DNA from: a virus
Virus record (IMG/VR): IMGVR_UViG_3300028666_000022
Span: 1 to 64,000 of that record
Reading direction: 5' to 3' (one strand)
Length of the DNA stretch: 64,000 nt
The position numbers and the translations under genes are program-made. Below the pieces are notes generated by a model. That model saw nothing but the letters and a program-made list of their open reading frames with translations. It searched no databases and was not told where the DNA came from. This document shows positions 1 to 64,000 of this stretch, piece by piece; position 1 is the first letter of the stretch, and every line of letters begins with the position of its first letter.

Positions 1-15
1 TTTAATATAAATACT

Positions 16-63
16 TAAACAACGTACAATTATTAATACGATTAATTAATCATTTTTGTTACA
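16..63 (-). promoter_or_regulatory. ECF-type promoter reading out of the window
   Basis: On the minus strand TGTAAC (58-63) and CGTATTA (from 40 down) are separated by 17 bases. It would drive a gene left of the window start. It matches the motif found in front of many plus-strand genes here. Confidence 0.55.
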
Positions 64-66
64 AAT

Positions 67-1260
67 TTATTTAAAATCTTCAACAAAGATTTCAATATTA
101 TTATAATTACGAAAACTATATATTTTCTTTTCTTCTGTTTCTTTAATTGATTTTATGAAATCTGGAAGTAAAGAAATTTTACCAATGTTAGAATCAACAA
201 CAAATTGTGGACAAGCTAATCCAGATGTATGTCCTCTTAATGAGTCAATAATCTCTAATCCTTTTGATATGGGTGATTGAAAATGTTTACTGCCCGGTAT
301 TTTATCACAAGAAAAAATATAATATGGTTTCACTCTAAGTTTAAGTAAACTTTTATATAATTTTCTAAATATTTCTTTATTATCATTAATATTCTTAAGT
401 AATACACTTTGTGAACCTAATGATATTCCAGCATCAGCTAACATGTTACAAGCTTTTTGTGTTTCTATAGTTAATTCATCTGGATGAGTAAAATGTATAT
501 TTATAAACAAAGGATGATATTTTTTTAAAATATTAGTTAATTCAGTTGTTATTCTCATTGGTAACACTACTGGTGTCTTAGTTCCAATACGTATAATTTC
601 TACATGTTCAATACTTCTTAATTTTTTTAAGATATATTCAATTTGATCATCCCTTAAAGTTAAAGGATCACCACCAGAAATAATCACATCTCTAATGTTT
701 TTATTATTCTTAATATATTGAAAACCCTTCTCCCATTCTTTTTCTGAAGAAATAATTGAATTTTTCTTAGAAACTGCATAACTTCTACTACAAAATCTAC
801 AATTAATTGAACAAAAATTAGTTACTAAAAATAATGCTCTATCTGGATATTTATGTACGATATTTGAAACAGGAGAATATTTTCTTTCATCTAATGAATC
901 TTCTTTTTCTCCTTCACTTAAATCTAATTCATGAATAGTAGGAATTACTGTTTTACATAAAGGATGATTATTTGGTAATGTACTTAATAAGTAAGTAAAA
1001 TAAGGTGTAATTCTAAAAGGTAAATGATTTTTTGGTAAATCAAAAATAATATTATCTTCTTTATTTTTTAATATTTTGGTTAATTTTTCAACATTAGTAA
1101 TACTGTTTTTTATTTGCCAATTCCAATCATTCCAATCTTCAATTGTAGTATTTAGAAAATTATTATTAATAAAATTATTTAAAGAAATATTATTAACTAA
1201 AAGCGGCACATCAGATTCTTCTGATTCAATAAGGATAGGGGTTGTTGACTGTTCGTTCAT
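67..1260 (-). CDS. KamA-like radical SAM aminomutase
   Basis: Radical S-adenosylmethionine protein of the lysine 2,3-aminomutase / EpmB family, about 397 residues. The N-terminus has the family signature DWNDWNWQIKN (near residue 42). The 4Fe-4S motif is C150-x3-C154-x2-C157 (CSINCRFC). It is followed by IISGGDPLTL and by VEIIRIGTKTPVVLP, both family signatures. A lysine in VVDSNIGKISLLPD fits the PLP-binding position. The family moves the alpha-amino group of lysine or modifies EF-P lysine; which substrate is used here cannot be read. An upstream ATG at 1341 is possible, but the ATG at 1260 follows the AAACGATAAAAACAAA leader typical of this genome and aligns with the family start. It is the only minus-strand gene for 2.5 kb. 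Confidence 0.8.
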   Translation of the reverse strand: MNEQSTTPILIESEESDVPLLVNNISLNNFINNNFLNTTIEDWNDWNWQIKNSITNVEKLTKILKNKEDNIIFDLPKNHLPFRITPYFTYLLSTLPNNHPLCKTVIPTIHELDLSEGEKEDSLDERKYSPVSNIVHKYPDRALFLVTNFCSINCRFCSRSYAVSKKNSIISSEKEWEKGFQYIKNNKNIRDVIISGGDPLTLRDDQIEYILKKLRSIEHVEIIRIGTKTPVVLPMRITTELTNILKKYHPLFINIHFTHPDELTIETQKACNMLADAGISLGSQSVLLKNINDNKEIFRKLYKSLLKLRVKPYYIFSCDKIPGSKHFQSPISKGLEIIDSLRGHTSGLACPQFVVDSNIGKISLLPDFIKSIKETEEKKIYSFRNYNNIEIFVEDFK

Positions 1261-1434
1261 GTTTTTGTTTTTATCGTTTATAAATAGAAAATTATATGTA
1301 AAAATCAAATAAATACAACGCTTTTTAATGATTATTTTCATTTAATTTTCGAAAACAAAAATATATTTAAATTTTAAATAAACAAAACAAATTAAATATT
1401 TTTTAAATTTATTATTATTTATGAATAATTTAGT

Positions 1435-1442
1435 TATATTTG
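1435..1442 (+). promoter_or_regulatory. Host-type -7 box TATATTTG
   Basis: This TAnnTTTG box lies 31 bases before the ATG at 1474 and matches the Bacteroidota primary-sigma -7 element. Confidence 0.5.
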
Positions 1443-1473
1443 TAAAAATAATTTTATATAAAATATATTCACA

Positions 1474-1950
1474 ATGAATTATTCATTTGTTTCGTTTTTT
1501 GTTATGTTAGTGGTATTTGTTTCATATGTATTATTTATTTGGATTAAATATGGTGTACAAGAATCAATATCAGACAGTTATTATAGACTTCCAAATAATT
1601 ATAATTTTATTTTTACTTTATTTTGTTGGGGATTTGCAATTCCAGCAATATTAGCTGGTAATACATTACTCATGTTTTTAGCTGGAAGTGGTATTGCTTT
1701 TGTTGGTGCTGCAGCTAGATTTAAAGAAATTATGACAAAACAAGTCCATATGATTGGAGCATTTTGTGGAGTAATATTTAGCCAATTATCAATATTTTTT
1801 GATTTTAAAATGTGGTATATTAATGTTGTGTTTATTGTTGGAGCGTTAATAATAATTTTATTGAAAAAACAAATAAAAAATTACACTTGGTGGATTGAAA
1901 TACTTGCTTTTTCTTTAATTTGTTATGCATTAGGAAGTAAATTATTGTAA
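1474..1950 (+). CDS. Multi-pass membrane protein
   Basis: 158 residues with about five hydrophobic segments (residues 5-25, 46-68, 85-105, 110-130 and 138-156). The loop after the first segment contains ISDSYYRLP. I do not recognise a catalytic motif. It is the first gene of a short run with the next two genes, 18 bases apart. Function unknown; an inner-membrane location is inferred from the hydrophobicity only. Confidence 0.7.
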   Translation: MNYSFVSFFVMLVVFVSYVLFIWIKYGVQESISDSYYRLPNNYNFIFTLFCWGFAIPAILAGNTLLMFLAGSGIAFVGAAARFKEIMTKQVHMIGAFCGVIFSQLSIFFDFKMWYINVVFIVGALIIILLKKQIKNYTWWIEILAFSLICYALGSKLL

Positions 1951-1968
1951 ATTGTAAAATAATATGTT

Positions 1969-2688
1969 ATGTTAATATTATCTAAAAAGAAAGATTTTTA
2001 TGATGGAGTAGTCAATTCTACTGGTATTGACAAAACTATTATATATGATCGAGAATTGATTGAACTTGAGGAAAATAATTTTCCTGATTTGTTTAAACAC
2101 AAGTCAATATTCTCATATAAAAAAGATAAATCAATTTTAAGTGAATTAGAACATTTGAAAATAAAAAAAGAATATTCAAAAACATATCAACATCATAATT
2201 ATTTTGTTGTTGGATTCTGTGGAAAACTATACGTTGGTTGGAAAATCTATACATTAATAAAAAAACAATATAACGATGAATTGATTACAACAATTACTTA
2301 TGATAAAAATTTTATTAATTCAATATTAGAAAACAAATATTCGAAATCCAGTATTATTAGTATAATTAATCAAATTCAAGATTATGACTGTCTTCAATAT
2401 TTTAGAGACTTGAAAACACCCATATTTATTTTTGATAATGATTTTGGAAGAACTAATATCGATAGATTTAGAAATAATCAAAAATTCATTGTTAATCCAA
2501 ATCTAAAAGAATATGAATTTTATAAAATTTTTGATACTTTTCAAGCATTTCAAGAAATAGAAATGTTTTTAAGCGGTGTATTAGGATCTTCAGAAAAAGA
2601 AATCATAGAAGTTGCAGATAAATACAAGATTCAACAGTATGGTTTTAATAAATGGTCATTTAGGAAAGAAGGAAAAAATAGTAAATAA
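1969..2688 (+). CDS. Conserved phage protein, VGFCGKLY / KWSFRK type
   Basis: 239 residues, soluble. It carries FVVGFCGKLYVGWKIY (near residue 77) and a C-terminal block FDTFQAFQEIEMFLSGVLGS ending in KIQQYGFNKWSFRKEG. I recall this arrangement from many large phages, where it is annotated only as hypothetical. The start ATG lies just after the previous stop. No enzymatic role can be assigned. Confidence 0.75.
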   Translation: MLILSKKKDFYDGVVNSTGIDKTIIYDRELIELEENNFPDLFKHKSIFSYKKDKSILSELEHLKIKKEYSKTYQHHNYFVVGFCGKLYVGWKIYTLIKKQYNDELITTITYDKNFINSILENKYSKSSIISIINQIQDYDCLQYFRDLKTPIFIFDNDFGRTNIDRFRNNQKFIVNPNLKEYEFYKIFDTFQAFQEIEMFLSGVLGSSEKEIIEVADKYKIQQYGFNKWSFRKEGKNSK

Positions 2689-2689
2689 T

Positions 2690-3178
2690 ATGAAAAAATT
2701 AGAAACTAATTTAATTAAAGAATGTAAAAAAGCAATTAGAAAAGAAATTGCCAAACAATATTATAAAGAATCGTATTTAATCATCGAATTAACTGATGAT
2801 AAAAATAGAAATGATTTTCTTAAATATCACAATGAAGATAAAGGTAATATTTGTTGTTTGGTTCTTGATTTTGCAAAACAAAAACTTGTTACAGAAGGAA
2901 AATTAGAACAAAATAAAGAAGATACTTTTGGTAAAGGACCATTTATACTTAAAGATACTTCAAAAAATAAAGAATTAAGTGAAATGGGAGATTTAATATC
3001 TAAAGAACTTGATTCAGATTTATTAGAAAAATTAGATCTAAATCTACATTCAGAACTATCATTAGTATTAGAGGAAGATATAATATTGGATTTAGAATCA
3101 GAACAAATTTCTGAATTAGATCCAGAATTAGAAGAGTTTTTAAAACTAGAAGAAAAATATAAAAATGAAAAACAATAA
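2690..3178 (+). CDS. Two-part protein with C-terminal x-x-E-L repeats
   Basis: 162 residues. The N-terminal 95 residues are mixed charged (MKKLETNLIKECKKAIRK start). The C-terminal 60 residues fall into a phase of four with L or I in last place, for example EKLDLNLHSELSLVLEEDI, about ten repeats. This is the same tetrapeptide pattern as the microprotein family at 38-62 kb, here attached to a longer protein. The ATG at 2690 directly follows the previous stop. Confidence 0.65.
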   Translation: MKKLETNLIKECKKAIRKEIAKQYYKESYLIIELTDDKNRNDFLKYHNEDKGNICCLVLDFAKQKLVTEGKLEQNKEDTFGKGPFILKDTSKNKELSEMGDLISKELDSDLLEKLDLNLHSELSLVLEEDIILDLESEQISELDPELEEFLKLEEKYKNEKQ

Positions 3179-3257
3179 TAAAACAAAAGAAGATTGCAAG
3201 TGTGGTAAATCATTAAAAATTAATGATCCGAGAAAAATAATTAAGAAACAAAAATAA
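3165..3257 (+). CDS. Small basic CxC peptide
   Basis: A possible 30-residue ORF beginning inside the end of the preceding gene (ATGA-type overlap) with KEDCKCGKSLKIND, then a lysine-rich tail. Coding is uncertain. Confidence 0.3.
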   Translation: MKNNNKTKEDCKCGKSLKINDPRKIIKKQK

Positions 3258-3284
3258 ATCGTATTTTTTAATAAATTTAAACAT

Positions 3285-3311
3285 ATGAAAAAAATTTTTA
3301 ATTTCTTGTAA
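3285..3311 (+). CDS. Possible 8-residue leader peptide
   Basis: ATG AAA AAA ATT TTT AAT TTC TTG TAA encodes MKKIFNFL. Its stop lies inside the left arm of a strong hairpin that ends exactly at the next start codon, so translation of this peptide would melt the hairpin. Confidence 0.3.
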   Translation: MKKIFNFL

Positions 3312-3336
3312 GTTGCTCTAATGCAACACAAGAAAT
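3301..3336 (+). promoter_or_regulatory. Hairpin abutting a start codon
   Basis: ATTTCTTGT (3301-3309) plus GTTGC (3312-3316) pair with GCAAC (3323-3327) plus ACAAGAAAT (3328-3336), leaving a two-base bulge and a six-base loop. The ATG of the next gene starts at 3337. There is no T-run, so it looks like translational control rather than a terminator. Confidence 0.55.
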
Positions 3337-3561
3337 ATGAAAGCAAAAAAAATTTCAGAAACAACTACTAATTGTGGTGAATTTAATCGTGCTTATAAAC
3401 ATTATTTAGAAAGAAAAGGTGAAATTCATTGTTCTTATTGCAAATATCATCAAAATGAAAATTGTACAGGTAAATGGTATGATGGAATTATTTACGATGA
3501 TATGGAAAATGTTGTGGTAAAAGAAAAGGAACCAATACCAGATTTCCTAATTGGAAATTAG
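3337..3561 (+). CDS. Small Cys-rich phage protein, likely frameshifted 3' end
   Basis: 74 residues with HCSYCKYHQNENCTGKWYDG (near residue 31), which looks like a metal-binding knuckle found in small phage proteins. The reading frame stops at 3561. The -1 frame then continues with NWKLVSKNRKQWMKKP, which fits the expected basic C-terminus of this type of protein. The end of this ORF (IPDFLIGN) is therefore probably out of frame. See the neighbouring pseudogene entry. Confidence 0.6.
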   Translation: MKAKKISETTTNCGEFNRAYKHYLERKGEIHCSYCKYHQNENCTGKWYDGIIYDDMENVVVKEKEPIPDFLIGN

Positions 3562-3659
3562 TTTCAAAAAATAGAAAACAATGGATGAAAAAACCGATTA
3601 AAGTCATTGAAGAAAAATCGAAATACAATAACAATGTTTATATCGATATTAAACTCTAA
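3504..3659 (+). pseudogene. Frame-shifted 3' portion of the Cys-rich protein
   Basis: In the -1 frame an open stretch runs from about 3504 (just after an in-frame TGA) to TAA at 3657-3659. It encodes NWKLVSKNRKQWMKKPIK and an acidic tail. It has no good start of its own. A frameshift between 3504 and 3558, by mutation or by programmed slippage, would join it to the preceding ORF. Confidence 0.45.
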
Positions 3660-3681
3660 AAACACGATTAAATGGAAAAAG

Positions 3682-3718
3682 AAAAGAGGATGACTAAAAA
3701 ATGTTTCATCCTCTTTTT
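3682..3718 (+). terminator. Intrinsic terminator
   Basis: AAAAGAGGATGA pairs with TCATCCTCTTTT around a 12-base loop and is followed by a T-run. It separates the plus-strand run from the convergent minus genes. Confidence 0.75.
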
Positions 3719-3757
3719 AATTTAAAAATGATCTAATTGCTGAAAAATAAAAATATA

Positions 3758-4273
3758 TTAAACTTCAGGAATTTCTATTTCTTCTTCACCAGATGTTTCA
3801 GGTTCTTCTTCAGCATCCATTTCACGATTTGGTCCTTCTACATTACCTTCTTCTTCCTCTTCTTCACCATGAAGCCATTCATTAATGTCATTAAGGTGTT
3901 CTTTGGCTATAACAATTTTATCTGAAACCCATGATGGTAATTCACCCTCTGGAAGATTTTCATAAGCAGTTTTAGCTAATTCAACTAATTCTTCTAATTT
4001 AGCTTTGTATGATGCACCCTCTAATTCTTCATTTTCTTTAAGAACTGACTTTTCATCAATACCTTTCTTAAATGTTTTTGCTAATGCTTTACGTTTAGGT
4101 GTACACGTTGGTTTAGTCATTGGACTGCAAAAACCTTTGTGTTCAGGATCTACTGCTTTTTGAATCCATTTTTTATCTTCTTTCTCTTCATTTAATGGTT
4201 TAGTATTAAAATTAGGAGCCACCCTTTGCATTACTTCGAAAAGTCTTTCTTTACTATCTTTTTTATTTATCAT
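3758..4273 (-). CDS. Conserved phage protein with acidic tail
   Basis: 171 residues. The N-terminus reads KERLFEVMQRVAPNF. A central block is KGFCSPMTKPTCTPKRKALA, a Cys-Pro-Thr motif I recall from phage and giant-virus hypotheticals. A helical block ELVELAKTAYENLPEG follows with LPSWVSDKI. The last 35 residues are almost all Glu and Asp. A virion or DNA-associated role is possible but not shown. It is co-directional with the next gene upstream (4307-4738). Confidence 0.65.
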   Translation of the reverse strand: MINKKDSKERLFEVMQRVAPNFNTKPLNEEKEDKKWIQKAVDPEHKGFCSPMTKPTCTPKRKALAKTFKKGIDEKSVLKENEELEGASYKAKLEELVELAKTAYENLPEGELPSWVSDKIVIAKEHLNDINEWLHGEEEEEEGNVEGPNREMDAEEEPETSGEEEIEIPEV

Positions 4274-4306
4274 CTTATTTAAAATTTATATAATATTTAT
4301 CTTATT

Positions 4307-4738
4307 TTAAAAACTTACTGAACATGTTTGATTCTTAAAATCAAAAACTAAAGCACTTATATATAATGCACCACCTTTTGCAAGATTAGCATCACCAACA
4401 ATATATTTCCATTTATAATCATTAATATTTTTATCGTTTTCTTGTTTTAATTCATCACTATGTTTATCAAACAATTGCATTTTAAATGTACCTTCAAGAC
4501 TTTCAACATTAATTATAAGATTCTCAATACCAGCATCGTTTAGCCAAAAAGAAATACTCCAATTAACAACAACATTACTTTCTGTTACCTTACTATCGAA
4601 ATCAGCGGTGAAATTTTCATAATTACTAAATGTTGAATTATTTATTACTTGTTTAAACTTAAATCTTTCATCGTTCATTACATAACCTTCATTAAGAAAT
4701 TTATTCAACTCTTCACTAATAATAGTATTTATGTTCAT
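4307..4738 (-). CDS. Hypothetical with N-terminal IIxEEL helix
   Basis: 143 residues, rich in predicted beta strands after an amphipathic N-terminal helix, MNINTIISEELNKFLNEGY. The same kind of leader opens the proteins at 9935 and 24869, whose bodies are unrelated. Function unknown. It likely shares a transcript with 3758-4273. Confidence 0.6.
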   Translation of the reverse strand: MNINTIISEELNKFLNEGYVMNDERFKFKQVINNSTFSNYENFTADFDSKVTESNVVVNWSISFWLNDAGIENLIINVESLEGTFKMQLFDKHSDELKQENDKNINDYKWKYIVGDANLAKGGALYISALVFDFKNQTCSVSF

Positions 4739-4787
4739 GATATAATATTTTTTTATAAATACTTAAAAATAATATAAAAAATTATTG

Positions 4788-4795
4788 TATATTTG
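4788..4795 (+). promoter_or_regulatory. Host-type -7 box TATATTTG
   Basis: This box is 20 bases before the RNA ligase ATG. Translation starting upstream of it (TTG at 4785) would be inside the promoter, which argues for the ATG at 4815. Confidence 0.5.
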
Positions 4796-4814
4796 TGAAA
4801 ATAAAAATCATGTT

Positions 4815-5906
4815 ATGAAATACGATCCTACCATATTAGAAAAAGTCGATTGGAATATAATCAACAAATATATTGAAATCGATAATATTATGCTTAATAA
4901 ACATCCCGATTATGATATTTGGATTTTGAATTATACCAAAAAATGCCAATATGAAAAACATTGGGATCTATATACTACTAGCTGCAGGGGATTAGTTATA
5001 GATAAAGAAGGGAATATTTTAGCTCGTTGTATGAAAAAATTCTTCAATTATGAAGAGCATGATCCTTCTGAAATAGATATGAATCAAGAATTTGAAATAT
5101 TTGAGAAATTAGATGGTTCAATGATTGAAATATTTTATTATGAAGAAGTAAATGAATGGATTATTGTTTCTAGGGGTTCATTTATATCTGATCAAGCATT
5201 AGAAGCTAAGAAAATGATTGATTCTAAACCAAATGTTTTAGATAATTTAGATAAGAAATATACTTTTGTGTTTGAAGTGCTTTTTAAAAGTAATCAAATA
5301 GTTATAAATTACGGTAATACTTATGATTTAGTTTTACTTACTACTATTGAAACTAAAACAGGAAAAGAATTATCTTATGATGATTTAGTTGAAAAATATT
5401 CAAAATGTTTTACTATTGTTAAAAAATATGATTTAAATAACATTACTGATTTATCTGATTTGAAAAAACTAGAAGAAGATAATAAAGAAGGTTTTGTAGT
5501 TAAATTTCCTAATTTCAGAACAAAGGTAAAATATAGCACCTATGTTAAACTTCATAAAATCATAACTGGTGTTTCTAATCTTGGTGTTTGGGAATACCTT
5601 AAAGAAGGTAAGAATTTTGATGAAATAATTAACAATGTACCTGATGAATGGTTCAACTGGTTAAATAAAACAATAAATTCATTAAAAGTCCAATATAATG
5701 CTATTGAAACCGAAGCACTTAATGAATACATTAGAATTTATCAAATCAATGATATTGTTAATGGTAAAGAATTTGCTGCAGAAGTGAAAAATCATAAATA
5801 TAAAACAATAATATTTAACATGTTTAATAAAAAACATTATGAAGATATTATTTGGAATATGATTCGTCCAAAATTCTGTCGGGGTTTTGGTGGTGAGGAT
5901 TTATAA
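4815..5906 (+). CDS. T4 Rnl1-like RNA ligase
   Basis: 363 residues; ATP-dependent nucleotidyltransferase that seals RNA ends. Motif I is EKLDGS with the adenylated lysine at about residue 98. Motif III is FVFEVLF, motif IV EGFVVKF and motif V KVKYSTYVKLHK, in the correct order and spacing. The C-terminal third is helical, as in T4 RnlA. Phage RNA ligases typically repair tRNAs cut by host anticodon nucleases; two tRNA genes are in this window. No polynucleotide kinase gene is seen nearby. The gene stands alone between its own promoter and terminator. Confidence 0.88.
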   Translation: MKYDPTILEKVDWNIINKYIEIDNIMLNKHPDYDIWILNYTKKCQYEKHWDLYTTSCRGLVIDKEGNILARCMKKFFNYEEHDPSEIDMNQEFEIFEKLDGSMIEIFYYEEVNEWIIVSRGSFISDQALEAKKMIDSKPNVLDNLDKKYTFVFEVLFKSNQIVINYGNTYDLVLLTTIETKTGKELSYDDLVEKYSKCFTIVKKYDLNNITDLSDLKKLEEDNKEGFVVKFPNFRTKVKYSTYVKLHKIITGVSNLGVWEYLKEGKNFDEIINNVPDEWFNWLNKTINSLKVQYNAIETEALNEYIRIYQINDIVNGKEFAAEVKNHKYKTIIFNMFNKKHYEDIIWNMIRPKFCRGFGGEDL

Positions 5907-5930
5907 AATTACTGTTTTTATTTAATTTTT

Positions 5931-5957
5931 AGAGGCACTTTTGGGTGTCTTTTTTTG
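5931..5957 (+). terminator. Intrinsic terminator after the RNA ligase
   Basis: AGGCAC pairs with GTGTCT (one G-U pair) around a short TTTTGG loop and is followed by a long T-run. Confidence 0.7.
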
Positions 5958-6084
5958 TTAATTCTTTCAGAATAAAATACTTAAAAATTCTTTAAAATAT
6001 TTTCATTTATTTTTTAAAACACTTGTATTTATTATTGTTATTTAATATTTTTACTAAAATAATTTTATAAAAATTTATTATTTC

Positions 6085-9000
6085 ATGGAAGAAAAAATCG
6101 TAAAAACTTACACAAAAACAGAAGTTCATAAAGCAACTTTAGAATATTTTAATGGTGATGAACTTGCAACAGATGTATGGATTAAAAAATATTGTTTAAA
6201 AGATTCAGAGGGTAATCTATATGAAAAAACTCCTGATGATATGCATAAAAGACTTGCAAAAGAATTCTATAATGTTGAAAAAACATATAGTAATGATTCT
6301 AGTGAAAATTTATCGGATTATGGTAAAAAAAGAGAAGTTTTAACAGAAGAAAAGATTTTTAATTATTTTAGAAATTTTAAATACATTTCCCCCCAAGGTT
6401 CAATAATGAATATTTTGGGTAATAAAAATGTAATTGGTTCATTATCTAATTGTGTTGTTTTACCAAAAGTTTTTGATAGTTATGGTGGTATTATGTATGC
6501 TGATCAACAATTAGCACAATTATTTAAAAGAAGATGTGGAGCAGGAATTGACATATCTACTTTAAGACCTAAAGACACTAAAGTAACAAATGCTGCTGGT
6601 TCAACAACTGGTGCAATATCTTTTATGGAGAGATATTCCAACACCACTCGTGAAGTAGGACAATCGGGCAGACGTGGTGCTCTAATGATTTCTATAGATG
6701 TTAGGCATCCAGATATTGAAGATTTTATTAAAATAAAAAGAGACTTAAAAAAAGTAACAGGTGCTAATATCTCAATTAAATTGCGAGATGATTTCATGCA
6801 AGCAGTTGAGAAAAATGAAAAATATATACTAAGATTTCCTGTAGATTCAACACCCGAAAATGCTAAATATACTAAAGAAATTAATGCTATTGACATTTGG
6901 AATGAGATAATAAAGTCTGCCCATAGTAGTGCTGAACCGGGTTTGATTTTTTCAGACAGACAACACATGTATTCAACATCATCAATATATCCTAATTGGG
7001 AAAATATTAGTACAAATCCGTGTTTTCCCTCATCAGAATATTTACTAACAAAAAATGGATATTGTTCTTTTGGAGACTTATTTGATTCAAAAAAAGAAAA
7101 TGAAATTATAGCAGATGGAAGAATTTCATATGTTGATGATGGTATTGAAAAACCTAGAAATTGGATCATCGGAAATAATGATAACAATACTTTAATTAGA
7201 AATGCTTCACCCGTATTTAAAACTCAAGAAAATGCTCAATTATTAGAAATAAAAACAGAAATTGGTTTTAATGTTAAATGTACTCCAGAACATCATTTTG
7301 CAACAAAAAGAGGTATGGTTGAAGCAAAAAATTTAGATGTTAACGAAGATGAAATATTAATTTCTCAACCAGAAACATATGATTCTATAATAAACAGAGA
7401 ACCTGAAACATCAGAAGAAATTTCAGCATTTTTAATGGGATTAATTACTGGTGATGGTACATTTAGTGATAGAAGTGGATCATATTCTGTGTGTGTTGAT
7501 ATTTGGGGTGAAGATAAAAATAGATTATTGGATTTATGTAAAAAATATATTAATAAATTATATGTTGAAAATTATGATAAATTAACATATTCAAAAAAAT
7601 GGAGTAATCGAAAATTATCACCATATTATGTCACTCATATAGAGAAATCAGATAAAATAAGAATTATGTCAACATGGTTATATATTTATTTAAATGAAAC
7701 ATATGGATTTAAAAAAGAAACTAAATTTATTGTTCCCAAAAAAATTATGAATAATAGTAGAACAACAATCGGAAAATATTATGTTGCTGGATTTTCATAT
7801 GCTGATGGAACAGTTAATATTTCACAAAAGAAAAAACAAATTTCAGTTAGATTTGGACAAATACATAAAAAATTATTAGATGATATACAATTAATTTTAC
7901 ATTCTAATGGTATTTTAAGTAAAGTATATTTAAGAAAAAAAGAAGGTACTACTGTTATATGGGGAAAAACATATAACACTAAAGCATTTTATGAATTAAT
8001 AACTATCAATAGTTCACATGTTAAATATTCTAAATTAATTGGATTTTTTAATCATCCAAAAAAAGATGATAAGTTAAATGAATATCTCAAAACACATGAA
8101 ACATATACAAAGAATTCATTTTATTCCAAACCAATAGAAATAAATGTAATTAAGAAAAAAGAAGATGTTTATTGTCTTAAAGAAGATATTGGACGAAATA
8201 TTATTGTTAATGGTTGTTCTGTTAGAAGATGTTCTGAAATAGCTATGAATGACGATAGTTGTAGATTAATGGTTGTTAATTATTTTAATTGTGTTGAAAA
8301 TCCATTTACAGAATCAGCAAAATTTAATTATGATAAACTATATGAAATTGTATATGAAGCACAAAGATTAATCGATGATTTGGTTGATTTAGAATTAATT
8401 GCTGTTGAAAAAATAACTGAAAAAATAAAAAGCGATCCTGAACCAGAACACATAAAAAAAATAGAATTAGATACATGGGAAAATTTATATAATAAAGGAA
8501 AAGCAGGCAGACGAACTGGATTAGGATTTACTGCACTTGGAGATACATTAGCAGCATTAGGACATAAATATGATTCTAATGATGCAATGAATGTTATTGA
8601 AAAAATATCTAAAACTAAATTTATTGCTGAATTTGATTCATCAATTGATATGGCAATACAAAGAGGTAAATTTGAAGATTTTAATCCAATATATGAAAAT
8701 AAATCAGACTTTGTAAAAATGATAAAAAATGAACACAATGATTTATATAATAGAATGATGAAATTTGGAAGAAGAAATATTTCAATTAGTACTGTTGCAC
8801 CCACTGGAAGTCTTAGCATTCTTACACAAACTTCCTCCGGCATAGAACCAATTTATCAAATTGGATATAAAAGAAGAAAAAAAATAAACCCACAAGATAA
8901 AGATGCTAAAATTGATTTTGTTGATGATTTGGGTGATTCTTGGACCGAATTTGATGTTTTACATTATAGAGTAAAACAATGGTTAAATATTAATAATATT

Positions 9001-9855
9001 AATAACATTAATGTTGCATATGAAAAAAGTCCATATGTGGGTTCAACAGCTCCAGAAATTGATTGGATTAAAAGAGTTAAGATTCAATCAATAGTTCAAC
9101 GTTATGTGACGCATAGTATAAGTTCTACAATTAATTTATGTGAAGATGTGTCAGTTGAGAAAGTTAGTGAAATATATTTAGAATCATGGAAACAAGGATT
9201 AAAAGGAATTACAGTATATCGTGATGGTAGTCGTAGTGGTGTTCTAGTAAGTAATAAAACAGAAAAGAAAGAAAATAATATTAATTTTCATGAAGACGTA
9301 CACGCACCAAAACGTCCCAAGAGATTAAAAGCTGAAATATATCGTTTTCAAAATAATTTAGAAAAATGGATTGCTGTTGTTGGAATGCTTGATGGTAGGC
9401 CATACGAGATCTTCACCGGGAAACTCATTAATGGGTTAAGTAAACTACCTAATAATATCAAGGATTGTGAAGTGGTAAAAAATATTATTGAAGATGAAAA
9501 TGGTAATAAAACAAAAAGATATGATATTGAATATACAGATGCCGATGGTATTAAACAATCTCATACTGGTTTAAACCATGCTTTTAATCCTGAGTATTGG
9601 AATAATGCCAAACTTATTTCGGGAATCTTGAGACATCGAATGCCGCTAATATCATTATATGAATTAATAAATTCTTTAAATTTCAAAGAAGAAACTATTA
9701 ATACATGGAAAAATGGCGTTGTTCGCGTAATTAAGAAATATATTAAAGATGGTGAAAAAATTAAAGGAAAATGTCCTTCTTGTGGTGGAGAGCATCTTGA
9801 ATTCAAAGAAGGATGTATGACGTGTATGGACTGTGGAGGATCGTTATGTTCTTGA
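6085..9855 (+). CDS. nrdJ: Class II ribonucleoside-diphosphate reductase with intein
   Basis: 1256 residues: an extein of about 853 residues interrupted by a 403-residue intein. B12-dependent reductase making deoxynucleotides. Family blocks are GSLSNCVVLP (first redox Cys), GRRGALMISIDVRHPDIEDF, NISTNP + CSEIAMNDDSCRLMVV (active site N-x-C-x-E, with the thiyl-radical Cys directly after the intein), NYFNCVENPF, GRRTGLGFTALGD and STVAPTGSLSIL. The C-terminus has two Cys pairs (CPSCGG and CMTCMDCGG), the usual zinc or electron-relay tail. Without removal of the intein the active site would be split. No class I small subunit or class III activase is nearby, which agrees with class II. Confidence 0.92.
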   Translation: MEEKIVKTYTKTEVHKATLEYFNGDELATDVWIKKYCLKDSEGNLYEKTPDDMHKRLAKEFYNVEKTYSNDSSENLSDYGKKREVLTEEKIFNYFRNFKYISPQGSIMNILGNKNVIGSLSNCVVLPKVFDSYGGIMYADQQLAQLFKRRCGAGIDISTLRPKDTKVTNAAGSTTGAISFMERYSNTTREVGQSGRRGALMISIDVRHPDIEDFIKIKRDLKKVTGANISIKLRDDFMQAVEKNEKYILRFPVDSTPENAKYTKEINAIDIWNEIIKSAHSSAEPGLIFSDRQHMYSTSSIYPNWENISTNPCFPSSEYLLTKNGYCSFGDLFDSKKENEIIADGRISYVDDGIEKPRNWIIGNNDNNTLIRNASPVFKTQENAQLLEIKTEIGFNVKCTPEHHFATKRGMVEAKNLDVNEDEILISQPETYDSIINREPETSEEISAFLMGLITGDGTFSDRSGSYSVCVDIWGEDKNRLLDLCKKYINKLYVENYDKLTYSKKWSNRKLSPYYVTHIEKSDKIRIMSTWLYIYLNETYGFKKETKFIVPKKIMNNSRTTIGKYYVAGFSYADGTVNISQKKKQISVRFGQIHKKLLDDIQLILHSNGILSKVYLRKKEGTTVIWGKTYNTKAFYELITINSSHVKYSKLIGFFNHPKKDDKLNEYLKTHETYTKNSFYSKPIEINVIKKKEDVYCLKEDIGRNIIVNGCSVRRCSEIAMNDDSCRLMVVNYFNCVENPFTESAKFNYDKLYEIVYEAQRLIDDLVDLELIAVEKITEKIKSDPEPEHIKKIELDTWENLYNKGKAGRRTGLGFTALGDTLAALGHKYDSNDAMNVIEKISKTKFIAEFDSSIDMAIQRGKFEDFNPIYENKSDFVKMIKNEHNDLYNRMMKFGRRNISISTVAPTGSLSILTQTSSGIEPIYQIGYKRRKKINPQDKDAKIDFVDDLGDSWTEFDVLHYRVKQWLNINNINNINVAYEKSPYVGSTAPEIDWIKRVKIQSIVQRYVTHSISSTINLCEDVSVEKVSEIYLESWKQGLKGITVYRDGSRSGVLVSNKTEKKENNINFHEDVHAPKRPKRLKAEIYRFQNNLEKWIAVVGMLDGRPYEIFTGKLINGLSKLPNNIKDCEVVKNIIEDENGNKTKRYDIEYTDADGIKQSHTGLNHAFNPEYWNNAKLISGILRHRMPLISLYELINSLNFKEETINTWKNGVVRVIKKYIKDGEKIKGKCPSCGGEHLEFKEGCMTCMDCGGSLCS
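7021..8229 (+). mobile_element. LAGLIDADG intein in nrdJ with altered C-terminus
   Basis: 403 residues inserted between P312 and C716 of the precursor. It begins CFPSSEYLLTKNGY (block A Cys1). Block B is CTPEHHF (TxxH). The homing endonuclease has two LAGLIDADG motifs, LMGLITGDGTFSD and VAGFSYADGTVNIS. The C-terminal blocks read GRNIIVNGCSVRR and then C+1 SEI. Inteins here normally end in His-Asn; this one ends in Arg-Arg, so the Asn cyclisation step has no obvious residue. It inserts at the most conserved point of the reductase. Confidence 0.85.
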
Positions 9856-9878
9856 TAATCAGATGATTATAAAAATTA

Positions 9879-9917
9879 TTATGTTAAACGTATTTATATT
9901 GAATACGTTTAACATAA
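9879..9917 (+). terminator. Intrinsic terminator after nrdJ
   Basis: A perfect 16-bp stem (9879-9894 with 9902-9917) around a 7-base loop is followed by TTTT. The ORF running through this hairpin from 9833 is therefore not taken as the start of the next gene. Confidence 0.75.
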
Positions 9918-9934
9918 TTTTAAAATTAATTAAC

Positions 9935-10549
9935 ATGAAAAATATAAAAGAAATTATTAATGAAGAGATTGAAAATTTAAATGAAATTTTTGATTCGAAG
10001 ATTAAAACTGAATATAAAATAATAACTAGTACCAAATATGATGCTGTTACATATCAATTCAGTACGAAAAGTGGTGTTGTATATGATTTAGAATTTTATA
10101 GAAATGAAATAAGTAATCAAACTAAATTAGAAAGAAAATTTAGGTTATGTGATATTATTAAAGCTAATTGTAATGATAATACTTATGCTGTTGATATTAG
10201 TTTTACTATTGATGATAGATTAAAAAATGATGATGATATTTCTGATGATGAATATAATAAATTAACAAACAATAATGAAACTGTTGAATTAATGGGAAAA
10301 ATTTCATATCTAGTCGATATTTTCATGAGAAGACATTCAGATATTAAAATATATTGTATTGGTGTTGATAGTAATGAAGATAATAGAGGTGAGGATAAAT
10401 TAATTGTTTATTCTAGAATGTTTGAAAATATATTTCGTAATAATTTTAAAAAATTTAAAGGTGATTCCGAAAATTATAAAGATAAAGATGATAATAATAT
10501 TGATACTGGAATTTATTTTATTAATAAAAATATACTAAAACAACAATAA
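9935..10549 (+). CDS. Hypothetical with IIxEEI leader, paralogue of next gene
   Basis: 204 residues. The N-terminus is MKNIKEIINEEIENLNEIF, similar to two other proteins here. The C-terminal 70 residues (ISYLVDIF, IKIYCIGVD, GIYFINKNILK) align with the end of the following protein, so the two genes share a domain. Function unknown. Start chosen at the first ATG after the nrdJ terminator. Confidence 0.65.
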   Translation: MKNIKEIINEEIENLNEIFDSKIKTEYKIITSTKYDAVTYQFSTKSGVVYDLEFYRNEISNQTKLERKFRLCDIIKANCNDNTYAVDISFTIDDRLKNDDDISDDEYNKLTNNNETVELMGKISYLVDIFMRRHSDIKIYCIGVDSNEDNRGEDKLIVYSRMFENIFRNNFKKFKGDSENYKDKDDNNIDTGIYFINKNILKQQ

Positions 10550-10551
10550 AT

Positions 10552-11193
10552 ATGTCACGTCCTAGTCGAACTCCGATACCATATTCAGATGGAAAAAAAT
10601 TCTTATATAAGAATGAATTAAATATTATATTATATGCATTAAATATTAAATATAAATATCAAAAAATAGAGACAGAATATGAAAATTTATATAACATATT
10701 TGATAGATATTATAATAAAATATCAATATATCGATTCAACACAAGTTTCAATAAATTATTTGATTTAATGTTTTATAATGTTGATACAGATCACAAAATT
10801 ATGTTAAATAATGAAACAAGCATAACAGATATTGTTGATGAAAAAATATTGAATGAATCAATTGATAATACTTATGACATTTCATTAATAACCACACTAG
10901 AGAACAGATATTTTAAAGAATATCATGGACATAATAAGAAAGAATGTAATGAAATCATACGTAAACTATCATATTTAATTAATGAATTTATTAAAGATAA
11001 CCCAGAAATTAATATTTATGTTATTGGTAAAAACATTGATTTAGAATTACTAGAAAGATATAAAGAAGTGTTTGGTGGCATTTTTTCAGATGGATTTGAA
11101 GTTTTTGAAGGTACATCAAAAGGTTATACTGAAGGCGCAATATATTTCATCAATAAAAAAGTTTTAAAACCTTTGGAAAATAAAATTATTTAA
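10552..11193 (+). CDS. Hypothetical sharing C-terminal domain with previous gene
   Basis: 213 residues. It starts 2 bases after the preceding stop. The C-terminal domain has LSYLINEFIKD, INIYVIGKN, VFGGIFSDGFEVFEGTSKGY and AIYFINKKVLK, clearly related to the neighbour. The N-terminal halves differ. Likely a duplicated domain on different front ends. Function unknown. Confidence 0.65.
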   Translation: MSRPSRTPIPYSDGKKFLYKNELNIILYALNIKYKYQKIETEYENLYNIFDRYYNKISIYRFNTSFNKLFDLMFYNVDTDHKIMLNNETSITDIVDEKILNESIDNTYDISLITTLENRYFKEYHGHNKKECNEIIRKLSYLINEFIKDNPEINIYVIGKNIDLELLERYKEVFGGIFSDGFEVFEGTSKGYTEGAIYFINKKVLKPLENKII

Positions 11194-11203
11194 TATATCT
11201 TTG
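11172..11203 (+). promoter_or_regulatory. Host-type promoter of an orphan small RNA
   Basis: TTTG (11172-11175), 20 bases, TATCTTTG (11196-11203) is an exact match to the host-type promoter layout seen before genes here. No ORF with a start follows before the terminator at 11309. Confidence 0.65.
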
Positions 11204-11209
11204 AATTGA

Positions 11210-11316
11210 AGAATTCTGCGATTGATTGTATCTTTTGGCGAGGATCTTCTTAATCAGATTAAACCCAAGGCACTGGATTTTCTCCTTTAAGTAAAAGTTT
11301 AATCTGATTTTTTATT
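11210..11316 (+). ncRNA. Candidate small RNA with own promoter and terminator
   Basis: About 107 bases between a complete host-type promoter and an intrinsic terminator. The terminator stem is AATCAGATTAAAC (11252-11264) with GTTTAATCTGATT (11297-11309), perfect over 13 bp, then a T-run. The 32-base loop would be exposed. No ATG is present in the transcribed part. The exact start is inferred from the -7 box. Confidence 0.55.
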
Positions 11317-11342
11317 TAATATTTGTATTTATATTCGACAGT

Positions 11343-11431
11343 ACTTAAATGTTTACCATAAGAACAGCATTTAAGTCATTTTAATACACCCTTCATGCCT
11401 CTCATAGAAGCACACTTGGAGGGTTTTCTTT
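11343..11431 (+). ncRNA. Two-hairpin RNA element, second terminator
   Basis: ACTTAAATG (11343-11351) pairs with CATTTAAGT (11368-11376). ACCCTTC (11388-11394) pairs with GGAGGGT (11418-11424) and a T-run follows. It could be a second small RNA or a back-up terminator facing the minus-strand gene. No clear promoter. Confidence 0.35.
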
Positions 11432-11728
11432 TTAATCGTATTTCTCCATTAATGGCTTAATCATCAAATATATTACATAACATAATAAACTACAAATAAA
11501 ACCATAATTAACAACTGGTAAAACATTTTTGAAAACCATAACAATACCTATTGACCAGAAACCAAAGCACATTGGACATGATATTAATTTTCCAAGATAT
11601 TTATTTTTCGACAACAAATATTCTCTTAGGGGTTTAAATAAAAAAGATTGGGTAACTATAATAGTCAACCCAATCGAGGCAATAATATCGGCAAAGCTAA
11701 CAACCATTTGAACAGTGTGAGGTTGCAC
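11432..11728 (-). CDS. Membrane protein with CPMCFGFW motif (DUF1360-like)
   Basis: 98 residues. Three hydrophobic segments (about residues 8-28, 52-70 and 72-92) and the motif LISCPMCFGFWSIG, which is typical of DUF1360-type small membrane proteins of phages and Gram-positive bacteria. Role unknown. It is a single minus-strand gene facing the RNA elements at 11.2-11.4 kb. Confidence 0.65.
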   Translation of the reverse strand: MQPHTVQMVVSFADIIASIGLTIIVTQSFLFKPLREYLLSKNKYLGKLISCPMCFGFWSIGIVMVFKNVLPVVNYGFICSLLCYVIYLMIKPLMEKYD

Positions 11729-11856
11729 GATTCATCCATTGAATTAAAAGAACATATTTTCTCATAGTTAAATAATTTTCATATAAATACTGTTGGTGGT
11801 TATAATATTTTATAAATTTATTTTTAATTTTACTAAAATAATTTAAATTTATTTCT

Positions 11857-11864
11857 TATATTTG
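11857..11864 (+). promoter_or_regulatory. Host-type -7 box TATATTTG
   Basis: It lies 32 bases before the zinc-ribbon gene and probably starts the transcript that carries tRNA-Arg and the glycan genes. Confidence 0.5.
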
Positions 11865-11896
11865 AAATCTGATTATTTATATTAAATAATATCATT

Positions 11897-12034
11897 ATGA
11901 TTATTTGCCCGAAATGTGGTCAACCATTACCCATCCCAATAAATAAAGATTATGTTATTTGTTGTGGAGAAGTATTATTCATTATAGATAAGCCAAAGAA
12001 AATTGATGATTTAATTAATAAAAAGTTAAAATAA
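11897..12034 (+). CDS. Small zinc-ribbon protein
   Basis: 45 residues with C-x2-C (CPKCGQPL) and a CC pair (VICCGEVLF), enough for one zinc site. The start follows a promoter box at the usual distance. Function unknown. Confidence 0.5.
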   Translation: MIICPKCGQPLPIPINKDYVICCGEVLFIIDKPKKIDDLINKKLK

Positions 12035-12039
12035 TATAT

Positions 12040-12113
12040 GCATCTGTAGCTCAATTGGATAGAGCATCTGATTACGGATCAGAAGGTTAAAAGTTCGAGT
12101 CTTTTCAGGTGTG
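12040..12113 (+). tRNA. tRNA-Arg (ACG)
   Basis: Cloverleaf of 74 bases: acceptor GCATCTG with CAGGTGT (G-U at the first pair and one inner G-U), D arm AGCTCAATTGGATAGAGC, anticodon stem TCTGA/TCAGA with loop TTACGGA (anticodon ACG), T arm AAAAG-TTCGAGT-CTTTT. CCA is not encoded. ACG would read CGN codons, which are scarce in this AT-rich genome. Confidence 0.9.
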
Positions 12114-12142
12114 CAGAATAATAACATTTAAATATTAAAATC

Positions 12143-12313
12143 ATGAATTCTGCAGAAGAATTACTAAATTTTTTAAGTAAATGGGGAGCTGATAATGGGT
12201 TTGATTTTGTAGTACCCAAGGATGATACTTTTATTAATTTCATTAAAATTGATTTAAATTCGAGAAGAATTTTTGTTAATGAAATTGATGAACTAACTGA
12301 TTATATTGAATAG
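12143..12313 (+). CDS. Small hypothetical
   Basis: 56 residues, starting MNSAEELLNFLSKWGADNGF and ending in an acidic stretch. It sits 3 bases before the glycosyltransferase start, so it is probably co-translated. No recognisable domain. Confidence 0.5.
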   Translation: MNSAEELLNFLSKWGADNGFDFVVPKDDTFINFIKIDLNSRRIFVNEIDELTDYIE

Positions 12314-12316
12314 TTA

Positions 12317-13678
12317 ATGATTCTAATTCCAAAAATAATTCATCAGGTATGGGAAGGTAAATCTGAACCTTTACCAGAAAATTTAGCTGTATTAGCTAAA
12401 TCATGGAAAAAATATAATCCAGATTGGGAATATAGACTTTGGAATAAAGAACAAATGGAAGATCTGGTTTCAAAAGAATTTCCTGATTTGTTAGAAACAT
12501 ACTATTCTTTTCCTCAAGATGTACAACGTTGGGATGCAATTAGATATATGATATTATATCATATTGGTGGAGTATATGCTGATTTAGATTCCGAGTGTTT
12601 AGATTCTCTTGATGAATTATTAGATGATAAATCTTGTTGTTTTGGTTTAGAACCACCTGAACATGCAGAGGATTTAAACTCAAAATTTGTTATTAGTAAT
12701 GCTATTATGGCAACTAAGCCCAAACAATTATTTCTAAAGAAAGTAATTACTGAATTAAATAATTTTAAATCATTTGAAAATGAATCTTATTATGTTGTTA
12801 AATCAACTGGTCCATTATTATTAAATAGAGTTTATAAAACTTTTACACAAAAAAATAAAATAGATTTAATTGATTATAAATTAGTTACTCCACTTACAAA
12901 ACATGAATCAGATTTAATTTTTCAAGGTAAAGAAACTAACGAAATTGCTGAAAAATTTGATGCTGCTTATGTTGTTCATTATTTTTTTGGTTCTTGGTAT
13001 ACTCCAAAAAATAATATAATTAACAATAAAATCATAGTAAATACATCAATTTCACATAATACTTTTAGTACTAGAATAGTTATTGCGCATTATAATGAAG
13101 ATTTAAGTTGGATTAATAATCTAAATATACCATATTCAATCTATACACACGATAATTCTTTATTAACACATAATAATATTTTTGTTGAAAAAAATAAAGG
13201 AAATGAAGCAACATTATATTTGAAATATATAATCGATAATTATAATAATTTACCAGATAAAATATTATTTGTACATGGACATCAAAATTCATATCATCAA
13301 GAAAATGATACTAATTATATTGCAAATAATTTAAATTGGGGCTTGAATGAATATTTTAATATAGGTAAAAGAAGTGGTTATACTACGATGGATAGTGAAC
13401 ATTGGGAAAAAGAATTTAATTGGTTAATATCTAACTACGAAATTTTTGAAAAATATTTACCGAAGCCCAAAATTTTAAAATTATATCCATGTGCTCAGTT
13501 TGTTGTTTCTAAAAATTTAATCAAACAATATAACATTGAATTTTATGTTACATTATTTGATTGGTTACAAAACACTGAATTAGATAATTATGTTTCGGGA
13601 AGAATTTTTGAGTATATGTGGAATTATTTGTTTACTAAAAATGAAATAGAAAAAGAATTTGATAATATTTTAAAATAA
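12317..13678 (+). CDS. Two-domain glycosyltransferase (Gly_transf_sug + DUF3431-like)
   Basis: 453 residues. Residues 1-220 are an OCH1-like sugar transferase: IPKIIHQVWEG, NPDWEYRLWN, and RWDAIRYMILYHIGGVYADLD with the DxD metal motif. Residues 240-450 resemble DUF3431: TRIVIAHYNEDLSWI, FVHGHQNSYHQ and CAQFVVSKNLI. Together with the next gene (stop and start are adjacent, TAAATG) it suggests assembly of a galactofuranose-containing glycan, perhaps decorating virions or DNA, or altering host surface sugars. That link is inference. Confidence 0.8.
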   Translation: MILIPKIIHQVWEGKSEPLPENLAVLAKSWKKYNPDWEYRLWNKEQMEDLVSKEFPDLLETYYSFPQDVQRWDAIRYMILYHIGGVYADLDSECLDSLDELLDDKSCCFGLEPPEHAEDLNSKFVISNAIMATKPKQLFLKKVITELNNFKSFENESYYVVKSTGPLLLNRVYKTFTQKNKIDLIDYKLVTPLTKHESDLIFQGKETNEIAEKFDAAYVVHYFFGSWYTPKNNIINNKIIVNTSISHNTFSTRIVIAHYNEDLSWINNLNIPYSIYTHDNSLLTHNNIFVEKNKGNEATLYLKYIIDNYNNLPDKILFVHGHQNSYHQENDTNYIANNLNWGLNEYFNIGKRSGYTTMDSEHWEKEFNWLISNYEIFEKYLPKPKILKLYPCAQFVVSKNLIKQYNIEFYVTLFDWLQNTELDNYVSGRIFEYMWNYLFTKNEIEKEFDNILK

Positions 13679-14818
13679 ATGAATTTTACTGGTTGTAAAT
13701 ATATTATTGTTGGTTCAGGTATATTCGGCTCAGTTTTAGCGGAACGAATTACTAATATTTTAAACGAAAAGGTTATTGTTATTGAAAAACGTAATCATAT
13801 TGGTGGAAATTGTTATTCTGAAATTGATTCAGAAACCGGAATTGAATATCATACATATGGAACTCACATTTTTCATACCTCAAATCAAGAAGTATGGAAT
13901 TATATAAATAGATTTACTGGTTTTAATTCTTATATTCATCAAGTTCTTACAACATATAAGAATAAAGTTTATCAAATGCCAATAAATTTGGAAACTATAA
14001 ATTCATTTTATAATATTAATTTAAAACCATTTGAAGTACAAACTTTTCTGAACGAAGAAATTAATAAAGAAAATATTAAAAATCCTTCGAATTTTGAAGA
14101 AAAGGCAATTTCTTTAGTGGGAAGATCTCTCTATGAAGCATTTTTGAAAGGTTATACACAAAAACAATGGCAATGTGATCCTAAAGAATTACCAGTATCA
14201 ATATTAAATCGTTTACCGTTTAGAACTGATTATAATGAAAGTTATTTTCACGATAAATGGCAAGGAATTCCTGAAATTGGATATAATGCATTATTTAATA
14301 AATTATTAAATAATCAAAATATTAAGATTTTATTGAATACTGATTTTTCTTCAATTAAACATTTAATTTCTCCTGAAACTAAAATCATTTATGGTGGTTC
14401 AATTGATCAATATTTTGATTATTGTTATGGTAAACTTGAATATAGAAGTTTAAAATTTGAAAAAGAAATTATTGACGTATCTGATTATCAAGGTACATCA
14501 GTTATGAATTATGCCGAAAATTTTATTCCTTATACAAGAATACATGAACCTAAACATTTACATCCTGAAAGAAATTATGTAAAAGATAAAACATTAATAA
14601 TACGAGAATATTCAGTTGTTAACGAAAATGAACCATATTATCCAATTAATAATTTAAAAAATCAACAATTATATGATCAATATGATTTACTTACTAAAGA
14701 TTTAAAGAATGTTATTTTTGGTGGAAGATTGGGAAATTACAAGTACTACGATATGTGCCACGCAATTGAGAATTCATTAAATTTGTTCAAAAAATTAAAA
14801 ATAAACTACAAATTTTAG
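13679..14818 (+). CDS. glf: UDP-galactopyranose mutase
   Basis: 379 residues. It converts UDP-galactopyranose to UDP-galactofuranose using reduced FAD. The Rossmann motif is IIVGSGIFGSVLAERI near the N-terminus, followed by VIEKRNHIGGNCY and THIFHTSNQEVWNYINRF. Further blocks are FLKGYTQKQW, SVMNYAE, RIHEPKHL and FGGRLGNYKYYDMCHAIE. Length and blocks match the full family. The last 25 codons use TAC, TGC, CAC and GAG, which are rare in the surrounding DNA, and a second copy of this end lies beyond the TnpB gene. Confidence 0.92.
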   Translation: MNFTGCKYIIVGSGIFGSVLAERITNILNEKVIVIEKRNHIGGNCYSEIDSETGIEYHTYGTHIFHTSNQEVWNYINRFTGFNSYIHQVLTTYKNKVYQMPINLETINSFYNINLKPFEVQTFLNEEINKENIKNPSNFEEKAISLVGRSLYEAFLKGYTQKQWQCDPKELPVSILNRLPFRTDYNESYFHDKWQGIPEIGYNALFNKLLNNQNIKILLNTDFSSIKHLISPETKIIYGGSIDQYFDYCYGKLEYRSLKFEKEIIDVSDYQGTSVMNYAENFIPYTRIHEPKHLHPERNYVKDKTLIIREYSVVNENEPYYPINNLKNQQLYDQYDLLTKDLKNVIFGGRLGNYKYYDMCHAIENSLNLFKKLKINYKF

Positions 14819-14837
14819 AATTTTTTGTAGTTTATTA
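14803..14837 (+). terminator. Hairpin overlapping the glf stop
   Basis: ATAAACTACAAA pairs with TTTGTAGTTTAT around an A/T loop that holds the glf stop codon. It may be a terminator or part of the left end of the TnpB element. Confidence 0.5.
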
Positions 14838-14849
14838 GTATTTATAGTT

Positions 14850-16028
14850 GTGAAAACAATTTATAAAGCTTATAAGTTTAAATTAGAACCTAATAATTCT
14901 CAAAAAGAATTGTTACATAAACATTTCGGATCATGTAGGTTTATTTATAATTATTATCTTAACTTAAGAAAAGAAAACTATTTAAATAATAAAACAAGTT
15001 TAAACTATTATGATAATTCTAAAGATCTAACTCTTTTAAGGAAAAAAGAAGAATATATTTGGCTAAATGAAATTAACGCTCAAAGTTTACAACAATCCTT
15101 AAGACATTTAGATACTGCTTATAATAGATTTTTTAGAAAACAAGGTAAATTTCCTAGATTTAAGAAAAAGAGTGATAGACAGAGTTTTATTATACCACAA
15201 TCTATTATATTAAAAAATAATAAGCTTTTTATTGCTAAGTTTAGAGAAGGAATTAGTTTGAATTTATATAAAGCAATTGAGGGTAAAATATTATTTGCAA
15301 CAATATCGAAATCGCCAGTTGGTAAATATTATGTTTCAATTACTTGTGAGGTACAATATGAACCATATTCTAAAACTAATTCTAAGATAGGTATTGATAC
15401 TGGTATTAAGGATTTAGCTATCTTATCTGATGGTAAGATCTATAAAAATATTAAGGTTTTAAAAACTAATTTAAAAAAAATTAAATATAATCATAGACAA
15501 TTAAGCAAGAAGGTTAAAGGTAGTAAATCAAGGTTAAAACAACAAAATAAATTAGGTAGAATACATGAAAATGTAACAAACATAAGATTAGATTATCTAC
15601 ATAAAGTCAGTACAGAAATCGTCAAAAACCACGATGTTATATGTATTGAAGACTTAGCAGTAAAGAATTTAATGAAAAACCATAAATTATCACAAGCCTT
15701 TTCAGATGTGGCTTTAGGTACGTTTTATAATATGCTTACTTATAAAGCTAATTGGAATGATAAGACTGTTGTAAAAATTGATCGTTGGTTTCCAAGTAGT
15801 AAGACATGTTCAAATTGTGGTTACATAAATCAAGATTTAACTTTAAGTATAAGAGAGTGGGTTTGTCCTGACTGTGGGATAAAACATGATAGGGATTTAA
15901 ATGCTTCAAAAAATATCCTAATACAAGGGTTGAATGTATTGTCTGGTTCAGGGATTGAGTCGGACACTAAACAAAAACAGGTGGAGTCGTTGTCAAAAGG
16001 CGAGGCTATGAAACCTGAAGCAAATTAA
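14850..16028 (+). mobile_element. tnpB: TnpB (IS200/IS605-type RNA-guided nuclease)
   Basis: 392 residues with GTG start. The N-terminus YKFKLEPNNSQKELLHKHF is the usual opening of the family. RuvC residues are D in IGIDTGIKDLAILSDG, E in VICIEDLAV and D in HDRDLNASKNIL. The zinc finger is CSNCGY...CPDCG. All catalytic parts appear intact. There is no TnpA transposase next to it, so it is an orphan tnpB. It is placed at the 3' end of glf with a duplicated glf tail downstream, as expected from homing or gene conversion. The guide RNA would come from the 3' end of this gene and the flank near 16048. Confidence 0.88.
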
Positions 16029-16047
16029 TATTATTTAATTTGTATTT

Positions 16048-16119
16048 CATGATATGCATCATGCAATTGAAAGTGCATTAAATATATTTAAAAAAATTAA
16101 AAATAATCTTAATAACTAA
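16048..16119 (+). pseudogene. Displaced 3' end of a second glf allele
   Basis: 23 codons plus TAA encode HDMHHAIESALNIFKKIKNN, which aligns with the true glf end YDMCHAIENSLNLFKKLKIN (13 of 23 positions identical). It has no start. It is most simply the original glf tail left behind when the TnpB-bearing segment supplied a new one. Confidence 0.75.
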
Positions 16120-16142
16120 TAAGCAAATAATTTCCATAAACG

Positions 16143-16173
16143 TTGCAAACAAATATTTTTTTATTTACATTTG
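16143..16173 (+). promoter_or_regulatory. Host-type promoter
   Basis: TTG (16143-16145), 20 bases, TACATTTG (16166-16173), 38 bases before the next ATG. Confidence 0.6.
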
Positions 16174-16210
16174 TTTTTATTAAAAATAATTCTATTTAAA
16201 CATTAATTTC

Positions 16211-16390
16211 ATGTGGGAATTTAAAAGAGTTGAATATAGTATTCATATAGATACTATTGTTGATATGATGAAAAAAATAAATAAAATGGGTGGTGATGGT
16301 TGGGATATCGTTTATTATAATGAAGAAAAATGTAAAAATTTTGATTCAACAGTTAAAATTGTTGTTTTATATAAAAAGTTAAAATCATGA
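16211..16390 (+). CDS. DUF4177-like small protein
   Basis: 59 residues: MWEFKRVEY...INKMGGDGWDIVYYNEE. The W-E-[FY]-K-x-V start and the GxxGWxIV core match small DUF4177-type proteins. It overlaps the next gene by ATGA. Confidence 0.6.
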   Translation: MWEFKRVEYSIHIDTIVDMMKKINKMGGDGWDIVYYNEEKCKNFDSTVKIVVLYKKLKS

Positions 16391-16863
16391 TAAATTTAAA
16401 AGATCATTATTATATCATAGGACTTGATGACAATGAAAAAATTACATTAGATCCAACAGATGTGGTATTATATCAAGGCAAAACTTCTGAAATCACAGAA
16501 GAATTGGCTACATTATATGTAAAATCTAAGACTCACAAAGATTGGAAAGAAGATTGTATTATTTATATTGATTATAATGATTCAATAGGTTGTTTTCATA
16601 TGGCCAAGGAGTCCATTTTGTCGGCCTGTAAAAAAGAAATGTGTGTGTTGATTGAACGCAAAGGTGAAATTGAACAACTTGTTATGAATCACCTAAAGAT
16701 CAACAATCGTACAATATTTGAAGAATATGGACTGATATGGCAAAACAAATCGATTTTATTCGGTGTCTATAAAAATTATGCTTTGTCAAAAGTTGAAGAA
16801 TTAACACCAACTACACGTGATGCTGAAAATATTGGATTGGAACAAGAATATGAACCAGAGTAA
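16387..16863 (+). CDS. Hypothetical
   Basis: 158 residues, soluble, starting MINLKDHYYIIGLDDNEK. No motif recognised. Translationally coupled to the upstream gene through ATGA. Confidence 0.6.
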   Translation: MINLKDHYYIIGLDDNEKITLDPTDVVLYQGKTSEITEELATLYVKSKTHKDWKEDCIIYIDYNDSIGCFHMAKESILSACKKEMCVLIERKGEIEQLVMNHLKINNRTIFEEYGLIWQNKSILFGVYKNYALSKVEELTPTTRDAENIGLEQEYEPE

Positions 16864-16881
16864 AATTTTAAACTATAGTTT

Positions 16882-16912
16882 TGTAACAAAATAAATGAAC
16901 ATTTCGTATAAT
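16882..16912 (+). promoter_or_regulatory. ECF-type promoter
   Basis: TGTAAC (16882-16887), 17 bases, CGTATAAT. The only clear plus-strand copy in the first half of the window; it precedes the gene at 16936. Confidence 0.6.
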
Positions 16913-16935
16913 AAACATATTAAAATGTTTAAATC

Positions 16936-17232
16936 ATGGAAAAGCAAGATGATGAAAATTCAAATTTTAAAATAACCGAACTATTTCTAGTTAAAGCAGA
17001 TTGGTTTAGAACATTTATTGGACAAATTTTAAAAGAAAAAACAGAAGACAATAATTTAATTCTTCGAGGAAATGTTATTGTTAATGAAGGAAAAATTTGG
17101 AGTGTTGCAGATTCTGAGCAACAACTCGGAAAAAATCTTGATGAATTATGTAAACTAAAATTAGATTATTATATCAATGCTGTTGGTGGAATAAAAGAAA
17201 CTGTAGTAGAAATACCCTTTTATTTAAATTAA
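16936..17232 (+). CDS. Hypothetical
   Basis: 98 residues, MEKQDDENSNFKITELFLVK, with a beta-rich body. Own ECF-type promoter 24 bases upstream. No motif recognised. Confidence 0.55.
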   Translation: MEKQDDENSNFKITELFLVKADWFRTFIGQILKEKTEDNNLILRGNVIVNEGKIWSVADSEQQLGKNLDELCKLKLDYYINAVGGIKETVVEIPFYLN

Positions 17233-17263
17233 ATATTACTTGCTAATTAAAATAATTTAATTT

Positions 17264-17271
17264 ATATTTGT
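17264..17271 (+). promoter_or_regulatory. Host-type -7 box TATATTTG
   Basis: It lies before the gene at 17316 with a TTG-like -33 region around 17240. Confidence 0.45.
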
Positions 17272-17315
17272 CGTAAACGATTGTAATTTTTATTGTTAAA
17301 TTTAATCAATTGAAA

Positions 17316-17561
17316 ATGAACGCAAATGAATTCATTACTAGTAAATATGGTAAAGATGTTACTAATGAAAATCATATTTGTTTTTACATTAGTAAAAAAG
17401 AAGTTATTGATTTTTTAAATGAATATGCTAAATTGAAATGTAAAGAACAGCGACATCTTTGGCAAGTAGAATTTAATAAAAGAAGTTATTTTGATGACGA
17501 AAACAATTGCTATATACATTGTGATGATATTTTAAATGCAAATGAACCTAATTTAGAATAG
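17316..17561 (+). CDS. Hypothetical
   Basis: 81 residues, MNANEFITSKYGKDVTNENH, ending acidic. The ATG at 17316 was preferred to an in-frame TTG at 17310. No family recognised. Confidence 0.55.
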   Translation: MNANEFITSKYGKDVTNENHICFYISKKEVIDFLNEYAKLKCKEQRHLWQVEFNKRSYFDDENNCYIHCDDILNANEPNLE

Positions 17562-17564
17562 AAA

Positions 17565-17786
17565 ATGAAAGAATTTTACCATCAACTAATTCCTAATAGT
17601 CAATACTTTAATAATATTAATCAAATTATTGAACTAGTAAAATTTAGTACGTTAACTGAAATAGAGAAAAAATATTTTCTAATAGCATTAGAAAATACAA
17701 AAACAAATGGATATGAAATAAAAAAATCTGAATGTTCTTGTATTGAATGTAATTGTATTGAATGTAATTGTAAAACTAAAAAATAA
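17565..17786 (+). CDS. Small protein with CxC repeat tail
   Basis: 73 residues. The C-terminus is CSCIECNCIECNCKTKK: Cys-x-Cys pairs produced by a direct repeat of TGTATTGAATGTAAT. This could bind zinc or copper. The N-terminal part is helical and unremarkable. Confidence 0.55.
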   Translation: MKEFYHQLIPNSQYFNNINQIIELVKFSTLTEIEKKYFLIALENTKTNGYEIKKSECSCIECNCIECNCKTKK

Positions 17787-17794
17787 TAAAATTT

Positions 17795-17920
17795 ATGAAA
17801 AAATTAGAACAATATATTGATAATATTAAAGAATTTTGGAGATATCATGGTTATGATACAAGTATAATTTTATTTATTATTATAGCGTTTTTTGTTGTTG
17901 GTTATATGGTGTGTCATTAA
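17795..17920 (+). CDS. Single-span membrane peptide
   Basis: 41 residues: a charged N-terminal helix, then a transmembrane segment IILFIIIAFFVVGYMV. Confidence 0.5.
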   Translation: MKKLEQYIDNIKEFWRYHGYDTSIILFIIIAFFVVGYMVCH

Positions 17921-17932
17921 TTTAAGTGTTAT

Positions 17933-18070
17933 ATGAAAAAACTTTGGAGTAAATTAAATGAATTTTCGGATCAAGTTTGGTTAAAATATCATTGGAATAT
18001 TTTAGGAATAGCTACACTTATAAATCTTATTTTAGTAATAATATTTTCATATATCATTTTTCATGGATAA
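17933..18070 (+). CDS. Single-span membrane peptide
   Basis: 45 residues, MKKLWSKLNEFSDQVWLKYHW followed by a hydrophobic span. The stop overlaps the next start (CATGGATAA). The layout resembles its upstream neighbour, so the pair may be diverged duplicates. Confidence 0.5.
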   Translation: MKKLWSKLNEFSDQVWLKYHWNILGIATLINLILVIIFSYIIFHG

Positions 18071-18422
18071 TATCGATTTAAATAATACTTATTGGGATAG
18101 GTTAAATGGTTATGTAACTGAACTTCGTGTTGATGCACGATGGTTATTACGTGGAGAAGCAGATGATAAACCATATGGTTCATTAAGAATAGTGTCTCAT
18201 CCTGATTTAAAACCCGGTTATCTTCGTGCATATTTTACTTATGTTACTTCAGTTGTTGCAAAAACAAAAGAAGAAAAATTAAAAACAATTGAAGATTATC
18301 AAATGGAATTAATTGAATTAGAAGTTTATTCAATTAATGATGATATTAAAACAGAAGAAAAAATATATGAAGCACCTTTTAAAGAACTTGAAGGTTTATT
18401 TGGTGTAAAAATTTTTGAATGA
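18063..18422 (+). CDS. Hypothetical
   Basis: 119 residues with DARWLLRGEADDKPYGSLRI in the first half and a helical second half. No motif recognised. Coupled to both neighbours by overlap. Confidence 0.6.
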   Translation: MDNIDLNNTYWDRLNGYVTELRVDARWLLRGEADDKPYGSLRIVSHPDLKPGYLRAYFTYVTSVVAKTKEEKLKTIEDYQMELIELEVYSINDDIKTEEKIYEAPFKELEGLFGVKIFE

Positions 18423-18691
18423 AATCAATAAAAAAATCATCTGAAGAATTAAAAAATTCACATGATCTATATATTTCAGATAAATATATTATGGAGTTAA
18501 ATAATATTATTTGCAAATTATACGAAAATAACATTCCGAATATAATTTTGAATAATAATTTAGAGTTTGTTGAACGTAAGTATTCAGATGAAGTTGAAAA
18601 TCTTGTAAGTAAAATTAAAGAATTGATTGATGAATATACTGAAAAATATTATAGTAATTTATTAATTAAAAAATATATTAATAATAATTGA
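18419..18691 (+). CDS. Hypothetical, helical
   Basis: 90 residues, largely helical (VENLVSKIKELIDEYTEKYY). It overlaps the upstream stop by ATGA. Confidence 0.5.
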   Translation: MKSIKKSSEELKNSHDLYISDKYIMELNNIICKLYENNIPNIILNNNLEFVERKYSDEVENLVSKIKELIDEYTEKYYSNLLIKKYINNN

Positions 18692-18730
18692 ATCATAATA
18701 TAATTAATTAATAATTTTTCACGTATTTAT

Positions 18731-19564
18731 ATGAAAAGAATTGAAATGAAATTAATTAATTATAGTGGTAATACAAAAGCAACTGGTATATATTGTATAA
18801 AAAATCTAGTGAATAATAAAATATATATTGGTAGCACAAAAAGATCATTTGCAACAAGAAAAACGAGACATTTACGTTTATTGAGAAATAATACACATTA
18901 TAATGAGCATTTACAGAATGCTTGGAATTATTATAAAGAAGAAAATTTTAGTTTTGAAGTATTGTATATTTGTTTACCAAATGAATGTGAAAAATATGAA
19001 GGAGAATTCATGAAATTATATAATTCAAATAAAAGAGAATTTGGATATAACATTGCATGTGTATCAACATTTTGTTTTGATTATAAAATTTCCGAAAATC
19101 ATAATATTGAAAAAAGTATTCGAAAAAGAAAAAAATCAATAGAATTGAATGGATTATATACAACCGAAAGGGGTATACAAAAACCGTTCAAATTATATGA
19201 TATTAATGGTAAATTTATTAAAGAATATAATAGTTTTAAAGATTTTTTTAGTGACAATAAAGGTTCAAAAGCACATGTATCAACTATTTTAAGTAATAGA
19301 AAACTTTTATATAAAAATAATAATATAATATTATTTTCTAACGACAATCTTTCTGATGAAGATATTTTAATCGCAAAAAATAAAATAAGGAATATAAAAA
19401 AAATTGATTTATTTGATTTAAATAATAATTATATTAAAACATTTAATTCAGCAATTGAATGTGCTAAATTTATTGGATGTAAAGATGCTGAAATTAGAAT
19501 GTGTTGTACAAATAGAAGAAGTAGAATTAAAAATTATGTAACTAAATATAAAAAAAATGAATAA
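18731..19564 (+). CDS. Free-standing GIY-YIG homing endonuclease
   Basis: 277 residues. The GIY-YIG core is TGIYCIKNLVNNKIYIGSTK with the catalytic Arg and the downstream Glu in YEGEFMKLY. Two NUMOD-like DNA-binding repeats follow: KPFKLYDINGKFIKEYNSF and KKIDLFDLNNNYIKTFNSAI. It is not inside another ORF, so it is a free-standing mobile nuclease. It ends overlapping the next gene, which could be its protected locus. Confidence 0.85.
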   Translation: MKRIEMKLINYSGNTKATGIYCIKNLVNNKIYIGSTKRSFATRKTRHLRLLRNNTHYNEHLQNAWNYYKEENFSFEVLYICLPNECEKYEGEFMKLYNSNKREFGYNIACVSTFCFDYKISENHNIEKSIRKRKKSIELNGLYTTERGIQKPFKLYDINGKFIKEYNSFKDFFSDNKGSKAHVSTILSNRKLLYKNNNIILFSNDNLSDEDILIAKNKIRNIKKIDLFDLNNNYIKTFNSAIECAKFIGCKDAEIRMCCTNRRSRIKNYVTKYKKNE

Positions 19565-20420
19565 AGTTGGTAAAGGTAGAAGATACAATAAAGGTAAATT
19601 AAGGTATGAATTAATATCAAACGTTGCTTTAAAAGAAATTGCAAAAATTTATACTGCTGGTGCAGAAAAATATACCATAAGAGATGATGATGGTAATATA
19701 ATTTCTGATGGTTCTAATAATTGGAGAAATGGACTTTCTTGGATGGATTGTATTGCTTCAACTAAAAGACATATAGAAAAATTTATTGAGGGAATTGATA
19801 TTGATGAAGAAACTAATACATTACATTTAGGTAATGCATGTTGGAATTTAATGACCATAATTGATTATTATAAATCGTTTCCTCAAGGAGATGATAGACC
19901 TAAAAGAATTCTTTCTTGTCCTAAAATTTCTTTGGATTTAGATGGTGTTCTCTCAGATTTTACTGGTTCTTGGAATAAAAAATTTCCTGATTCAAAATTA
20001 ATTACTTCTTCATGGTTTTTTGATAGAAAAATGAAAAAAAGATTTGAGGAAATGCAAAACAATGGAGAATTAGAACAATTCTATTTAGATATTGATCCAC
20101 TAATTAAACCAGAAGATCTTCCATTTGAACCACATTGTTATATTACTTCAAGGCCAGTACGAAAAGAAGTTACTGAAGAATGGTTAGATAAACATGGTTT
20201 TCCAGCAAGGCCAGTTCTTAGTGTTGAAATGATGGCAAGTAAGCTTGATGTAGCTAAACAAATGGAAGTAGAAATATTTATTGATGATTCATTTGAAAAT
20301 TTCATGGAATTAAATAATAATGGAATTTTTTGTTACTTATATTCTCAACCTTGGAATATGAAATATGATGTGGGTCACATGAGATTAAATTCATTAAATG
20401 AAATTCCATTATTGAAATAA
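19557..20420 (+). CDS. dATP/dGTP diphosphohydrolase-like + HAD nucleotidase fusion
   Basis: 287 residues. Residues 1-120 resemble DUF5664 (MazG-like phage dATP/dGTP diphosphohydrolases): GKGRRYNKGKLRYELIS, GAEKYTIRDD and SWMDCIASTKRHIEKF. Residues 122-285 are a HAD 5'-nucleotidase: ISLDLDGVLSDFTGSW, ITSRP and IFIDDSFENF. Both activities would remove or recycle deoxynucleotides. The fusion is notable. It follows a homing endonuclease and overlaps its end. Confidence 0.75.
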   Translation: MNKVGKGRRYNKGKLRYELISNVALKEIAKIYTAGAEKYTIRDDDGNIISDGSNNWRNGLSWMDCIASTKRHIEKFIEGIDIDEETNTLHLGNACWNLMTIIDYYKSFPQGDDRPKRILSCPKISLDLDGVLSDFTGSWNKKFPDSKLITSSWFFDRKMKKRFEEMQNNGELEQFYLDIDPLIKPEDLPFEPHCYITSRPVRKEVTEEWLDKHGFPARPVLSVEMMASKLDVAKQMEVEIFIDDSFENFMELNNNGIFCYLYSQPWNMKYDVGHMRLNSLNEIPLLK

Positions 20421-20421
20421 T

Positions 20422-21249
20422 ATGGAACCAAAAATAATTAGTGTTACACCTGCAGGAAGAAAACGATATTTAGAAATACTTGTACCATATTTATTATTAG
20501 AAAAATATAAAGGAAATATAAGTAAACATATTTTTTGGATAAATACTTTTAATGAAGATGACATAAATTATTTAAATGAAATATGTACCCAGCATTCAGA
20601 TTTTTTTGAACTTTTATATATGCCAGAAGAAGTTCGTGATTGTAATTGTAAATGCTTTACCCATTTTTATAAACATTGTTGTGAATCAAATACAATTTAC
20701 ATTAAAATTGATGATGACATTTGTTGGATTGATGATTATTGTATTAAAAACCTAATTCAATGTAGAAAAGAATATATTGAACCTTTATTGATAATTGCTA
20801 ATACAATAAATCATCCGATTTGTTCTCATTTACATCAACGTTTTAATATCTTGCCAATTGATTTTGGAATTGTTAAATATGATCCATATGATAATTATGG
20901 ATGGATGAGTGGAGAATTTGCTAAATTTGTACATGAATATTTTCTCAATAATTTGAAAAATAACAATACTAAAAACTATTATTTTTCAAATTGGTTTAAT
21001 TGGGAAAATATTCGTACTTCAATAAATATGATTTCTTGGTGGGGAAGTACAATGAAAAATGTGTATGATTTGATGGGTAATAATGATGAACAATCACTAT
21101 CAGTAGATATTCCTAATGCAATTAATACATCAACAATTATTGCTGGAAATGCTCTTGCTGTTCATTTTGCATATTTTACTCAACGAGAATATCTTGAATC
21201 TTCAACAAATTTACTCACAGTATATAAACAAATTTCAGAAAATTCATAA
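20422..21249 (+). CDS. Glycosyltransferase-like phage protein
   Basis: 275 residues, start MEPKIISVTPAGRKRYLEIL, with a metal-type motif YIKIDDDICWI and later WGSTMKNVYDLMGNNDEQ. These suggest a GT-A fold enzyme. I recall related hypotheticals in other large phages. Substrate unknown. It is 1 base after the preceding stop. Confidence 0.6.
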   Translation: MEPKIISVTPAGRKRYLEILVPYLLLEKYKGNISKHIFWINTFNEDDINYLNEICTQHSDFFELLYMPEEVRDCNCKCFTHFYKHCCESNTIYIKIDDDICWIDDYCIKNLIQCRKEYIEPLLIIANTINHPICSHLHQRFNILPIDFGIVKYDPYDNYGWMSGEFAKFVHEYFLNNLKNNNTKNYYFSNWFNWENIRTSINMISWWGSTMKNVYDLMGNNDEQSLSVDIPNAINTSTIIAGNALAVHFAYFTQREYLESSTNLLTVYKQISENS

Positions 21250-21252
21250 AAT

Positions 21253-21915
21253 ATGGTTTCAATTTGTATAATATCTGACACTCACAACAAACATAAACAA
21301 CTAATTTTACCACCAGCAGATATTATTATTCATTGTGGTGATTTTAGTTCAATGGGTTACGAGCATGAGATAAAAATTTTTATGAATTGGTTTTCAAATT
21401 TAAATCAATTTACATATAAGTTATGCATCGCAGGTAATCATGATTGGTTGTATGAAAGAAATCCTATTTTAGCTAGAAGTTTAGTTCCCGATAATGTAAT
21501 ATATTTGGAAGATTCTAGTGTTGAATTATTTGGTTTAAAATTCTACGGCACACCAGTTCAAAAAATATTTTATAATTGGGCATTTAATAGAAGTGAAGAA
21601 AAACTTGAACAACATTGGAAAGCAATTCCAGATGATACTGATGTCTTAATAACACATACTCCACCATATTCAATTTTAGATTATGTGCCACAAAGCAATT
21701 GTCACGAAGGTTCACCATCTTTATATTATGAAGTTTTGAATAGAATTAAGCCTTGTATTCATATGTGCGGTCATCTCCATAGCAATCATGGGGTTAAAGT
21801 AATTGAAAACACTACATTCATAAATGCTTCAAATTTAGATGAAGGGTATAAATGTGTTTACTCTCCAATACTAATAGAAATTGAAGATAGAAAAGTAAAC
21901 GTAGTTAATTACTAA
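21253..21915 (+). CDS. Calcineurin-like metallophosphoesterase
   Basis: 220 residues with all metal motifs in order: ISDTHNKH, IIHCGDFSSM, AGNHDWLYE, LITHTPP and MCGHLHSNHG. This family hydrolyses phosphoesters with two metal ions. Substrate unknown; nucleic acid, nucleotide or signalling dinucleotide are all possible. Confidence 0.85.
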   Translation: MVSICIISDTHNKHKQLILPPADIIIHCGDFSSMGYEHEIKIFMNWFSNLNQFTYKLCIAGNHDWLYERNPILARSLVPDNVIYLEDSSVELFGLKFYGTPVQKIFYNWAFNRSEEKLEQHWKAIPDDTDVLITHTPPYSILDYVPQSNCHEGSPSLYYEVLNRIKPCIHMCGHLHSNHGVKVIENTTFINASNLDEGYKCVYSPILIEIEDRKVNVVNY

Positions 21916-21969
21916 TTTTTCATAATGTTTACTATTTATTGAAAATAATTTTATTTAAAACATGGTTTT

Positions 21970-22290
21970 ATGAATATTAAGAATTTATTTGAATTTTTAG
22001 AAAAAAATTTAGTTGATGATATAAACGGTGAATTAGTATTAGATACTAATCAAATTGTTTGGACATTCGATCTCAATAAAGACTCTGAAGAAATTGATGA
22101 AGATAATGATTGCGATGAATTTAGTTATAATTTACAAAGCAATGAAGAAATACTTCAAGAAATATATGTTGAGGATCTTGATTGTATCGTAGAGTTGATT
22201 TCTGATTTTGATGATGAAAGTACATATACTTTTTCAGAACCAGAAATTGGTGAATATATAATTTCTTTTAAAATTTCTAAAGAAAAATAA
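21970..22290 (+). CDS. Acidic hypothetical
   Basis: 106 residues, strongly acidic (EEIDEDNDCDEF), with alternating strands. DNA mimicry is conceivable but unsupported. Confidence 0.5.
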   Translation: MNIKNLFEFLEKNLVDDINGELVLDTNQIVWTFDLNKDSEEIDEDNDCDEFSYNLQSNEEILQEIYVEDLDCIVELISDFDDESTYTFSEPEIGEYIISFKISKEK

Positions 22291-22298
22291 AATAATCA

Positions 22299-22329
22299 TT
22301 GCAAATTAAAATTAAATCATTTACATTTG
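22299..22329 (+). promoter_or_regulatory. Host-type promoter of tRNA-Gly
   Basis: TTG (22299-22301), 20 bases, TACATTTG (22322-22329), ending 9 bases before the tRNA. Confidence 0.65.
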
Positions 22330-22338
22330 TAATTATAA

Positions 22339-22410
22339 GCGAGAGTAGCACAGTGATAGTGCTTAAGATTTCCAATCTTAAGGTCGTGGGTTTGAATCCC
22401 ACCTCTCGCT
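22339..22410 (+). tRNA. tRNA-Gly (TCC)
   Basis: 72 bases: acceptor GCGAGAG/CTCTCGC, anticodon stem TAAGA/TCTTA with loop TTTCCAA (anticodon TCC), T arm GTGGG-TTTGAAT-CCCAC. CCA is not encoded. It would read GGA/GGG codons. Confidence 0.92.
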
Positions 22411-22438
22411 CAAAAAAATTTAATTAAACACATAAATC

Positions 22439-22894
22439 ATGAAATTATTTAAAGCACTTAAATTAAAAAAGAAATTAATTGGTGAAATCACCAAATTAAA
22501 AGAACAAATTAAAGAAAAAAATTCTTATATTGTTGGTTCACTAAATTCAGAAAAATTTGATGTTAACGAACTCTATTCTGAATTACAAATAAAATTAGAT
22601 GGATTAGTTAGTTTAAAATTTGCAATTAATGAAGCAAATAGAGAGATTCAATCTAAAATATTTGTGCTTTCTGAACAAAAAGCATTATTAAGTTTTTGGA
22701 ACGAAGTTTCTGTTGTCGAAGGAATGCAACAACTAGGATATTCAGATACCATAAGAGAATATAAAGTTCAGGTTGATGAACAAAAACGTAATGAAATGGT
22801 TAAAGAATTCCAAAAAAAGATTGATGCCTTGCAGGAAGAACTTGATATATTTAATTATAATACTGAAATACCTTGGGACTCTTTAACTGAATAA
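22439..22894 (+). CDS. Coiled-coil hypothetical
   Basis: 151 residues, nearly all helical with heptad-like stretches (LIGEITKLKEQIKEKNSYI and KEFQKKIDALQEELDIF). No membrane segment. Function unknown. Confidence 0.6.
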   Translation: MKLFKALKLKKKLIGEITKLKEQIKEKNSYIVGSLNSEKFDVNELYSELQIKLDGLVSLKFAINEANREIQSKIFVLSEQKALLSFWNEVSVVEGMQQLGYSDTIREYKVQVDEQKRNEMVKEFQKKIDALQEELDIFNYNTEIPWDSLTE

Positions 22895-22905
22895 TTATCT
22901 TATAT

Positions 22906-23073
22906 AGAAGTGTGATATTGAAAATTTAAAAGCATAATGAAAACAAGACTCAACGAAAACGATAGTGATTAGAATGTTCAAAATTTTTGTATTCATGTTT
23001 TTAAGATTTAAACTTTAAGATTCAAGACTTATTTTATCATTTAACTTTTGAATTAGATTTCACACTTCTTTTT
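22906..23073 (+). ncRNA. Candidate structured RNA or 3' UTR element
   Basis: AGAAGTGTGA (22906-22915) pairs with TCACACTTCT (23060-23069), followed by TTTTATTTTC. The pairing extends imperfectly inwards. The 145 enclosed bases have no good ORF. It may be the long terminator of the coiled-coil gene or a processed RNA. Confidence 0.35.
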
Positions 23074-23110
23074 ATTTTCTTATTATAAATTTCGTAATCA
23101 TAATTTCATT

Positions 23111-24142
23111 ATGAAAGATTCAGCAATTAAGTTCGATTTTAATGATATAACAATAATACCTACAGTTCTAAGTGACATTGATTCAAGAAGCGAAATAAAT
23201 CCATTTTTAGGTGTAAATTTACCAATATTTACTGCACCTATGGATATGGTAATCAATGAAAATAATATACATATATTTGAATCAAACAATATTAATATTT
23301 GTTTACCCAGAAATATTAAGTATGAAAAAATAAAAAATGAAAATTATTTTTATTCATATGGACTTGATGAAATTATTGAAAAATATAATGATGGTGTAAA
23401 ATTACCAAAAAGAGTATTGATTGATACTGCTAATGCACACATGTTAAAAACATTTAATATTTCCAAAGCATTAAAAGAAAAATTTGGTAATGAAATTGTA
23501 TTAATGGTTGGTAATATTGCAAATCCCGAAACATATAGAAAATATTGTGAAATTGGTGTTAATTGGCTAAGAGTTGGAATTGGCGGGGGTTCAGTGTGTA
23601 CAACTTCGGCTAATGTTTCTATACATTTTGCAATGGCTTCATTAATTAATGAATGTTATTTAATTTCCAAAGAATTTGAAAATCCAACAAAAATAATTGG
23701 AGATGGTGGATTTAAAAATTTTGCTGATATAATTAAAGGTCTTGCATTAGGATCATCAGCAATTATGCTTGGTGGAATTTTTAATAAAACATTGGAGAGT
23801 TGTAGTGATACGTTTATTTTAGATGATGAAAACGATTATATTAGAGTCGATTATGAAGAATCATTAAAACTTTTTAATGAAGGTTGTAATCTATATAAAT
23901 ATTATAGGGGGATGTCAACCAAAGAAGTTCAAAAAATTTGGAATAGAAAAGAATTAAAAACTAGTGAAGGTATAACTAAATTTAATAAAGTAGAATATAT
24001 TCTTCCTAAATGGTGTGAAAATTTTACTGATTATTTAAGAAGTGCTATGTCATATACTGGTGCAAGAACATTAAATGACTTTATTGGCAAAGTTGAATTT
24101 TGTCAAATCACAAAAAATGCATATGAGCGATTTAATAAATAA
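23111..24142 (+). CDS. IMP dehydrogenase / GMP reductase family enzyme
   Basis: 343 residues, TIM barrel. LPIFTAPMDMV near residue 38, RVLIDTANAHM, MVGNIANPETYRKY, GVNWLRVGIGGGSVCTT (catalytic loop with the nucleophilic Cys), IIGDGGFKNFADIIKGLALG and IMLGGIF. A CBS domain is absent, which favours a GuaC-like or short IMPDH form. It would alter purine nucleotide pools, in line with the reductase and nucleotidase genes. IMPDH and GMPR cannot be separated by eye. Confidence 0.85.
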   Translation: MKDSAIKFDFNDITIIPTVLSDIDSRSEINPFLGVNLPIFTAPMDMVINENNIHIFESNNINICLPRNIKYEKIKNENYFYSYGLDEIIEKYNDGVKLPKRVLIDTANAHMLKTFNISKALKEKFGNEIVLMVGNIANPETYRKYCEIGVNWLRVGIGGGSVCTTSANVSIHFAMASLINECYLISKEFENPTKIIGDGGFKNFADIIKGLALGSSAIMLGGIFNKTLESCSDTFILDDENDYIRVDYEESLKLFNEGCNLYKYYRGMSTKEVQKIWNRKELKTSEGITKFNKVEYILPKWCENFTDYLRSAMSYTGARTLNDFIGKVEFCQITKNAYERFNK

Positions 24143-24479
24143 AACTGATTATTCTGAATTAATTCAAAAATATAGTAATATATTAGAATTGATTAATGCT
24201 GGTGATAACATTTCAAACCTTGCTGTTGTTATTGATATTGGAACTAAATATATTAAAGAAAAACATAATGATTTAAATCCAGATTGGAAAACTTGGTCAC
24301 TGTTTTATTTACTTAAGAAATATTTGAAAAATAATGTTCAAAACAAATTTGAGATAAATAAAATTATCGATGAATTTGTTATTTATTATAAATTAGAATA
24401 TCAAAATTATAATAATGAATTAGAATTATATGTGAGTGATTTTGATAGAGATTATGAATTTGTTTATGAAAAACTTTGA
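24123..24479 (+). CDS. Hypothetical
   Basis: 118 residues, MSDLINKTDYSELIQKYSNI. The start lies inside the end of the purine gene. The middle has NPDWKTWSLFYLLKKYLK. Unknown. Confidence 0.55.
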   Translation: MSDLINKTDYSELIQKYSNILELINAGDNISNLAVVIDIGTKYIKEKHNDLNPDWKTWSLFYLLKKYLKNNVQNKFEINKIIDEFVIYYKLEYQNYNNELELYVSDFDRDYEFVYEKL

Positions 24480-24615
24480 AATAAACTCTGAATTACATGA
24501 TCAACTTAAATTAATACATTCTTTTCATAATGAATTAAAAAAAATTCGAAAAGAAATGGGAATTGATTCATATTTTGAATTATATAATGAACTTATATCT
24601 GAATTAAAAAATTAA
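24466..24615 (+). CDS. x-x-E-L microprotein (outlier copy)
   Basis: 49 residues, MKNFEINSELHDQLKL start and YFELYNELISELKN end, with three E-L steps four residues apart. The first member by position, 14 kb before the main arrays. It overlaps the end of the previous gene. Confidence 0.5.
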   Translation: MKNFEINSELHDQLKLIHSFHNELKKIRKEMGIDSYFELYNELISELKN

Positions 24616-24629
24616 TTAAATTTATAATA

Positions 24630-24824
24630 ATGAACGATAAGCTTGAAGAATTATATAATAAAGGTATTGAAATTTTTGGTACTGAAATAGATTTTAGTTT
24701 ATGGTTACATAAAAATTCTTATGGTTTAGGAAATGTAAAACCAATTAAATTAATTGTTACTTCAGAAGGTATTGATTTGGTATTAGATGCACTAACCTCA
24801 ATCGAATTTGGTACAACAGCTTAA
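24630..24824 (+). CDS. Lone MbcA/ParS/Xre antitoxin C-terminal domain
   Basis: 64 residues. GIEIFGTEIDFSLWLHKNSY, GNVKPIKLIVTSEGIDLV and TSIEFGTTA follow the DUF2384 pattern (A-x-x-[VL]FG ... WL ... LG...P ... G...V ... I..G). This is the toxin-binding half of antitoxins that pair with RES-domain NAD+-degrading toxins. No HTH half and no RES toxin is present. A role as phage-borne antitoxin is an inference. Confidence 0.65.
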   Translation: MNDKLEELYNKGIEIFGTEIDFSLWLHKNSYGLGNVKPIKLIVTSEGIDLVLDALTSIEFGTTA

Positions 24825-24868
24825 AATTTTAATTTAATTCAATTAACTATTTATAGAAAATAGTTTTT

Positions 24869-25402
24869 ATGAAATCATTACTACAATTAATAAAAGAAGA
24901 AATTCATGATTTTGTCTCAGATTATTGGGGAGACTCATCGGCTGAACCAACATTAGCAGATAAAGTGTATTTTAGAAATCAAGGAATAGAAACTAAACCT
25001 GCAGAAACTCAAGTAAGCGGTGAATTGATTGGTTATATTAAAAAACAAGTAGATAGACCACTAAGAGAAGCTGTTCCAGTGTATAAAAATCCAAAAAATC
25101 TTAATGGATATACTTCTAATACTAGAGGTGTTTTATTAACTAATGGTGATTTCTATGTGGCAAAAAGTTTTAATGCACTACATGATAGTATATTAGATTT
25201 ACTTGCTGAAAAAAATATAATACCGTTAGCATCTAAATTTGATTATGCTGAAAAATACCCCAAAGAATTTGTTGCGGTTCAGAGAATTGAAAATTCAAAT
25301 ACATTTGGTCAATCAAGTGCTTATGATAGTTTTCCAAATTATTATATTGAAATATTTGATAACGGAGAAGCAAAACAACCCTATGGTTTTAGTCAATATT
25401 AA
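24869..25402 (+). CDS. Hypothetical with IKEEI leader
   Basis: 177 residues. It starts MKSLLQLIKEEIHDFVSDYW, like the leaders at 4738 (minus) and 9935. The body has NTRGVLLTNGDFYVAKSF and an aromatic C-terminus (NYYIEIFDNGEAKQPYGF). Unknown; a packaged protein is possible. Confidence 0.6.
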   Translation: MKSLLQLIKEEIHDFVSDYWGDSSAEPTLADKVYFRNQGIETKPAETQVSGELIGYIKKQVDRPLREAVPVYKNPKNLNGYTSNTRGVLLTNGDFYVAKSFNALHDSILDLLAEKNIIPLASKFDYAEKYPKEFVAVQRIENSNTFGQSSAYDSFPNYYIEIFDNGEAKQPYGFSQY

Positions 25403-25434
25403 TATTTTTTTGTTTAATAAAAAATTTCTCGCAG

Positions 25435-25875
25435 ATGAAGGCAAGTATTGAAAGAATTAACAGAGAAAAGATTTTACTTATTTTAAACTGGTGTGAAAAA
25501 AAATTTGGAAAATCAAAATATTGGGAAACAATGCCAAGATTGAGGGTTTATAAAACAAATGGTCACACAAAAATAAAAAGATATAAAGAAGGAATATTTG
25601 GATATTTCATAGATAATGAAATTGTTATATTTGTTGGGAAACATAATTCAATAAAAAGTTTGTGTAGTACAGTAATTCATGAATATAAACATTATTTATC
25701 TGATTTTAGAGAATGGGAAACAATTCTTAATAAGAAAAATAATTCAACCGATAGCATTCACGATTCTAAATATGATGTATACAATTCTTCTTTTGAAAAG
25801 AAGGCCAGAAGATTTGAAAATAAATGGAAAGACGTTTGTTTTAATGAATTAAGAAATAAATTATATCAAAAATAA
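25435..25875 (+). CDS. HExxH protein, putative minimal metallopeptidase
   Basis: 146 residues. CSTVIHEYKHYLSDFREWE contains H-E-x-x-H in a helix (near residue 83). Ahead of it a beta segment ends in NEIVIFVGKHN. A third metal ligand cannot be chosen with certainty. A protease role is therefore tentative. The start lies 33 bases after the previous stop. Confidence 0.6.
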   Translation: MKASIERINREKILLILNWCEKKFGKSKYWETMPRLRVYKTNGHTKIKRYKEGIFGYFIDNEIVIFVGKHNSIKSLCSTVIHEYKHYLSDFREWETILNKKNNSTDSIHDSKYDVYNSSFEKKARRFENKWKDVCFNELRNKLYQK

Positions 25876-25879
25876 TTAA

Positions 25880-26017
25880 ATGGAAAGTCCATTAGATAAT
25901 AACAATCAATATTCTTTTATTCCTCAGGGATATGAGCATAACATTTTGGATGAATTAGAAAAAATTGTGAAAGAAGAAATTGAGAAATTAGCAGAAAAAG
26001 AAAACCTGAACAAATAA
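25880..26017 (+). CDS. Small acidic helical peptide
   Basis: 45 residues, ending LDELEKIVKEEIEKLAEKEN. It is 4 bases after the preceding gene. Confidence 0.45.
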   Translation: MESPLDNNNQYSFIPQGYEHNILDELEKIVKEEIEKLAEKENLNK

Positions 26018-26037
26018 TAATTATATTCAGGTTTTTA
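26003..26037 (+). terminator. Intrinsic terminator
   Basis: AACCTGAA pairs with TTCAGGTT and a T-run follows. It separates convergent transcripts and overlaps the end of the small peptide gene. Confidence 0.65.
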
Positions 26038-26067
26038 TTATCATATTATTTACTAATTTTTCTTATT

Positions 26068-26421
26068 TTAATATTTCTTAATTGTAAATTTAAATTCTTT
26101 ATTCTCTACATCCATAAACACATAATTCTCTTCACATTTTACTTTGTATTTTAAATCAATATTGAAAAATAAATTACCAATATTTTCTGGTAAATCACTT
26201 AAAATGGATGTTTTAATAAAAAAATTAATACTATTATCTAAATTAATCTTAGATTCGGTAACAGAAAAATTATCATCATCCTCCAATAGTTTTAATGCTA
26301 TTAGTAAATGTTTATAGAGTTCAATCTCTTCTTTATTTGCAAAATCATACTTAAGTGCCAAATCAAGAATATTTGTGCTTTCACAACATTCATCATCTTC
26401 GTCATCATCGAATTTTCCCAT
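26068..26421 (-). CDS. Acidic hypothetical
   Basis: 117 residues starting MGKFDDDEDDECCESTNILD. Strand-rich C-terminus. It follows the membrane gene in one minus-strand unit. Unknown. Confidence 0.5.
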   Translation of the reverse strand: MGKFDDDEDDECCESTNILDLALKYDFANKEEIELYKHLLIALKLLEDDDNFSVTESKINLDNSINFFIKTSILSDLPENIGNLFFNIDLKYKVKCEENYVFMDVENKEFKFTIKKY

Positions 26422-26486
26422 AAGTAAAAAATATAGATAATCAAATGTATGAAATATTATTTAATAAAAAAAGAAATTTAGAAAAT

Positions 26487-26918
26487 TTATGTGAATAATT
26501 TATCCGAAATTGTATGAACAGCAGCTCCTGACTCCAAACCAATAAAAATGAGAATAAATGTATGTGGATGAATAAATTTGAAAATAATATAAACATCATG
26601 ATTTAAAAATAGAATAACTAAAGGAATAATTGAGATATACAGAATTCTTATTATTGTACCAATAATTAAACCATGACTGAAAATACTTCTATGGTGAAAC
26701 ATCAACTGATATGGTATCCACACCATTTTCAATAGCCACCATCGGTTATATGGTTTTGAATTCATATCCAAATCTCCATTGAACATCAAAGATGAAAATA
26801 AATATAAACCAAAAATAATGCCTGTTGTTTTAATTTCTTTAGTTAAATAATAAGTAATAACTAAAACTACTGGTGAAACAACTAATGTAATAATGTCATG
26901 TGTTTTTCCGTTTGGCAT
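26487..26918 (-). CDS. DUF2227-like membrane protein
   Basis: 143 residues. MPNGKTHDIITLV at the start and FHHRSIFSHGLIIGT in the middle supply the His residues typical of DUF2227 putative metal-binding membrane proteins. Four hydrophobic spans. A minus-strand ECF-type promoter is 47 bases upstream. Confidence 0.7.
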   Translation of the reverse strand: MPNGKTHDIITLVVSPVVLVITYYLTKEIKTTGIIFGLYLFSSLMFNGDLDMNSKPYNRWWLLKMVWIPYQLMFHHRSIFSHGLIIGTIIRILYISIIPLVILFLNHDVYIIFKFIHPHTFILIFIGLESGAAVHTISDKLFT

Positions 26919-26958
26919 GATAATATGTATTTAATTCAACAATAATTATTATGGTTAT

Positions 26959-26988
26959 ATATTACGAAAATTATTAATGATTGTTACA
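26959..26988 (-). promoter_or_regulatory. ECF-type promoter, minus strand
   Basis: On the minus strand TGTAAC (26988-26983), 16 bases, CGTAATAT. It precedes the minus-strand genes at 26918 and 26421. Confidence 0.55.
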
Positions 26989-27009
26989 AGAAATATTTTG
27001 AAATTTTCA

Positions 27010-27040
27010 TTGCAAATAAAATAAATTAGTTTATCTTTGT
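27010..27040 (+). promoter_or_regulatory. Host-type promoter
   Basis: TTG (27010-27012), then 20 bases, then TATCTTTG (27033-27040). The following 140 bases hold no gene that I can support before the ATG at 27181, so a long leader is likely. Confidence 0.55.
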
Positions 27041-27180
27041 TCTCTAATAACAAATTTTTAATTCTTAAATGACAAATTAAAGTAAATAATCACATTAAAT
27101 AATGAAGATGATATAATATATCATTATTAAGCCAAATATCAAAAAATGGTAAGATAAACATACTTAAACATAAAAAATTA

Positions 27181-27333
27181 ATGAATACCAAACCATATAA
27201 AATTAGAAAATCCTATAAACTAACAAAGAAAGATTTAAAACTAATTGAAAAAAGATGTGAAGAAATTAAAAAATTTCTTGATGATTCAAGAAAAATTGAT
27301 TATGAACAACTGAATAAGCCAATGGATATATAA
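27181..27333 (+). CDS. Small basic hypothetical
   Basis: 50 residues, lysine-rich helical: LTKKDLKLIEKRCEEIKKFL. First gene of the 27-29.4 kb run. Confidence 0.5.
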   Translation: MNTKPYKIRKSYKLTKKDLKLIEKRCEEIKKFLDDSRKIDYEQLNKPMDI

Positions 27334-27345
27334 AAATATTTTATA

Positions 27346-27606
27346 ATGGAATATTCTCTTAAAATTGCCGAACTCCTAAAAAGAGAAAAGATTAGAAACG
27401 ATAAATCATTCGAATTCATGAATAGAATGAACAATATGGAAATCATTCAATTTGAAAGAGAAATAGAATTAATACTAACTGAAGAGAATGTAGAAAAAAA
27501 ATATCCTGATTGGAATTACGAATTCCTGAATAAACTAATTAACAGAGAAGCATTATATAAAATTTTTATAGAGAATGAAATTGATAAGAAATTTATCGTA
27601 AAATAA
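27346..27606 (+). CDS. Paralogue A of a small helical pair
   Basis: 86 residues. It aligns over its whole length with the protein at 28608: LKIAELLKREKIRNDKSFEF against LKISEIVNRKIIRNDKSEEF, and YPDWNYEFLNKLINR against FPDWNIAVLAKIIDR. Function unknown. Confidence 0.6.
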   Translation: MEYSLKIAELLKREKIRNDKSFEFMNRMNNMEIIQFEREIELILTEENVEKKYPDWNYEFLNKLINREALYKIFIENEIDKKFIVK

Positions 27607-27660
27607 CATTTAATTAATATATTATGAAAACATTAAAAGATAAAATCTTTAAACTAAGAA

Positions 27661-27921
27661 ATGAATAATAAATATATTTCAATAAAGCAAGATTTACATA
27701 ATCTAGGTTTTAACATAACCAAAAATATTGTTTTAGCTGATATTTGCGATCTCTTCGAAAATTCGGATATCACCACCAGAATTACCTATAGATACGGAAA
27801 TAAAAACTTTTGTTTAGAAAAACTAGATTTAAAAACAGATAAATGGATAACAATATTTAAGGGAATAGTAAATAATAAGAATGATTTAATGAAAATTCTA
27901 AAAAAACATGATAATAATTAA
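27661..27921 (+). CDS. Hypothetical
   Basis: 86 residues, MNNKYISIKQDLHNLGFNIT. A 14-codon ORF at 27624 overlaps its start and may be a leader. No family recognised. Confidence 0.5.
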   Translation: MNNKYISIKQDLHNLGFNITKNIVLADICDLFENSDITTRITYRYGNKNFCLEKLDLKTDKWITIFKGIVNNKNDLMKILKKHDNN

Positions 27922-27942
27922 TTTTAATTAAAACACAATTCA

Positions 27943-28287
27943 ATGAAAACAAAAGAAGAAACAAACAATCTTGACCCCAATATTAATCCACAACTTACAA
28001 ATCATGTTTATTTGGTAAAATATGATAGTGGTCTATGGGATACTTATGAGTGGAAAATAATTGGAATATTTTCAAACAGAATAGATGCACAAAAAGTTTG
28101 TGACGATATAAAAAGAAAAATTGAAGAAATTAAATTAATACCATGTCCAGTTGATGAAGAAAAAGAACTTGAATTTACAGAGGAAGAAGATGATCTGTAC
28201 TTTAAATGGTTATGTGAACTTAACGATGCAAAAGAATTCAATAAATGTGTTGTTGTAGAATTTGTACTAGATAAAATGGTGGAATAA
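27943..28287 (+). CDS. Acidic hypothetical
   Basis: 114 residues with HVYLVKYDSGLWDTYEWKII near the start, FSNRIDAQKVCDDI, and an acidic middle (EEKELEFTEEEDDLYF). It resembles small phage proteins describing a YxW-type fold, but no name can be given. Confidence 0.5.
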   Translation: MKTKEETNNLDPNINPQLTNHVYLVKYDSGLWDTYEWKIIGIFSNRIDAQKVCDDIKRKIEEIKLIPCPVDEEKELEFTEEEDDLYFKWLCELNDAKEFNKCVVVEFVLDKMVE

Positions 28288-28323
28288 AACTGTGACTTAA
28301 ATGTAATTAAAACTTAATATATT

Positions 28324-28566
28324 ATGAAATCAGAAAATATAGATTACCTCTTTAATGAAGGATTTATTCCACTAATTGATTATGAAACCAAATTTAATGA
28401 TAAATTATTAATTTGGTTCCCCTCTTCTAAATATAGAAAAAATAATATCATCGCAACTCCATATGAAAACCATATAATCTATTTTGAAATAACTAACGTT
28501 AATGTAAATCCTCTAACAGGATATAGAACACCTGATTTAAAAGAAATTAAATATAAAAATAATTAA
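28324..28566 (+). CDS. Hypothetical
   Basis: 80 residues, strand-rich, MKSENIDYLFNEGFIPLIDY. Unknown. Confidence 0.5.
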   Translation: MKSENIDYLFNEGFIPLIDYETKFNDKLLIWFPSSKYRKNNIIATPYENHIIYFEITNVNVNPLTGYRTPDLKEIKYKNN

Positions 28567-28607
28567 AATAAGAATTTAAATTTAATAGTATTAATAAATA
28601 AAACACA

Positions 28608-28883
28608 ATGATCCATACCCTTAAAATAAGTGAAATAGTCAATAGAAAAATCATTAGAAATGATAAGTCCGAAGAATTCCTTAATAAAATGACTGACGAG
28701 GAAATAGAAATCTATTTTAAAGAAATTGAACATAGTCTAAATGAAGAAGAGGTTGAACATAAATTTCCAGATTGGAATATTGCAGTTTTAGCTAAAATAA
28801 TCGATAGAAGTATTTTATATAATTTTTTCATTGACAATGATGTGGAAAAACATATTAATAAACCAATAATTATTACAAAATAA
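28608..28883 (+). CDS. Paralogue B of a small helical pair
   Basis: 91 residues, clearly homologous to the protein at 27346 with the same IRNDKS and PDWN landmarks. Three unrelated small genes lie between the copies. Confidence 0.6.
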   Translation: MIHTLKISEIVNRKIIRNDKSEEFLNKMTDEEIEIYFKEIEHSLNEEEVEHKFPDWNIAVLAKIIDRSILYNFFIDNDVEKHINKPIIITK

Positions 28884-28891
28884 AATTCAAC

Positions 28892-29056
28892 ATGATAACA
28901 AAAATAAAGGAAATTGGAAATTATTATGGTTCTTTACATGTAAAAAAAGACAATAGAAAATATTATATGAAAGTATTTTGTGAAGTATCAGAAAGAGAAT
29001 GGAAAGAAATAAGCAAAGAACTTTATGATTTGTTAATTATACTAAATTGTGAATAA
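28892..29056 (+). CDS. Small hypothetical
   Basis: 54 residues, MITKIKEIGNYYGSLHVKKD, ending YDLLIILNCE. It starts 8 bases after the previous stop. Confidence 0.5.
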   Translation: MITKIKEIGNYYGSLHVKKDNRKYYMKVFCEVSEREWKEISKELYDLLIILNCE

Positions 29057-29082
29057 AATAATTTTATATTAAAACTTTTATT

Positions 29083-29400
29083 ATGGGTGTAGATTATGAT
29101 GCCAACTTTGGAATTGGTTACAGGCTTAAGAACAAATTCTTCGAGGATGATGAAAACGGTGAAGAATTTGATATGGAATCATATCTTGATGATGTAATCA
29201 CTGATGATTTCAGATATTTTAAAACTGGAAGCGGTAGTTATACTGGTGAAGAAAATGAATATTATCTGGTCATAAAAAATCCTTTTGAAACAGGATTGGA
29301 TTTAACTGAGAAGAAAAAATTGCTTGATGATTTCCTTGCGAAAAATGATCTTGAAGTCGATGGTGATTTTGATGTAGTTGGTGGATTACATGTTTGGTAA
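29083..29400 (+). CDS. Conserved hypothetical, MGVDYDANFGIGY type
   Basis: 105 residues. The opening MGVDYDANFGIGYRLKNKFF and the acidic body are familiar from phage and bacterial hypotheticals. Codon use is somewhat less AT-rich than neighbours. No function. Confidence 0.6.
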   Translation: MGVDYDANFGIGYRLKNKFFEDDENGEEFDMESYLDDVITDDFRYFKTGSGSYTGEENEYYLVIKNPFETGLDLTEKKKLLDDFLAKNDLEVDGDFDVVGGLHVW

Positions 29401-29445
29401 TAATGTGTTGTGAAATATGTGCCTTAATGAAGGGGTTTTATAAAT

Positions 29446-29453
29446 TATATTTG
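29446..29453 (+). promoter_or_regulatory. Host-type -7 box TATATTTG
   Basis: It lies before the gene at 29514. Confidence 0.45.
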
Positions 29454-29513
29454 TCCAGTTTATTTACTAAAATACTGGACATTTAAATGATGGTATTATT
29501 AACAATAAATTTT

Positions 29514-29720
29514 ATGAAAGGTATCTCATCGAAACAATTTTGCCCTACAAATGATTTTAAGGTAGGAAAACCAGAAGGTAAATGCTGGAGCAATGGTAAT
29601 TATCATTGTAACGAATGTAAGTGGTTAAATCCATTCTTTTTAGATAAAGAGGTTTTAAATAATGCATTAAGTTCTCAAGGTGGAATTAGAATAACAACAT
29701 TTAATAATAGGTTTTTGTAA
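29514..29720 (+). CDS. Small Cys-rich hypothetical
   Basis: 68 residues, with CP, CW and HCNECKW motifs that could bind zinc. The ATG at 29514 was chosen; an in-frame ATG at 29487 would add nine residues. Confidence 0.5.
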   Translation: MKGISSKQFCPTNDFKVGKPEGKCWSNGNYHCNECKWLNPFFLDKEVLNNALSSQGGIRITTFNNRFL

Positions 29721-29750
29721 ATGGAGAAATTTTTTTATAAAATTTTTAAC

Positions 29751-29777
29751 AAGTCACTTTTAATAGGGTGACTTTCT
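29751..29777 (+). terminator. Intrinsic terminator
   Basis: AAGTCAC pairs with GTGACTT and is followed by TTCTTTTTC. Confidence 0.65.
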
Positions 29778-29862
29778 TTTTCTGGTTTTTATAAAAGAGG
29801 TTTTATTAAAACAGAAAAATTATTTTGAAAAAATTTTAACCTTTAGAAATATTACTTCTGTA

Positions 29863-29935
29863 GCACCCACAGGGGTTTTGACGGGAGGGACCGGCATCCC
29901 TAGAGCCGGAGGATACCCAATACCCATATACATGT
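29863..29935 (+). other. GC-rich island of unknown origin
   Basis: This 73-base patch is more than half G+C in a genome near one quarter. It holds CCGGC-N9-GCCGG. In one frame it reads VAPTGVLTGGTGIPRAGG then YPIPIYM and TAA, which looks like the Gly/Pro-rich end of a protein, but there is no start upstream after the TAG near 29767. It may be a decayed gene end or an imported fragment. Confidence 0.5.
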
Positions 29936-29962
29936 AAGTTAGTTTAGAATCATTCCATATAA

Positions 29963-30535
29963 CTAAATTAAATCAATACTATCTTTATTTACCTTAATAT
30001 TATCTACATTACCTATAATAAAATCCCTGAACTTATCTGATCTTAAGTCTAAGTATTTCTTAATGGCGTTCTTTGCAAGAGTCTTATCATTGCTCTTTAC
30101 TTCTTTATATTCACCCTTAACCAGAACAGTTTTATTAATAGCTTGACCAAAGATATGAAGCTCACAAGTTTCTTTATGCAGTCTTATAGCAGGAGTAAGA
30201 TTTATATAAGTATCACTTTGTGCTTTACTCTGTGTTGATCTTTCGTCAGGGTCTTTACTAAGGTTTTTTTCTGCACTGGATAAAAGTTCCTGAAGAGCAA
30301 GTTTACAAACTTCAATAGCAATATTAGATTTACCAGCTATTTCCTTTAGGTTTTCATCATTACAATTACTTAGCTTTTCAAAATCTGTTTGTTTAGCATT
30401 ATAAACACTAAGATTGACATTAATGATGTGATTAGCTATCTCACCAGTGCTTTTGCTTTTATAGTTGTTAAGGCTAATAAAAGAAACACCCTTAAGGGAT
30501 TGAAATTTGTTTATAAGTTCTTTAGTGTTTTTCAT
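29963..30535 (-). CDS. Conserved phage protein, TPAIRLHKET type
   Basis: 190 residues. The C-terminal half carries TPAIRLHKETCELHIFGQAI, KTVLVKGEYKEVKSNDKTLA and KYLDLRSDKFRDFIIGNVD. I recall this block from many phages of gut and aquatic Bacteroidota. No enzymatic motif; a nucleic-acid-linked role is possible. Last gene of the minus-strand cluster. Confidence 0.7.
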   Translation of the reverse strand: MKNTKELINKFQSLKGVSFISLNNYKSKSTGEIANHIINVNLSVYNAKQTDFEKLSNCNDENLKEIAGKSNIAIEVCKLALQELLSSAEKNLSKDPDERSTQSKAQSDTYINLTPAIRLHKETCELHIFGQAINKTVLVKGEYKEVKSNDKTLAKNAIKKYLDLRSDKFRDFIIGNVDNIKVNKDSIDLI

Positions 30536-30536
30536 T

Positions 30537-30761
30537 TTATTTTGCAGTTAAAGTATACGCATATTTTGGATCTATTATAATTTCTATTTCTGTTTTACCC
30601 AATTCTATTAATTTAGATGCAACCAATTTATTTGATAATCTTTCACCATCAGTATCAAATATATTTTGTGCAATACTAAATAAATCCATTGGTCTAAATT
30701 GTCTAACATCAATTACAGTAGAATTAAAAGTTATACCTAATTTTGTGTATGTTGTTTTCAT
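30537..30761 (-). CDS. Small hypothetical
   Basis: 74 residues, MKTTYTKLGITFNSTVIDVR. One base from the next gene downstream; same transcript. Confidence 0.5.
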   Translation of the reverse strand: MKTTYTKLGITFNSTVIDVRQFRPMDLFSIAQNIFDTDGERLSNKLVASKLIELGKTEIEIIIDPKYAYTLTAK

Positions 30762-30772
30762 TGTGTTATATT

Positions 30773-30892
30773 TTATTCAGTATCTAAAAAATCGGTTTTA
30801 GTATCATACATTTGTTCGTAGTTTGTATACGTGTATGTTTTGATTCCTGCTGCCTTTGCAGCTTCAATCATAAGTAATATATGTTCTTCCAT
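30773..30892 (-). CDS. Very small hypothetical
   Basis: 39 residues: MEEHILLMIEAAKAAGIKTY and an acidic end. It fits the gap between its neighbours and has the same A-rich leader. Confidence 0.4.
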   Translation of the reverse strand: MEEHILLMIEAAKAAGIKTYTYTNYEQMYDTKTDFLDTE

Positions 30893-30903
30893 GATGTTTT
30901 ATT

Positions 30904-31086
30904 TTATTGGTTTTTCATATCGTTAATTACCTCTTGAAACTTATTTTGCAAATAGGTTGCTTCTTGTTTTGTTAATCTATCTTTGGTTAATACAAAGAAT
31001 GCTGTTTCTTCGTCATTTATTACAACATCAATATTGTAGGTATTACCCTTAACTTTATTTCCTATTGACATTTCAATTGTATTCAT
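30904..31086 (-). CDS. Small hypothetical
   Basis: 60 residues, MNTIEMSIGNKVKGNTYNID, then a helix TKQEATYLQNKFQEVIND. It follows a full host-type promoter with the AAGTGTTAAA box. Confidence 0.5.
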   Translation of the reverse strand: MNTIEMSIGNKVKGNTYNIDVVINDEETAFFVLTKDRLTKQEATYLQNKFQEVINDMKNQ

Positions 31087-31102
31087 GTTATTTTGTTTTA
31101 AT

Positions 31103-31160
31103 TGGTTTATGAGAACAAATATAAACTATAGTTTATTGTTTTCCAAATTATTTAACACTT
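31103..31160 (-). promoter_or_regulatory. Early-type promoter with AAGTGTTAAA box, minus strand
   Basis: On the minus strand AAGTGTTAAA (31160-31151), TTTGG, then TATATTTG, and the leader ATAAACCAATTAAAACAAA before the ATG at 31086. Confidence 0.6.
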
Positions 31161-31350
31161 ATTTTAGTTTAGATTCAAACCAGTCTCTAAATTTAGTCAA
31201 ATATTTATCTGCAATAATAAAACTATATAATAGTAATATATAAAATGCTATGTTACCAAGTGTTGTAAATCCATATGTTGAAATTATTGCTATAGGTAAA
31301 TAGATAATTAATATCAATATTATTATGCAAAACCATTTAATTATTCTCAT
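31159..31350 (-). CDS. Small membrane protein
   Basis: 63 residues with two hydrophobic spans (residues 5-22 and 31-48) and a charged C-terminal tail DKYLTKFRDWFESKLK. Confidence 0.5.
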   Translation of the reverse strand: MRIIKWFCIIILILIIYLPIAIISTYGFTTLGNIAFYILLLYSFIIADKYLTKFRDWFESKLK

Positions 31351-31356
31351 AATGTT

Positions 31357-31575
31357 TTAGTTTTTATATACATTAAAATTTAGGTTTCTATTGTTTGGAT
31401 TAAGGGCATATTTAAAATCTATTTCTTCTGGAGGTAAAAGAGAATGATTAATTGTATTAAATTTGTTTGTGTTAGTTCTTAGAAATATTTCATTCATTTC
31501 CTTATTAGGAATTGGATTACTGTACATGATCATTTCTTCAAAAGAAATTACATAGTCTAAGGTTAATTTATTCAT
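31357..31575 (-). CDS. Small hypothetical
   Basis: 72 residues, MNKLTLDYVISFEEMIMYSN. Preceded by a promoter with the AAGTGTTAAA box. Confidence 0.45.
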   Translation of the reverse strand: MNKLTLDYVISFEEMIMYSNPIPNKEMNEIFLRTNTNKFNTINHSLLPPEEIDFKYALNPNNRNLNFNVYKN

Positions 31576-31594
31576 GGTTGTTTGTTTTTATTGG

Positions 31595-31650
31595 TTTATG
31601 ACAGTAAAGATATAACAAGAAAAATTTAAAACCAAATTATTTAACACTTA
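31595..31650 (-). promoter_or_regulatory. Early-type promoter with AAGTGTTAAA box, minus strand
   Basis: On the minus strand AAGTGTTAAA (31650-31641), TTTGG, then TATCTTTA (one mismatch to TAnnTTTG), and the ATAAACCAATAAAAACAAA leader. Confidence 0.55.
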
Positions 31651-31655
31651 TTATT

Positions 31656-31865
31656 TTAATAAACTTTATAACCCTTTTCTTTAAGATGAGAAATAGCTTG
31701 GTTATATTCTATTTCAGTTTCATATGATGTTAAATACATATAACCATATAGAGGATTGCTTTTATTCTCTGCTTCTTTCTTTGTTAATTGTCCATATATT
31801 TTATAATATGTTTTTTTTAACTGTATGTTATGTCTTTCACCTATGTAAAACTTTAACTTTTTCAT
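31656..31865 (-). CDS. Small hypothetical
   Basis: 69 residues, basic: MKKLKFYIGERHNIQLKKTY, later a helical segment EIEYNQAISHLKEKGYK. Confidence 0.45.
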   Translation of the reverse strand: MKKLKFYIGERHNIQLKKTYYKIYGQLTKKEAENKSNPLYGYMYLTSYETEIEYNQAISHLKEKGYKVY

Positions 31866-31882
31866 TGCTGTTTGGTTTTTAA

Positions 31883-32245
31883 TTAAGATTCATATTCATT
31901 ACATCTATGTTTGAGATTCCAAGTATATTTGTTTTGATTATAGTTAAATATTATTTCTTTTACGAAGGTAATTATTTCATCATAAGATAAATTATCTAAT
32001 TCAGGCAAATGTTTTTCATTAGGGTAATCTTTAATAAATTTTTTGTTTGATGAGAATTTAAATAAAATATTGCCAGAATATTTACCTAAGAAATTTAAAC
32101 CTACTATTATTATATGTGTTTCTAACTCAAAATTGTGATCATCTCTGATCCTTCTAATATAAACAGTATGATCAGATTCAATAATAGTTCTATTGAATTC
32201 TTTTTCTATTGTTGAGGTATTATTGAATAGGTTTAAAGTTTTCAT
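31883..32245 (-). CDS. Hypothetical
   Basis: 120 residues, MKTLNLFNNTSTIEKEFNRT. First gene of the minus cluster with an ECF-type promoter 26 bases upstream. Unknown. Confidence 0.5.
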   Translation of the reverse strand: MKTLNLFNNTSTIEKEFNRTIIESDHTVYIRRIRDDHNFELETHIIIVGLNFLGKYSGNILFKFSSNKKFIKDYPNEKHLPELDNLSYDEIITFVKEIIFNYNQNKYTWNLKHRCNEYES

Positions 32246-32270
32246 AATACTTTCTTTTTGGTTTACATCT

Positions 32271-32301
32271 ATATTACGTAAGTTGTATATGATTTGTTAC
32301 A
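32271..32301 (-). promoter_or_regulatory. ECF-type promoter, minus strand
   Basis: On the minus strand TGTAAC (32301-32296), 17 bases, CGTAATAT, then the gene at 32245. Confidence 0.5.
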
Positions 32302-32390
32302 AAGATGTTTATTTAATTCTATATATTATATGTCAGTGCATATAAATTAAGATTAATTTAGTTAATTATATTCTATTACATATAGTATTA

Positions 32391-32444
32391 TGTTCACTCT
32401 TTTTATCTGTTCATTGTAAATGAACATTAGATTATATTGAACAC
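32391..32444. promoter_or_regulatory. Operator-like GTTCA/TGAAC cluster
   Basis: TGTTCACT (32391), the palindrome TGTTCATT-GTA-AATGAACA (32408-32426) and TTGAACAC (32437-32444) lie in the 317-base gap between the divergent clusters. The spacing suggests a repressor or activator bound to both transcripts. Apart from promoters I see nothing else in this gap. Confidence 0.45.
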
Positions 32445-32523
32445 TTTTATTTAGATTTAATATAAATTATGATTTTATTTAAAAATAAACCTCTTTAAAT
32501 TTTTTTATTCTTATATGTTGACA

Positions 32524-32531
32524 TATATTTG
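32524..32531 (+). promoter_or_regulatory. Host-type -7 box TATATTTG
   Basis: First plus-strand promoter of the right-hand cluster, followed by the leader CATAAACCAAATAAAACAAA. Confidence 0.55.
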
Positions 32532-32562
32532 TATTCATAAACCAAATAAAACAAAAAACAAT

Positions 32563-32802
32563 ATGAAAACTTCAAAAGAAAACATTATTGACAATGCAAT
32601 TAAAGCAAAGTTAAGCAAATTGCTACCTGACAGTAATTTTGGTGTCTTTATTAGACAAACGATATTCTCAATAACTGTTTGGAATTGGGTTATTGTGGCT
32701 AAACGAATGCAAAATTACTTTCCAGAAGAAAAAGAAAACATTCAAAGAATATTAGATTTTAATTTATCAAATAACGAAATAAAAAGATTTGATTATGAAT
32801 AG
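32563..32802 (+). CDS. Small hypothetical
   Basis: 79 residues, MKTSKENIIDNAIKAKLSKL, with SNFGVFIRQTIFSITVWNWV. The ATG after the leader was chosen; the longer form from 32515 would begin before the promoter. Confidence 0.55.
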   Translation: MKTSKENIIDNAIKAKLSKLLPDSNFGVFIRQTIFSITVWNWVIVAKRMQNYFPEEKENIQRILDFNLSNNEIKRFDYE

Positions 32803-32809
32803 TATTTTA

Positions 32810-32838
32810 AGAGAGGTTCTAACACAACCTCTTTTTTA
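32810..32838 (+). terminator. Intrinsic terminator
   Basis: AGAGGTT pairs with AACCTCT, then a T-run. Confidence 0.7.
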
Positions 32839-32870
32839 TTTTACTATTATTTCATATTTTTTCTAAAAAT

Positions 32871-32915
32871 AAGTGTTAAATAATTTTTTTATTTCAAACC
32901 TTTGGTCTATCTTTG
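32871..32915 (+). promoter_or_regulatory. Early-type promoter of the sigma factor gene
   Basis: AAGTGTTAAA (32871-32880), a T-rich -33 region, TATCTTTG (32908-32915) and the ATAAACCAATAAACAAAA leader. This is host-type and not ECF-type. Confidence 0.65.
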
Positions 32916-32944
32916 TTTTCATAAACCAATAAACAAAAAACAAT

Positions 32945-33481
32945 ATGAAAAATTTTAACCAAATTTACGCTCAGTTCTACACTGTAGTATTGAACTTCAT
33001 TTCTTTTAAGCTACATAATTCTGAAGTAGCTGAAGAACTAACAAATGATGTGTTTATTAAGGTAAACAATCATTTAGAACAGTACAATGATAAGTACAGT
33101 TTTAAAACTTGGTTATTTGCAATTGTAAGAAATTGCATTATTGATTATTACCGAAGTGAAGGTAAAAGAAACAATCTTACTGTTAATGTAGGATCATTTG
33201 TTAACGATGAAGGTAAAGAGTTTTTTAGCTTTATCGAAAATGATAGTGCTTCGGACAATGTAGAAAACAACCAGCTCAGTAATAAAATTACTGAAGCACT
33301 TAACAATCTTAAAGGTAATTATAAGCTTGTGGCTGATCTTTTCTTTGTTCATGAAAAACAATATAGCGAAATAGCAGAGATTTTACAAATACCTATCAAT
33401 ACTGTTAAGGTAACATTAATGAGAGCCAAAGAAATGTTACAAACTGAATTAGTGCAGGAATATGAAAACATGTTAGCTTAA
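32945..33481 (+). CDS. ECF-type RNA polymerase sigma factor
   Basis: 178 residues. Region 2: AEELTNDVFIKVNNHLEQY and YSFKTWLFAIVRNCIIDYYR (core binding and -10 melting). Region 4: SEIAEILQIPINTVKVTLMR with a final helix RAKEMLQTELVQEY (-35 recognition). Regions 1.1, 1.2 and 3 are absent, as expected for ECF sigmas. It has its own host-type promoter and terminator, and the TGTAAC-N16/17-CGTATA sites begin right after it in this gene cluster. The most direct inference is that it directs the host polymerase to these promoters. No anti-sigma factor is recognised nearby. Confidence 0.9.
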   Translation: MKNFNQIYAQFYTVVLNFISFKLHNSEVAEELTNDVFIKVNNHLEQYNDKYSFKTWLFAIVRNCIIDYYRSEGKRNNLTVNVGSFVNDEGKEFFSFIENDSASDNVENNQLSNKITEALNNLKGNYKLVADLFFVHEKQYSEIAEILQIPINTVKVTLMRAKEMLQTELVQEYENMLA

Positions 33482-33510
33482 GAAAATTTAATAAAAAACT
33501 ATTATTTTTA

Positions 33511-33541
33511 AAGAGGTTATTTATTGACCTCTTTTTATTTT
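33511..33541 (+). terminator. Intrinsic terminator after the sigma gene
   Basis: AAAGAGGT pairs with ACCTCTTT with a T-run. Confidence 0.7.
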
Positions 33542-33558
33542 ACTATTTTTCATAAAAT

Positions 33559-33603
33559 AAGTGTTAAAAAATTTGGTTTTAAACCTTTCTTGACTTATCT
33601 TTG
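33559..33603 (+). promoter_or_regulatory. Early-type promoter, best copy
   Basis: AAGTGTTAAA (33559-33568), TTTG (33572-33575), 20 bases, TATCTTTG (33596-33603), then the leader. It is nearly identical over 60 bases to the copy at 36360. Confidence 0.7.
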
Positions 33604-33632
33604 TTTGTATAAACCAATAAACAAAAACTATT

Positions 33633-33941
33633 ATGAAAGCAAAAATTAAAACAATAGATATTCAAGCCAAAGAATGGTTTGATAAAGTAAACGGTAATTC
33701 TTATTTTTCTGCAACAGTAACAATAAACTTCGGTTTAAAAAGTGAAGAGAGTTTCTTTATTCCTTTGCATTATGGCTATGGTGATCAGTATAGCCACGAA
33801 GCATTTAAACAATTAATTGCAAAGGGATATTTTAAGAATGTTCCTAAAAATATTGCTTATTGTAATTTCTTTGAAGAAAATAAAATTATCTTTAGAGCCA
33901 GTATATATAAGAATTGCTTAAAACGTGAATTAAGTTATTAA
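33633..33941 (+). CDS. Conserved phage hypothetical
   Basis: 102 residues: MKAKIKTIDIQAKEWFDKVN, NSYFSATVTINFG, and IPLHYGYGDQYSHEAFKQL. I recall this from phages and plasmids. No function known. Confidence 0.65.
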   Translation: MKAKIKTIDIQAKEWFDKVNGNSYFSATVTINFGLKSEESFFIPLHYGYGDQYSHEAFKQLIAKGYFKNVPKNIAYCNFFEENKIIFRASIYKNCLKRELSY

Positions 33942-34021
33942 ATACTTATTGGAACATTTACCACAATTTAAAATAAAGTGGTGAATGTTCTCTTTTATTA
34001 ATTTTCTTAAACCAAACCACA

Positions 34022-34195
34022 ATGAATATAAAGGAATTACCTAAAGGCACTGCACTATATGAATATAATCAATTATCTTTGAGTGCTAAAGAAATAGCCA
34101 GAAAAGAAATAATTGCAATAGGACTACAATATTATAATATTGATTTAAATAAATATAAAGCAAAAAGTAAAAACGAATATTCATTTTTGTATTAA
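34022..34195 (+). CDS. Small hypothetical
   Basis: 57 residues, MNIKELPKGTALYEYNQLSL, then a helix SAKEIARKEIIAIGL. It follows a short A-rich leader. Confidence 0.5.
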   Translation: MNIKELPKGTALYEYNQLSLSAKEIARKEIIAIGLQYYNIDLNKYKAKSKNEYSFLY

Positions 34196-34217
34196 TTCAC
34201 CTCAATTTAGATATCTC

Positions 34218-34337
34218 ATGAGCAGAAAAATACAGATTAATAAATTAAATATACTTAAATATTGTGAGAACTATATAATTAGTAATGTTTCTCATTTTAC
34301 TGTAGAAGGGAATTACGTAACTTTTTTTATTAAATAA
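34218..34337 (+). CDS. Very small hypothetical
   Basis: 39 residues, MSRKIQINKLNILKYCENYI. It ends just before the first ECF-type promoter. Confidence 0.4.
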   Translation: MSRKIQINKLNILKYCENYIISNVSHFTVEGNYVTFFIK

Positions 34338-34348
34338 TACAGAATTTT

Positions 34349-34378
34349 TGTAACAAATAAGATTTAATTACGTATAAT
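34349..34378 (+). promoter_or_regulatory. ECF-type promoter
   Basis: TGTAAC (34349-34354), 16 bases, CGTATAAT (34371-34378). Drives the KH-domain gene. Confidence 0.65.
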
Positions 34379-34395
34379 ATTAAAACAAAACAACA

Positions 34396-34752
34396 ATGAA
34401 ATATAGATATAGAAAGACAAACTTTATGGTAAGGTTCTTTAAAAACTTTTTTAAAGAAAAAGGTAAAAAGTTATCTTCAAGTAAGGAAATGAGTTATAAA
34501 TTTCATATAAGATCTTTTTTTGATGGTTCAGAATATGTAGAACCTATGGTTAATGTTTCTTTATCTTCTTTAGGTATAACAAACCTTTCTTTTAGAAAGT
34601 TCAAGAAAGAAATTGTAATTACAATAACACTTGAAAGACCGGGGTTATTAATTGGTAAAGGAGGATCAACTATTAATAGATTAGAATCTTATCTTTCTAC
34701 TCCTGAATTGCCTGTAAATATAGAAATAATTGAGTCAAGGCTTTGGAATTAA
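34396..34752 (+). CDS. KH-domain RNA-binding protein
   Basis: 118 residues. Basic N-terminus (MKYRYRKTNFMVRFFKNFFK) and a KH signature LERPGLLIGKGGSTINRLES with the GKGG loop that contacts RNA. The remaining fold order is consistent with a type II KH as in ribosomal protein S3. It could steer ribosomes or mRNA decay during infection; that is inference. It has its own ECF-type promoter. Confidence 0.75.
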   Translation: MKYRYRKTNFMVRFFKNFFKEKGKKLSSSKEMSYKFHIRSFFDGSEYVEPMVNVSLSSLGITNLSFRKFKKEIVITITLERPGLLIGKGGSTINRLESYLSTPELPVNIEIIESRLWN

Positions 34753-34789
34753 AAATACATTCATAATATTGGTTTATTGGTTTGGTTTA

Positions 34790-34831
34790 AAAATCCCTTG
34801 ATTATAGAAATATATTTCAGGGGATTTTTAT
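34790..34831 (+). terminator. Intrinsic terminator
   Basis: AATCCCTTGA pairs with TCAGGGGATT and a T-run. Confidence 0.7.
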
Positions 34832-34903
34832 TTATAATGATTTTAAATTAAAACTTTATTAAAAATAAACCCTAATAAATTTTTTTATTCTAGGGTTTTG
34901 ATC

Positions 34904-34911
34904 TATCTTTG
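34904..34911 (+). promoter_or_regulatory. Host-type -7 box TATCTTTG
   Basis: It is followed by the ATAAACCAATAAACAAA leader. The AAGTGTTAAA box is not present here. Confidence 0.6.
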
Positions 34912-34941
34912 ATACCATAAACCAATAAACAAATAATAATT

Positions 34942-35751
34942 ATGAAAACAATTGAAACATACTTACCAATATTTCCGGGGTTTTATGAAACAATGTTTGA
35001 ACCCTATGAAGATAATGAGATCGATCATTTCAATGACTTAAGGATTGAAAACAAATTAACTCCAGTTACTTATGATCAATTTAAGTTTGATTATGAAGAG
35101 TATGAAAACTCAATAGGTAAACAATGTTGTGTATTTATTGAAAATCAATTAAGTTCTTACATAAGTGAAATTAAATTTCAATCAATTTGCTCACCAAGAG
35201 AATATAACTTCGCAAACGATTCAATTAACTGTGAAGTTCTTTTGTCTGATGAGAACATTTTATCAATCAAAAACTTTATAGAATCTCATTCAAAGGAATT
35301 CGAAACATACATAAAAGATAACTATAGTTCTTATGATGGTTTCTTTTCTCATTATTCTAATAATCCTAATGAATGGATTAACGAACTTGATAAGGCATTA
35401 GAACATAAACACCAATTAGGTAGTATTCTAAATTTCATTTGCTTGTGCTTAGATGTTAACGAAAGTGATATGTTTGAAGCTTGTAGCGATATTTATTTTC
35501 AACCTGAAAATAGTGAAGATTTAGAGTATAATGAATTTTGCCCGGTTTGTAAAGAGTTTGTTTCTGTAAATAGTTTTGCTGGTAATTGCTGTACAACTTG
35601 CAGGGATGAAAAAATATCTAATTTCGAGTTGTTCTTATGTTCTAAGTGTAAAGACGAGATAACCAATGTACAAGAAAAAAGACATTTAACATATCAATTA
35701 TTACACGGGCTAACATTGTACAGTGAAATACTATGCAATAAATGTCAATAA
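34942..35751 (+). CDS. Conserved hypothetical with C-terminal Cys motifs
   Basis: 269 residues. YLPIFPGFYETMFEP at the start and FQSICSPREYNFANDSINCE in the middle are family landmarks I recall from phages and plasmids. The last 75 residues contain CPVCK, CCTTC, CSKCK and CNKC, probably zinc ribbons. Function unknown. Confidence 0.7.
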   Translation: MKTIETYLPIFPGFYETMFEPYEDNEIDHFNDLRIENKLTPVTYDQFKFDYEEYENSIGKQCCVFIENQLSSYISEIKFQSICSPREYNFANDSINCEVLLSDENILSIKNFIESHSKEFETYIKDNYSSYDGFFSHYSNNPNEWINELDKALEHKHQLGSILNFICLCLDVNESDMFEACSDIYFQPENSEDLEYNEFCPVCKEFVSVNSFAGNCCTTCRDEKISNFELFLCSKCKDEITNVQEKRHLTYQLLHGLTLYSEILCNKCQ

Positions 35752-35757
35752 GATTAT

Positions 35758-35787
35758 TGTAACCTTATTCAATTAATTACGTATAAG
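35758..35787 (+). promoter_or_regulatory. ECF-type promoter
   Basis: TGTAAC (35758-35763), 16 bases, CGTATAAG. Confidence 0.55.
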
Positions 35788-35815
35788 AAATATAAACCAA
35801 TAAAAACAAAATATT

Positions 35816-36298
35816 ATGAGCAGTGATACTAAATTTTATACTCCGGTAAAACCTTCATTTAATGAAATAATGATCGTTTTAAAATTAGAATTCGAGAATG
35901 TAATGATAATTGACGATAACAAAAAAGATGAATTTCGCTTTTTTCGTGTTATGTTAACTTACCAAGGTGAAGAGAGAATGATGTGGGTTTTCTTTGATTC
36001 ACCTGATTTTGATAAAGAAAAACCTCATACATGCTTTGATTTAGGTGCATATAGTAATAGTGTTGAGATTATGCAAACCATTGCAAAGTATTTCGGCGGC
36101 TGGTTAATCGAAAATGATTGTAATGATAATATTAAACCTTATTACATTGAAAACAATTGTTCAATTGATAAGAAAAATTCAGATTATCTTTATGAAGCAC
36201 TTGCAAAAGAATTCAGCTATAAAGATGTTGAAAAACTCTGTAAGTTTATTCAGGAAAACAAAAAGCTTATTACCGATCTTAATTTTGGTTTAAAATAA
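35816..36298 (+). CDS. Hypothetical
   Basis: 160 residues. MSSDTKFYTPVKPSFNEIMI, then FFRVMLTYQGEERMMWVFFD. Soluble, no motif recognised. ECF-type promoter upstream. Confidence 0.6.
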   Translation: MSSDTKFYTPVKPSFNEIMIVLKLEFENVMIIDDNKKDEFRFFRVMLTYQGEERMMWVFFDSPDFDKEKPHTCFDLGAYSNSVEIMQTIAKYFGGWLIENDCNDNIKPYYIENNCSIDKKNSDYLYEALAKEFSYKDVEKLCKFIQENKKLITDLNFGLK

Positions 36299-36321
36299 AA
36301 TACTATAATAGATTGATTTTT

Positions 36322-36352
36322 TAAAGAGGTTCTAATAGACCTCTTTTTTATT
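36322..36352 (+). terminator. Intrinsic terminator
   Basis: AAAGAGGT and ACCTCTTT around TCTAATAG, then T-run; the same design as the terminator after the sigma gene. Confidence 0.7.
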
Positions 36353-36359
36353 TAAAAAT

Positions 36360-36404
36360 AAGTGTTAAAAAATTTGGTTTTAAACCTTTCTTGACTTATC
36401 TTTG
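36360..36404 (+). promoter_or_regulatory. Early-type promoter with AAGTGTTAAA box
   Basis: AAGTGTTAAA, TTTG-N20-TATCTTTG (36397-36404) and leader, a near copy of 33559-33603. Confidence 0.7.
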
Positions 36405-36428
36405 TTTGTATAAACCAATAAAAACAAA

Positions 36429-36659
36429 ATGATAATAATTGCAAACATAAGATATGCTGATGAACCAAGCGAATTGATTCCATTAACTAAAATGAATATT
36501 AAATTTGTTAAAAGATATGGCGATACAAAAATAGGTTATTATTCTCTTAATTATAATGATGTTAATAATTTTGGATATGCTTCATTAGGTAAAGAATTAC
36601 CCGAAAGTTATTTCTTAAATAAGAAAGTAAAATATATTAATTCAAAATACATTAAATAA
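36429..36659 (+). CDS. Small hypothetical
   Basis: 76 residues, MIIIANIRYADEPSELIPLT. Its stop codon overlaps the next AAGTGTTAAA box. Confidence 0.5.
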   Translation: MIIIANIRYADEPSELIPLTKMNIKFVKRYGDTKIGYYSLNYNDVNNFGYASLGKELPESYFLNKKVKYINSKYIK

Positions 36660-36702
36660 GTGTTAAATAATTTGGAATACATAAACTTTTGTTATATCTT
36701 TG
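36658..36702 (+). promoter_or_regulatory. Early-type promoter with AAGTGTTAAA box
   Basis: AAGTGTTAAA (36658-36667), TTTGG, TATCTTTG (36695-36702), leader. Confidence 0.65.
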
Positions 36703-36731
36703 ATAGCATAAACCAATAAACAAATAAGATT

Positions 36732-37220
36732 ATGAAAACTAAAGTAAATAATACCAGAAAAGAAATTACCTACAACAAAATAGTTAATTTTGAAAACAAT
36801 GAAATTACTGTCTTAGATGGTGTATTCAATTATGGTGACATACATAATGAAGGTAAAGTTTTTAAGGGTGCAACGGGTTCAAAATTTGAGGTTGTTTCAA
36901 AAAAACAGTATTGTAATACAATGCAAAAAAAGAACGTAATTGATAAATTGGAGGATCTTGAAATTCCTGAACATTTTGGCAAGGGTAAAAGTGCTTTAAA
37001 TAAATGTTATTTAGCAATGAAAGTAAATAATGAGATTGAAGATTTTATGTTTGATCTTAGTTATTTTGAATTGTGGGATTATTTAAGAGAAGAACTTAAT
37101 TTAAGTTTAGATCAGGCATATATTTTTAATTGTATTGGTGGTGGTCGTTGTTTTGAAAAAGATTTTCAGGGCAATATTAACCCTGAATTATCAGAAGTAA
37201 TAAGAGAATACGAAAGCTAA
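36732..37220 (+). CDS. Hypothetical
   Basis: 162 residues. The first half is strand-rich (EITVLDGVFNYGDI, GATGSKFEVVSKKQY), the second helical with FDLSYFELWDYLREELNLSL. I do not recognise it. Confidence 0.55.
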   Translation: MKTKVNNTRKEITYNKIVNFENNEITVLDGVFNYGDIHNEGKVFKGATGSKFEVVSKKQYCNTMQKKNVIDKLEDLEIPEHFGKGKSALNKCYLAMKVNNEIEDFMFDLSYFELWDYLREELNLSLDQAYIFNCIGGGRCFEKDFQGNINPELSEVIREYES

Positions 37221-37238
37221 TAATTAATGTACTTTTTG

Positions 37239-37264
37239 CCCTGCTCTGAAATAAAAGCAGGGTT
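37239..37264 (+). terminator. Terminator-like hairpin
   Basis: CCCTGCT pairs with AGCAGGG around an A-rich loop; the T-run is short. Confidence 0.5.
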
Positions 37265-37294
37265 TAGTTAGTAGAAACCAAAAGATATGATGTT

Positions 37295-37531
37295 ATGAAA
37301 AATATTATAATTGATAACTACCTAAAAGCTAAATCAGTGTTTAATAAGGCTGATGAAGATTTACACAAATATTTCAAAAAGAAACATGAGAAAAGTATTA
37401 ATGATGCAACCTCATTAGAAGAACTTAATCAAATAAAAGAACAATTGAGAATTATGCCAGAGAGTGTGGGAAAAGTTCTTTTGTTTAGAGAAATTATAAT
37501 TAAAGAAGAAAATATTAAACAATCTTTGTAA
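37295..37531 (+). CDS. Small helical hypothetical
   Basis: 78 residues, helical (INDATSLEELNQIKEQLRIM). The stop TAA is part of the TGTAAC of the next promoter. Confidence 0.5.
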   Translation: MKNIIIDNYLKAKSVFNKADEDLHKYFKKKHEKSINDATSLEELNQIKEQLRIMPESVGKVLLFREIIIKEENIKQSL

Positions 37532-37557
37532 CAAACAATGTCCAATGTACGTATAGT
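37527..37557 (+). promoter_or_regulatory. ECF-type promoter
   Basis: TGTAAC (37527-37532), 17 bases, CGTATAGT. Confidence 0.6.
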
Positions 37558-37585
37558 ATATATAAATCAATAAACAAATAATGTC

Positions 37586-37879
37586 ATGAGCTATAGAATA
37601 ACTAAAAAAGATATTGAAAGACAAGTTAATATTTTAGCTGAACTTTCAAATACAAAGAAAACCGAAGATTGTAAGCAATACCTTGCTATTGATTATGCAC
37701 CTGTTTATGGTGGTTATCGTTTGGTAATGGTAGGAAGTGAAAACGGTGCACATTACGGTGCATTTAATCAATCTTCATGCTGTAGTAGAATGAGTGCAAA
37801 AGAATTTAGTTTTTATCTTAGTGGTTTAATTTCTGGTATTGAATCAGTAAAGAAAAATAGTGTTATAGGAAATTTATAA
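37586..37879 (+). CDS. Conserved hypothetical
   Basis: 97 residues. IDYAPVYGGYRLVMVGSENG and a helical end FSFYLSGLISGIESVKK. Familiar from mobile elements of Bacteroidota, function unknown. Confidence 0.6.
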   Translation: MSYRITKKDIERQVNILAELSNTKKTEDCKQYLAIDYAPVYGGYRLVMVGSENGAHYGAFNQSSCCSRMSAKEFSFYLSGLISGIESVKKNSVIGNL

Positions 37880-37936
37880 TTAAGTTTCCTTCTTAAACAT
37901 TTTATTTTTATTATACATTTTTAAACCAAAACAATT

Positions 37937-38227
37937 ATGAACCAGTCAATAAAATACTTTGAAGTCTTTAGAAGTAAATTTGATAAGAAAAATAATATTG
38001 CTTCTATCAATACTATTGCTATTTTCACAGATACTTTTAAAAGAATTAGTGATAACTATACACAATGTTCATTTAAAAATTATGGGTATGAGTGCTTAAT
38101 GCCAATGGCTATGAAAAAATATGTAGCTATTAAGGCAGTAACAGCACAATTCATAAATGATTGTTGTAAAGAGATAACAGTTGATAAGGTAGATCAAATA
38201 TTAATACAGGAAGTTAACAAAAGATAA
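37937..38227 (+). CDS. Hypothetical
   Basis: 96 residues, MNQSIKYFEVFRSKFDKKNN, mixed fold. No motif. Confidence 0.5.
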   Translation: MNQSIKYFEVFRSKFDKKNNIASINTIAIFTDTFKRISDNYTQCSFKNYGYECLMPMAMKKYVAIKAVTAQFINDCCKEITVDKVDQILIQEVNKR

Positions 38228-38390
38228 AACGATCAATGTACATATTAATAACTGAGATTATGAAAATATAAATATTAATTTTTCATAAGGGATTTTTTAT
38301 AATTTTTTATAAAAAAGATTCTAAAGAAATAGAAAAGAGAAAAAAGTTTTGTGTGTAAGCCCCCAAAAAGTAATAATATTTACAAATAAT

Positions 38391-38492
38391 ATGAAAAACA
38401 AAGAACTAAGATCAAAACTAAATTTAGAACTAAATTCAGAACTATATTCAGAACTAAGATCAGAACTAGATTCAGAACTAACTTCAATATAA
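38391..38492 (+). repeat. Short Ser-Glu-Leu-x repeat ORF
   Basis: 33-residue ORF ending NSELYSELRSELDSELTSI, made of 12-bp units close to TTCAGAACTAAA. The 3' end TTCAATATAAGAATTAATAA is shared with the ORF at 38670, so they are recent copies. No promoter of either class is obvious. Confidence 0.6.
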
Positions 38493-38669
38493 GAATTAAT
38501 AAATTATCCCATACTACCAACAATATTTAATATTAATTATTGTTACAAACTCAGTATTAATGCTATTTATTGAAAGGTTCATTAACAGTATGTTTTACAT
38601 ATTTTTATATAGTTAAAGTACAATTAAAACATAATTAACTTGGTTAAAATCAAATTTAGAAAAAGCATT

Positions 38670-38855
38670 ATGAAAAACAAAGAACTATATTCAGAACTAA
38701 ATTCAGAACTATATTCAGAACTAAGATCAGAACTAGATTCAGAACTATATTCAGAACTAAATTTAGAACTAAGATCAAAACTATATTCAGAACTATATTC
38801 AGAACTAAATTCAGAACTAGATTCAGAACTAAATTCAGAACTATCTTCAATATAA
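38670..38855 (+). repeat. Long Ser-Glu-Leu-x repeat ORF
   Basis: 61 residues with 14 tetrapeptides such as YSELNSELYSELRSEL. The opening MKNKEL matches the microprotein family. Pure repeat and lack of drift suggest recent expansion by slippage or unequal crossing-over. The opposite strand is also open here but only as a mirror of the repeat. Confidence 0.65.
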
Positions 38856-38876
38856 GAATTAATAAATTAACCTTCC

Positions 38877-38906
38877 TGTAACAAAAGATATTTATTCTCG
38901 TATAGT
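38877..38906 (+). promoter_or_regulatory. ECF-type promoter
   Basis: TGTAAC (38877-38882), 16 bases, CGTATAGT. Confidence 0.6.
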
Positions 38907-38933
38907 ATTTTATAAACCAAAAATAAAACTATT

Positions 38934-39392
38934 ATGACACCAGAAGAAATAATAAACGGGAATATATTAATAGCTGAATTTTTAAATTGGGACACCTGCG
39001 AATATATTCAAAGAATAACTAACTCAAAACATCCTTTATATAAGATTAAAAAAGAACCAATAACAGTTTTTTGTTTACCAATTGATCACCCTATTGTTAA
39101 CGATATCTATACAGATAGACCCGGATTTAGTTGGAATTATGACAAAGAAGATGAAAACGGGAATACTATAATAAGATTAATATTCTTTAATGAAGATTTA
39201 ATTTTTCACTCTTCATGGAATTGGTTAATACCAGTTATTGATAAAATTACCTCAACAAATGATTATTTTGATTTTAAAGATAAAACAACTAGCATTGTAG
39301 ATGAAGGAGGTATTTTTATTAATTACAGGTTTATTGAAAACACATTTGAGCAAGTAATAGAGTTTATTAAGTATTATAATAGTATTCAATAA
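38934..39392 (+). CDS. Conserved phage hypothetical
   Basis: 152 residues. The C-terminal half has FHSSWNWLIPVIDKI, a landmark I recall in phage hypotheticals. The N-terminus is MTPEEIINGNILIAEFLNWD. Unknown. Confidence 0.6.
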   Translation: MTPEEIINGNILIAEFLNWDTCEYIQRITNSKHPLYKIKKEPITVFCLPIDHPIVNDIYTDRPGFSWNYDKEDENGNTIIRLIFFNEDLIFHSSWNWLIPVIDKITSTNDYFDFKDKTTSIVDEGGIFINYRFIENTFEQVIEFIKYYNSIQ

Positions 39393-39407
39393 TATTATTT
39401 TAAAAAT

Positions 39408-39452
39408 AAGTGTTAAAAAATTAGGTTTTAAACTTTTCTTGTTATATATTTG
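39408..39452 (+). promoter_or_regulatory. Early-type promoter with AAGTGTTAAA box
   Basis: AAGTGTTAAA (39408-39417), then TATATTTG (39445-39452) and the leader. Confidence 0.65.
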
Positions 39453-39481
39453 TACTCATAAACCAATAAATAAAAAACATT

Positions 39482-40063
39482 ATGGAAACCAATACAAATT
39501 TATTAAAAGCATTAGCCTTAATGCAATTCTTAGGTAATAATTATATTCTAATTAATGATACTGAAGATCCTGATCTTTTTCAGGCTTTTGAAGGTAATGA
39601 AATAGAAGAAAGAGATAAATATATTTTATATTGTTTCGAAAAAAATCTTACTGAAGAAGATTTTACCTTTCTTGAGTTCTGTAATGAAAACCTTACCGAA
39701 GTAGAAGGAATTGAAGGCGATGAAGAAAGAGAGAATTATATGGTTTTAACTGATGAAGAAGCTCAAGAAAAAGTAACCGAATATATAAAAGAATCTATTT
39801 GGGCTTTTAATGCTGATTTTATTATCGGTGAATGTGAATTGGATTTTTCAGGTGAAAAAAGTTTACAAAAAATGCAAAGTGATTCTTGTGAAAATTGTAA
39901 CGATTTTTTACTATCATTAGTTGAAAAAACCTGTGGTATTGAGACATTTGTTGACGATGCAATAAGATCAGATGGTAGAGGCCATTTTATGAGTTCTTAT
40001 GATAGTAATGAAAATGAAGAAACTGTAGAAGGTGAAACATTTTATATTTATAGAATAAATTAA
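39482..40063 (+). CDS. Acidic conserved hypothetical
   Basis: 193 residues. DKYILYCFEKNLTEEDFTFL, VTEYIKESIWAFNADFI and DAIRSDGRGHFMSSYDSNE. I recall the family from phages and plasmids. pI is low. Function unknown; inhibition of a host nuclease is only a guess. Confidence 0.65.
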   Translation: METNTNLLKALALMQFLGNNYILINDTEDPDLFQAFEGNEIEERDKYILYCFEKNLTEEDFTFLEFCNENLTEVEGIEGDEERENYMVLTDEEAQEKVTEYIKESIWAFNADFIIGECELDFSGEKSLQKMQSDSCENCNDFLLSLVEKTCGIETFVDDAIRSDGRGHFMSSYDSNENEETVEGETFYIYRIN

Positions 40064-40085
40064 GTTTTCCTGCTTAAACTTAATA

Positions 40086-40125
40086 AAACACCTTAGATAA
40101 TTGTAACATTGTTTAAGGTGTTTAC
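40086..40125 (+). terminator. Terminator hairpin nested with a promoter
   Basis: AAACACCTTA pairs with TAAGGTGTTT. The loop holds the TGTAAC of the following ECF-type promoter (40102-40107), so the two signals share DNA. Confidence 0.55.
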
Positions 40126-40132
40126 GTATAAT
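40102..40132 (+). promoter_or_regulatory. ECF-type promoter
   Basis: TGTAAC (40102-40107), 17 bases, CGTATAAT. Confidence 0.6.
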
Positions 40133-40155
40133 GTACAAACCAAAATAATATGATT

Positions 40156-40524
40156 ATGGAAACCAATAATATTAAATATGCTTTAACATTAAGAGAAATA
40201 TCTAACGATGCTTTTGTACGTATACCAATAAGAGAAATTAATAATTGGTATGTGGGTAATATTAATCCACTAACATTTTATAAGAATGTACTAAAGGAAT
40301 TTTTTAAAAAAGAATTAGAACCGATAAAAGAATCTAATTATTATAATTCAACTATTGATATATTAATTGCTAACGAAGTGAATATTTATAGTGATTTTTT
40401 TGGTTATTACAATAGTAGATTAATATATAAAAATGAATTTTTGTTTTTAAATCCAGAACCTTATAATGGTTCTCAGTCAGATTTTATGCTAAAATATGAT
40501 GAAACATTATTATCTTATTTGTAA
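40156..40524 (+). CDS. Hypothetical
   Basis: 122 residues, METNNIKYALTLREISNDAF. The stop TAA lies inside the next TGTAAC. An in-frame ATG at 40150 is an alternative start. Confidence 0.55.
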   Translation: METNNIKYALTLREISNDAFVRIPIREINNWYVGNINPLTFYKNVLKEFFKKELEPIKESNYYNSTIDILIANEVNIYSDFFGYYNSRLIYKNEFLFLNPEPYNGSQSDFMLKYDETLLSYL

Positions 40525-40550
40525 CAATATTCTAATTTAATACGTATAAT
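40520..40550 (+). promoter_or_regulatory. ECF-type promoter
   Basis: TGTAAC (40520-40525), 17 bases, CGTATAAT. Confidence 0.65.
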
Positions 40551-40578
40551 ATCAATGTACATAACTAATATTGTAATT

Positions 40579-40785
40579 ATGGAACCGAAATATATTGCAC
40601 AGGGTTTAGCTGAAACTTGGAAGAAAGAAAAATTAAAAGATAGTGAAAATAATAAAGTAGCTCCTTTAATGAGATTTTTAGAATTTAATTATAATGAGAG
40701 ATATGTTGCTCTTTGTTATAGATTAAATATTACTCCTGTTTCTTTAGGTAAATGGTTAAGGAAAGAAATTAAAGATGTAGTTTAA
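40579..40785 (+). CDS. Small helical hypothetical
   Basis: 68 residues, MEPKYIAQGLAETWKKEKLK, with LNITPVSLGKWLRKEI, which could be one helix-turn-helix. The ATG at 40579 was chosen because CAATGTACATAACTAAT upstream recurs as a leader elsewhere. Confidence 0.5.
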   Translation: MEPKYIAQGLAETWKKEKLKDSENNKVAPLMRFLEFNYNERYVALCYRLNITPVSLGKWLRKEIKDVV

Positions 40786-40823
40786 ATACAATGTACAAAT
40801 AGTTTAATTTAAAACATACTGAA

Positions 40824-41033
40824 ATGAAAAAGGGTTATGTAATTTACAAAATTTTTGATAAGACATATTTTTTTGGTGCTAATCCTAAACCGATCTTTTC
40901 TTCTGATAATTGGATTATATTTGATACAGAAGAACAAGCAATAAACAGATTAAAAGAAGAGTATGAACTATTTGAAACATATTTTGAAGGACAATATTTA
41001 ATTATTATTCCTATTATATATTTTGAATATTAG
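40824..41033 (+). CDS. Small hypothetical
   Basis: 69 residues, aromatic-rich: MKKGYVIYKIFDKTYFFGAN. Unknown. Confidence 0.5.
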   Translation: MKKGYVIYKIFDKTYFFGANPKPIFSSDNWIIFDTEEQAINRLKEEYELFETYFEGQYLIIIPIIYFEY

Positions 41034-41063
41034 ATCAATGTACATAACTAATACAATAATATC

Positions 41064-41321
41064 ATGTATAACTATAAAGAAGAAAGAGAAAAGATATTTA
41101 CAGAACAAGGTCAAAAATTGTTTATTAAAATAAGAGATAAATCTAAGGAATTATTATATATTTCTGGTGCTTTTAGATTAGATAAAGTAATTGAAGGTTG
41201 TTTGGGTAATAGTTGGGTTATGCTTGCTTGTATTGATTATTTAGTCGAAACAAAAGAAATTATAGAAGTAAATAAAGATCAGGAAATAGCTGCACAACAC
41301 AGAGTTTTTGTTAAAGGATAA
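41064..41321 (+). CDS. Conserved phage hypothetical
   Basis: 85 residues: YKEEREKIFTEQGQKLFIKI, GNSWVMLACIDYLVE, HRVFVKG. This pattern is frequent in phages and mobile elements and may be a small winged-helix protein. Confidence 0.6.
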   Translation: MYNYKEEREKIFTEQGQKLFIKIRDKSKELLYISGAFRLDKVIEGCLGNSWVMLACIDYLVETKEIIEVNKDQEIAAQHRVFVKG

Positions 41322-41337
41322 ATAAAACGTTTTCTAT

Positions 41338-41368
41338 TGTAACAATATCCATTAAACATACGTATAAT
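41338..41368 (+). promoter_or_regulatory. ECF-type promoter
   Basis: TGTAAC (41338-41343), 17 bases, CGTATAAT. Confidence 0.65.
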
Positions 41369-41404
41369 TAAAATAATAATATTAAATATAATAAATTTTA
41401 AAAT

Positions 41405-42379
41405 ATGAGACACATTAATAACCTTAAAAAAATTAACGATTTTCTTTTATCCTTAGATATTCCTTTTAGAAATGAAGGAAATATTTTTTATTTAAACGAA
41501 GACAAATTTCAAATTCGTTATGTAGATTCAGAAAATCATAAAATGGATTATGAGAAAAGATTTGGCATTAAAGGCATTCCACATAATTACTTTATTAACA
41601 TAACAAAAAAGAATAAAGAATTAGGCATTAGAACGATGTGGATCAAAGATTGGGAATTAGAGGAAACTAAAACAATTACTAGTATAGAAGGAAATGTATT
41701 GACTGATTATAACCGTAAATGGAATGTTTTACAGTCATATATTAAAACTGCAACGGGTAAAATTAATAACCGTGTCTTTGCCAGAGATTGTGAAATAAAA
41801 CAAATAACAAATAAAGAACTTAGACCGTTTTTAGATGAAAATTGTTTCTACGGTTATAGAAGTTCTAATATTAATTTGGGTTTATATCTTAAGAAAGATA
41901 AGAATAATGTTAAAGCTGGTACATTATTAATGTGCTATACATTTGGACACCCTTTCTTTGGAAAGGGTTTGTACGATGTTGAAATAATTAGGGTAGCTAC
42001 AAAACTAAATCACCAAGTAATTGGCGGTGCAAGTAAATTATTAACTAATTTCTTAAAAAATTATCCGGTTTTGAATATAGCTGGTAAAGAAGTTAATGTT
42101 AATAAAATAGTTTTTATAGTCGATGCTGATCACAATGATGCTAAATCTTTAGATACTTTAGGTTTTACTTTTGTCAGTCATTCTGGTAATGGTTTTATGA
42201 ATGTTGAGGCAGCAACAGGAAAAGTATTTCATCGTCAACCAATGCACCATAAACTTATCATGGAAAGAATGGCAAAGGGTGAAGTTTATAGCGTTGCTAA
42301 TGCTGGCTCAATTATTTATACAATAGATAAAAATGAGTATTTGAAAAAACTTGATAATAAAACAGAGGTTGAAAACTAA
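41405..42379 (+). CDS. Hef-like / Mom-like phage protein
   Basis: 324 residues. The C-terminal 200 residues follow the domain often called Hef-like homing endonuclease C-terminus: VFARDCEIKQI, CFYGYRSSNINLGLY, EIIRVATKLNHQVIGGASKL, VDADHNDAKSLDTLGF. That domain has a GNAT/Mom-like acyltransferase pattern rather than a nuclease active site. I see no nuclease motif in the N-terminal 120 residues. A DNA- or RNA-modifying role is possible. Confidence 0.6.
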   Translation: MRHINNLKKINDFLLSLDIPFRNEGNIFYLNEDKFQIRYVDSENHKMDYEKRFGIKGIPHNYFINITKKNKELGIRTMWIKDWELEETKTITSIEGNVLTDYNRKWNVLQSYIKTATGKINNRVFARDCEIKQITNKELRPFLDENCFYGYRSSNINLGLYLKKDKNNVKAGTLLMCYTFGHPFFGKGLYDVEIIRVATKLNHQVIGGASKLLTNFLKNYPVLNIAGKEVNVNKIVFIVDADHNDAKSLDTLGFTFVSHSGNGFMNVEAATGKVFHRQPMHHKLIMERMAKGEVYSVANAGSIIYTIDKNEYLKKLDNKTEVEN

Positions 42380-42411
42380 TTTGTAAAATAGAGAAATTTT
42401 ATAAATATCTA

Positions 42412-42441
42412 TTCTTACAATGTCCACTTAAGATCGTATAA
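42412..42441 (+). promoter_or_regulatory. Degenerate ECF-type promoter
   Basis: CGTATAAT (42434-42441) is intact; the -35 part reads TTCTTACAA instead of TTGTAACAA. Confidence 0.35.
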
Positions 42442-42468
42442 TGTACAAACAACTTAATAAAAACAATT

Positions 42469-42597
42469 ATGAATTACACTGAAATAGAAATTGAAACCAT
42501 TAAAGCTAATGCCTTTGATAAGGGCTGGAGATATGGTTTATTTACTGGTTTAACAATTGTATTAATATGTTTTATTGTTGCGTGTATTTTAATATAA
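42469..42597 (+). CDS. Single-span membrane peptide
   Basis: 42 residues, charged N-terminal helix followed by GLFTGLTIVLICFIVACILI. Confidence 0.5.
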   Translation: MNYTEIEIETIKANAFDKGWRYGLFTGLTIVLICFIVACILI

Positions 42598-42603
42598 CAT
42601 TAT

Positions 42604-42634
42604 TGTAACAATGTCCATAAAATATACGTATATT
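42604..42634 (+). promoter_or_regulatory. ECF-type promoter of a structured RNA
   Basis: TGTAAC (42604-42609), 17 bases, CGTATATT (42627-42634). Transcription would begin close to the first base of the helix at 42643. Confidence 0.65.
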
Positions 42635-42642
42635 ATAACATA

Positions 42643-42777
42643 GTTCATTCAAATGAATTAAGACTGGAGTTTAAGAGACTCTAATAAAGGATAAGCCAAC
42701 TAAAATAAAAATGGCTAAAGATAAAATGTCTTTCGAGAAGAAGAGAGGAAGCAGTCAATAAATTTGTTTGAATGAAC
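42643..42777 (+). ncRNA. Candidate structured RNA closed by a 17-bp helix
   Basis: 42643-42659 pairs with 42761-42777 over 17 positions (two G-U pairs). Inside, GACTG (42662) pairs with CAGTC (42752), and three hairpins follow: GAGT/ACTC (42667/42678), AGCCA/TGGCT (42694/42712) and AAAGA/TCTTT (42717/42729). A 16-codon ORF (42711-42761, MAKDKMSFEKKRGSSQ) lies inside. It directly follows an ECF-type promoter. Role unknown: decoy RNA, regulator or leader of the next gene. Confidence 0.55.
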
Positions 42778-42821
42778 GAATAATTAAAATATGTATTAGT
42801 ATAAATCAAACCAAAATTATT

Positions 42822-43106
42822 ATGTATACAAAAGGAAATTGGACAATAGACGGTTCACAAATAGTATCTGTAGAAAACCATAAAGAAATGGATCAATCAA
42901 ACGAAACTATTTGCGATTTTAATCCCGAAACAGAATATCCAACAGTACACGAAAGAAGTGTAAAAGAATCTTTTGAAAATGCTAAACTTATTTGTAAAGC
43001 TCCACAAATGTATGAAGCTATCAAAGAAGTATTAGATCTATTCGATGGTAATGGTGTTCCAAATATCGAATGGATTAAAAATCGACTTACTGAAAGTATA
43101 TCTTAA
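42822..43106 (+). CDS. Conserved phage hypothetical, NAKLICKAPQMYEA type
   Basis: 94 residues: YTKGNWTIDGSQIVSVENHK and ESFENAKLICKAPQMYEAIK. Common in phages of many hosts without known function. The ATG at 42822 follows the ATAAATCAAACCAAAATT leader; the longer frame from 42768 would start inside the RNA element. Confidence 0.65.
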   Translation: MYTKGNWTIDGSQIVSVENHKEMDQSNETICDFNPETEYPTVHERSVKESFENAKLICKAPQMYEAIKEVLDLFDGNGVPNIEWIKNRLTESIS

Positions 43107-43121
43107 AATAAATTAAATCTT

Positions 43122-43286
43122 ATGCGAAGACATAAATTATTATCTGAAATATTTGAACATGCTAAAGTTATTGGAGCAAATACAAATACATTAGCTTTTT
43201 TAATAGCAACAATGACAGATAAAGCACTTACAAAATTTCATAAAGAATTTATGAAAAAACAACCATATAAAGAAAATAACAAATAA
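43122..43286 (+). CDS. Small hypothetical
   Basis: 54 residues, basic helical, MRRHKLLSEIFEHAKVIGAN. Confidence 0.5.
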   Translation: MRRHKLLSEIFEHAKVIGANTNTLAFLIATMTDKALTKFHKEFMKKQPYKENNK

Positions 43287-43295
43287 TCTAATCTT

Positions 43296-43553
43296 ATGTC
43301 AAGATTCATCCTTAGAAACCAAGATAAAATATCAAAAGCTTTAGGTAAGGATTATGTTAAGCTTTTATTAGATAGCCTTAAGGATCATTTTAATTCTAAT
43401 AAGGAAATAGAAGAACATACATATGAGAATCTAAAGTATAAGATAATACACATACAGAATGTACAAAAGAATACTGATTCAATATTTGAGTTTGCAATAG
43501 TAAAGAAAACATTCGATGTTTATACTCTTGCTTATTATTCTTGTATGAGTTAA
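43296..43553 (+). CDS. Small hypothetical
   Basis: 85 residues, MSRFILRNQDKISKALGKDY. 9 bases after the previous gene. Unknown. Confidence 0.55.
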   Translation: MSRFILRNQDKISKALGKDYVKLLLDSLKDHFNSNKEIEEHTYENLKYKIIHIQNVQKNTDSIFEFAIVKKTFDVYTLAYYSCMS

Positions 43554-43574
43554 AAACCTAAAATAAATAATATC

Positions 43575-43760
43575 ATGACTGTAGATGAATTTATAATAGT
43601 ATTACAAAATCTGAATCCTGCTTTAAGAGCAAAGGAAATTGTAATAACTGCACCAAATGGATTACAGTTTGAACCAAAAGTAAAACAACAACTAATTGAA
43701 CCCTATAATATTTTTGGTGGTATTGAAAACGTTAAAAGCATGGTAATAACTTATGAATAA
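43575..43760 (+). CDS. Small hypothetical, TVDEFI type
   Basis: 61 residues: MTVDEFIIVLQNLNPALRAK and VITAPNGLQFEPKVK. A short form seen in phages; function unknown. Confidence 0.55.
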   Translation: MTVDEFIIVLQNLNPALRAKEIVITAPNGLQFEPKVKQQLIEPYNIFGGIENVKSMVITYE

Positions 43761-43799
43761 ATGTTTATTAACAATGTACATAATTAATACCATAAGAAA

Positions 43800-43976
43800 A
43801 TGAAATATAATTCAATTGTATTATTAAAAAATAATGAACCAGTTAAACTATTTGATAACTGGTTCAATGCAGGTAAATGGACTGATGAGAATATTAAATC
43901 AGAACATACTTTATATTCATTTAAAAAACTTAATTATTTTAAATCATTATTATACAAATTAGAAATATGGTTATGA
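43800..43976 (+). CDS. Small hypothetical
   Basis: 58 residues, MKYNSIVLLKNNEPVKLFDN. It overlaps the next start by ATGA. Confidence 0.45.
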   Translation: MKYNSIVLLKNNEPVKLFDNWFNAGKWTDENIKSEHTLYSFKKLNYFKSLLYKLEIWL

Positions 43977-44191
43977 ATAAAATAAACTTTTCCATGAGTA
44001 GAATGTACAATTATTTTATTTTTTCGAAAACACTAGATAAAATAAAATCAACACTAAGAAGAGATTTAGATTCAAAACTAGAATCAGATCTATTTACTGA
44101 ATTATACTTAAAACTAGATTCAGAATTAGAAGTAGAATTCTATGATGAACTAGATTCAGATATAGCAAGATCTATTTACAAAATTATTTAA
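43973..44191 (+). CDS. x-x-E-L microprotein
   Basis: 72 residues. SKLESDLFTELYLKLDSEL shows L at every fourth residue and the register runs on through EVEFYDELDSDI, about eight repeats. One of the clearest bridges between the pure SEL tracts and diverged members. Confidence 0.65.
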   Translation: MNKINFSMSRMYNYFIFSKTLDKIKSTLRRDLDSKLESDLFTELYLKLDSELEVEFYDELDSDIARSIYKII

Positions 44192-44201
44192 ATAAAACCA
44201 A

Positions 44202-44411
44202 ATGAAAAATATTTTATTAAAAATTGGCGATACTGTAGAATTATATAATGGAACTAAAGGTACTGTTAGTGCTTTGAACTTAGAAACATATGAAATTGAA
44301 ATATCTAATCCAAATTCATATCCACAATGGTTTCATAAAATGAATATTAAAACCTTAAATAGTAAAGAAGTACTAGCTCAAGATTTAATAATTGAACCTT
44401 ATTTTTTGTAA
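44202..44411 (+). CDS. Small SH3/KOW-like protein
   Basis: 69 residues: LLKIGDTVELYNGTKGTVSA is a KOW-like beta turn. Its stop TAA is inside the next TGTAAC. Confidence 0.55.
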   Translation: MKNILLKIGDTVELYNGTKGTVSALNLETYEIEISNPNSYPQWFHKMNIKTLNSKEVLAQDLIIEPYFL

Positions 44412-44437
44412 CATTTCAATCTTATCTCACGTATAAT
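44407..44437 (+). promoter_or_regulatory. ECF-type promoter
   Basis: TGTAAC (44407-44412), 17 bases, CGTATAAT. Confidence 0.65.
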
Positions 44438-44453
44438 ATAAAAACAATACTAT

Positions 44454-44705
44454 ATGAAAACAATAATTGTAATTTCAATAATTTATCTTATTAGTTTTGT
44501 CGGTGCTTATTTCTTTATTAAAAAAGCATATTCTAAAAATGGTAAATGGTTTGATCTTAATCCAGATTTTGTTGATTTTTTAATTGTTATTTTACCTTTA
44601 AGTAATACAATATTAGGTTTTATGTTTATCTTTGGTGTTTGGAGAAAAGATAGAAAGAAATATGATCATAACCTATCTAAATTCTTTGGAGTTAAAAAAT
44701 TATAA
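44454..44705 (+). CDS. Membrane protein
   Basis: 83 residues with two spans (residues 3-22 and 40-63) and a basic end. Unknown. Confidence 0.55.
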   Translation: MKTIIVISIIYLISFVGAYFFIKKAYSKNGKWFDLNPDFVDFLIVILPLSNTILGFMFIFGVWRKDRKKYDHNLSKFFGVKKL

Positions 44706-44745
44706 TGATATTTACTTTTTTCATAATTGTTTGTTTGGTTTGTTT

Positions 44746-44785
44746 AACTCCCCTTCGGTTATTGGTTTACCTAGGGGAGTTTTAC
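44746..44785 (+). terminator. Intrinsic terminator
   Basis: AACTCCCC pairs with GGGGAGTT around a 20-base loop, then a T-run. The same stem, in longer form, occurs at 60190. Confidence 0.75.
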
Positions 44786-44807
44786 TGTTTTAAAAAGATT
44801 TGATGAG

Positions 44808-44948
44808 ATGGTAAATATTGAATACAATAAAAATTTTAACCTTAATTTTATTTTCAATGTCATTGATAATTTATATTTTACTTTAGTTGATTTAGTGCAG
44901 CAAGAAGGTAGAATGATATTTGCTTCTGAATTAGATGAGATAATATAA
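44808..44948 (+). CDS. x-x-E-L family-like microprotein, weak register
   Basis: 46 residues, MVNIEYNKNFNLNFIFNVID. Start and acidic end (ASELDEII) fit the family, but the four-residue phase is poor. First member of the 44.8-47.6 kb array. Confidence 0.45.
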   Translation: MVNIEYNKNFNLNFIFNVIDNLYFTLVDLVQQEGRMIFASELDEII

Positions 44949-44959
44949 TAACATGTCTT

Positions 44960-45124
44960 ATGAAGAATAAAATATTAGTTGATGCTTTACATCAAAAAGG
45001 AAATTATCTTAATATGGAAAATATTAATTTAAATGTAGATTTAAAAATGAGTTTTGGTGAAGATTTAGAGACATTTCACAGAGAATTTGATGTGGCATTA
45101 TTAATTTCATTATATAATAATTAA
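44960..45124 (+). CDS. x-x-E-L microprotein
   Basis: 54 residues. INLNVDLKMSFGEDLETF keeps the register for five steps (NL, DL, SF, DL, TF). Confidence 0.5.
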   Translation: MKNKILVDALHQKGNYLNMENINLNVDLKMSFGEDLETFHREFDVALLISLYNN

Positions 45125-45132
45125 ATAATTTT

Positions 45133-45354
45133 ATGAAAAATATAATTATTGATATTCTACTAAAAAGAGAACTATGTAAGATGAAAAGTATTATTAATTC
45201 TGTTCGAATGAATGATGATAACATAGAGGATTATTTAAATACTAATTTATATTTAATATTGAAAGCAAACTTAATATTTGAAATAAATAATGACTTTGGT
45301 ATTAATTTAGATACAGAACTAAGTTCTGATATAGATACTGAGTTTTTAAACTAA
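45133..45354 (+). CDS. x-x-E-L microprotein
   Basis: 73 residues. The end GINLDTELSSDIDTEFLN is in register; the first half (IIIDILLKRELCKMKSIIN) is more hydrophobic than in other members. Confidence 0.5.
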   Translation: MKNIIIDILLKRELCKMKSIINSVRMNDDNIEDYLNTNLYLILKANLIFEINNDFGINLDTELSSDIDTEFLN

Positions 45355-45361
45355 TTGCTAA

Positions 45362-45712
45362 ATGAAAAAGTTTATAATAGACATATACAATAATAAGTTT
45401 CAGTTATATTTGGGTTTTACTTTGGTATCTGAGTCTGGTTTTAGTATTGAGCAACCAGATGAATTTTTTAATGAAAAATATTTTACACTATATGAATTAA
45501 AGACATTAGAGGAATTTCAGAGACAAGGATTTGCAAAATATTTATTATATCAGATATTTGATTATGTAAAGAATGAACTTAGGATTAATATTATTACATT
45601 AATTGTTTATAAAAATAATCATAGTGCAGTAAATTTATATTTAGATAGTGGATTTGAAATATATAATGACTATGATGATTCATATTCACTAATAAAAACT
45701 TTTGTCTTATGA
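45362..45712 (+). CDS. GNAT acetyltransferase
   Basis: 116 residues. Motif A is EFQRQGFAKYLLYQIFDYVK (acetyl-CoA loop Q/RxxGxA) and motif B is NNHSAVNLYLDSGFEIYND. It is the only recognisable enzyme inside this microprotein array and is coupled by TTATGA to the next small ORF. Target unknown. Confidence 0.8.
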   Translation: MKKFIIDIYNNKFQLYLGFTLVSESGFSIEQPDEFFNEKYFTLYELKTLEEFQRQGFAKYLLYQIFDYVKNELRINIITLIVYKNNHSAVNLYLDSGFEIYNDYDDSYSLIKTFVL

Positions 45713-45876
45713 AAAATGAAGTTTTAAATAATAGTAATATGTTCTCTAATTTACATATGTTTCATAGTGAATTAGGTACTGACTTAGATTCTGAATTATT
45801 TTATAAAGTTTCAATTAGAAATGAATATGTTGAATTAAATGTTATTTTTTATGAGGAGTTAAATTTTGATAATTAA
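45709..45876 (+). CDS. x-x-E-L microprotein
   Basis: 55 residues. HSELGTDLDSELFYKV in the centre; it starts inside the stop of the acetyltransferase gene. Confidence 0.55.
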   Translation: MKNEVLNNSNMFSNLHMFHSELGTDLDSELFYKVSIRNEYVELNVIFYEELNFDN

Positions 45877-45892
45877 TTAAAATAGATATTAT

Positions 45893-46078
45893 ATGAATAA
45901 TATTGAAAATTTAAATAGTTTGGAAAATAATTTATTTTTGTTACATAATAGTTTTAATATATTAACAAATAATACTCTAGATTTAGATTTATACTTTTTC
46001 GTTGATAAAACATTATGTGAAGAAATGGAAGTTGTTATATCATTAATTGAATTAGAATTAAAGTATGAATTACATTAA
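45893..46078 (+). CDS. x-x-E-L microprotein
   Basis: 61 residues. NNTLDLDLYFFVDKTLCEEM keeps register through five steps, ending ELELKYELH. Confidence 0.55.
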   Translation: MNNIENLNSLENNLFLLHNSFNILTNNTLDLDLYFFVDKTLCEEMEVVISLIELELKYELH

Positions 46079-46090
46079 ATAAATTTAGTA

Positions 46091-46267
46091 ATGGTAAATA
46101 TTGAAAAAGAAATTTATTTGAAGAATAGTTATAATTTGTTTATATACTTATTAGAATGTTCTTTAGATTTTAAATTAGATGTTTATTTAAATGATAATTT
46201 ATATAATAATTTGAATGATGAATTAAGAATTGAATTAAGTAATATATTAAACGATGAGTTAAAATAG
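46091..46267 (+). CDS. x-x-E-L microprotein
   Basis: 58 residues. NDNLYNNLNDELRIELSNIL then NDELK, seven steps in register. MVNIEKEI start as at 44808. Confidence 0.6.
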   Translation: MVNIEKEIYLKNSYNLFIYLLECSLDFKLDVYLNDNLYNNLNDELRIELSNILNDELK

Positions 46268-46271
46268 GTAT

Positions 46272-46478
46272 ATGAAAAACAAAGAGATTGTTTTAAAGAA
46301 GAAAGGAAAATTATATTATTCATTTGGTTCTAAAGATATTGATTTAAATGATGGGTTAAATAATATGATTAGAAAATCTATTAATAATAAGCTTTATTTT
46401 GAATTTAATGAATTATATTCTGATATTAATAACAACATAAATGATTTAGATGGTGATTTGTTTCGAGAATTGAGGTAA
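46272..46478 (+). CDS. x-x-E-L microprotein
   Basis: 68 residues. NNKLYFEFNELYSDINNNIN in the middle and DGDLFRELR at the end. The N-terminus VLKKKGKLYYSFGSKDIDL is unusually basic. Confidence 0.5.
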   Translation: MKNKEIVLKKKGKLYYSFGSKDIDLNDGLNNMIRKSINNKLYFEFNELYSDINNNINDLDGDLFRELR

Positions 46479-46494
46479 ATATAATATTCGTATT

Positions 46495-46683
46495 ATGATT
46501 AACAAAGTAGAGTTTATATTTCATCATTTAGATATTTTACGTAGTGATTTGACTATTGATTTAGATGATAAATTAAAGTATAATTTTTCTATATTATTAA
46601 GTAGGAATTTATATATTAATTTACGTTTAGATATGAGTAATGAATTTGATGTTGAAATAGAAAATGATATAAAACAATTATAG
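46495..46683 (+). CDS. x-x-E-L microprotein, long register
   Basis: 62 residues. From DLDDKLKYNFSILLSRNL on to DVEIENDI the fourth position is L, L, F, L, L, L, M, F, I, I: ten consecutive steps. Confidence 0.6.
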   Translation: MINKVEFIFHHLDILRSDLTIDLDDKLKYNFSILLSRNLYINLRLDMSNEFDVEIENDIKQL

Positions 46684-46685
46684 TT

Positions 46686-46868
46686 ATGCTTAATAAAGTA
46701 ATAAAACTAGAATTAGCTGAATTTTTTGTCTATGGTTTAGGAAACGAAATAGAAAAAGAATTATCTATGACGAACTTATCCTATTGTAATTTAAGTTTAG
46801 AATTATATGATACTATATATGATAATTATAATAATTTGGATGACGAATTAAAGAATGATTTAAATTAA
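46686..46868 (+). CDS. x-x-E-L microprotein
   Basis: 60 residues, MLNKVIKLELAEFF; register seen in SLELYDTIYDNY and again in DDELKNDLN after a one-residue slip. Confidence 0.5.
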   Translation: MLNKVIKLELAEFFVYGLGNEIEKELSMTNLSYCNLSLELYDTIYDNYNNLDDELKNDLN

Positions 46869-46877
46869 TATATTCAT

Positions 46878-47063
46878 ATGAAAAACAATAAAACATTAGA
46901 GTTTGAATTAAGAAGTAATTTATATGCTAGATTAAATTCTATGTTTGATTTTAAATTTGATTTAATATGTGAATTAGATAGAAAATATAATTTAGATTTG
47001 AGGCAGGAAATTTTTATTGAATTTGATGATGAATTGACATGGAATGAAATAAATATTATATAA
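46878..47063 (+). CDS. x-x-E-L microprotein
   Basis: 61 residues. EFELRSNLYARLNSMFDFKF is in register for five steps; the end is more tryptophan- and isoleucine-rich. Confidence 0.55.
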   Translation: MKNNKTLEFELRSNLYARLNSMFDFKFDLICELDRKYNLDLRQEIFIEFDDELTWNEINII

Positions 47064-47068
47064 ATTGT

Positions 47069-47242
47069 ATGAAAAACATTGAACTTATACATTCATATCC
47101 TTTTACTTATAAATTATATGATCTTACTGATGATTTAATTATAGATACAATAAGCAGTAATTTAAATCATAAAACGTTTGATGATATTAATATAATTGAT
47201 TTAGATGAATTAAGATCAGAACTATCTTTAATATTAGAATAA
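47069..47242 (+). CDS. x-x-E-L microprotein
   Basis: 57 residues, MKNIELIHSYPFTYKLYDL start; the end DELRSELSLILE is in register and resembles the SEL tracts at DNA level (TCAGAACTATCTTTAATA). Confidence 0.55.
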   Translation: MKNIELIHSYPFTYKLYDLTDDLIIDTISSNLNHKTFDDINIIDLDELRSELSLILE

Positions 47243-47250
47243 ATATTTAT

Positions 47251-47448
47251 ATGGTTAATAAGGAAATAATTGGAGTAAATATAATAGAATTTGATGATTT
47301 ACTTCTTGTTGATTTAAAACAATTAAGGTTTAATGAAATTGAATACGGGCTTGATGATTATATTTATATTAATTTAATTAGAGATGTTTATAATACATTA
47401 CATAATGAATTAGAGATTATATTATGGGATGAAATAGAAATTATATAA
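47251..47448 (+). CDS. x-x-E-L microprotein
   Basis: 65 residues, MVNKEIIGVNIIEFDDLLLV. The register is broken in the middle but returns near the end (HNELEIILWDEIEII). Confidence 0.45.
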   Translation: MVNKEIIGVNIIEFDDLLLVDLKQLRFNEIEYGLDDYIYINLIRDVYNTLHNELEIILWDEIEII

Positions 47449-47453
47449 ATGAT

Positions 47454-47636
47454 ATGAAAAATTTTGAAACATGTCTTTTGCTTGAAAGGAAAATAAATCT
47501 GGATATTTATGATTCTTTATATAAAGATATATTAGGTGAAATCAGTTCTGTTTTATATTTTTATACATATGATAATGATTTGAGAATTGAGCTAACAACT
47601 GAATTAAATCGAGAATTAAAGTTTATGTTAGAATAA
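47454..47636 (+). CDS. x-x-E-L microprotein
   Basis: 60 residues. The end NDLRIELTTELNRELKFMLE is five perfect steps. Confidence 0.6.
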   Translation: MKNFETCLLLERKINLDIYDSLYKDILGEISSVLYFYTYDNDLRIELTTELNRELKFMLE

Positions 47637-47652
47637 TAAAATAATATGTTTT

Positions 47653-48153
47653 ATGGTTAATAAAGAAATTAAATTAGAATCTATTTCAGAATATTTTAAA
47701 TGGGAAATCACATTAGATTTAGATTTTGCATTAGATTCAAAAGGTAATTTAGTTAAAGACTCTAATGAATTAACAAAAGAATTTAAGATTGAATATCTTG
47801 ATGATATACCTCAAAATTATACCAGAGTTTATCTTTATGGTGTATTTGAAGTAATTAAGGATTGTATTAGATCAAATAAGAAATTTATAAAGTTTAATGA
47901 AGAACCAATACGTGTAATGATTAAAACCACTGATGATTGGTCACCAAATTTTGACAACAACAAAGTAAAATTATCTTATCTTGGATTAATAGCTAAAAAT
48001 ACATATAGAGTATGTATTTGGGGTGCTGATGATTGTGGAATGGAATATGATACTCCAAATAAAAATGATGCAAAAACAATGTTTGAAAAATTAAAACAAC
48101 AAGGAATTGTTACTAAAAAGGAATTGGAAAAATTAAAATTTAATTTTTGTTAA
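47653..48153 (+). CDS. Hypothetical with microprotein-like start
   Basis: 166 residues. The opening MVNKEIKLESISEYF resembles the preceding microproteins, but the rest is a different, folded protein (KLSYLGLIAKNTYRVCIWGA, later DAKTMFEKLKQQGI). It may have captured a family start by recombination. Function unknown. Confidence 0.55.
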   Translation: MVNKEIKLESISEYFKWEITLDLDFALDSKGNLVKDSNELTKEFKIEYLDDIPQNYTRVYLYGVFEVIKDCIRSNKKFIKFNEEPIRVMIKTTDDWSPNFDNNKVKLSYLGLIAKNTYRVCIWGADDCGMEYDTPNKNDAKTMFEKLKQQGIVTKKELEKLKFNFC

Positions 48154-48161
48154 GATATAAT

Positions 48162-48317
48162 ATGAAAAATAAAATTCTGATTCTTTGTTTTGATTCAAGT
48201 CTTTTTAGTGAGTTAACTACTGAAACATTACATATTCAGGATCATATATTTGGTTTTAATATGTATGTTGAAATTAATGACTTTGATGATATTTTAGAAT
48301 TAGAATTAAATTTGTAA
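48162..48317 (+). CDS. x-x-E-L microprotein
   Basis: 51 residues, ending INDFDDILELELNL. Its TAA stop is part of a TGTAAC that has no -10 partner, i.e. a decayed promoter. Confidence 0.5.
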   Translation: MKNKILILCFDSSLFSELTTETLHIQDHIFGFNMYVEINDFDDILELELNL

Positions 48318-48348
48318 CAAACAAGATTTTAATTAAAAAACAAACATT

Positions 48349-48642
48349 ATGAAAACATTTGGAGAAATTGCTAAAAGTCATGGATTTGATTCTGTTAGTG
48401 ATTTTTATAATAATGTCAATAAAGAAATTAATGTGGCTAAAAATAAATCATTTAATGTTGGCGATAAAGTTAAACTAAAAACAATTTATAATGCCACACA
48501 TTTTGGAAAAGAAAATATATTATCTAAAAACACAACATTTATCATAACCGAAAAAAGTAATTTTACTTTAGATAGTTATAGTATAAAAATTGAAGGTTAT
48601 GATAATTGGTTTTGTGCATCTGTTTTTGAGCTTTGTGTATAA
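48349..48642 (+). CDS. Hypothetical
   Basis: 97 residues: MKTFGEIAKSHGFDSVSDFY then a KOW-like barrel FNVGDKVKLKTIYNATHFGK. Unknown. Confidence 0.55.
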   Translation: MKTFGEIAKSHGFDSVSDFYNNVNKEINVAKNKSFNVGDKVKLKTIYNATHFGKENILSKNTTFIITEKSNFTLDSYSIKIEGYDNWFCASVFELCV

Positions 48643-48692
48643 TAATTAATAATAGTTTTATTGTATTATTTTAATATTATATTCAATTATTT

Positions 48693-48722
48693 TGTAACAA
48701 CTAAAATTTATTCTCGTATACT
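48693..48722 (+). promoter_or_regulatory. ECF-type promoter
   Basis: TGTAAC (48693-48698), 16 bases, CGTATACT, then the ATAAACCAATAAAAACAAA leader. Confidence 0.65.
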
Positions 48723-48750
48723 ATAACATAAACCAATAAAAACAAAGGTC

Positions 48751-49083
48751 ATGATAAAGCTAGAAATTTCAAAAGATAAGAAAGAACTTAAGATTGTTCT
48801 ATTAAATAAAGAAGAATTTATTGAAAAATATGGAAATGACAATCCATATCCTGAAATTTGGGATCTATTAGAAGATAGCGGTTATTTAGGTAATGGATAT
48901 TTTGATCTTACAGATCAGGTTGGGTTAACATCTTCTCCAATTATTGGTTACGATATTGACATAGATGATAAAGGAAATTTTGTTGAAGGCGATGTATATT
49001 GGTATCCAGATTATCAAGTAATTAATCCCTTTAGAATTTTATTAGAACAAGGTAAAGTTGTATTTGTAAATTCAGAAAATTAA
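48751..49083 (+). CDS. Conserved hypothetical
   Basis: 110 residues: IWDLLEDSGYLGNGYFDLTD and GLTSSPIIGYDI, acidic. I recall this arrangement in phage and plasmid hypotheticals. Confidence 0.6.
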   Translation: MIKLEISKDKKELKIVLLNKEEFIEKYGNDNPYPEIWDLLEDSGYLGNGYFDLTDQVGLTSSPIIGYDIDIDDKGNFVEGDVYWYPDYQVINPFRILLEQGKVVFVNSEN

Positions 49084-49089
49084 ATTATT

Positions 49090-49323
49090 ATGAATAATAT
49101 ACCTTTTACACCTAATCAACAAATAATCTGGTGTTCAAGTTTTGGTTATGAGATTGGCTATTTTCTTAAAGAAGATCCTAATCAATATTATAAATATGTT
49201 GTTGATTTAGTTACTGGAGTAGTAATTGGTGAAGGTAGTTTTTCTCGATCTGAAATAAAACCATATTCAGAAGAATTAATTAATGAGTTAGCTAATGATT
49301 ATGGCTATATAAAGAAATTTTAA
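49090..49323 (+). CDS. Small hypothetical
   Basis: 77 residues, MNNIPFTPNQQIIWCSSFGY; strand-rich, ends helical. Confidence 0.5.
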   Translation: MNNIPFTPNQQIIWCSSFGYEIGYFLKEDPNQYYKYVVDLVTGVVIGEGSFSRSEIKPYSEELINELANDYGYIKKF

Positions 49324-49340
49324 GAAAAATAATTAATAAT

Positions 49341-49688
49341 ATGAAAAAATTTGATTTAATATTACCTGAAGATCCAGCTCCAATAAAAATTGGTTCTAAG
49401 GTTGTGTTTATTGATGGAAGTTTTACATTGTCCATCAATAAAGATTCATTTGAATTAACACATGATTCAGTTGGTTTATCCGAAGAAATTTATACTGTTA
49501 TTGCAGTTAATGTTCCATGTCCAACTAAGGAAAGTACAATTGATTGTTTGAATACTCTTAACAATTGTATAGTAAAATCAGATGATGGTGACATTGTTTT
49601 TTGTTCTGAAATAAACATAATGAATATTAGAAAAATTGGTAAATACGAACCACCATTTAATTCAATTTTACCAATTAAACATATATGA
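49341..49688 (+). CDS. Hypothetical
   Basis: 115 residues with PIKIGSKVVFIDGSFTLSIN and CIVKSDDGDIVFCSEINIM, likely a small beta barrel. It overlaps the next gene by ATGA-type coupling. Confidence 0.55.
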   Translation: MKKFDLILPEDPAPIKIGSKVVFIDGSFTLSINKDSFELTHDSVGLSEEIYTVIAVNVPCPTKESTIDCLNTLNNCIVKSDDGDIVFCSEINIMNIRKIGKYEPPFNSILPIKHI

Positions 49689-49927
49689 AAACAAACAATA
49701 ACATAAAAATTCAATTAGATAATACATTCTTTTATATTGAATCTAAAGAAGAAACATTCAAATGTTTACACCAACATGAATTTAAAGATTGTATTAATAT
49801 ACTCTTAACAAATAAGCAATACGAAGATTATATTTGTGAAGATATAAGAAAATTTGATGTTAATCAAAAGAAATTAGAAAAAATAAAAGAATATCTATCA
49901 GATAATATTTGGAGAAAAAATAAGTAA
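49685..49927 (+). CDS. Small hypothetical
   Basis: 80 residues, MKTNNNIKIQLDNTFFYIES; helical end KKLEKIKEYLSDNIW. Confidence 0.5.
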   Translation: MKTNNNIKIQLDNTFFYIESKEETFKCLHQHEFKDCINILLTNKQYEDYICEDIRKFDVNQKKLEKIKEYLSDNIWRKNK

Positions 49928-49930
49928 TAT

Positions 49931-49960
49931 TGTAACAAATTATGTTTTATTTCGTATATT
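49931..49960 (+). promoter_or_regulatory. ECF-type promoter
   Basis: TGTAAC (49931-49936), 16 bases, CGTATATT. Confidence 0.65.
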
Positions 49961-49989
49961 ATTGAAATAATCAATAAATAATTAATATT

Positions 49990-50274
49990 ATGAAAAACAA
50001 TAACAATTTACAGGTTGCATTAAATGATTATATTAATGATTTGGCTCAAATAAATAATACAATTGATCTTGATGCAGTAGCTAAAGGAGCAATTGAATTT
50101 GCTAACTCTAATGCAGTTAGAGAATATCACACGCAAGAAGATTTCAAGACAATGTACGATGCATTAGAATATCAATTAACTACAATTAAGAATTTGATTG
50201 CATCTAAGCCTGTGAGAGATCTGGATGAAACAATATTGTACAGTGAAAAACTTTTGGAAAAATATAAGAAATAA
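49990..50274 (+). CDS. Helical hypothetical
   Basis: 94 residues, almost all helical: NDYINDLAQINNTIDLDAVA, then a C-terminal helix. Unknown. Confidence 0.55.
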   Translation: MKNNNNLQVALNDYINDLAQINNTIDLDAVAKGAIEFANSNAVREYHTQEDFKTMYDALEYQLTTIKNLIASKPVRDLDETILYSEKLLEKYKK

Positions 50275-50278
50275 AATT

Positions 50279-50491
50279 ATGAAAAAAATAATAGCAATAG
50301 TAGGTTTATTAATGATGTTTTTATTAATTTTAGGTTATGTATTGTATGATATGTTCATTGAACCAATTATTACATTGTATAATAAATTTGGATTTAATGG
50401 CATAATAATATTTATTATCATGTGGATTGTTATTATAGTAATATATTACCTTATTTTTAAATTCATTAATTGGGCAATTGATAATGCATAA
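50279..50491 (+). CDS. Membrane protein
   Basis: 70 residues, two spans: IIAIVGLLMMFLLILGYVLY and IIIFIIMWIVIIVIYYLIF. The start was moved to 50279, after the stop of the upstream gene. Confidence 0.55.
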   Translation: MKKIIAIVGLLMMFLLILGYVLYDMFIEPIITLYNKFGFNGIIIFIIMWIVIIVIYYLIFKFINWAIDNA

Positions 50492-50666
50492 TATTCAAAC
50501 CACAGTATTTCTCGAAAATTATTTTCATAATATAGGATTTAATGATATTTCTTTTGATGATAATTTGGATATTGAAACCAATAATGAATTAAATCATTTT
50601 CTTTATATTGGTTTGACATTTGAACTTGCTTTTGATTTTGATGTTGCAATACAACTTGATTTATGA
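50484..50666 (+). CDS. x-x-E-L microprotein
   Basis: 60 residues. NNELNHFLYIGLTFELAFDF holds register for five steps. It starts inside the end of the membrane gene. Confidence 0.55.
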   Translation: MHNIQTTVFLENYFHNIGFNDISFDDNLDIETNNELNHFLYIGLTFELAFDFDVAIQLDL

Positions 50667-50833
50667 TAAACAAAGAAAATTTTGTTACGGATAATTCTAT
50701 TTTGCATAACCTTGATTTTGATTTGAAAATTCAAATTAATAATGACCTAGCATTAAATATTTCATCGCTTAAACGAAATGAATTAATAGAATTACATAAT
50801 GTTTTAATTCATGAACTTTTTTATTCCGAATAA
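50663..50833 (+). CDS. x-x-E-L microprotein
   Basis: 56 residues. FDLKIQINNDLALNI in register, then HNVLIHELF. ATGA coupling to the previous member. Confidence 0.55.
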   Translation: MINKENFVTDNSILHNLDFDLKIQINNDLALNISSLKRNELIELHNVLIHELFYSE

Positions 50834-50846
50834 AATATTATGATTT

Positions 50847-51044
50847 ATGATAAACGAAACGATGCAAGAAAATTTATGTCAAAAATATTTATATAATTTT
50901 GATAATGTCCTAATTTTAGATTTAAACAATATTTTGTGTGATTATACATATAGTAAGTTAAATAATTTATTAATTGATAACATCAATATAGAATTAAGTG
51001 AATTTAATGTGGAATTAAATCCAGTTTTTAAAGAATTTAAGTAA
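50847..51044 (+). CDS. x-x-E-L microprotein
   Basis: 65 residues, MINETMQENLCQKYLYNFDN; the end NIELSEFNVELNPVFKEFK has a one-residue slip in phase. Confidence 0.5.
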   Translation: MINETMQENLCQKYLYNFDNVLILDLNNILCDYTYSKLNNLLIDNINIELSEFNVELNPVFKEFK

Positions 51045-51050
51045 TGAAAT

Positions 51051-51215
51051 ATGAAAAATAATGTATTAGGTTCAGACGATGAATTAGAAGAGAAATTAAA
51101 TTATTCAATAGCCATGCCACTTGATGTATGGTTAAAAAATAGTATTTTCGATGAATTGGATGATGATGAATTTTTTATAAATTTTAATGATGAAATTGAA
51201 ATAATATTAAAATAA
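51051..51215 (+). CDS. x-x-E-L microprotein
   Basis: 54 residues, very acidic. MPLDVWLKNSIFDELDDDEF in the centre. Last member before the DUF6745 gene. Confidence 0.5.
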   Translation: MKNNVLGSDDELEEKLNYSIAMPLDVWLKNSIFDELDDDEFFINFNDEIEIILK

Positions 51216-51222
51216 TTTTACA

Positions 51223-51230
51223 TATATTTG
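51223..51230 (+). promoter_or_regulatory. Host-type -7 box TATATTTG
   Basis: It is 42 bases before the DUF6745-like gene. Confidence 0.5.
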
Positions 51231-51272
51231 CAACAACAAAAAATTTAATAATAACTTTAAACTTTTAAAAAA

Positions 51273-52304
51273 ATGAAAACATTAGAAGATTTAACGCCCG
51301 AAATTAAGGCAAAAATTCCTATGTACAAAGAAAGATGTACTAAAGATCTATATTCCGGCGTGGAATATGATAATTTTAATCCTGAACAAAGTACTGCTTA
51401 TGTAGATAAGTTGTATGAGATATGTGGATTTGAAAAACCAGTTGTAATCTTTGCTGATGATCCAAATGATTACAAAAAGAAGTTAAAAGAACTTGAAAAA
51501 GGTAAGAAACTTCAGAAGGTATATGAACAGTATCTTAAGAAGAATAACTTGGAAAACGATGGTACAGTATTCGAAAATTGCAAATATGAGAATAAGTCTC
51601 ATTGGCTTTTCTTGTGTTCATCTTATCATAGAGTGTACCTAATGTGGTACAAGTTTATTCAAGATGAATTTCAAATAGATCATAAGAATAAAGATATTCT
51701 TAATTGGTTGTATGAAAATGCCAATAACAATATCGCTCGTTGTTTCTTTACAAAGATGTTTGTTCTTGTTCTTAGAATGCCTAAATACATTCATAGAAAT
51801 GCAATAGGTTTCCACAGTATAGATGGTGGTGCAATACATTGGCCTAATTATAATATGTATTACATTAATGGTCGTAGAATACCTGAAGATTTGTTCTTAA
51901 AAACAATCAATAAGGAACTTACTTTCGATGAGTTTATTAAGTTAACTGATGAAAATGTTAAGGGTTCATTGATAACTCTTATGAAAGAAAAGTTCGGAAA
52001 TGAATACTTAATGGCATTTCTTAATGCCAAAGTAATTGATGAACAAACTATTAATCATAGTAGTGGTTATAGTGAAGTAGTTAAACTTTGGCACACCAAT
52101 GAGAAATTTAGTTTTCTTGTTGATATTAACGGTGTTGAAAATCAACCTTATTCTTGGTTGGAACTTCATTGCCCCTCAACTGGTTCGATGTTTTTAATTG
52201 ATACCAGTGCTCACTTTGATAATGCAATAGAAGCTTGTAAGTATCATAGACCTCAACAAATTCCTGCTGAATTGAAATATGATTTCAATGAGTTTAACAA
52301 CTAA
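51273..52304 (+). CDS. DUF6745-like conserved protein
   Basis: 343 residues. Landmarks: VYLMWYKFIQDEF, GFHSIDGGAIHWPNYNMYYI, NGRRIPEDLF and a C-terminal block SWLELHCPSTGSMFLIDTSA. I recall this as a widespread protein of phages and bacteria without known activity. Codon use is less A/T-biased than the flanking microproteins. Its usual partner gene is at 54599, beyond an inserted array. Confidence 0.7.
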   Translation: MKTLEDLTPEIKAKIPMYKERCTKDLYSGVEYDNFNPEQSTAYVDKLYEICGFEKPVVIFADDPNDYKKKLKELEKGKKLQKVYEQYLKKNNLENDGTVFENCKYENKSHWLFLCSSYHRVYLMWYKFIQDEFQIDHKNKDILNWLYENANNNIARCFFTKMFVLVLRMPKYIHRNAIGFHSIDGGAIHWPNYNMYYINGRRIPEDLFLKTINKELTFDEFIKLTDENVKGSLITLMKEKFGNEYLMAFLNAKVIDEQTINHSSGYSEVVKLWHTNEKFSFLVDINGVENQPYSWLELHCPSTGSMFLIDTSAHFDNAIEACKYHRPQQIPAELKYDFNEFNN

Positions 52305-52449
52305 AAAGGTGTTTGAAAATAAGGAATTGGATAATGATCTTAAGTTATCCAATTCCTTATTTGATAATTTAAGACTAATGGATGATTTTAATATGTTGAA
52401 TTATGAAGAGCATATTGAATTGGGTAGTGAATTATGTTCCGATATATAA
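52288..52449 (+). CDS. x-x-E-L microprotein fused to DUF6745 3' DNA
   Basis: 53 residues. It starts inside the last codons of the previous gene (MSLTTKKVFENKELDNDLKL). The start sequence is repeated at 52450, which marks a tandem duplication. Repeats: NKELDNDL, NSLFDNL. Confidence 0.5.
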   Translation: MSLTTKKVFENKELDNDLKLSNSLFDNLRLMDDFNMLNYEEHIELGSELCSDI

Positions 52450-52454
52450 TTTCA

Positions 52455-52658
52455 ATGAATTTAACAACTAAAATGAAATTTGAGAATATAGAACTGGATT
52501 ATACTCTTCTGGAATTATCCTCCAGTTCTATGCTCATTGATTTAACTGATACATTTTCTTCAGATTTAGAATTTAGATTATTAACTAAAACAATTATAAT
52601 GTCAAACAGTGAAGAGTTTGTTGAATTAGCCGATAATTTATTTAATGAATTAAAATAA
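52455..52658 (+). CDS. x-x-E-L microprotein, duplicate of the previous
   Basis: 67 residues. MNLTTKMKFENIELDYTL aligns with MSLTTKKVFENKELDNDL of the neighbour, including the DNA TTTCAATGAATTTAACAA copied from the DUF6745 gene end. Later FSSDLEFRLLTKTI is in register. Confidence 0.55.
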   Translation: MNLTTKMKFENIELDYTLLELSSSSMLIDLTDTFSSDLEFRLLTKTIIMSNSEEFVELADNLFNELK

Positions 52659-52665
52659 TATTATT

Positions 52666-52854
52666 ATGTTTGATAATAAAGAAATAGATAACAGTTTATT
52701 TATTAATATGTTTTCATTTGAAAATGAATTAAGATATAATAAAATATCTAATGATTTAGATAATGTAATAAAAGAATTTGTTTTAAATAGTTTAAGAATT
52801 GAAATGTCTGTTGTATTAGGTTTAGTGTTTTATCTTGAAATAATTAATAATTAA
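52666..52854 (+). CDS. x-x-E-L microprotein
   Basis: 62 residues, MFDNKEIDNSLFINMFSFEN; NDLDNVIKEFVLNSLRIEM in register. Confidence 0.55.
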   Translation: MFDNKEIDNSLFINMFSFENELRYNKISNDLDNVIKEFVLNSLRIEMSVVLGLVFYLEIINN

Positions 52855-52863
52855 ATTCATAAT

Positions 52864-53049
52864 ATGAAAAATAATGAAATTGCTAATGAACTAGATATTC
52901 CAATATCTAATATAATCTCTCTAAAGATATGTAAAGAAAACAATAGATTTAGTGCCAATATATCATACAGCAAAATATTTGATTTAATGAATGATGAAAT
53001 ATTTATAGATTTACGTAATGCAATTTATTCTAATATAAGACATGAATAA
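52864..53049 (+). CDS. x-x-E-L microprotein
   Basis: 61 residues. FDLMNDEIFIDLRNAIYSNI is five exact steps near the end; the N-terminal half has more Ser and Lys. Confidence 0.55.
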   Translation: MKNNEIANELDIPISNIISLKICKENNRFSANISYSKIFDLMNDEIFIDLRNAIYSNIRHE

Positions 53050-53052
53050 TAA

Positions 53053-53232
53053 ATGAAAAATAATATACTAATAGAAAATGAATTTATTGCTCTAAATAAC
53101 ATGGGTGATAATTTTATTAATGATTTAATAAGTGGATTAAATTTTCATGATGCATTAACTGAGCTACGGTTAATGATAAGAGTTAATGATTTAGAAGAAA
53201 TATTTTTTAAAGATTTTGATTTTTTTAATTAA
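53053..53232 (+). CDS. x-x-E-L microprotein
   Basis: 59 residues, MKNNILIENEFIALNNMGDN; FINDLISGLNF and DALTELRL partly in register. Confidence 0.5.
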   Translation: MKNNILIENEFIALNNMGDNFINDLISGLNFHDALTELRLMIRVNDLEEIFFKDFDFFN

Positions 53233-53248
53233 AAATATAATATAAATA

Positions 53249-53434
53249 ATGAAATTTCAGAATATTGAAATTGTTGATATGTTTTTTAAAAAATCAAATA
53301 TGTTCTTTCAAGATTTAAAATACTCAATTTTAGATCTTAAGTTAGATGGAGAATTATTTGATAAAATTATATTTGAGGGAGATACAACATTATTGAACGA
53401 AATTGCTAATGATTTAGAAGATGAATTAAAATGA
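53249..53434 (+). CDS. x-x-E-L microprotein
   Basis: 61 residues. YSILDLKLDGELFDKIIFEG, then NEIANDLEDELK at the end. MKFQNIEI start resembles the member at 52455. Confidence 0.6.
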   Translation: MKFQNIEIVDMFFKKSNMFFQDLKYSILDLKLDGELFDKIIFEGDTTLLNEIANDLEDELK

Positions 53435-53610
53435 TTACTGAAACTAAGAACGATATTGAATTAAGAAAAATAAAACTATTGATTGAATCATTATATAATG
53501 ATTTATATATTAATATTCATATTGATTTAATGTTTAAAACCACCGATGAATTATTTGATGGATCATTAGGTGGATTAGAAAATGATATTGATAATGAATT
53601 AAAACAATGA
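53431..53610 (+). CDS. x-x-E-L microprotein
   Basis: 59 residues. NDLYINIHIDLMFKTTDELF holds register; ATGA couplings on both sides. Confidence 0.6.
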   Translation: MITETKNDIELRKIKLLIESLYNDLYINIHIDLMFKTTDELFDGSLGGLENDIDNELKQ

Positions 53611-53789
53611 ATAATAGTGATATTGCATTAGATTATATGTTATCAAAAAATAATTTTATTTTTAATAATGATTTTAATGTTAAATTAGATATGACACTAC
53701 AACATCAATTAATAAATCAACTTAGAATTAGATTATTTAGTGATTTATTAAATGAAGTTTACGATGAAACAGAAATAATAACCATATGA
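53607..53789 (+). CDS. x-x-E-L microprotein, long register
   Basis: 60 residues. VKLDMTLQHQLINQLRIRLF continues to SDLLNEV, seven steps. More Gln and Arg than other members, so the acidic character is not universal. Confidence 0.6.
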   Translation: MNNSDIALDYMLSKNNFIFNNDFNVKLDMTLQHQLINQLRIRLFSDLLNEVYDETEIITI

Positions 53790-53956
53790 AAAATTATGAA
53801 ATAAGTAAAATATTATCTTTTAAATTAGAATTTATTTCTGATATAACAGATAGATTTAATTATCATACTCATAAAAATATATATTTAGATTCTCTTGAAT
53901 TAATTGAACTTTTATTAGATGATTTAAATAGTGAGTTACAATTAGATTTAAAATAA
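53786..53956 (+). CDS. x-x-E-L microprotein
   Basis: 56 residues. The end LELIELLLDDLNSELQLDLK has five steps in register. Confidence 0.6.
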   Translation: MKNYEISKILSFKLEFISDITDRFNYHTHKNIYLDSLELIELLLDDLNSELQLDLK

Positions 53957-53960
53957 TAGA

Positions 53961-54140
53961 ATGAAAAATGTTACTCTTGAAGATTTGGATGAAAAAATAA
54001 TATTTCTTGATAATGATTTCGGATTATTTATGATTGAAATTTGCTCATATGGTTTAAATGATTATTTATATAGAGAATTTAATGAACTATTTGCAGATTT
54101 ATTTATAGAGATTAATAACGAAATTCAAATAAATAATTAA
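53961..54140 (+). CDS. x-x-E-L microprotein
   Basis: 59 residues, MKNVTLEDLDEKIIFLDNDF; FADLFIEINNEIQINN at the end. Confidence 0.55.
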   Translation: MKNVTLEDLDEKIIFLDNDFGLFMIEICSYGLNDYLYREFNELFADLFIEINNEIQINN

Positions 54141-54149
54141 ATTCATATT

Positions 54150-54356
54150 ATGAAAAATATTGAAATTGCAAACCGAAGGCAAAATATTAAAGCAATTATT
54201 AATTTGGAAGATAAATTACACGATTTTTTATATTCTTTCTTTAATGAAAATGATGAAATAAATATTGATTTACTCAATGAATTAGATCCAATCTTAAAAA
54301 ATAATTTACGAGAAGAGTTATTTAGTTTAAATATTGAAATCTTTATAATAATATAA
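54150..54356 (+). CDS. x-x-E-L microprotein
   Basis: 68 residues. LNELDPILKNNLREELFSLN in register; N-terminus MKNIEIANRRQNIKAI. Confidence 0.55.
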   Translation: MKNIEIANRRQNIKAIINLEDKLHDFLYSFFNENDEINIDLLNELDPILKNNLREELFSLNIEIFIII

Positions 54357-54364
54357 TATTGATT

Positions 54365-54526
54365 ATGAAAAACATTGAAATGCTTTTAGATTTAGAGTTA
54401 AAATTAGATCCTAATTCAGGTACTATATTATTTTTAGAATTAAGATCAGCAGTAAATTCAAAATTATTTAATTTATTCCCTTTTACAGAACAAGAATTAA
54501 TACTATATTTAGATATTGATATTTAA
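54365..54526 (+). CDS. x-x-E-L microprotein
   Basis: 53 residues, MKNIEMLLDLELKLDPNSGT; LFLELRSAVNSKLFNLF in register. Last member before the DUF6745 partner gene. Confidence 0.55.
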   Translation: MKNIEMLLDLELKLDPNSGTILFLELRSAVNSKLFNLFPFTEQELILYLDIDI

Positions 54527-54561
54527 TTAAAATTTTTCTTGCGTATTTAAAAATAATAGTA

Positions 54562-54569
54562 TATATTTG
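54562..54569 (+). promoter_or_regulatory. Host-type -7 box TATATTTG
   Basis: It precedes the gene at 54599 and resembles the promoter of its presumed partner at 51223. Confidence 0.5.
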
Positions 54570-54598
54570 CTACATAAAAACAATTTAAAATTAAAAGT

Positions 54599-54970
54599 AT
54601 GAAAATTCTAAAACAAGTAGGTCATCAAGGTGACACACAATGGTTTGCAATAGATGCAGTACCAGAAAATGCTAAGTTGTGTAAGAAACAATTTATTGCA
54701 GCAAGTGAAAAATCAGGCAACGTACATGCTCTTAGTGGAAATTACGATATGTACGAGTATGAGGACGGATTCGTAATTGATGTGAAAGATGATTGCGCAA
54801 TGCTTAATCATACAGCAATATCAGAACTTAACGAAAAAACTTGGAATAATCCTCAAGTACTTCCTCCACGTGATCATAGAAGTTCTGAGATTAAGAAGGG
54901 TGTTTATTTTGTAGGCATTCAAAGAAGGTTTAATCCTTTGAGTAAGCTTATGGAGAAAGTTAAGGATTAA
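54599..54970 (+). CDS. Conserved partner of the DUF6745-like protein
   Basis: 123 residues: MKILKQVGHQGDTQWFAIDA, KQFIAASEKSGNVHALSGNY, and GFVIDVKDDCAMLNHTAI. I recall it directly beside DUF6745 genes in other phages. Here 2.3 kb of microprotein array lies between them. Function unknown. Confidence 0.65.
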   Translation: MKILKQVGHQGDTQWFAIDAVPENAKLCKKQFIAASEKSGNVHALSGNYDMYEYEDGFVIDVKDDCAMLNHTAISELNEKTWNNPQVLPPRDHRSSEIKKGVYFVGIQRRFNPLSKLMEKVKD

Positions 54971-55028
54971 GAATAACAAAAATTAAAAATTTAAAAGCTA
55001 TAATGGTAATTATATCATAATTATTGTT

Positions 55029-55241
55029 ATGGCTTTTGTTATTAAAAATGTAGGTATGAAATTTGAAAACTATATAGCAATTGATCAATTAGATAATATT
55101 TTATTTGATTATTTTAAAATATCGAAAGAAACCACATATAGTTTAGATAGATTTATTAATACTGAATTATTAATGGAGCTAAGAAATGAATTAGAAGATC
55201 AATTAGAAATTGAAACATATGAAAAATATTGTATTATTTGA
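55029..55241 (+). CDS. x-x-E-L microprotein
   Basis: 70 residues. NTELLMELRNELEDQLEIET is five steps. A start at 55056 (MKFENYIAIDQ) would match relatives better and give 61 residues. Confidence 0.55.
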   Translation: MAFVIKNVGMKFENYIAIDQLDNILFDYFKISKETTYSLDRFINTELLMELRNELEDQLEIETYEKYCII

Positions 55242-55383
55242 AGAATTAAATTCTAAGCTTATTATTGATGATGAATTAACTACATTAAATAATAAACTAA
55301 AATTTAATTTAAAACAAGCAATTAACCATCAAATTTTTGATGAATCATATTATTCATTAAGAAAAGAAATTATTAATGAATAA
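55219..55383 (+). CDS. x-x-E-L microprotein
   Basis: 54 residues, MKNIVLFEELNSKLIIDDEL; register moderate. It overlaps the previous member by 23 bases. Confidence 0.5.
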   Translation: MKNIVLFEELNSKLIIDDELTTLNNKLKFNLKQAINHQIFDESYYSLRKEIINE

Positions 55384-55390
55384 GAATAAC

Positions 55391-55522
55391 ATGAAAAATA
55401 CTATATTAAATAATAATTTGGATTATTCTTTAGATGGAGAATTACCAACAATATTAGTTGAAAATATTCACAATATATTAATGTTCGATGTTTTAATTAT
55501 TGATTTAGATATATTATTTTAA
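55391..55522 (+). CDS. x-x-E-L microprotein, short
   Basis: 43 residues. DYSLDGELPTILVENIHNIL in register despite a proline. Confidence 0.5.
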   Translation: MKNTILNNNLDYSLDGELPTILVENIHNILMFDVLIIDLDILF

Positions 55523-55523
55523 T

Positions 55524-55718
55524 ATGAAAAATATTGAAGCAGGAAATGTTATTACAGAAAATTCAATTTTTATTAATTTAATATTAATATCTTCTGATTT
55601 ATATAATACTTCGTGGAATGAACTAGATATAAAATTAATTAAATCAACTAGTTCTGATGATGAATTTAGAGGTGATCACATGAAAGAATTAAATGATGAA
55701 ATATCAGAAGAATTATAA
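55524..55718 (+). CDS. x-x-E-L microprotein
   Basis: 64 residues, MKNIEAGNVITENSIFINLI; SSDLYNTSWNELDIKLIKST in register. Confidence 0.5.
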   Translation: MKNIEAGNVITENSIFINLILISSDLYNTSWNELDIKLIKSTSSDDEFRGDHMKELNDEISEEL

Positions 55719-55722
55719 TAAT

Positions 55723-55908
55723 ATGAAAAATACAATATCTGTTGATGCATTAGATTATGTATTAACAAAAAAATATTTTGATGATATTTTATCTCAAAAA
55801 TTATCAATAAAATTATTTGGAGAAATTAATGAAAAATTATATGTTGAATTATTTACTGAACTAAATTTGGGTTTAGATCCAACAATTGGTTCAATTTTAG
55901 AAATATGA
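55723..55908 (+). CDS. x-x-E-L microprotein
   Basis: 61 residues. SIKLFGEINEKLYVELFTEL is five exact steps. The start at 55723 follows the previous stop; an upstream in-frame ATG at 55693 lies inside that gene. Confidence 0.6.
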   Translation: MKNTISVDALDYVLTKKYFDDILSQKLSIKLFGEINEKLYVELFTELNLGLDPTIGSILEI

Positions 55909-55912
55909 TTAT

Positions 55913-55943
55913 TGTAACAAAATGCATTTATTATTCGTATATC
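55913..55943 (+). promoter_or_regulatory. ECF-type promoter
   Basis: TGTAAC (55913-55918), 17 bases, CGTATATC. The only such promoter inside the 50-56 kb arrays. Confidence 0.6.
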
Positions 55944-55964
55944 AAAAGATAAAAATATAAAACT

Positions 55965-56153
55965 ATGAAAAATATTGAAATGGATCGGTGTGACATCATA
56001 GGAATTGAATTTCTATTAATGTCAACATTAAAAAATAATATATTTATTAATAGTAAGAATGCTTTATATTATGAAACAAAAAAAATTTTTATTTCTAACT
56101 TTAATGAAGATTTGGATATTATTCTTCGTGATGAATTACATAATAATCTGTAA
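55965..56153 (+). CDS. x-x-E-L microprotein with own ECF-type promoter
   Basis: 62 residues, MKNIEMDRCDIIGIEFLLMS, ending NEDLDIILRDELHNNL. It shows that at least one member is directly placed under this promoter class. The stop overlaps the next TGTAAC. Confidence 0.6.
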   Translation: MKNIEMDRCDIIGIEFLLMSTLKNNIFINSKNALYYETKKIFISNFNEDLDIILRDELHNNL

Positions 56154-56179
56154 CAAAATCATTCTTTTATTCGTATTAT
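56149..56179 (+). promoter_or_regulatory. ECF-type promoter
   Basis: TGTAAC (56149-56154), 17 bases, CGTATTAT. Confidence 0.55.
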
Positions 56180-56204
56180 AAACCAAATTTAAAACACAAA
56201 TTTT

Positions 56205-56768
56205 ATGAAAAAACAAGGCATTTATATTGAGAAACATTCAAAAACACAAACCAAGAAGTTATATAATAATGGTTATCTCACAATAAGATATTTGTTTCAG
56301 CCACATTCAATTAATTTCAAAAATGAAATGATTAATGATGACAATCAACATTTTTGTGGTGGATATAGTGTTAATAATATGGATTTATCTAACGATGCAC
56401 TTCTTAATCGAGTATTAGTCGGTAAGAAACCAATGGGTGTTATTTATGAAAGAGATGATGAAAAATTATATAATTATTTTAAAAATATTGACATAACTAA
56501 ATTTTTTGTTGAAGTATGTAAAAATACAATAACAAATTATAATTATATCATTGTTGCTTACAAAGGTAATTTTGATGATCTTTTTGATTTAGAAACATTA
56601 AAATCTGATTACAAAAATAGTGGAATTGATATAGATTTAAATGAAGTCAAAGGAAAAACACTCAAAGATTTTTTTGAAACTTGGGATGACAATCTTTGGA
56701 TTACTGGATTAATGTTAGGATATCCAATTGAAAATACTATTTCAATTTATAAAGATGGTGTGAGATGA
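56205..56768 (+). CDS. Hypothetical
   Basis: 187 residues, MKKQGIYIEKHSKTQTKKLY. The middle has FCGGYSVNNMDLSNDALLNR, the end NLWITGLMLGYPIENTISIY. No motif recognised. ATGA coupling to the next gene. Confidence 0.55.
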   Translation: MKKQGIYIEKHSKTQTKKLYNNGYLTIRYLFQPHSINFKNEMINDDNQHFCGGYSVNNMDLSNDALLNRVLVGKKPMGVIYERDDEKLYNYFKNIDITKFFVEVCKNTITNYNYIIVAYKGNFDDLFDLETLKSDYKNSGIDIDLNEVKGKTLKDFFETWDDNLWITGLMLGYPIENTISIYKDGVR

Positions 56769-56959
56769 AAACATTAAAAGTTAAATTTAAATATAGGTTA
56801 TTGGGACAATATTTTCCAATGATAACACAAGAATTAGTTAATGTTGAAAGTGATTCTAATGAAGAAGAAATGCAACAACAAATTAATTTTGCATATAAGG
56901 AATTTATTAAATATATTGGTAATAATGTTGTTGAAATATATCCATACGAAATTCTTTAA
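56765..56959 (+). CDS. Small hypothetical
   Basis: 64 residues, MKTLKVKFKYRLLGQYFPMI. Unknown. Confidence 0.5.
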   Translation: MKTLKVKFKYRLLGQYFPMITQELVNVESDSNEEEMQQQINFAYKEFIKYIGNNVVEIYPYEIL

Positions 56960-56972
56960 AATAAAAATTATC

Positions 56973-57170
56973 ATGAGAAACTACGATAGGGATTGGTTTG
57001 AAAAATATGATGAACCGGGAAATAAAATTCTCAATCTAATTGGATTTGATGAAAATGATATTGAAATTTGTCATGAATATTTATGTGACAAAGATGATTG
57101 TAATTGTTCTGGACATTGGAAGGTTGGTAATGATAAAAATGTTCACACTTGGATTGGTCGACCTGTTTAA
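56973..57170 (+). CDS. Small Cys-rich hypothetical
   Basis: 65 residues with HEYLCDKDDCNCSGHW, a possible metal site. Start at 56973 follows the A-rich leader; longer frames overlap the previous gene. Confidence 0.55.
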   Translation: MRNYDRDWFEKYDEPGNKILNLIGFDENDIEICHEYLCDKDDCNCSGHWKVGNDKNVHTWIGRPV

Positions 57171-57196
57171 AAATATTTTCATAATTATTTGGTTTA

Positions 57197-57236
57197 AATC
57201 CTTTGAAGCAATAAAATGTTTCAAAGGATTTTTGTT
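57197..57236 (+). terminator. Intrinsic terminator
   Basis: AATCCTTTGAA pairs with TTCAAAGGATT, then TTTT. Confidence 0.75.
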
Positions 57237-57239
57237 TTA

Positions 57240-57269
57240 TGTAACAAATTTATTTATTTTTCGTATAAT
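57240..57269 (+). promoter_or_regulatory. ECF-type promoter
   Basis: TGTAAC (57240-57245), 16 bases, CGTATAAT, directly after a terminator. Confidence 0.65.
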
Positions 57270-57303
57270 TTATTTTTAACTAACAAAACTAAAATTATAC
57301 GAT

Positions 57304-57498
57304 ATGTTAATCACTAAACTAGATTTAATCGAAGGCATAATAAACATGACCTTTGCTGATTCAATACCTAAGAGAAAGTATAATAAAATGATATTGAGAC
57401 TTTCAAAAGAAAGTAATTTTCTTTTAGCTGAGTCATATTATAAATCGACTGGTAAAAGATTAAGGCCAATCATGCATGACATTTTTATTGATGAATGA
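57304..57498 (+). CDS. Small hypothetical
   Basis: 64 residues, MLITKLDLIEGIINMTFADS, basic C-terminal half. Unknown. Confidence 0.5.
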   Translation: MLITKLDLIEGIINMTFADSIPKRKYNKMILRLSKESNFLLAESYYKSTGKRLRPIMHDIFIDE

Positions 57499-57512
57499 TT
57501 TTTTATTATGTT

Positions 57513-57544
57513 TGTAACAAACCAAATTATTTTTCGTATATTTG
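57513..57544 (+). promoter_or_regulatory. ECF-type promoter overlapping a host -7 box
   Basis: TGTAAC (57513-57518), 16 bases, CGTATATTTG. The last eight bases are also a TAnnTTTG box, so both sigma types might use it. Confidence 0.6.
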
Positions 57545-57565
57545 TTTAATCAAAACAATATTATC

Positions 57566-58225
57566 ATGAAAAAATTACAAAAAATAATAACAATAGATAC
57601 AGATAAAACATACCCAGAAACTTGTCTAATAAAGAAAGGTGATAAATATCATTATTGTTTAGCTGGTGGTGAGTTTAGAAGATTAGTTGCAAATGGTTGG
57701 CAACCTCAAGAATTAATATTAATATCTAATGAAGAAATAAAAGAAGGTGATTTAGTATTATATGAAATGAATAGTATTGAATATGCAACTATTGATTATA
57801 TTGAAGCAAATTCTTATAATGGTAAAATAATTGCAGCATATCCTCAAATTGAAAATCTTCCTTTATTTTCAAAGGAATTTCTTCAAGAATGGTGCAATAA
57901 TCCAGTTGAAAAGATTGGAGTACAATATGATGAGATAAGTACCAAAGTAAATAGAAATGGATTGTTAATTAGGTATATATTAAATTTAACATCAAATAAT
58001 GAAGTAATTTGTAATCTACCTCAAGATTTTAAAAGTGTTAAACTTCTTAAAGAATATTTAGAAGAAACGCCAAAAGAAGAATTAACTAAACATTGGAATG
58101 ATATTAATAAAACAAGATTATATAGTGAAGACGATTTACTTTCTTTAGCTAATTATATTAGTGATAGTAACACTTTTCATTATACCATTAAATCATTAGT
58201 TGAAAACTGGAAAAATCAAAAATGA
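57566..58225 (+). CDS. Conserved hypothetical
   Basis: 219 residues. FRRLVANGWQPQELILISNE, EGDLVLYEMNSIEYATIDYI and IAAYPQIENLPLFSKEF follow a phage/plasmid family I recall from Bacteroidota. The start ATG at 57566 follows the promoter; no function. Confidence 0.6.
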   Translation: MKKLQKIITIDTDKTYPETCLIKKGDKYHYCLAGGEFRRLVANGWQPQELILISNEEIKEGDLVLYEMNSIEYATIDYIEANSYNGKIIAAYPQIENLPLFSKEFLQEWCNNPVEKIGVQYDEISTKVNRNGLLIRYILNLTSNNEVICNLPQDFKSVKLLKEYLEETPKEELTKHWNDINKTRLYSEDDLLSLANYISDSNTFHYTIKSLVENWKNQK

Positions 58226-58383
58226 ATATATCAATAAATGATTCAAACAATAATTTCTTTAGAATTTTTGAGATTAAATTTTAAAATATTCTTTGGAATA
58301 ACTTAGACAATAATTTAATTTATTTAGATAATGATGAAAATGTTGATGTTGAAATTGCTATTTCAAGGGAATTAGAATTTTAA
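58222..58383 (+). pseudogene. x-x-E-L microprotein broken by a stop
   Basis: MNISINDSNNNFFRIFEIKF is followed by an in-frame TAA (58282-58284) and then NILWNNLDNNLIYLDND and SRELEF in the same frame. Total length without the stop (53 residues) fits the family. A nonsense mutation is the simplest reading. Confidence 0.6.
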
Positions 58384-58390
58384 AGTATTT

Positions 58391-58420
58391 TGTAACAAAC
58401 CAAATTATTTTTCGTATATT
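58391..58420 (+). promoter_or_regulatory. ECF-type promoter
   Basis: TGTAAC (58391-58396), 16 bases, CGTATATT. It shares 23 identical bases with the copy at 57513. Confidence 0.65.
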
Positions 58421-58450
58421 ATATCATAAAACAATTAAAAATTAAATATT

Positions 58451-58687
58451 ATGCAATTTACTGTTACAACCATTAGGCTAAACTCTAACACAAAAGAGTT
58501 TCAGAACACAGAAACAAATAATTTCTTGTTGTGTGAAGAAGTAGTAAAAGAACTAGAACGTATCAATTGTGATGATGAACAATTTGAAAAGTTCTTTTCT
58601 ATGAAAAGAGGTGAAAACATAACAATTGAAACTGTTGATGAAGATGAGAATAAATTGAGGTTTTGTTATATTTTTAGAGTTAGTTGA
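58451..58687 (+). CDS. Small acidic hypothetical
   Basis: 78 residues, MQFTVTTIRLNSNTKEFQNT; strand-rich. Unknown. Confidence 0.5.
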   Translation: MQFTVTTIRLNSNTKEFQNTETNNFLLCEEVVKELERINCDDEQFEKFFSMKRGENITIETVDEDENKLRFCYIFRVS

Positions 58688-58716
58688 TAAAAAGAAAAAA
58701 CACAAATAATAAAATC

Positions 58717-58977
58717 ATGATACTTGAAAAGAAATTAACAATCGAAGAACAAAATGAGATATTAGGTAATCTTTTTGGATTCCAATTAAAGGATTACGAA
58801 AACGATGGACGTTTTATTTTGTATGATGAAGAAGGACTTGAGTTTTACGGAAAAGATTCGAATTTAAAATATGATTTTTCAACCCTTTCGGGAATATTTC
58901 ATTATGTTAATCAAATTGGCATAGAAAGAGGTGAATATAATAAACAACTAGAAATAAAAAGAGCATTGGGTTTGTAA
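58717..58977 (+). CDS. Small hypothetical
   Basis: 86 residues: MILEKKLTIEEQNEILGNLF, RFILYDEEGLEFYGKDS. TAA stop lies in the next TGTAAC. The ATG at 58717 was preferred to a TTG at 58684. Confidence 0.55.
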   Translation: MILEKKLTIEEQNEILGNLFGFQLKDYENDGRFILYDEEGLEFYGKDSNLKYDFSTLSGIFHYVNQIGIERGEYNKQLEIKRALGL

Positions 58978-59002
58978 CAATTAGAATTTGTTTACGTATA
59001 AT
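58973..59002 (+). promoter_or_regulatory. ECF-type promoter
   Basis: TGTAAC (58973-58978), 16 bases, CGTATAAT. Confidence 0.65.
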
Positions 59003-59026
59003 ATTGTAAATTAAACCAAAAACATT

Positions 59027-59611
59027 ATGAAAACAACTGAAAACGAATTTAAAACCAATATTGAAACTTCGATTCAAAAAGAAATTAATGAAGCATCTCG
59101 AATTTTTGGTTATGAAAAGAAATTGATTATAAAAACAGCTAAAGAAATAGTTAAAGAAAATAATCAAGAATTAGAAGCTATTCATATTAGTTTAGCTATT
59201 ACTAAATTAGAAAAACAAAGAAGTGACATTCAATTAAAAATAAAAGAAAATATAAAACGAGTTGAGAGTATTCCTTATGAAACTCATTTAAAAAATTATG
59301 AGAATGCAATATCTGAATTAACTAAAGAAACAACTGTTGAAGGATTAAACAAATTATATTCTGAAATAGTCAATAAGCAAGAATTTATTGATATACCAGT
59401 TAATTTACAAATTGATTTAGCTGATGAAACAGATGAACTAGAACAAAAATTAATTAATCCGACAAAAGAAAGATATTATACTCTGTTTGATGAAACTGGC
59501 TACATTGTTAGAGATTCTCACGATAATAATAAAATTGTTTTCAAAGGTAAACATGTAAATGGTAATGACGCTAAGAAATGGGCCTACGAACATAATAATA
59601 AAATCGTTTAA
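59027..59611 (+). CDS. Coiled-coil hypothetical
   Basis: 194 residues, helical for the first 150 (ITKLEKQRSDIQLKIKENIK), then a small strand domain RYYTLFDETGYIVRDSHD. Unknown. Confidence 0.55.
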   Translation: MKTTENEFKTNIETSIQKEINEASRIFGYEKKLIIKTAKEIVKENNQELEAIHISLAITKLEKQRSDIQLKIKENIKRVESIPYETHLKNYENAISELTKETTVEGLNKLYSEIVNKQEFIDIPVNLQIDLADETDELEQKLINPTKERYYTLFDETGYIVRDSHDNNKIVFKGKHVNGNDAKKWAYEHNNKIV

Positions 59612-59614
59612 ATC

Positions 59615-59887
59615 ATGAATAAATTATTTAAAGCAAAGAATAAGAATAATAATTTTCAGTGGGTAATTGCTGAAAATGAAGAACAAGCATATGAAATTTG
59701 CATTAAATCTAAATTTGTAAAAAATATTAATAATTATACATTATATTTAGGTGATAAAGACACTCCTAATTTTTATGAGTATTTTAAAAATAAAAAAAAT
59801 GATATGACTGAAGTAGATAATAAAATTGGTGTTGGTTGTGTTTATATTAATAATGTTTCTTCGGTTTGGAAAGTAATGTGTGTTTAA
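59615..59887 (+). CDS. Small hypothetical
   Basis: 90 residues. NFQWVIAENEEQAYEICIKS resembles short phage domains that begin with a strand and a helix. Unknown. Confidence 0.5.
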   Translation: MNKLFKAKNKNNNFQWVIAENEEQAYEICIKSKFVKNINNYTLYLGDKDTPNFYEYFKNKKNDMTEVDNKIGVGCVYINNVSSVWKVMCV

Positions 59888-59903
59888 ATTTTAAAAAAAT
59901 AAC

Positions 59904-60158
59904 ATGAAAGACGATAACGGTAACACAATTAAAATTAAATCATACACATTGTATTGGCTTAATGGCAAACGTCAAGTAATTAAAGGTTTTGATTTTGTTA
60001 ATGCCTTTACTTTAGCTGGTTACAAACAAAAAGATTTATCTTCGGTTGATTTTACTAAAATGGGAAACTGTAATAAATATGTTTGGAACAAGAAAATAAT
60101 TAAGTGGGAATTAACCGAAAGGGCGAGAATGTATGAACACTTCAAACAAAGTATATAA
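59904..60158 (+). CDS. Conserved phage hypothetical, YTLYWLNGKR type
   Basis: 84 residues: KSYTLYWLNGKRQVIKGFDF, VNAFTLAGYKQKDLSSVDF. Familiar from phages; no function. Confidence 0.6.
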   Translation: MKDDNGNTIKIKSYTLYWLNGKRQVIKGFDFVNAFTLAGYKQKDLSSVDFTKMGNCNKYVWNKKIIKWELTERARMYEHFKQSI

Positions 60159-60189
60159 ACGTTTTTCATAATTGTTTTGTTTTGGTTTA

Positions 60190-60233
60190 ACTCCCCTTTG
60201 TTTATTGGTTTACAAAGGGGAGTTTTTTATTAA
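60190..60233 (+). terminator. Intrinsic terminator
   Basis: AACTCCCCTTTG pairs with CAAAGGGGAGTT, then six T. Longer relative of the hairpin at 44746. Confidence 0.8.
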
Positions 60234-60239
60234 TAATTT

Positions 60240-60269
60240 TGTAACAAATTTGAGTTATTTACGTATTAT
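60240..60269 (+). promoter_or_regulatory. ECF-type promoter
   Basis: TGTAAC (60240-60245), 16 bases, CGTATTAT, immediately after the terminator. Confidence 0.6.
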
Positions 60270-60301
60270 ATTTAAGGATATTAATTTAAACAAAATAATT
60301 T

Positions 60302-60478
60302 ATGAAAAATGTTGAACTAGAATTTAGTTTTGTTAATGATAAAAGAAAGTTATATGTTTGTTATTTACATGCATTTAGAACTGAAGATGGAGAAGCAAAA
60401 CTTACTACAGAATTAAAAACAGGAAATAAAATTTGGATTGATATTTCTGCTTTTACTACTGATGGATCGTTTAAATAA
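60302..60478 (+). CDS. Small hypothetical
   Basis: 58 residues, MKNVELEFSFVNDKRKLYVC, then a more ordinary beta-rich sequence without the four-residue register. The start resembles the microproteins, the body does not. Confidence 0.5.
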   Translation: MKNVELEFSFVNDKRKLYVCYLHAFRTEDGEAKLTTELKTGNKIWIDISAFTTDGSFK

Positions 60479-60509
60479 TACATTGTAATGAGTTAAAACT
60501 AACGGGTTT

Positions 60510-60701
60510 ATGAAAAATATTGAATATATCGTTGATTTAAATTTTATGCTTCCAAATAAAACAATTAAAATATATTGTATGAATAAAAATTTAACATTTA
60601 AATCATATAAAAAATTAAAAATTAATTTATTTGATGTATCTTATGATGAATTATATTTTGAATTATCAAGAATTTTCGAATTTGAATTAGATTATGAATA
60701 A
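60510..60701 (+). CDS. x-x-E-L microprotein
   Basis: 63 residues. YKKLKINLFDVSYDELYFEL in register; the opening MKNIEYIVDLNFMLPNKTIK is less acidic than most. Confidence 0.55.
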   Translation: MKNIEYIVDLNFMLPNKTIKIYCMNKNLTFKSYKKLKINLFDVSYDELYFELSRIFEFELDYE

Positions 60702-60891
60702 TGTTGAATTTGAATGTTATTTACTTAATAACATTAAGCTTCCATTTAATTATCCTCTAAATGATATTAATTTGACAAATCATTTATATGTTAATATAAA
60801 AACACAATTATTTGGTACATCATTTAATGAATTATTTTCTGATTTAAATAATGATATTGCTAATGATTTAAATTTAATTTATCGTTTGTAA
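60694..60891 (+). CDS. x-x-E-L microprotein
   Basis: 65 residues. FNELFSDLNNDIANDLNLIY; overlaps the previous member, and its TAA is in the next TGTAAC. Confidence 0.55.
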   Translation: MNNVEFECYLLNNIKLPFNYPLNDINLTNHLYVNIKTQLFGTSFNELFSDLNNDIANDLNLIYRL

Positions 60892-60916
60892 CAAAATGAA
60901 TTTTCATACGTATATT
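60887..60916 (+). promoter_or_regulatory. ECF-type promoter
   Basis: TGTAAC (60887-60892), 16 bases, CGTATATT. Confidence 0.65.
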
Positions 60917-60956
60917 ATAGAAACAAATATGTATTAACAATTAAAACAAAAATTTT

Positions 60957-61199
60957 ATGAAAACAAATACTATTGATCCAATAAAGTATTTTGATGATTT
61001 TTCAGATGAAGATTTATATACTATGGCAATGGAATTACAAGAACCATTTATTTCAAATGATGCTTTAATTAGAAAACATTCTGAAATTATCTACGGTAAA
61101 AGTAATTTAGTTAATTTCGTTGGTTTAGGAACAATATTGTGCAAAACATTAGCTTTTAGATTAAAAGAATATTCACCAAATTTAAATGAATTATTATGA
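60957..61199 (+). CDS. Small hypothetical
   Basis: 80 residues, MKTNTIDPIKYFDDFSDEDL; helical. ATGA coupling to the next gene. Confidence 0.5.
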   Translation: MKTNTIDPIKYFDDFSDEDLYTMAMELQEPFISNDALIRKHSEIIYGKSNLVNFVGLGTILCKTLAFRLKEYSPNLNELL

Positions 61200-61366
61200 A
61201 AAAACAATTTTCTCAATGTTTATTAATGTCGTTAGGACTTACAATAATATTTTTACCAATATTTTTTGGAATGATGTTGAATAAACCCTTTTTTGTTTTT
61301 GGTTTAGTGATTATAATGCCAATTGGATTACAAATTATTAATATAGCAATTAATGATGATATATAA
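61196..61366 (+). CDS. Membrane protein, tail possibly cut by a stop
   Basis: 56 residues with two spans (LLMSLGLTIIFLPIFFGMML and FVFGLVIIMPIGLQIINIAI). After the TAA the same frame stays open to 61429 and reads YLNKQISDLEERISELENED, a good coiled coil, so the C-terminus may have been lost by nonsense mutation. Confidence 0.5.
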   Translation: MKKQFSQCLLMSLGLTIIFLPIFFGMMLNKPFFVFGLVIIMPIGLQIINIAINDDI

Positions 61367-61459
61367 TACTTAAACAAACAAATATCTGATCTTGAAGAAA
61401 GAATTTCGGAATTAGAAAATGAAGATTAATACAATGTGCAACAAATAAAAACTAAAATT

Positions 61460-61726
61460 ATGGTAAGTCCAAAACTCTTCGAATCCCAGAAAACATCATG
61501 TTCTTGCTGTGGAGAACAAATGGAAAAAAATAATTGTTGTACCTATGAAAATGTATTGTATTGTGATAATTGTTTAAAAACAATAATAAAAAATGATCTT
61601 CAAAAATTAGAACAAAAAGTAAGTGAAGCAGAAAAGTTTGTAAGTTTAATTTATCCAATAAAATCAACTAATGTTTCATCTATTGACGATGTGATGTCAG
61701 GAACTACAATTAACATTAATCATTAA
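61460..61726 (+). CDS. Zinc-ribbon hypothetical
   Basis: 88 residues: CSCCGEQMEKNNCC and YCDNCLKTI supply a four-Cys site; a helix follows. The ATG at 61460 follows the AACAAATAAAAACTAAAATT leader. Confidence 0.55.
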   Translation: MVSPKLFESQKTSCSCCGEQMEKNNCCTYENVLYCDNCLKTIIKNDLQKLEQKVSEAEKFVSLIYPIKSTNVSSIDDVMSGTTININH

Positions 61727-61737
61727 AAATAATTTTT

Positions 61738-61893
61738 ATGAAAAAACAAACTTTATTTGCAATCGTTTGCGGTATTATGTTTGGTAACCTTACCAATGCA
61801 ATTGGACTTTCAATATTAAATCCCGGATTTTGGATTATTGTTCTTCTTGGTTCAGTACTTATGAATATCATTTATTTTAAATGTAAAAATTAG
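61738..61893 (+). CDS. Small membrane protein
   Basis: 51 residues, two spans, MKKQTLFAIVCGIMFGNLTN. It shares the MKKQ... start with the membrane gene at 61196. Confidence 0.5.
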   Translation: MKKQTLFAIVCGIMFGNLTNAIGLSILNPGFWIIVLLGSVLMNIIYFKCKN

Positions 61894-61899
61894 AATTCT

Positions 61900-61930
61900 T
61901 GTAACAATTGCAAGGATTTTTACGTATATT
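61900..61930 (+). promoter_or_regulatory. ECF-type promoter
   Basis: TGTAAC (61900-61905), 17 bases, CGTATATT. Confidence 0.6.
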
Positions 61931-61958
61931 ATATCATTAATAATTTAAAACCAAAGTC

Positions 61959-62234
61959 ATGCAAATAGAAGTAATAAAACAAATTGATGGTGAAAACAGA
62001 GAAACATATAGATTTAATATGTTTGATACAATTGCTGTTTTAGTTAGATATTTTAAAGAAAATAAACCAAAGGGCAAAAGAACATGGAAAATTGTAGCAT
62101 TTTGGGATACATATAATACTAGAGAATCTAAAATTGAAGAACCTGAGTTATCAGAATCAATTAGAAACGAAGCTTTAAATGAATTGTTTAAACTTTGTCA
62201 AGTAAAGACATGGGCAGAATGGAAATCTAAATAA
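61959..62234 (+). CDS. Small hypothetical
   Basis: 91 residues, YRFNMFDTIAVLVRYFKENK and a helical end. Unknown. Confidence 0.55.
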   Translation: MQIEVIKQIDGENRETYRFNMFDTIAVLVRYFKENKPKGKRTWKIVAFWDTYNTRESKIEEPELSESIRNEALNELFKLCQVKTWAEWKSK

Positions 62235-62243
62235 AGATATTAT

Positions 62244-62423
62244 ATGATTAATGATTATATTAGTTTAAATTATTGTTATAAAATTGATGGTGAAATTTAT
62301 AGAAAATTAGATTTTGAACTAGAATTTTCGTTAAATGTTTATTTAACAAATTCGTTAATTAATCAATTGCGCATTGAATTTGATAATGATTTAACTTCTG
62401 CTTTAATTAATGTAATGGAATAA
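62244..62423 (+). CDS. x-x-E-L microprotein, long register
   Basis: 59 residues. YRKLDFELEFSLNVYLTNSL continues INQLRIEFDNDLTSAL: ten steps in a row. The most distal member in the window. Confidence 0.6.
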   Translation: MINDYISLNYCYKIDGEIYRKLDFELEFSLNVYLTNSLINQLRIEFDNDLTSALINVME

Positions 62424-62425
62424 TT

Positions 62426-62953
62426 ATGAAAACATTAATCAATTTTTTTAAAAATATTTTTTGTGACATTGTTATTTTCATTCCTGCTCCAAAACAAATT
62501 TATTTTAAAATAAATACATTAAAAGATGTTCAACGGTATTTAAATAGTATTATATTCATCAACTCTGGTGGTTGTGGTATTGCTGCATTAGCAATGTTTA
62601 AGTGGCTTAAGAAAAACAATTTGATTGAAGAAAATACAACTAATTTTGTATTTCTATATAAATCTGACGATGGAACAGACTATTTAAACAATTCCTCTGT
62701 TTTAAAACAAAAATCAGGAATACCAGTAGCTCCAGCACATGTTATTTTATTTCATAAAGGTAATTATATTGATTCTGAAGGCATTGTTGAAGTTAACGAA
62801 TATCATTGGTTGCAAAATGTTAATGAAGAAAACTTTGTTGTAAGAGCTAATAATAATTTATTCACATGGTGCGGTTTCTTTGATAGAAACAATATTAAAG
62901 ATATTGAGAAAATGTTAGAAATTGATATGGACGATATTTTGATATTAAACTAA
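62426..62953 (+). CDS. Putative papain-like Cys/His protein
   Basis: 175 residues. INSGGCGIAALAMFKWLKKN places a Cys at the start of a helix, and VAPAHVILFHKGNYIDSEG places a His before a strand with a following Asp, in the order of NlpC/papain-like hydrolases. The signature is suggestive only. It might be an amidase or protease acting on a host target. Confidence 0.5.
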   Translation: MKTLINFFKNIFCDIVIFIPAPKQIYFKINTLKDVQRYLNSIIFINSGGCGIAALAMFKWLKKNNLIEENTTNFVFLYKSDDGTDYLNNSSVLKQKSGIPVAPAHVILFHKGNYIDSEGIVEVNEYHWLQNVNEENFVVRANNNLFTWCGFFDRNNIKDIEKMLEIDMDDILILN

Positions 62954-62956
62954 GAA

Positions 62957-62986
62957 TGTAACAAAATAAAATTATTTTCGTATAAT
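62957..62986 (+). promoter_or_regulatory. ECF-type promoter
   Basis: TGTAAC (62957-62962), 16 bases, CGTATAAT. Confidence 0.65.
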
Positions 62987-63010
62987 ATTTAAACGATAAA
63001 AATAATCAAT

Positions 63011-63169
63011 ATGAAAATAGTATTAAATAAATGTATGAATATCAACGAAATGGTTAATACTGTTAGTTCTTTTTCTAATATTGATACTGCTTTAGATATT
63101 ATTAATAAATTTAAACTGAATGAAAAAGTTGTTTTAATTTGGCATAATAATAAACTTATATTAAAATAA
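63011..63169 (+). CDS. Small hypothetical
   Basis: 52 residues, MKIVLNKCMNINEMVNTVSS. Downstream of an ECF-type promoter. Confidence 0.5.
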   Translation: MKIVLNKCMNINEMVNTVSSFSNIDTALDIINKFKLNEKVVLIWHNNKLILK

Positions 63170-63172
63170 ATC

Positions 63173-63400
63173 ATGGAAAAATTAACTGAATCTCAAGAAA
63201 ATAATCTTAAATGGTTAGAAGATTTTAGTGGAGCTGAAAAAGAAGTTACTTTTTCAGATGTTTCTAATATTAGTGATGCAATGAATAATATGTTTTTAAA
63301 CGCTTATCTATATTTTTCAAGCGAATTAGATTCTGAAGATAGAATTAATGAACTAATCGAAATATATAAATCAGGTTATAAATTAATTTTAAATGATTAA
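63173..63400 (+). CDS. Small acidic hypothetical
   Basis: 75 residues, helical, MEKLTESQENNLKWLEDFSG. Confidence 0.5.
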   Translation: MEKLTESQENNLKWLEDFSGAEKEVTFSDVSNISDAMNNMFLNAYLYFSSELDSEDRINELIEIYKSGYKLILND

Positions 63401-63403
63401 ATT

Positions 63404-63652
63404 ATGAAAGCTATATTGAAAATCGGTGATACTATAAAAATATCAAATAAAAACAAAAATCATTCAGATAATGATGTTTGTGCCTATGCAAATATGTGTG
63501 GTGTTGTAACCAATATTTGGGAAGATAATTCCTTTGCTTTATGTTGTGGAAATTCAACATTAATTGTACCAATGCGAAATGCGTTTAAGAAAAAAATAAA
63601 GGGTATTTGGATATATTTAAATGAAGAATTATTATTTCATAAAAGCAAATAA
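63404..63652 (+). CDS. KOW/SH3-like conserved hypothetical
   Basis: 82 residues: KIGDTIKISNKNKNHSDNDV, YANMCGVVTNIWEDNSFALC. The GxVxxI turn fits a small beta barrel seen in phage proteins. Confidence 0.6.
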   Translation: MKAILKIGDTIKISNKNKNHSDNDVCAYANMCGVVTNIWEDNSFALCCGNSTLIVPMRNAFKKKIKGIWIYLNEELLFHKSK

Positions 63653-63657
63653 ATTAT

Positions 63658-63876
63658 ATGCAAGAATATATTACCACACATAAAAAAGAAAATAAAAACA
63701 AATATATTTATTTTACACAAAAAGTAGAATTAGGTATTGAGAATGAAATTGGTTATGAATTAATGTGGAGTGGTAAAGTTAGTAAAGAAGAATGGAATTG
63801 GTCACAAGAAATTGCTAATGAACAACCAAATAGAGTAATAATAAATGAAAATAATGTTATTTGTATAAAAAATTAA
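63658..63876 (+). CDS. Small hypothetical
   Basis: 72 residues, MQEYITTHKKENKNKYIYFT. Unknown. Confidence 0.5.
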   Translation: MQEYITTHKKENKNKYIYFTQKVELGIENEIGYELMWSGKVSKEEWNWSQEIANEQPNRVIINENNVICIKN

Positions 63877-63878
63877 AC

Positions 63879-64000
63879 ATGACTGATTTACAAAATAAGA
63901 TATTAGAATTAATGAAATCTCAAGATGAATATGAAAAATGGGGATTTTGTTGTATGGGATATAGAGAAATTTCAAATATATTAAAACTAGAAGCTATATC
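63879..64000 (+). CDS. Partial ORF, runs off the window
   Basis: 40 residues visible: MTDLQNKILELMKSQDEYEK, then GYREISNILKLEA, which could be the first part of a helix-turn-helix. The 3' end is outside. Confidence 0.5.
   Translation, partial: MTDLQNKILELMKSQDEYEKWGFCCMGYREISNILKLEAI

What the first reader, a model, noticed from the sequence alone, without database searches (positions are those of the whole stretch)
7021..8232. Intein in the reductase active site ends in Arg-Arg instead of His-Asn
The intein splits N-P | C-S-E, so the C+1 residue is the thiyl-radical cysteine. The end reads IIVNGCSVRR, where other inteins have VVHN. Both the penultimate His and the terminal Asn are replaced, which should block the normal branched-intermediate resolution. 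Either the intein splices by an unusual route, or cleavage near the internal VNG is used, or the gene is dead and the element has been fixed.
Basis: partly seen in the sequence, partly recalled or inferred. Interest (0 to 1): 0.78.

Follow-up and report, generated by a model that had tools for sequence, protein, structure and literature searches.

The report
Phage inteins that end in Arg-Arg
A self-removing protein insert in a phage's DNA-building-block enzyme lacks the terminal asparagine that such inserts are thought to need, and the arginine pair in its place is kept across a whole family of related inserts, which suggests an undescribed way of finishing protein splicing.

Summary
A 403-residue LAGLIDADG intein (7021-8229) interrupts a class II ribonucleotide reductase exactly before its active-site Cys and ends ...VNGCSVRR|CSE. 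It is neither an error nor a dead copy. I found ten further distinct phage inteins (36-55% identical to it where complete) at the same site, all ending Arg-Arg. Six of the eleven were reached without asking for Arg-Arg; the other five came from a pattern that required it. Six different synonymous codon pairs encode the Arg-Arg. These inteins form one clade (99/98) with Cys1, the block B Thr/His, Cys at F:4, Arg or Lys at F:13, and Arg-Arg at G:6/G:7. Sibling inteins in the same polypeptides end in Asn or Gln. The host enzyme is intact: it departs at 1 of 108 otherwise invariant positions, and an intein-free allele defines the insertion to the codon. A review calls terminal Asn, Gln or Asp 'omnipresent' in class 1 inteins; this clade breaks that rule, and I found no earlier report. 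The best reading is a working intein that cleaves its C-terminal junction by altered chemistry (Arg lactam formation or hydrolysis). Protease help and double cleavage are the rivals. No splicing was measured.

The parts
6085..9855 (+). Class II (adenosylcobalamin-dependent) ribonucleotide reductase gene with in-frame intein
   Evidence: TIGR02504 NrdJ_Z 446 bits; PF02867 273 bits; the only large RNR subunit matched in the 339,898-base record
6085..7020 (+). N-extein, ending ISTNP
   Evidence: 81% identical to the intein-free allele L069 over 307 codons; dN 0.15, dS 0.79
7021..8229 (+). Intein, 403 aa, Cys1 to Arg403
   Evidence: PF14890 and TIGR01445 matches; boundaries fixed by the empty site in L069; AlphaFold model pLDDT 88, pTM 0.90 matching full-length inteins at Z 26
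7021..7062 (+). Block A, CFPSSEYLLTKNGY, with nucleophile Cys1
   Evidence: Cys1 invariant in all ten complete Arg-Arg inteins
7282..7293 (+). Block B TPEH (Thr88, His91)
   Evidence: T88 and H91 invariant in all ten
7429..7461 (+). LAGLIDADG motif 1 (FLMGLITGDGT), Asp145
   Evidence: D145 invariant in all ten; endonuclease domain matches I-DmoI and PI-PfuI structures
7780..7812 (+). LAGLIDADG motif 2 (YVAGFSYADGT), Asp262
   Evidence: PF14528 match; D262 invariant
8167..8214 (+). Block F VYCLKEDIGRNIIVNG: Cys385 (F:4), Lys387, Glu388, Arg392 (F:13)
   Evidence: C385, K387, E388, N397 and G398 invariant in ten; F:13 is Arg or Lys in all
8224..8229 (+). Arg402-Arg403 (G:6, G:7) in place of His-Asn; AGA AGA
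   Evidence: Present in all 11 distinct family members, with six different codon pairs
8230..8232 (+). Cys+1, also the RNR thiyl-radical cysteine (NPC-SE)
   Evidence: Empty allele L069; RNR motif NPCxE present in the uninterrupted relatives read
8230..9852 (+). C-extein
   Evidence: 76% identical to L069 over 535 codons; dN 0.17, dS 1.16; 1 of 108 invariant extein positions changed in the whole enzyme

Best explanation
This is a functional, mobile class-1-like intein from a clade of phage RNR inteins in which the usual C-terminal catalytic residues (His F:13, His G:6, Asn G:7) are replaced by Arg/Lys, Arg, Arg. Steps 1 and 2 most likely run as usual: Cys1 makes the thioester with help from the block B Thr/His and Cys F:4, then the N-extein moves to Cys+1. 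Step 3 must differ, because Arg has no side-chain amide. The most likely routes are attack of the Arg403 guanidinium N-epsilon on its own carbonyl, giving a six-membered delta-lactam (the counterpart of Gln to glutarimide), or direct hydrolysis of the Arg403-Cys+1 bond in a pocket polarised by Arg392, Arg402 and the Lys-Glu pair. An S-to-N shift then restores NP-CSE. Shown here: family, conservation, fold and host-enzyme integrity. Inferred: splicing itself and all chemistry.
For: Eleven distinct inteins (complete ones 36-55% identical to the window) all have Arg-Arg, with codon pairs AGA AGA, CGA AGA, CGT AGG, AGA CGA, CGT AGA and CGC AGG. A scan for the block F motif without any Arg-Arg requirement returned the same eight records as the scan with it, and scans seeded on the upstream part of the intein also found only Arg-Arg members. 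The last 21 positions are the most conserved part in the six closest members (16/21 invariant against 77/323 elsewhere, Fisher p 2e-6). One clade, 99/98. Sibling inteins in the same polypeptides end HN (L075, L139), SN (L140) and YQ (L135), and the other G000 inteins end HN, KN and GN, so the change belongs to this intein, not to the genome. Extein under purifying selection with active-site residues intact. No other RNR catalytic subunit found in G000. Intein and extein similarities disagree (window-L113: intein 56%, C-extein 42%; window-L075: 50% and 56%), as expected of a mobile element. The model is a complete HINT plus endonuclease fold, with Arg403 on the canonical terminal strand.
Against: No splicing product has been seen. 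Guanidinium is a poor nucleophile at neutral pH and uncatalysed amide hydrolysis is slow, so the chemistry is demanding (own knowledge). A 2020 study states that terminal Asn, Gln or Asp are omnipresent in class 1 inteins (PMC7664689), and loss of terminal Asn usually abolishes C-terminal cleavage (PMC4031507). Five of the eleven members were found with a pattern that required Arg-Arg, so their Arg-Arg is not independent evidence of conservation; their codon variety and homology are.
Confidence: 0.62

Rival explanations
1. Protease-assisted splicing. The intein performs only the N-terminal thioester and branch steps; a trypsin-like or dibasic-specific host protease cuts after Arg-Arg, exposing Cys+1, and native ligation joins the exteins.
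For: Arg-Arg is a classic protease site and is followed by a Cys in every member, which would allow ligation to a Cys1 thioester. Cultured phages and plasmids gave no Arg-Arg homologue among those inspected, so a dependence on particular hosts is possible.
Against: Conservation extends to block F residues (C385, K387, E388, basic F:13), which a protease site would not need. Only one of six Arg-Arg records searched shows a trypsin-like gene. No neighbouring gene of the window's intein locus is shared by the other Arg-Arg loci.
Confidence: 0.13
2. Double cleavage without ligation: the intein releases two RNR fragments that associate into an active enzyme, as in known split RNR genes.
For: Split RNR genes, some still functional, exist in phages (PMC3653736). 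Losing the Asn while keeping Cys1 could favour N-terminal cleavage.
Against: The cut would fall inside the active-site loop, leaving the thiyl-radical Cys as a free N-terminus. Clean C-terminal cleavage would still need the same unknown step.
Confidence: 0.1
3. Degenerate or dead intein, or a sequencing or assembly error at the junction.
For: Both canonical residues are missing.
Against: Eleven distinct members, several recovered from more than one metagenome record (3300048803, 3300048804 and 3300046488; 3300025141 and 3300006923); synonymous codon variety; open frames; 1 of 108 invariant extein sites changed.
Confidence: 0.03
4. Cleavage at the internal Asn397-Gly398, or another non-terminal site, frees the intein.
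For: Asn-Gly forms succinimide easily, and N397-G398 is invariant in the clade.
Against: NG at this place is normal in inteins that end HN, TGN or TGQ. A cut there would leave GCSVRR in the RNR active site.
Confidence: 0.04
5. The insert stays in place and the RNR is not made active by splicing; the element persists by homing alone.
For: Endonuclease motifs are conserved and the element appears to move between RNR lineages.
Against: The extein remains under purifying selection with all catalytic motifs kept, and it is the only RNR matched in the record.
Confidence: 0.08

Closest known systems
Class 1 inteins of RNR active sites (Bacillus phage SPbeta bnrdE, Staphylococcus Silviavirus and SPbeta-like phages)
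   Same: Same insertion before the active-site Cys, same HINT plus LAGLIDADG layout, Cys1, block B Thr/His, Cys+1, 26-33% identity
   Different: They end VTGN or LTGQ; this clade ends Arg-Arg and has a basic residue at F:13
Chilo iridescent virus RNR intein and other Gln- or Asp-terminated inteins
   Same: Natural loss of the terminal Asn in an RNR intein; shown to splice (PMC4031507)
   Different: Gln and Asp can still cyclise to an imide or anhydride; Arg cannot do the same reaction
NrdJ-1 split intein (PDB 8ubs)
   Same: Best sequence match among solved structures (E 6e-7) and structural match Z 17.4 over 140 residues
   Different: Split mini-intein, no endonuclease; recalled to end in His-Asn (own knowledge, not tested)
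Class 3 inteins
   Same: Cys at F:4
   Different: They lack the A1 nucleophile and carry the Trp-Cys-Thr motif; this clade has Cys1 and no Trp at B:12

Membership tests
Intein (HINT protein-splicing element) | In-frame insertion in a conserved site of a host protein, absent from some alleles | tested here: met
   Empty allele L069 and many uninterrupted relatives
Intein (HINT protein-splicing element) | HINT fold with splicing blocks A, B, F, G | tested here: met
   PF14890 and TIGR01445; model Z 26.6 to TliVMA intein, Z 18 to DnaB mini-intein
Intein (HINT protein-splicing element) | Autocatalytic excision with extein ligation | not testable with these tools
   Needs expression of the precursor
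Class 1 intein | Cys or Ser at position 1 | tested here: met
   Cys1 in all ten complete members
Class 1 intein | Cys, Ser or Thr at +1 | tested here: met
   Cys+1 in all eleven
Class 1 intein | Block B Thr and His | tested here: met
   T88 and H91 invariant
Class 1 intein | C-terminal Asn (or Gln, Asp) as cyclising residue | tested here: not met
   Arg in all eleven
Class 1 intein | Penultimate His and F:13 His (common, not strictly required) | tested here: not met
   Arg at G:6; Arg or Lys at F:13
Class 3 intein | No A1 nucleophile; Trp B:12, Cys F:4, Thr G:5 | tested here: not met
   Cys1 present, no Trp at B:12, G:5 variable
LAGLIDADG homing endonuclease intein | Two LAGLIDADG motifs with catalytic Asp | tested here: met
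   PF14528; D145 and D262 invariant
Class II ribonucleotide reductase (NrdJ) | Equivalog score and active-site Cys motif | tested here: met
   TIGR02504 446 bits over cut-off 400

The most novel reading that the evidence does not exclude
A fourth mechanistic kind of intein: autocatalytic splicing in which the C-terminal junction is cleaved without Asn, Gln or Asp side-chain cyclisation, by terminal Arg (delta-lactam) or by water activated in an arginine-lined HINT site.
Probability: 0.5. Interest if true: 0.92.

Novelty: new variant of a known kind. Interest (0 to 1): 0.8.

Why it matters
Cyclisation of a terminal Asn, Gln or Asp is treated as the one universal C-terminal step of protein splicing. 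A natural clade that has given it up, yet keeps its host enzyme intact, would show either a new peptide-bond-cleaving chemistry in the HINT fold or a dependence on an outside protease. Either answer can be tested directly, and could yield tools with different control of C-terminal cleavage. The carrier is also the reductase whose active site is completed only by splicing.

Tried and rejected
Recoded AGA codons: rejected. Generic failure of terminal Asn in this phage: rejected, its other inteins end HN, KN and GN. A linked accessory gene: no ORF near the window's intein is shared with the other Arg-Arg loci. A phage-encoded trypsin-like protease as a common factor: only one of six Arg-Arg records, some of them short fragments. 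Members in bacterial or archaeal genome contigs: two scans found none, but these used few peptide patterns and do not exclude them. Cultured phages and plasmids: only non-Arg-Arg homologues among those inspected; ends were read in representatives, not in every hit, and the Vibrio and Proteus phage hits could not be delimited. A codon-model dN/dS (YN00) failed on these alignments; NG86 was used, and intein dS is near saturation. Class 3 membership was tested and rejected. Atomic distances in the model were not available, so the arginine pocket is inferred from the sequence and the strand position.

Full report
WHAT IS THERE. The window is the first 64 kb of a 339,898-base virus record. The ORF 6085-9855 encodes an adenosylcobalamin-dependent ribonucleotide reductase (TIGR02504, 446 bits), the only large RNR subunit matched in the record; no class III NrdD was matched. 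An intein of 403 residues lies at 7021-8229, between NP and the active-site Cys. The C-terminus reads VYCLKEDIGRNIIVNGCSVRR|CSEI.

THE INSERTION IS EXACT. A relative in another phage (L069; extein 78% identical overall) has no intein and reads NISTNPCSEIAMNDDSCRLM. Because Cys1 and Cys+1 are both Cys, the DNA boundary is ambiguous by one codon; homology with other inteins assigns Cys1 to the intein.

THE HOST ENZYME IS ALIVE. In an alignment of 72 exteins, the window's differs at one of 108 positions that are invariant in all the others. dN/dS against L069 is about 0.2 for the N-extein and 0.14 for the C-extein. AGA encodes 11 of the 15 arginines that are invariant in all 72, so it is read as Arg.

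ARG-ARG IS A FAMILY TRAIT. A scan seeded on intein-free RNR relatives returned L075, a different phage with an intein at the same site ending VYCLKEDIGRNIIVNGISTRR|CGE. A profile of the two inteins then found L104 and L106, also Arg-Arg. A DNA pattern for the block F/G motif with Arg-Arg found eight records holding five distinct inteins, two of them new (L112/L119 type and L113); repeating it without the Arg-Arg requirement returned the same eight records. Searches seeded on upstream parts of two members also found only Arg-Arg members. A looser pattern NG...RR-CGEI then found five more distinct inteins outside the first motif: L133/L135/L136, L139, L140/L145, L141 (partial) and L144. Those five were found by requiring Arg-Arg, so they extend the family but are not independent evidence for conservation. 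L133-type inteins sit in a clearly different RNR (CGEILLRANEFCNLTEV).

CONSTRAINT. The ten complete inteins are 34-65% identical to each other. The terminal pair is encoded six different ways (AGA AGA, CGA AGA, CGT AGG, AGA CGA, CGT AGA, CGC AGG). In the six closest members 16 of the last 21 positions are invariant, against 77 of 323 elsewhere (p 2e-6). In all ten, Cys1, Thr88, His91, Asp145, Asp262, Val383, Cys385 (F:4), Lys387, Glu388, Asn397, Gly398, Arg402 and Arg403 are invariant, and F:13 is Arg or Lys. Block numbering follows spacing to canonical inteins and the residue roles in PMC4031507.

CONTROLS. Other inteins at this RNR site end TGN (SPbeta, SPbeta-like Staphylococcus phages, a Miltoncostaea plasmid, Brochothrix A9), TGQ (Silviavirus, L003), TSN (L010, L022) or VHN (L001, L002). 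Sibling inteins in the same polypeptides as Arg-Arg inteins end HN (L075, L139), SN (L140) and YQ (L135). The three other intein matches of this phage end HN, KN and GN. The Arg-Arg inteins form one clade with 99/98 support. The comparison of intein and C-extein identities suggests horizontal movement (window-L113 56% and 42%; window-L075 50% and 56%).

STRUCTURE. AlphaFold on nine aligned inteins gave pLDDT 88 and pTM 0.90. The model matches TliVMA and PI-PfuI inteins over most of its length (Z 26.6 and 25.7) and mini-inteins over the splicing domain (Z 17-18 at about 2 A over about 140 residues); the terminal strand 402-407 in model numbering (residue 4 is Cys1) carries Arg402-Arg403 into the normal C-terminal position.

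LITERATURE. [quoted passage not shown] The 2014 review names C-terminal Glu, Gln and Asp as alternatives and notes that the CIV RNR intein splices with Gln (PMC4031507). Missing penultimate His is common in phage inteins (PMC5050341). Searches of the held library for Arg-terminated inteins found nothing; most subscription papers are not held, so a report may exist there.

MECHANISM. Steps 1 and 2 have all their residues. Step 3 has lost its nucleophile. Two autocatalytic routes are chemically reasonable (own knowledge): N-epsilon of Arg403 attacks its carbonyl to form a six-membered delta-lactam, a well-known side reaction of activated arginine in peptide synthesis; or water cleaves the Arg-Cys bond, with the basic F:13, G:6 and G:7 residues stabilising the oxyanion. 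The joint replacement of F:13, G:6 and G:7 by basic residues, with Lys387-Glu388, suggests a rebuilt site rather than a lost one. Protease cleavage after Arg-Arg followed by ligation to Cys+1 is the main rival, because it explains the motif in one step, but it does not explain the conserved block F.

LIMITS. Nothing here shows splicing. All Arg-Arg members known so far come from uncultured viral contigs, so hosts are unknown.

Noticed in passing
L135, L139, L140, L075: RNR genes that carry an Arg-Arg intein often carry a second intein at another site with a canonical end (YQ, HN, SN, HN), so one polypeptide would need two splicing chemistries.
   Followed up: partly
G000:C1:289172-290095, 303999-304214, 313337-313657 (L015, L018, L017): Three more intein-like inserts in this phage, in helicase-like, prohead-protease-like and portal-like genes (names by eye); the portal-like one seems to carry an HNH-type rather than LAGLIDADG insert.
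   Followed up: partly
window 14850-16028: TnpB/OrfB_IS605-type protein (PF01385, PF07282) next to a UDP-galactopyranose mutase (13679-14818).
   Followed up: no
window 18731-19564: GIY-YIG/NUMOD1-type protein, probably a free-standing homing endonuclease.
   Followed up: no
window 9833-11193: Two adjacent ORFs (238 and 213 aa) with no Pfam match, similar in their C-terminal halves by eye, directly after the RNR.
   Followed up: no
window 67-1341 (minus): Lysine 2,3-aminomutase-like radical SAM protein in a phage genome (PF04055, PF12544).
   Followed up: no
window 9139-9141: The one otherwise invariant RNR position changed in the window: NLP to NLC in STINLCEDV.
   Followed up: no

Follow-up and report, generated by a model that had tools for sequence, protein, structure and literature searches.

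A 64,000-nt window of a 339,898-bp tailed jumbo phage genome (G000) is crowded with very short ORFs whose products share a four-residue pattern, which raises the question of whether these are genuine genes and what the repeat might do. We counted 44 tetrapeptide-repeat microproteins of 33 to 74 aa in the window, the number that a first-pass annotation made from the sequence had estimated, and roughly ten more elsewhere in G000, which gives a total of about 54. Of the 44, 38 clear a strict threshold in the model (LLR>3 and z>2.5 versus each member's own shuffles); the weak members are six hand-listed array neighbours. The features are as follows.

2639..3178, + strand: core phage gene whose C-terminus carries a tetrad tail (about 2963-3136), missing from the orthologue in the relative G001
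24454..24615, + strand: outlier microprotein, 53 aa (z 6.8, outside the training set)
38391..38492, + strand: near-perfect X-S-E-L microprotein, 33 aa, codons NRN-TCA-GAA-CTA
38670..38855, + strand: near-perfect X-S-E-L microprotein of 61 aa, encoded by 13-14 copies of a 12-bp unit (model z 13.1, outside the training set)
43967..48317, + strand: array 1, 15 microproteins starting at 43967, 44808, 44960, 45133, 45709, 45893, 46091, 46272, 46495, 46686, 46878, 47069, 47251, 47454, and 48162 (periodicity model, coding signature)
45362-45712: GNAT-like gene inside array 1, where other small genes are also interspersed
50484..51215, + strand: array 2, four microproteins (50484, 50663, 50847, 51051), immediately upstream of the DUF6745-like gene
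51273..52304, + strand: DUF6745-like gene, 343 aa, without tetrapeptide insert (homology chain, profile comparison)
52279..54526, + strand: array 3, 12 microproteins starting at 52279, 52434, 52666, 52864, 53053, 53249, 53431, 53607, 53786, 53961, 54150, and 54365 (periodicity model, coding signature)
54599..54970, + strand: partner gene encoding a 123-aa protein (QGD...SGNVHAL) related to the small GHxH protein found alongside DUF6745
55029..56153, + strand: array 4, six microproteins (55029, 55219, 55376, 55524, 55693, 55965; periodicity model, coding signature)
60302..60891, + strand: three microproteins (60302, weak; 60510; 60694; periodicity model)
62244..62423, + strand: microprotein of about ten steps, 59 aa (z 9.4)

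The periodicity is strict. A cyclic hidden Markov model trained on 41 members, from which the near-perfect genes were excluded, gave a period-4 score of 300 compared with 41-59 in shuffles, and a period-5 score of 66 that falls inside the shuffle range (51-68). Two-fold cross-validation yielded summed z values of 16.5 and 21, and the L/I/F autocorrelation has maxima at lags 4, 8, and 12 and none at lags 3, 7, and 11. Shuffles and cross-validation rule out chance or composition as the source of the L, I, or F at every fourth residue that the first-pass annotation had described, and the randomised sequences it had proposed as a check do not reproduce the pattern. The degenerate members alone teach the model the consensus [NDY]-[NIS]-E-[LIF], which has the order X-S-E-L and recovers the perfect genes unaided. 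When applied to 1,014 other ORFs, the model selected 13 with LLR>5, every one apparently a family member (24454, 38391, 38670, two at 208.1 kb, one at 211.1 kb, two at 263.5 kb, and five at 326.5-327.4 kb). Within the core region (84-205 kb), which has 144 ORFs of 40-100 aa, it picked none of these. The family has an X-polar-[EQ]-[LV] repeat of exactly four residues, and its earlier description as degenerate fits most members in the window; 38391 and 38670 are near-perfect tandem repeats of a 12-bp unit. The outlier near 24466 and the fusion near 2690 also proved real, the latter being an acidic tetrad tail on gene 2639-3178, whose 80-aa orthologue in the jumbo phage G001 ends just before it.

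The arrays carry a clear coding signature. ORFs of at least 45 aa on the + strand cover 94-97% of the four arrays, compared with averages of 1.7-3.5% in dinucleotide shuffles. Their mean length is 60.5 +/- 6.4 aa, every start is ATG, and proline occurs in the microproteins at 0.17 times the level of other genes. As noted at first pass, the genes are stacked head to tail; most gaps are short, and there are several -4 nt overlaps. The tetrapeptide repeat looks like an undescribed, fast-changing protein module, not sequence noise.

The first-pass annotation had missed that the repeat is of the same type as an insert in DUF6745 (PF20530) proteins and that a DUF6745-like gene and its partner lie between the arrays. 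In other phages, the tetrads come in the flavours X-S-E-L, X-[DN]-Q-V, X-[GD]-Q-L, and X-N-T-L, and in one of two forms. In the fused form, roughly 10-60 copies are inserted inside a DUF6745 protein (45 insert-bearing phage ORFs in all); in the split form, tandem free-standing genes of ~50-100 aa often neighbour a DUF6745 gene that lacks the insert, together with a small gene for a GHxH partner. The DUF6745-like protein of phage L075 (8095-9816), for example, has about 50 X-[SR]-E-L units between its conserved halves, and the corresponding insert point holds X-[DN]-Q-V in G001 267044 (a protein over the PF20530 cut-off), X-[GD]-Q-L in gene 38 of the Mycobacterium prophage prophiGD102-1, and X-N-T-L in the jumbo relatives G672 and G673. 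Carriers of the two architectures include unrelated phages, a plasmid, and an actinobacterial prophage.

The window has the gene order of the split form: array, DUF6745-like gene 51273, array, partner 54599, array. Gene 51273 is homologous to L075 8095-9816 (8e-41), which in turn matches the PF20530-positive G001 267044-268330 (1e-58), and profile-profile comparison of 51273 with actinobacterial DUF6745 gave a probability of 99.2 (E 1.5e-19). We call it DUF6745-like because its kinship comes from this homology chain and profile comparison, with no direct Pfam match above the PF20530 cut-off in searches of the window gene and G000. The 54599 product is 58.5% identical to its G001 neighbour and aligns with partners of other DUF6745 modules, which match phrog_27831 (unknown function). 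Within 6 kb of 51273, which is 3.5% of the genome, lie 32 of the 54 G000 members; microproteins are also present far from it, at 208, 211, 263, and 326 kb.

Fused and split forms were mutually exclusive in 36 + 8 records (Fisher 5.6e-9, relatedness ignored): all matches in the 36 fused-array records fall within ORFs of 345-662 aa, and the DUF6745 frames of the eight free-standing-array records measure 289-343 aa. The jumbo clade shows both states, as G678 has an insert-less DUF6745-like gene with free microproteins 1.7-17 kb away and G672 has a fused insert with no free microproteins within about 20 kb. G001, which combines insert-bearing and insert-less DUF6745 with free microproteins, counts against exclusion. 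With a probability of about 60%, we read the microproteins as free-standing, diverged copies of the DUF6745 hypervariable repeat arm that act together with DUF6745 and its partner. The phage accessory module would consist of two genes, DUF6745 and the small GHxH partner, and would carry this arm either as an insert within DUF6745 or as a series of free ~60-aa genes next to an insert-less copy of it, and in G000 the split form would have been amplified to about 54 copies that drifted from X-S-E-L to [NDY]-x-E-[LIF]. The separate arms may attach to the DUF6745 protein or function within one complex with it.

The number, divergence, and short tandem layout of the genes, together with the hypervariable X and second residues, would also suit free inhibitors that target a variety of host or defence factors on their own, without DUF6745, and use X as the specificity residue. 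DUF6745 is indeed missing from six of 14 free-standing-array records, three of the six being 80-103 kb long, yet the neighbourhood and the fused/split pattern link most arrays to it and no convincing PADLOC match was found, and we regard such inhibitors as quite improbable. DUF6745 itself was present in 1 of 396 Bacteroidota-group and 6 of 247 actinobacterial-group genomes sampled, most being without it.

How the repeat varies is best seen in the younger arrays of other phages, which are repeat turnover with diversification at chosen positions. Their X and second codons are hypervariable and the Q codon has almost no synonymous variation (a single codon in 78/78, 100/100, 81/81, and 64/64 units, with 2-3.3 bits at X); about 5 of 12 bases per unit vary, and the codons used differ from phage to phage. 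The first-pass suggestion of selection for diversity finds support in these arrays and none in the window itself, which has no orthologues for a dN/dS comparison. Such confined variation could be written at X by targeted hypermutation, e.g., by a diversity-generating retroelement, yet the adenines in CAA codons never vary, contrary to adenine mutagenesis, and no reverse transcriptase (PF00078) was found in 13 records searched, which makes this route scarcely credible.

The first-pass annotation had also raised a selfishly spreading coding repeat. A stop-free 12-bp minisatellite that expands and decays neutrally or selfishly in accessory DNA, with functionless ORFs as by-products, would account for the tandem 12-bp units and long exact internal duplications, and for the patchy presence of arrays, which most related jumbo genomes lack. 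It also fits their absence between neighbours in G001, where the genes flanking array 3 are 123 bp apart and the window microproteins have no detectable orthologues. Old arrays nevertheless keep one frame open, with a uniform ~60 aa, ATG starts, and -4 nt overlaps; L and E are kept while the other two positions are randomised; free-standing arrays in many phages have constant ends and variable cores; and the arrays adjoin one particular pair of genes, to the exclusion of the fused form. We retain an expanding 12-bp tandem unit as the origin, with new arrays probably arising by slippage and unequal recombination, and consider the remainder an unlikely explanation.

For the repeat arm, this pattern suggests a conserved scaffold of L/V at every fourth residue preceded by E/Q, and a diversified face of X and the second residue that may recognise a variable target, most probably factors of the host or of competitors encountered during infection. 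The arms are probably mostly alpha-helical: an X-S-E-L array was predicted as one helix (pLDDT 90, pTM 0.39, shallow alignment), and the full-length L075 protein gave a poor model. A strict lag-4 period without lags 7 or 11 is odd for an ordinary amphipathic helix. A structure search with the one-helix model was uninformative, and a PDB sequence search returned low-complexity matches or none.

A simple repeat with a fixed scaffold, hypervariable positions, and two interchangeable architectures suggests a module for recognition or binding; we found no published assay for it. More speculatively, it might be an evolutionarily diversified recognition polymer of four-residue modules, fused to DUF6745 or spread over dozens of separate microproteins, with X and the second residue of each module serving as a readable code of specificity for variable host or rival-phage factors. 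The two forms and the partner gene give a concrete handle on DUF6745, a family of unknown function, and the repeat family accounts for a class of tiny phage genes that annotation often drops as noise.

The first-pass statement that no described family has this repeat held among the Pfam, PHROGs, NCBIfam, and PADLOC models tried, and we found no description in the literature on the repeat, DUF6745, or small-gene arrays. Matches of the arrays to MSCRAMM, MgtE_N, Minor_tail_Z, and PHROG fragments (Pfam, NCBIfam, PHROGs) were rejected as low-complexity, and PADLOC matched no known anti-phage defence protein outside the low-complexity repeat. A tblastn search of the phage collection with the low-complexity filter on found no X-S-E-L relative, and most hits of a loose xxEL pattern scan were reverse frames or unrelated simple repeats. 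The tetrad could have arisen by convergence, because many unrelated sequences contain xxEL repeats.

Among described forms, the one nearest to the phage repeat is TAEL of type IC HsdS (EcoR124I/II), a helical, copy-number-variable tetrapeptide ending in E-L and encoded by a 12-bp unit (PMC3874165), features of unit and ending that the phage X-S-E-L repeats share. PADLOC Specificity_I matches the L075 array (4.7e-24) and 38670 (1.4e-7) through the model's repeat region, as might be expected of mimics of this helix that block assembly of the host restriction enzyme. The match covers only the low-complexity stretch, however, the HsdS tetrad is uniform (TSEL x10 in L165) whereas X in the phage arrays is hypervariable, and the Q-V, Q-L, and T-L flavours are unlike TAEL, so we think mimicry very unlikely. 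HsdS carries 2-3 uniform copies (~10 in one Haemophilus gene) as a spacer inside the S subunit, in contrast to 8-60 phage copies with hypervariable X that are fused to DUF6745 or free, and no HsdS target recognition domains lie beside the phage repeat: the microproteins are repeat alone and the L075 flanks are DUF6745-like.

DUF6745 insert proteins are closer, as they have a repeat of the same four-residue type and commonly the partner gene, and 51273 is a diverged relative; Pfam describes PF20530 as a C-terminal domain only, and we found neither the repeat arm nor the free-standing arrays described. Pentapeptide repeat proteins (Qnr, MfpA) likewise have a short period with one regularly placed hydrophobic residue per unit, but the microprotein period is four, not five, and they have no Pfam pentapeptide match. 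Large phages have accessory regions with rows of short, fast-evolving genes that usually encode unrelated proteins, whereas in G000 one repeat family fills the row.

A four-state cyclic model trained on 41 small array ORFs bore out the tetrapeptide periodicity claimed in the first-pass annotation: the period-4 score was 300, compared with 41-59 in residue-shuffled sets, so randomised sequences of the same composition give no such period, and the model held in two-fold cross-validation. The training ORFs, which excluded the near-perfect genes 38391 and 38670, were picked by eye, and weight therefore lies on the cross-validation and on the genome-wide scan (LLR>5). The scan flagged 13 of the 1,014 other ORFs, all alike in look and mostly tandem, and none of 144 core-region ORFs of 40-100 aa. 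On the 41 ORFs, periods 3, 5, and 7 did not score above shuffles; periods 2 and 6 did, as expected with a strong period-4 signal. In hydrophobic residues, autocorrelation has peaks only at lags 4, 8, and 12. Same-strand ORFs cover 94-97% of the arrays versus ~2-3% in dinucleotide shuffles. The tetrad that the model learned reads [N/D/Y]-[N/I/D/S]-E-[L/I/F], and 38391 and 38670 are built from X-S-E-L, where X varies (codons NRN-TCA-GAA-CTA). Three contigs from another metagenome carry partly tandem MNKMNIFEI-(X-S-E-L)n genes with codons TCT-GAA-TTG; the protein motif is thus preserved despite different codons.

The window spans bases 1-64,000 of a virus record of 339,898 bp, has a GC content of ~24%, and encodes a T4-type RNA ligase/tail-fibre attachment protein and ribonucleotide reductase, which identify a tailed jumbo phage; for one protein, the relatives from cultured viruses include phages of Cellulophaga and Salinibacter. 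A related jumbo phage, G001 (334,326 bp), has a collinear (inverted) core and 165 proteins in common. Scanning it at a similar threshold gave 48 matches; at least one of them, the core gene 109146 orthologue 191723, is likely to be a false positive. Most of the window between 25 and 64 kb is without a G001 counterpart and is accessory DNA. GC skew reaches its window maximum (+0.44) at 46001-48000, as the array coding strand is poor in C. A TnpB-like (IS200/IS605-type) gene was called from sequence at 14850-16028, and related proteins at 15672, 73990, and 78134 of the record all match a single G001 gene (253851-255053). Window gene 41405-42379, which matches homing/HNH endonuclease families, and about eight further sites (121182, 142724, 164669, 247149, 250254, 256081, 314841) are paralogues matching one G001 protein (66611-68761).

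Between two window arrays sits gene 51273-52304, whose G001 orthologue is 57% identical. Its homologue L075 8095-9816 has ~50 X-[SR]-E-L units separating N- and C-terminal parts that are conserved (53% and 37% identity, respectively), and is clearly related (1e-58) to G001 267044-268330, which scores above the PF20530 (DUF6745) cut-off and has an insert of X-[DN]-Q-V units. When the profile of the phage set was compared with that of actinobacterial DUF6745 proteins, the probability was 99.2%. Arms of this kind also occur in a Mycobacterium prophage gene (X-[GD]-Q-L, ~45 units) and in a plasmid gene of Nocardia that is annotated as DUF6745 (X-[DA]-Q-V); scanning viral contigs for the pattern recovered 45 fused ORFs with such arms. 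In L440, the DUF6745 frame (1240-2199), with a QGD motif at its C-terminus, appears to continue into the start of the partner, a small 'GHxH' gene, which suggests a DUF6745-partner fusion or a frameshift between both.

The pattern scan also recovered phages with separate tandem genes of ~50-100 aa built from X-[DN]-Q-V or X-[DG]-Q-L, whose ends are constant within one phage and whose core is variable. Representative records are as follows:

L396: array ends MNSVK..KEDxENE; gene order partner, DUF6745, array
L399: array ends MPINNQV..HADQ
L434: gene order DUF6745, partner, array
L441: gene order partner, microprotein, DUF6745, array

A DUF6745 gene is present in eight of the 14 records with free-standing arrays; all nine DUF6745 frames in these eight are short (289-343 aa), and the insert is absent from those that were read. 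Conversely, no separate tetrad genes were found in the 36 records with a fused arm. This exclusion is strong (Fisher 5.6e-9), but the records lack independence, G690/G691 and G714/G715 being apparent near-duplicates.

Among the jumbo phages of this clade, G672/G673 encode a DUF6745-like homologue with an X-N-T-L insert (L526 751-2052), a flavour met nowhere else in our searches, followed by the partner and with no microprotein within ~20 kb. In G678 the homologue lacks an insert, and five degenerate microproteins lie ~1.7-17 kb away. The window phage combines an insert-less gene with the partner and ~54 microproteins, of which 32 are within 6 kb. G001 is mixed, with one insert-less gene, one insert-bearing gene, and many free microproteins. 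Related records without a DUF6745 match mostly have no microprotein match either, in a search blind to strongly degenerate copies. Separate arms would serve an insert-less DUF6745 in a shared complex, an explanation to which, as a whole, we assign a probability of roughly 60%.

The arrays turn over. Twelve microproteins separate 51273 and 54599 (the partner) in the window, versus 123 bp between their G001 counterparts, and the genes flanking a five-gene array at 326.5-327.4 kb adjoin each other in G001. The pattern reported as fused to a longer protein near 2690 is indeed a tetrad tail of core gene 2639-3178, missing from the G001 orthologue. In any one phage, the Q codons of young Q-V arrays show no or almost no variation at their third base, and V/L codons show little at theirs (0-1 bit), whereas X and the second codon carry ~1.2-3.3 bits each. 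Plain purifying selection on the protein fits poorly, since synonymous variation would remain, as does plain slippage, which would homogenise X too. Both patterns fit a fast turnover of repeats in which diversity is selected for, or targeted, at X and the second residue. The evidence, and with it the support for the proposed selection for diversity, comes from relatives' young arrays rather than the old window arrays.

No description of the tetrad arm and arrays was found in the searched libraries and papers, and neither DUF6745 nor the partner (phrog_27831) nor the arm has an assigned function in the libraries, structures, and papers covered. The arm may recognise variable factors of the host or of competitors, an inference judged less likely than not. 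AlphaFold2 predicted an X-S-E-L array to be one long helix (pLDDT 90, pTM 0.39); the G-/V-rich Q-V flavour and the missing lag-7/11 signal leave open whether tetrad arms in general would be helical. The TAEL repeat of HsdS is described as helical (PMC3874165). An HsdS-like gene of Haemophilus haemolyticus (L165 3217-4488) has ten identical TSEL repeats, far exceeding the TAEL repeat of EcoR124I/II, for which two or three units are described.
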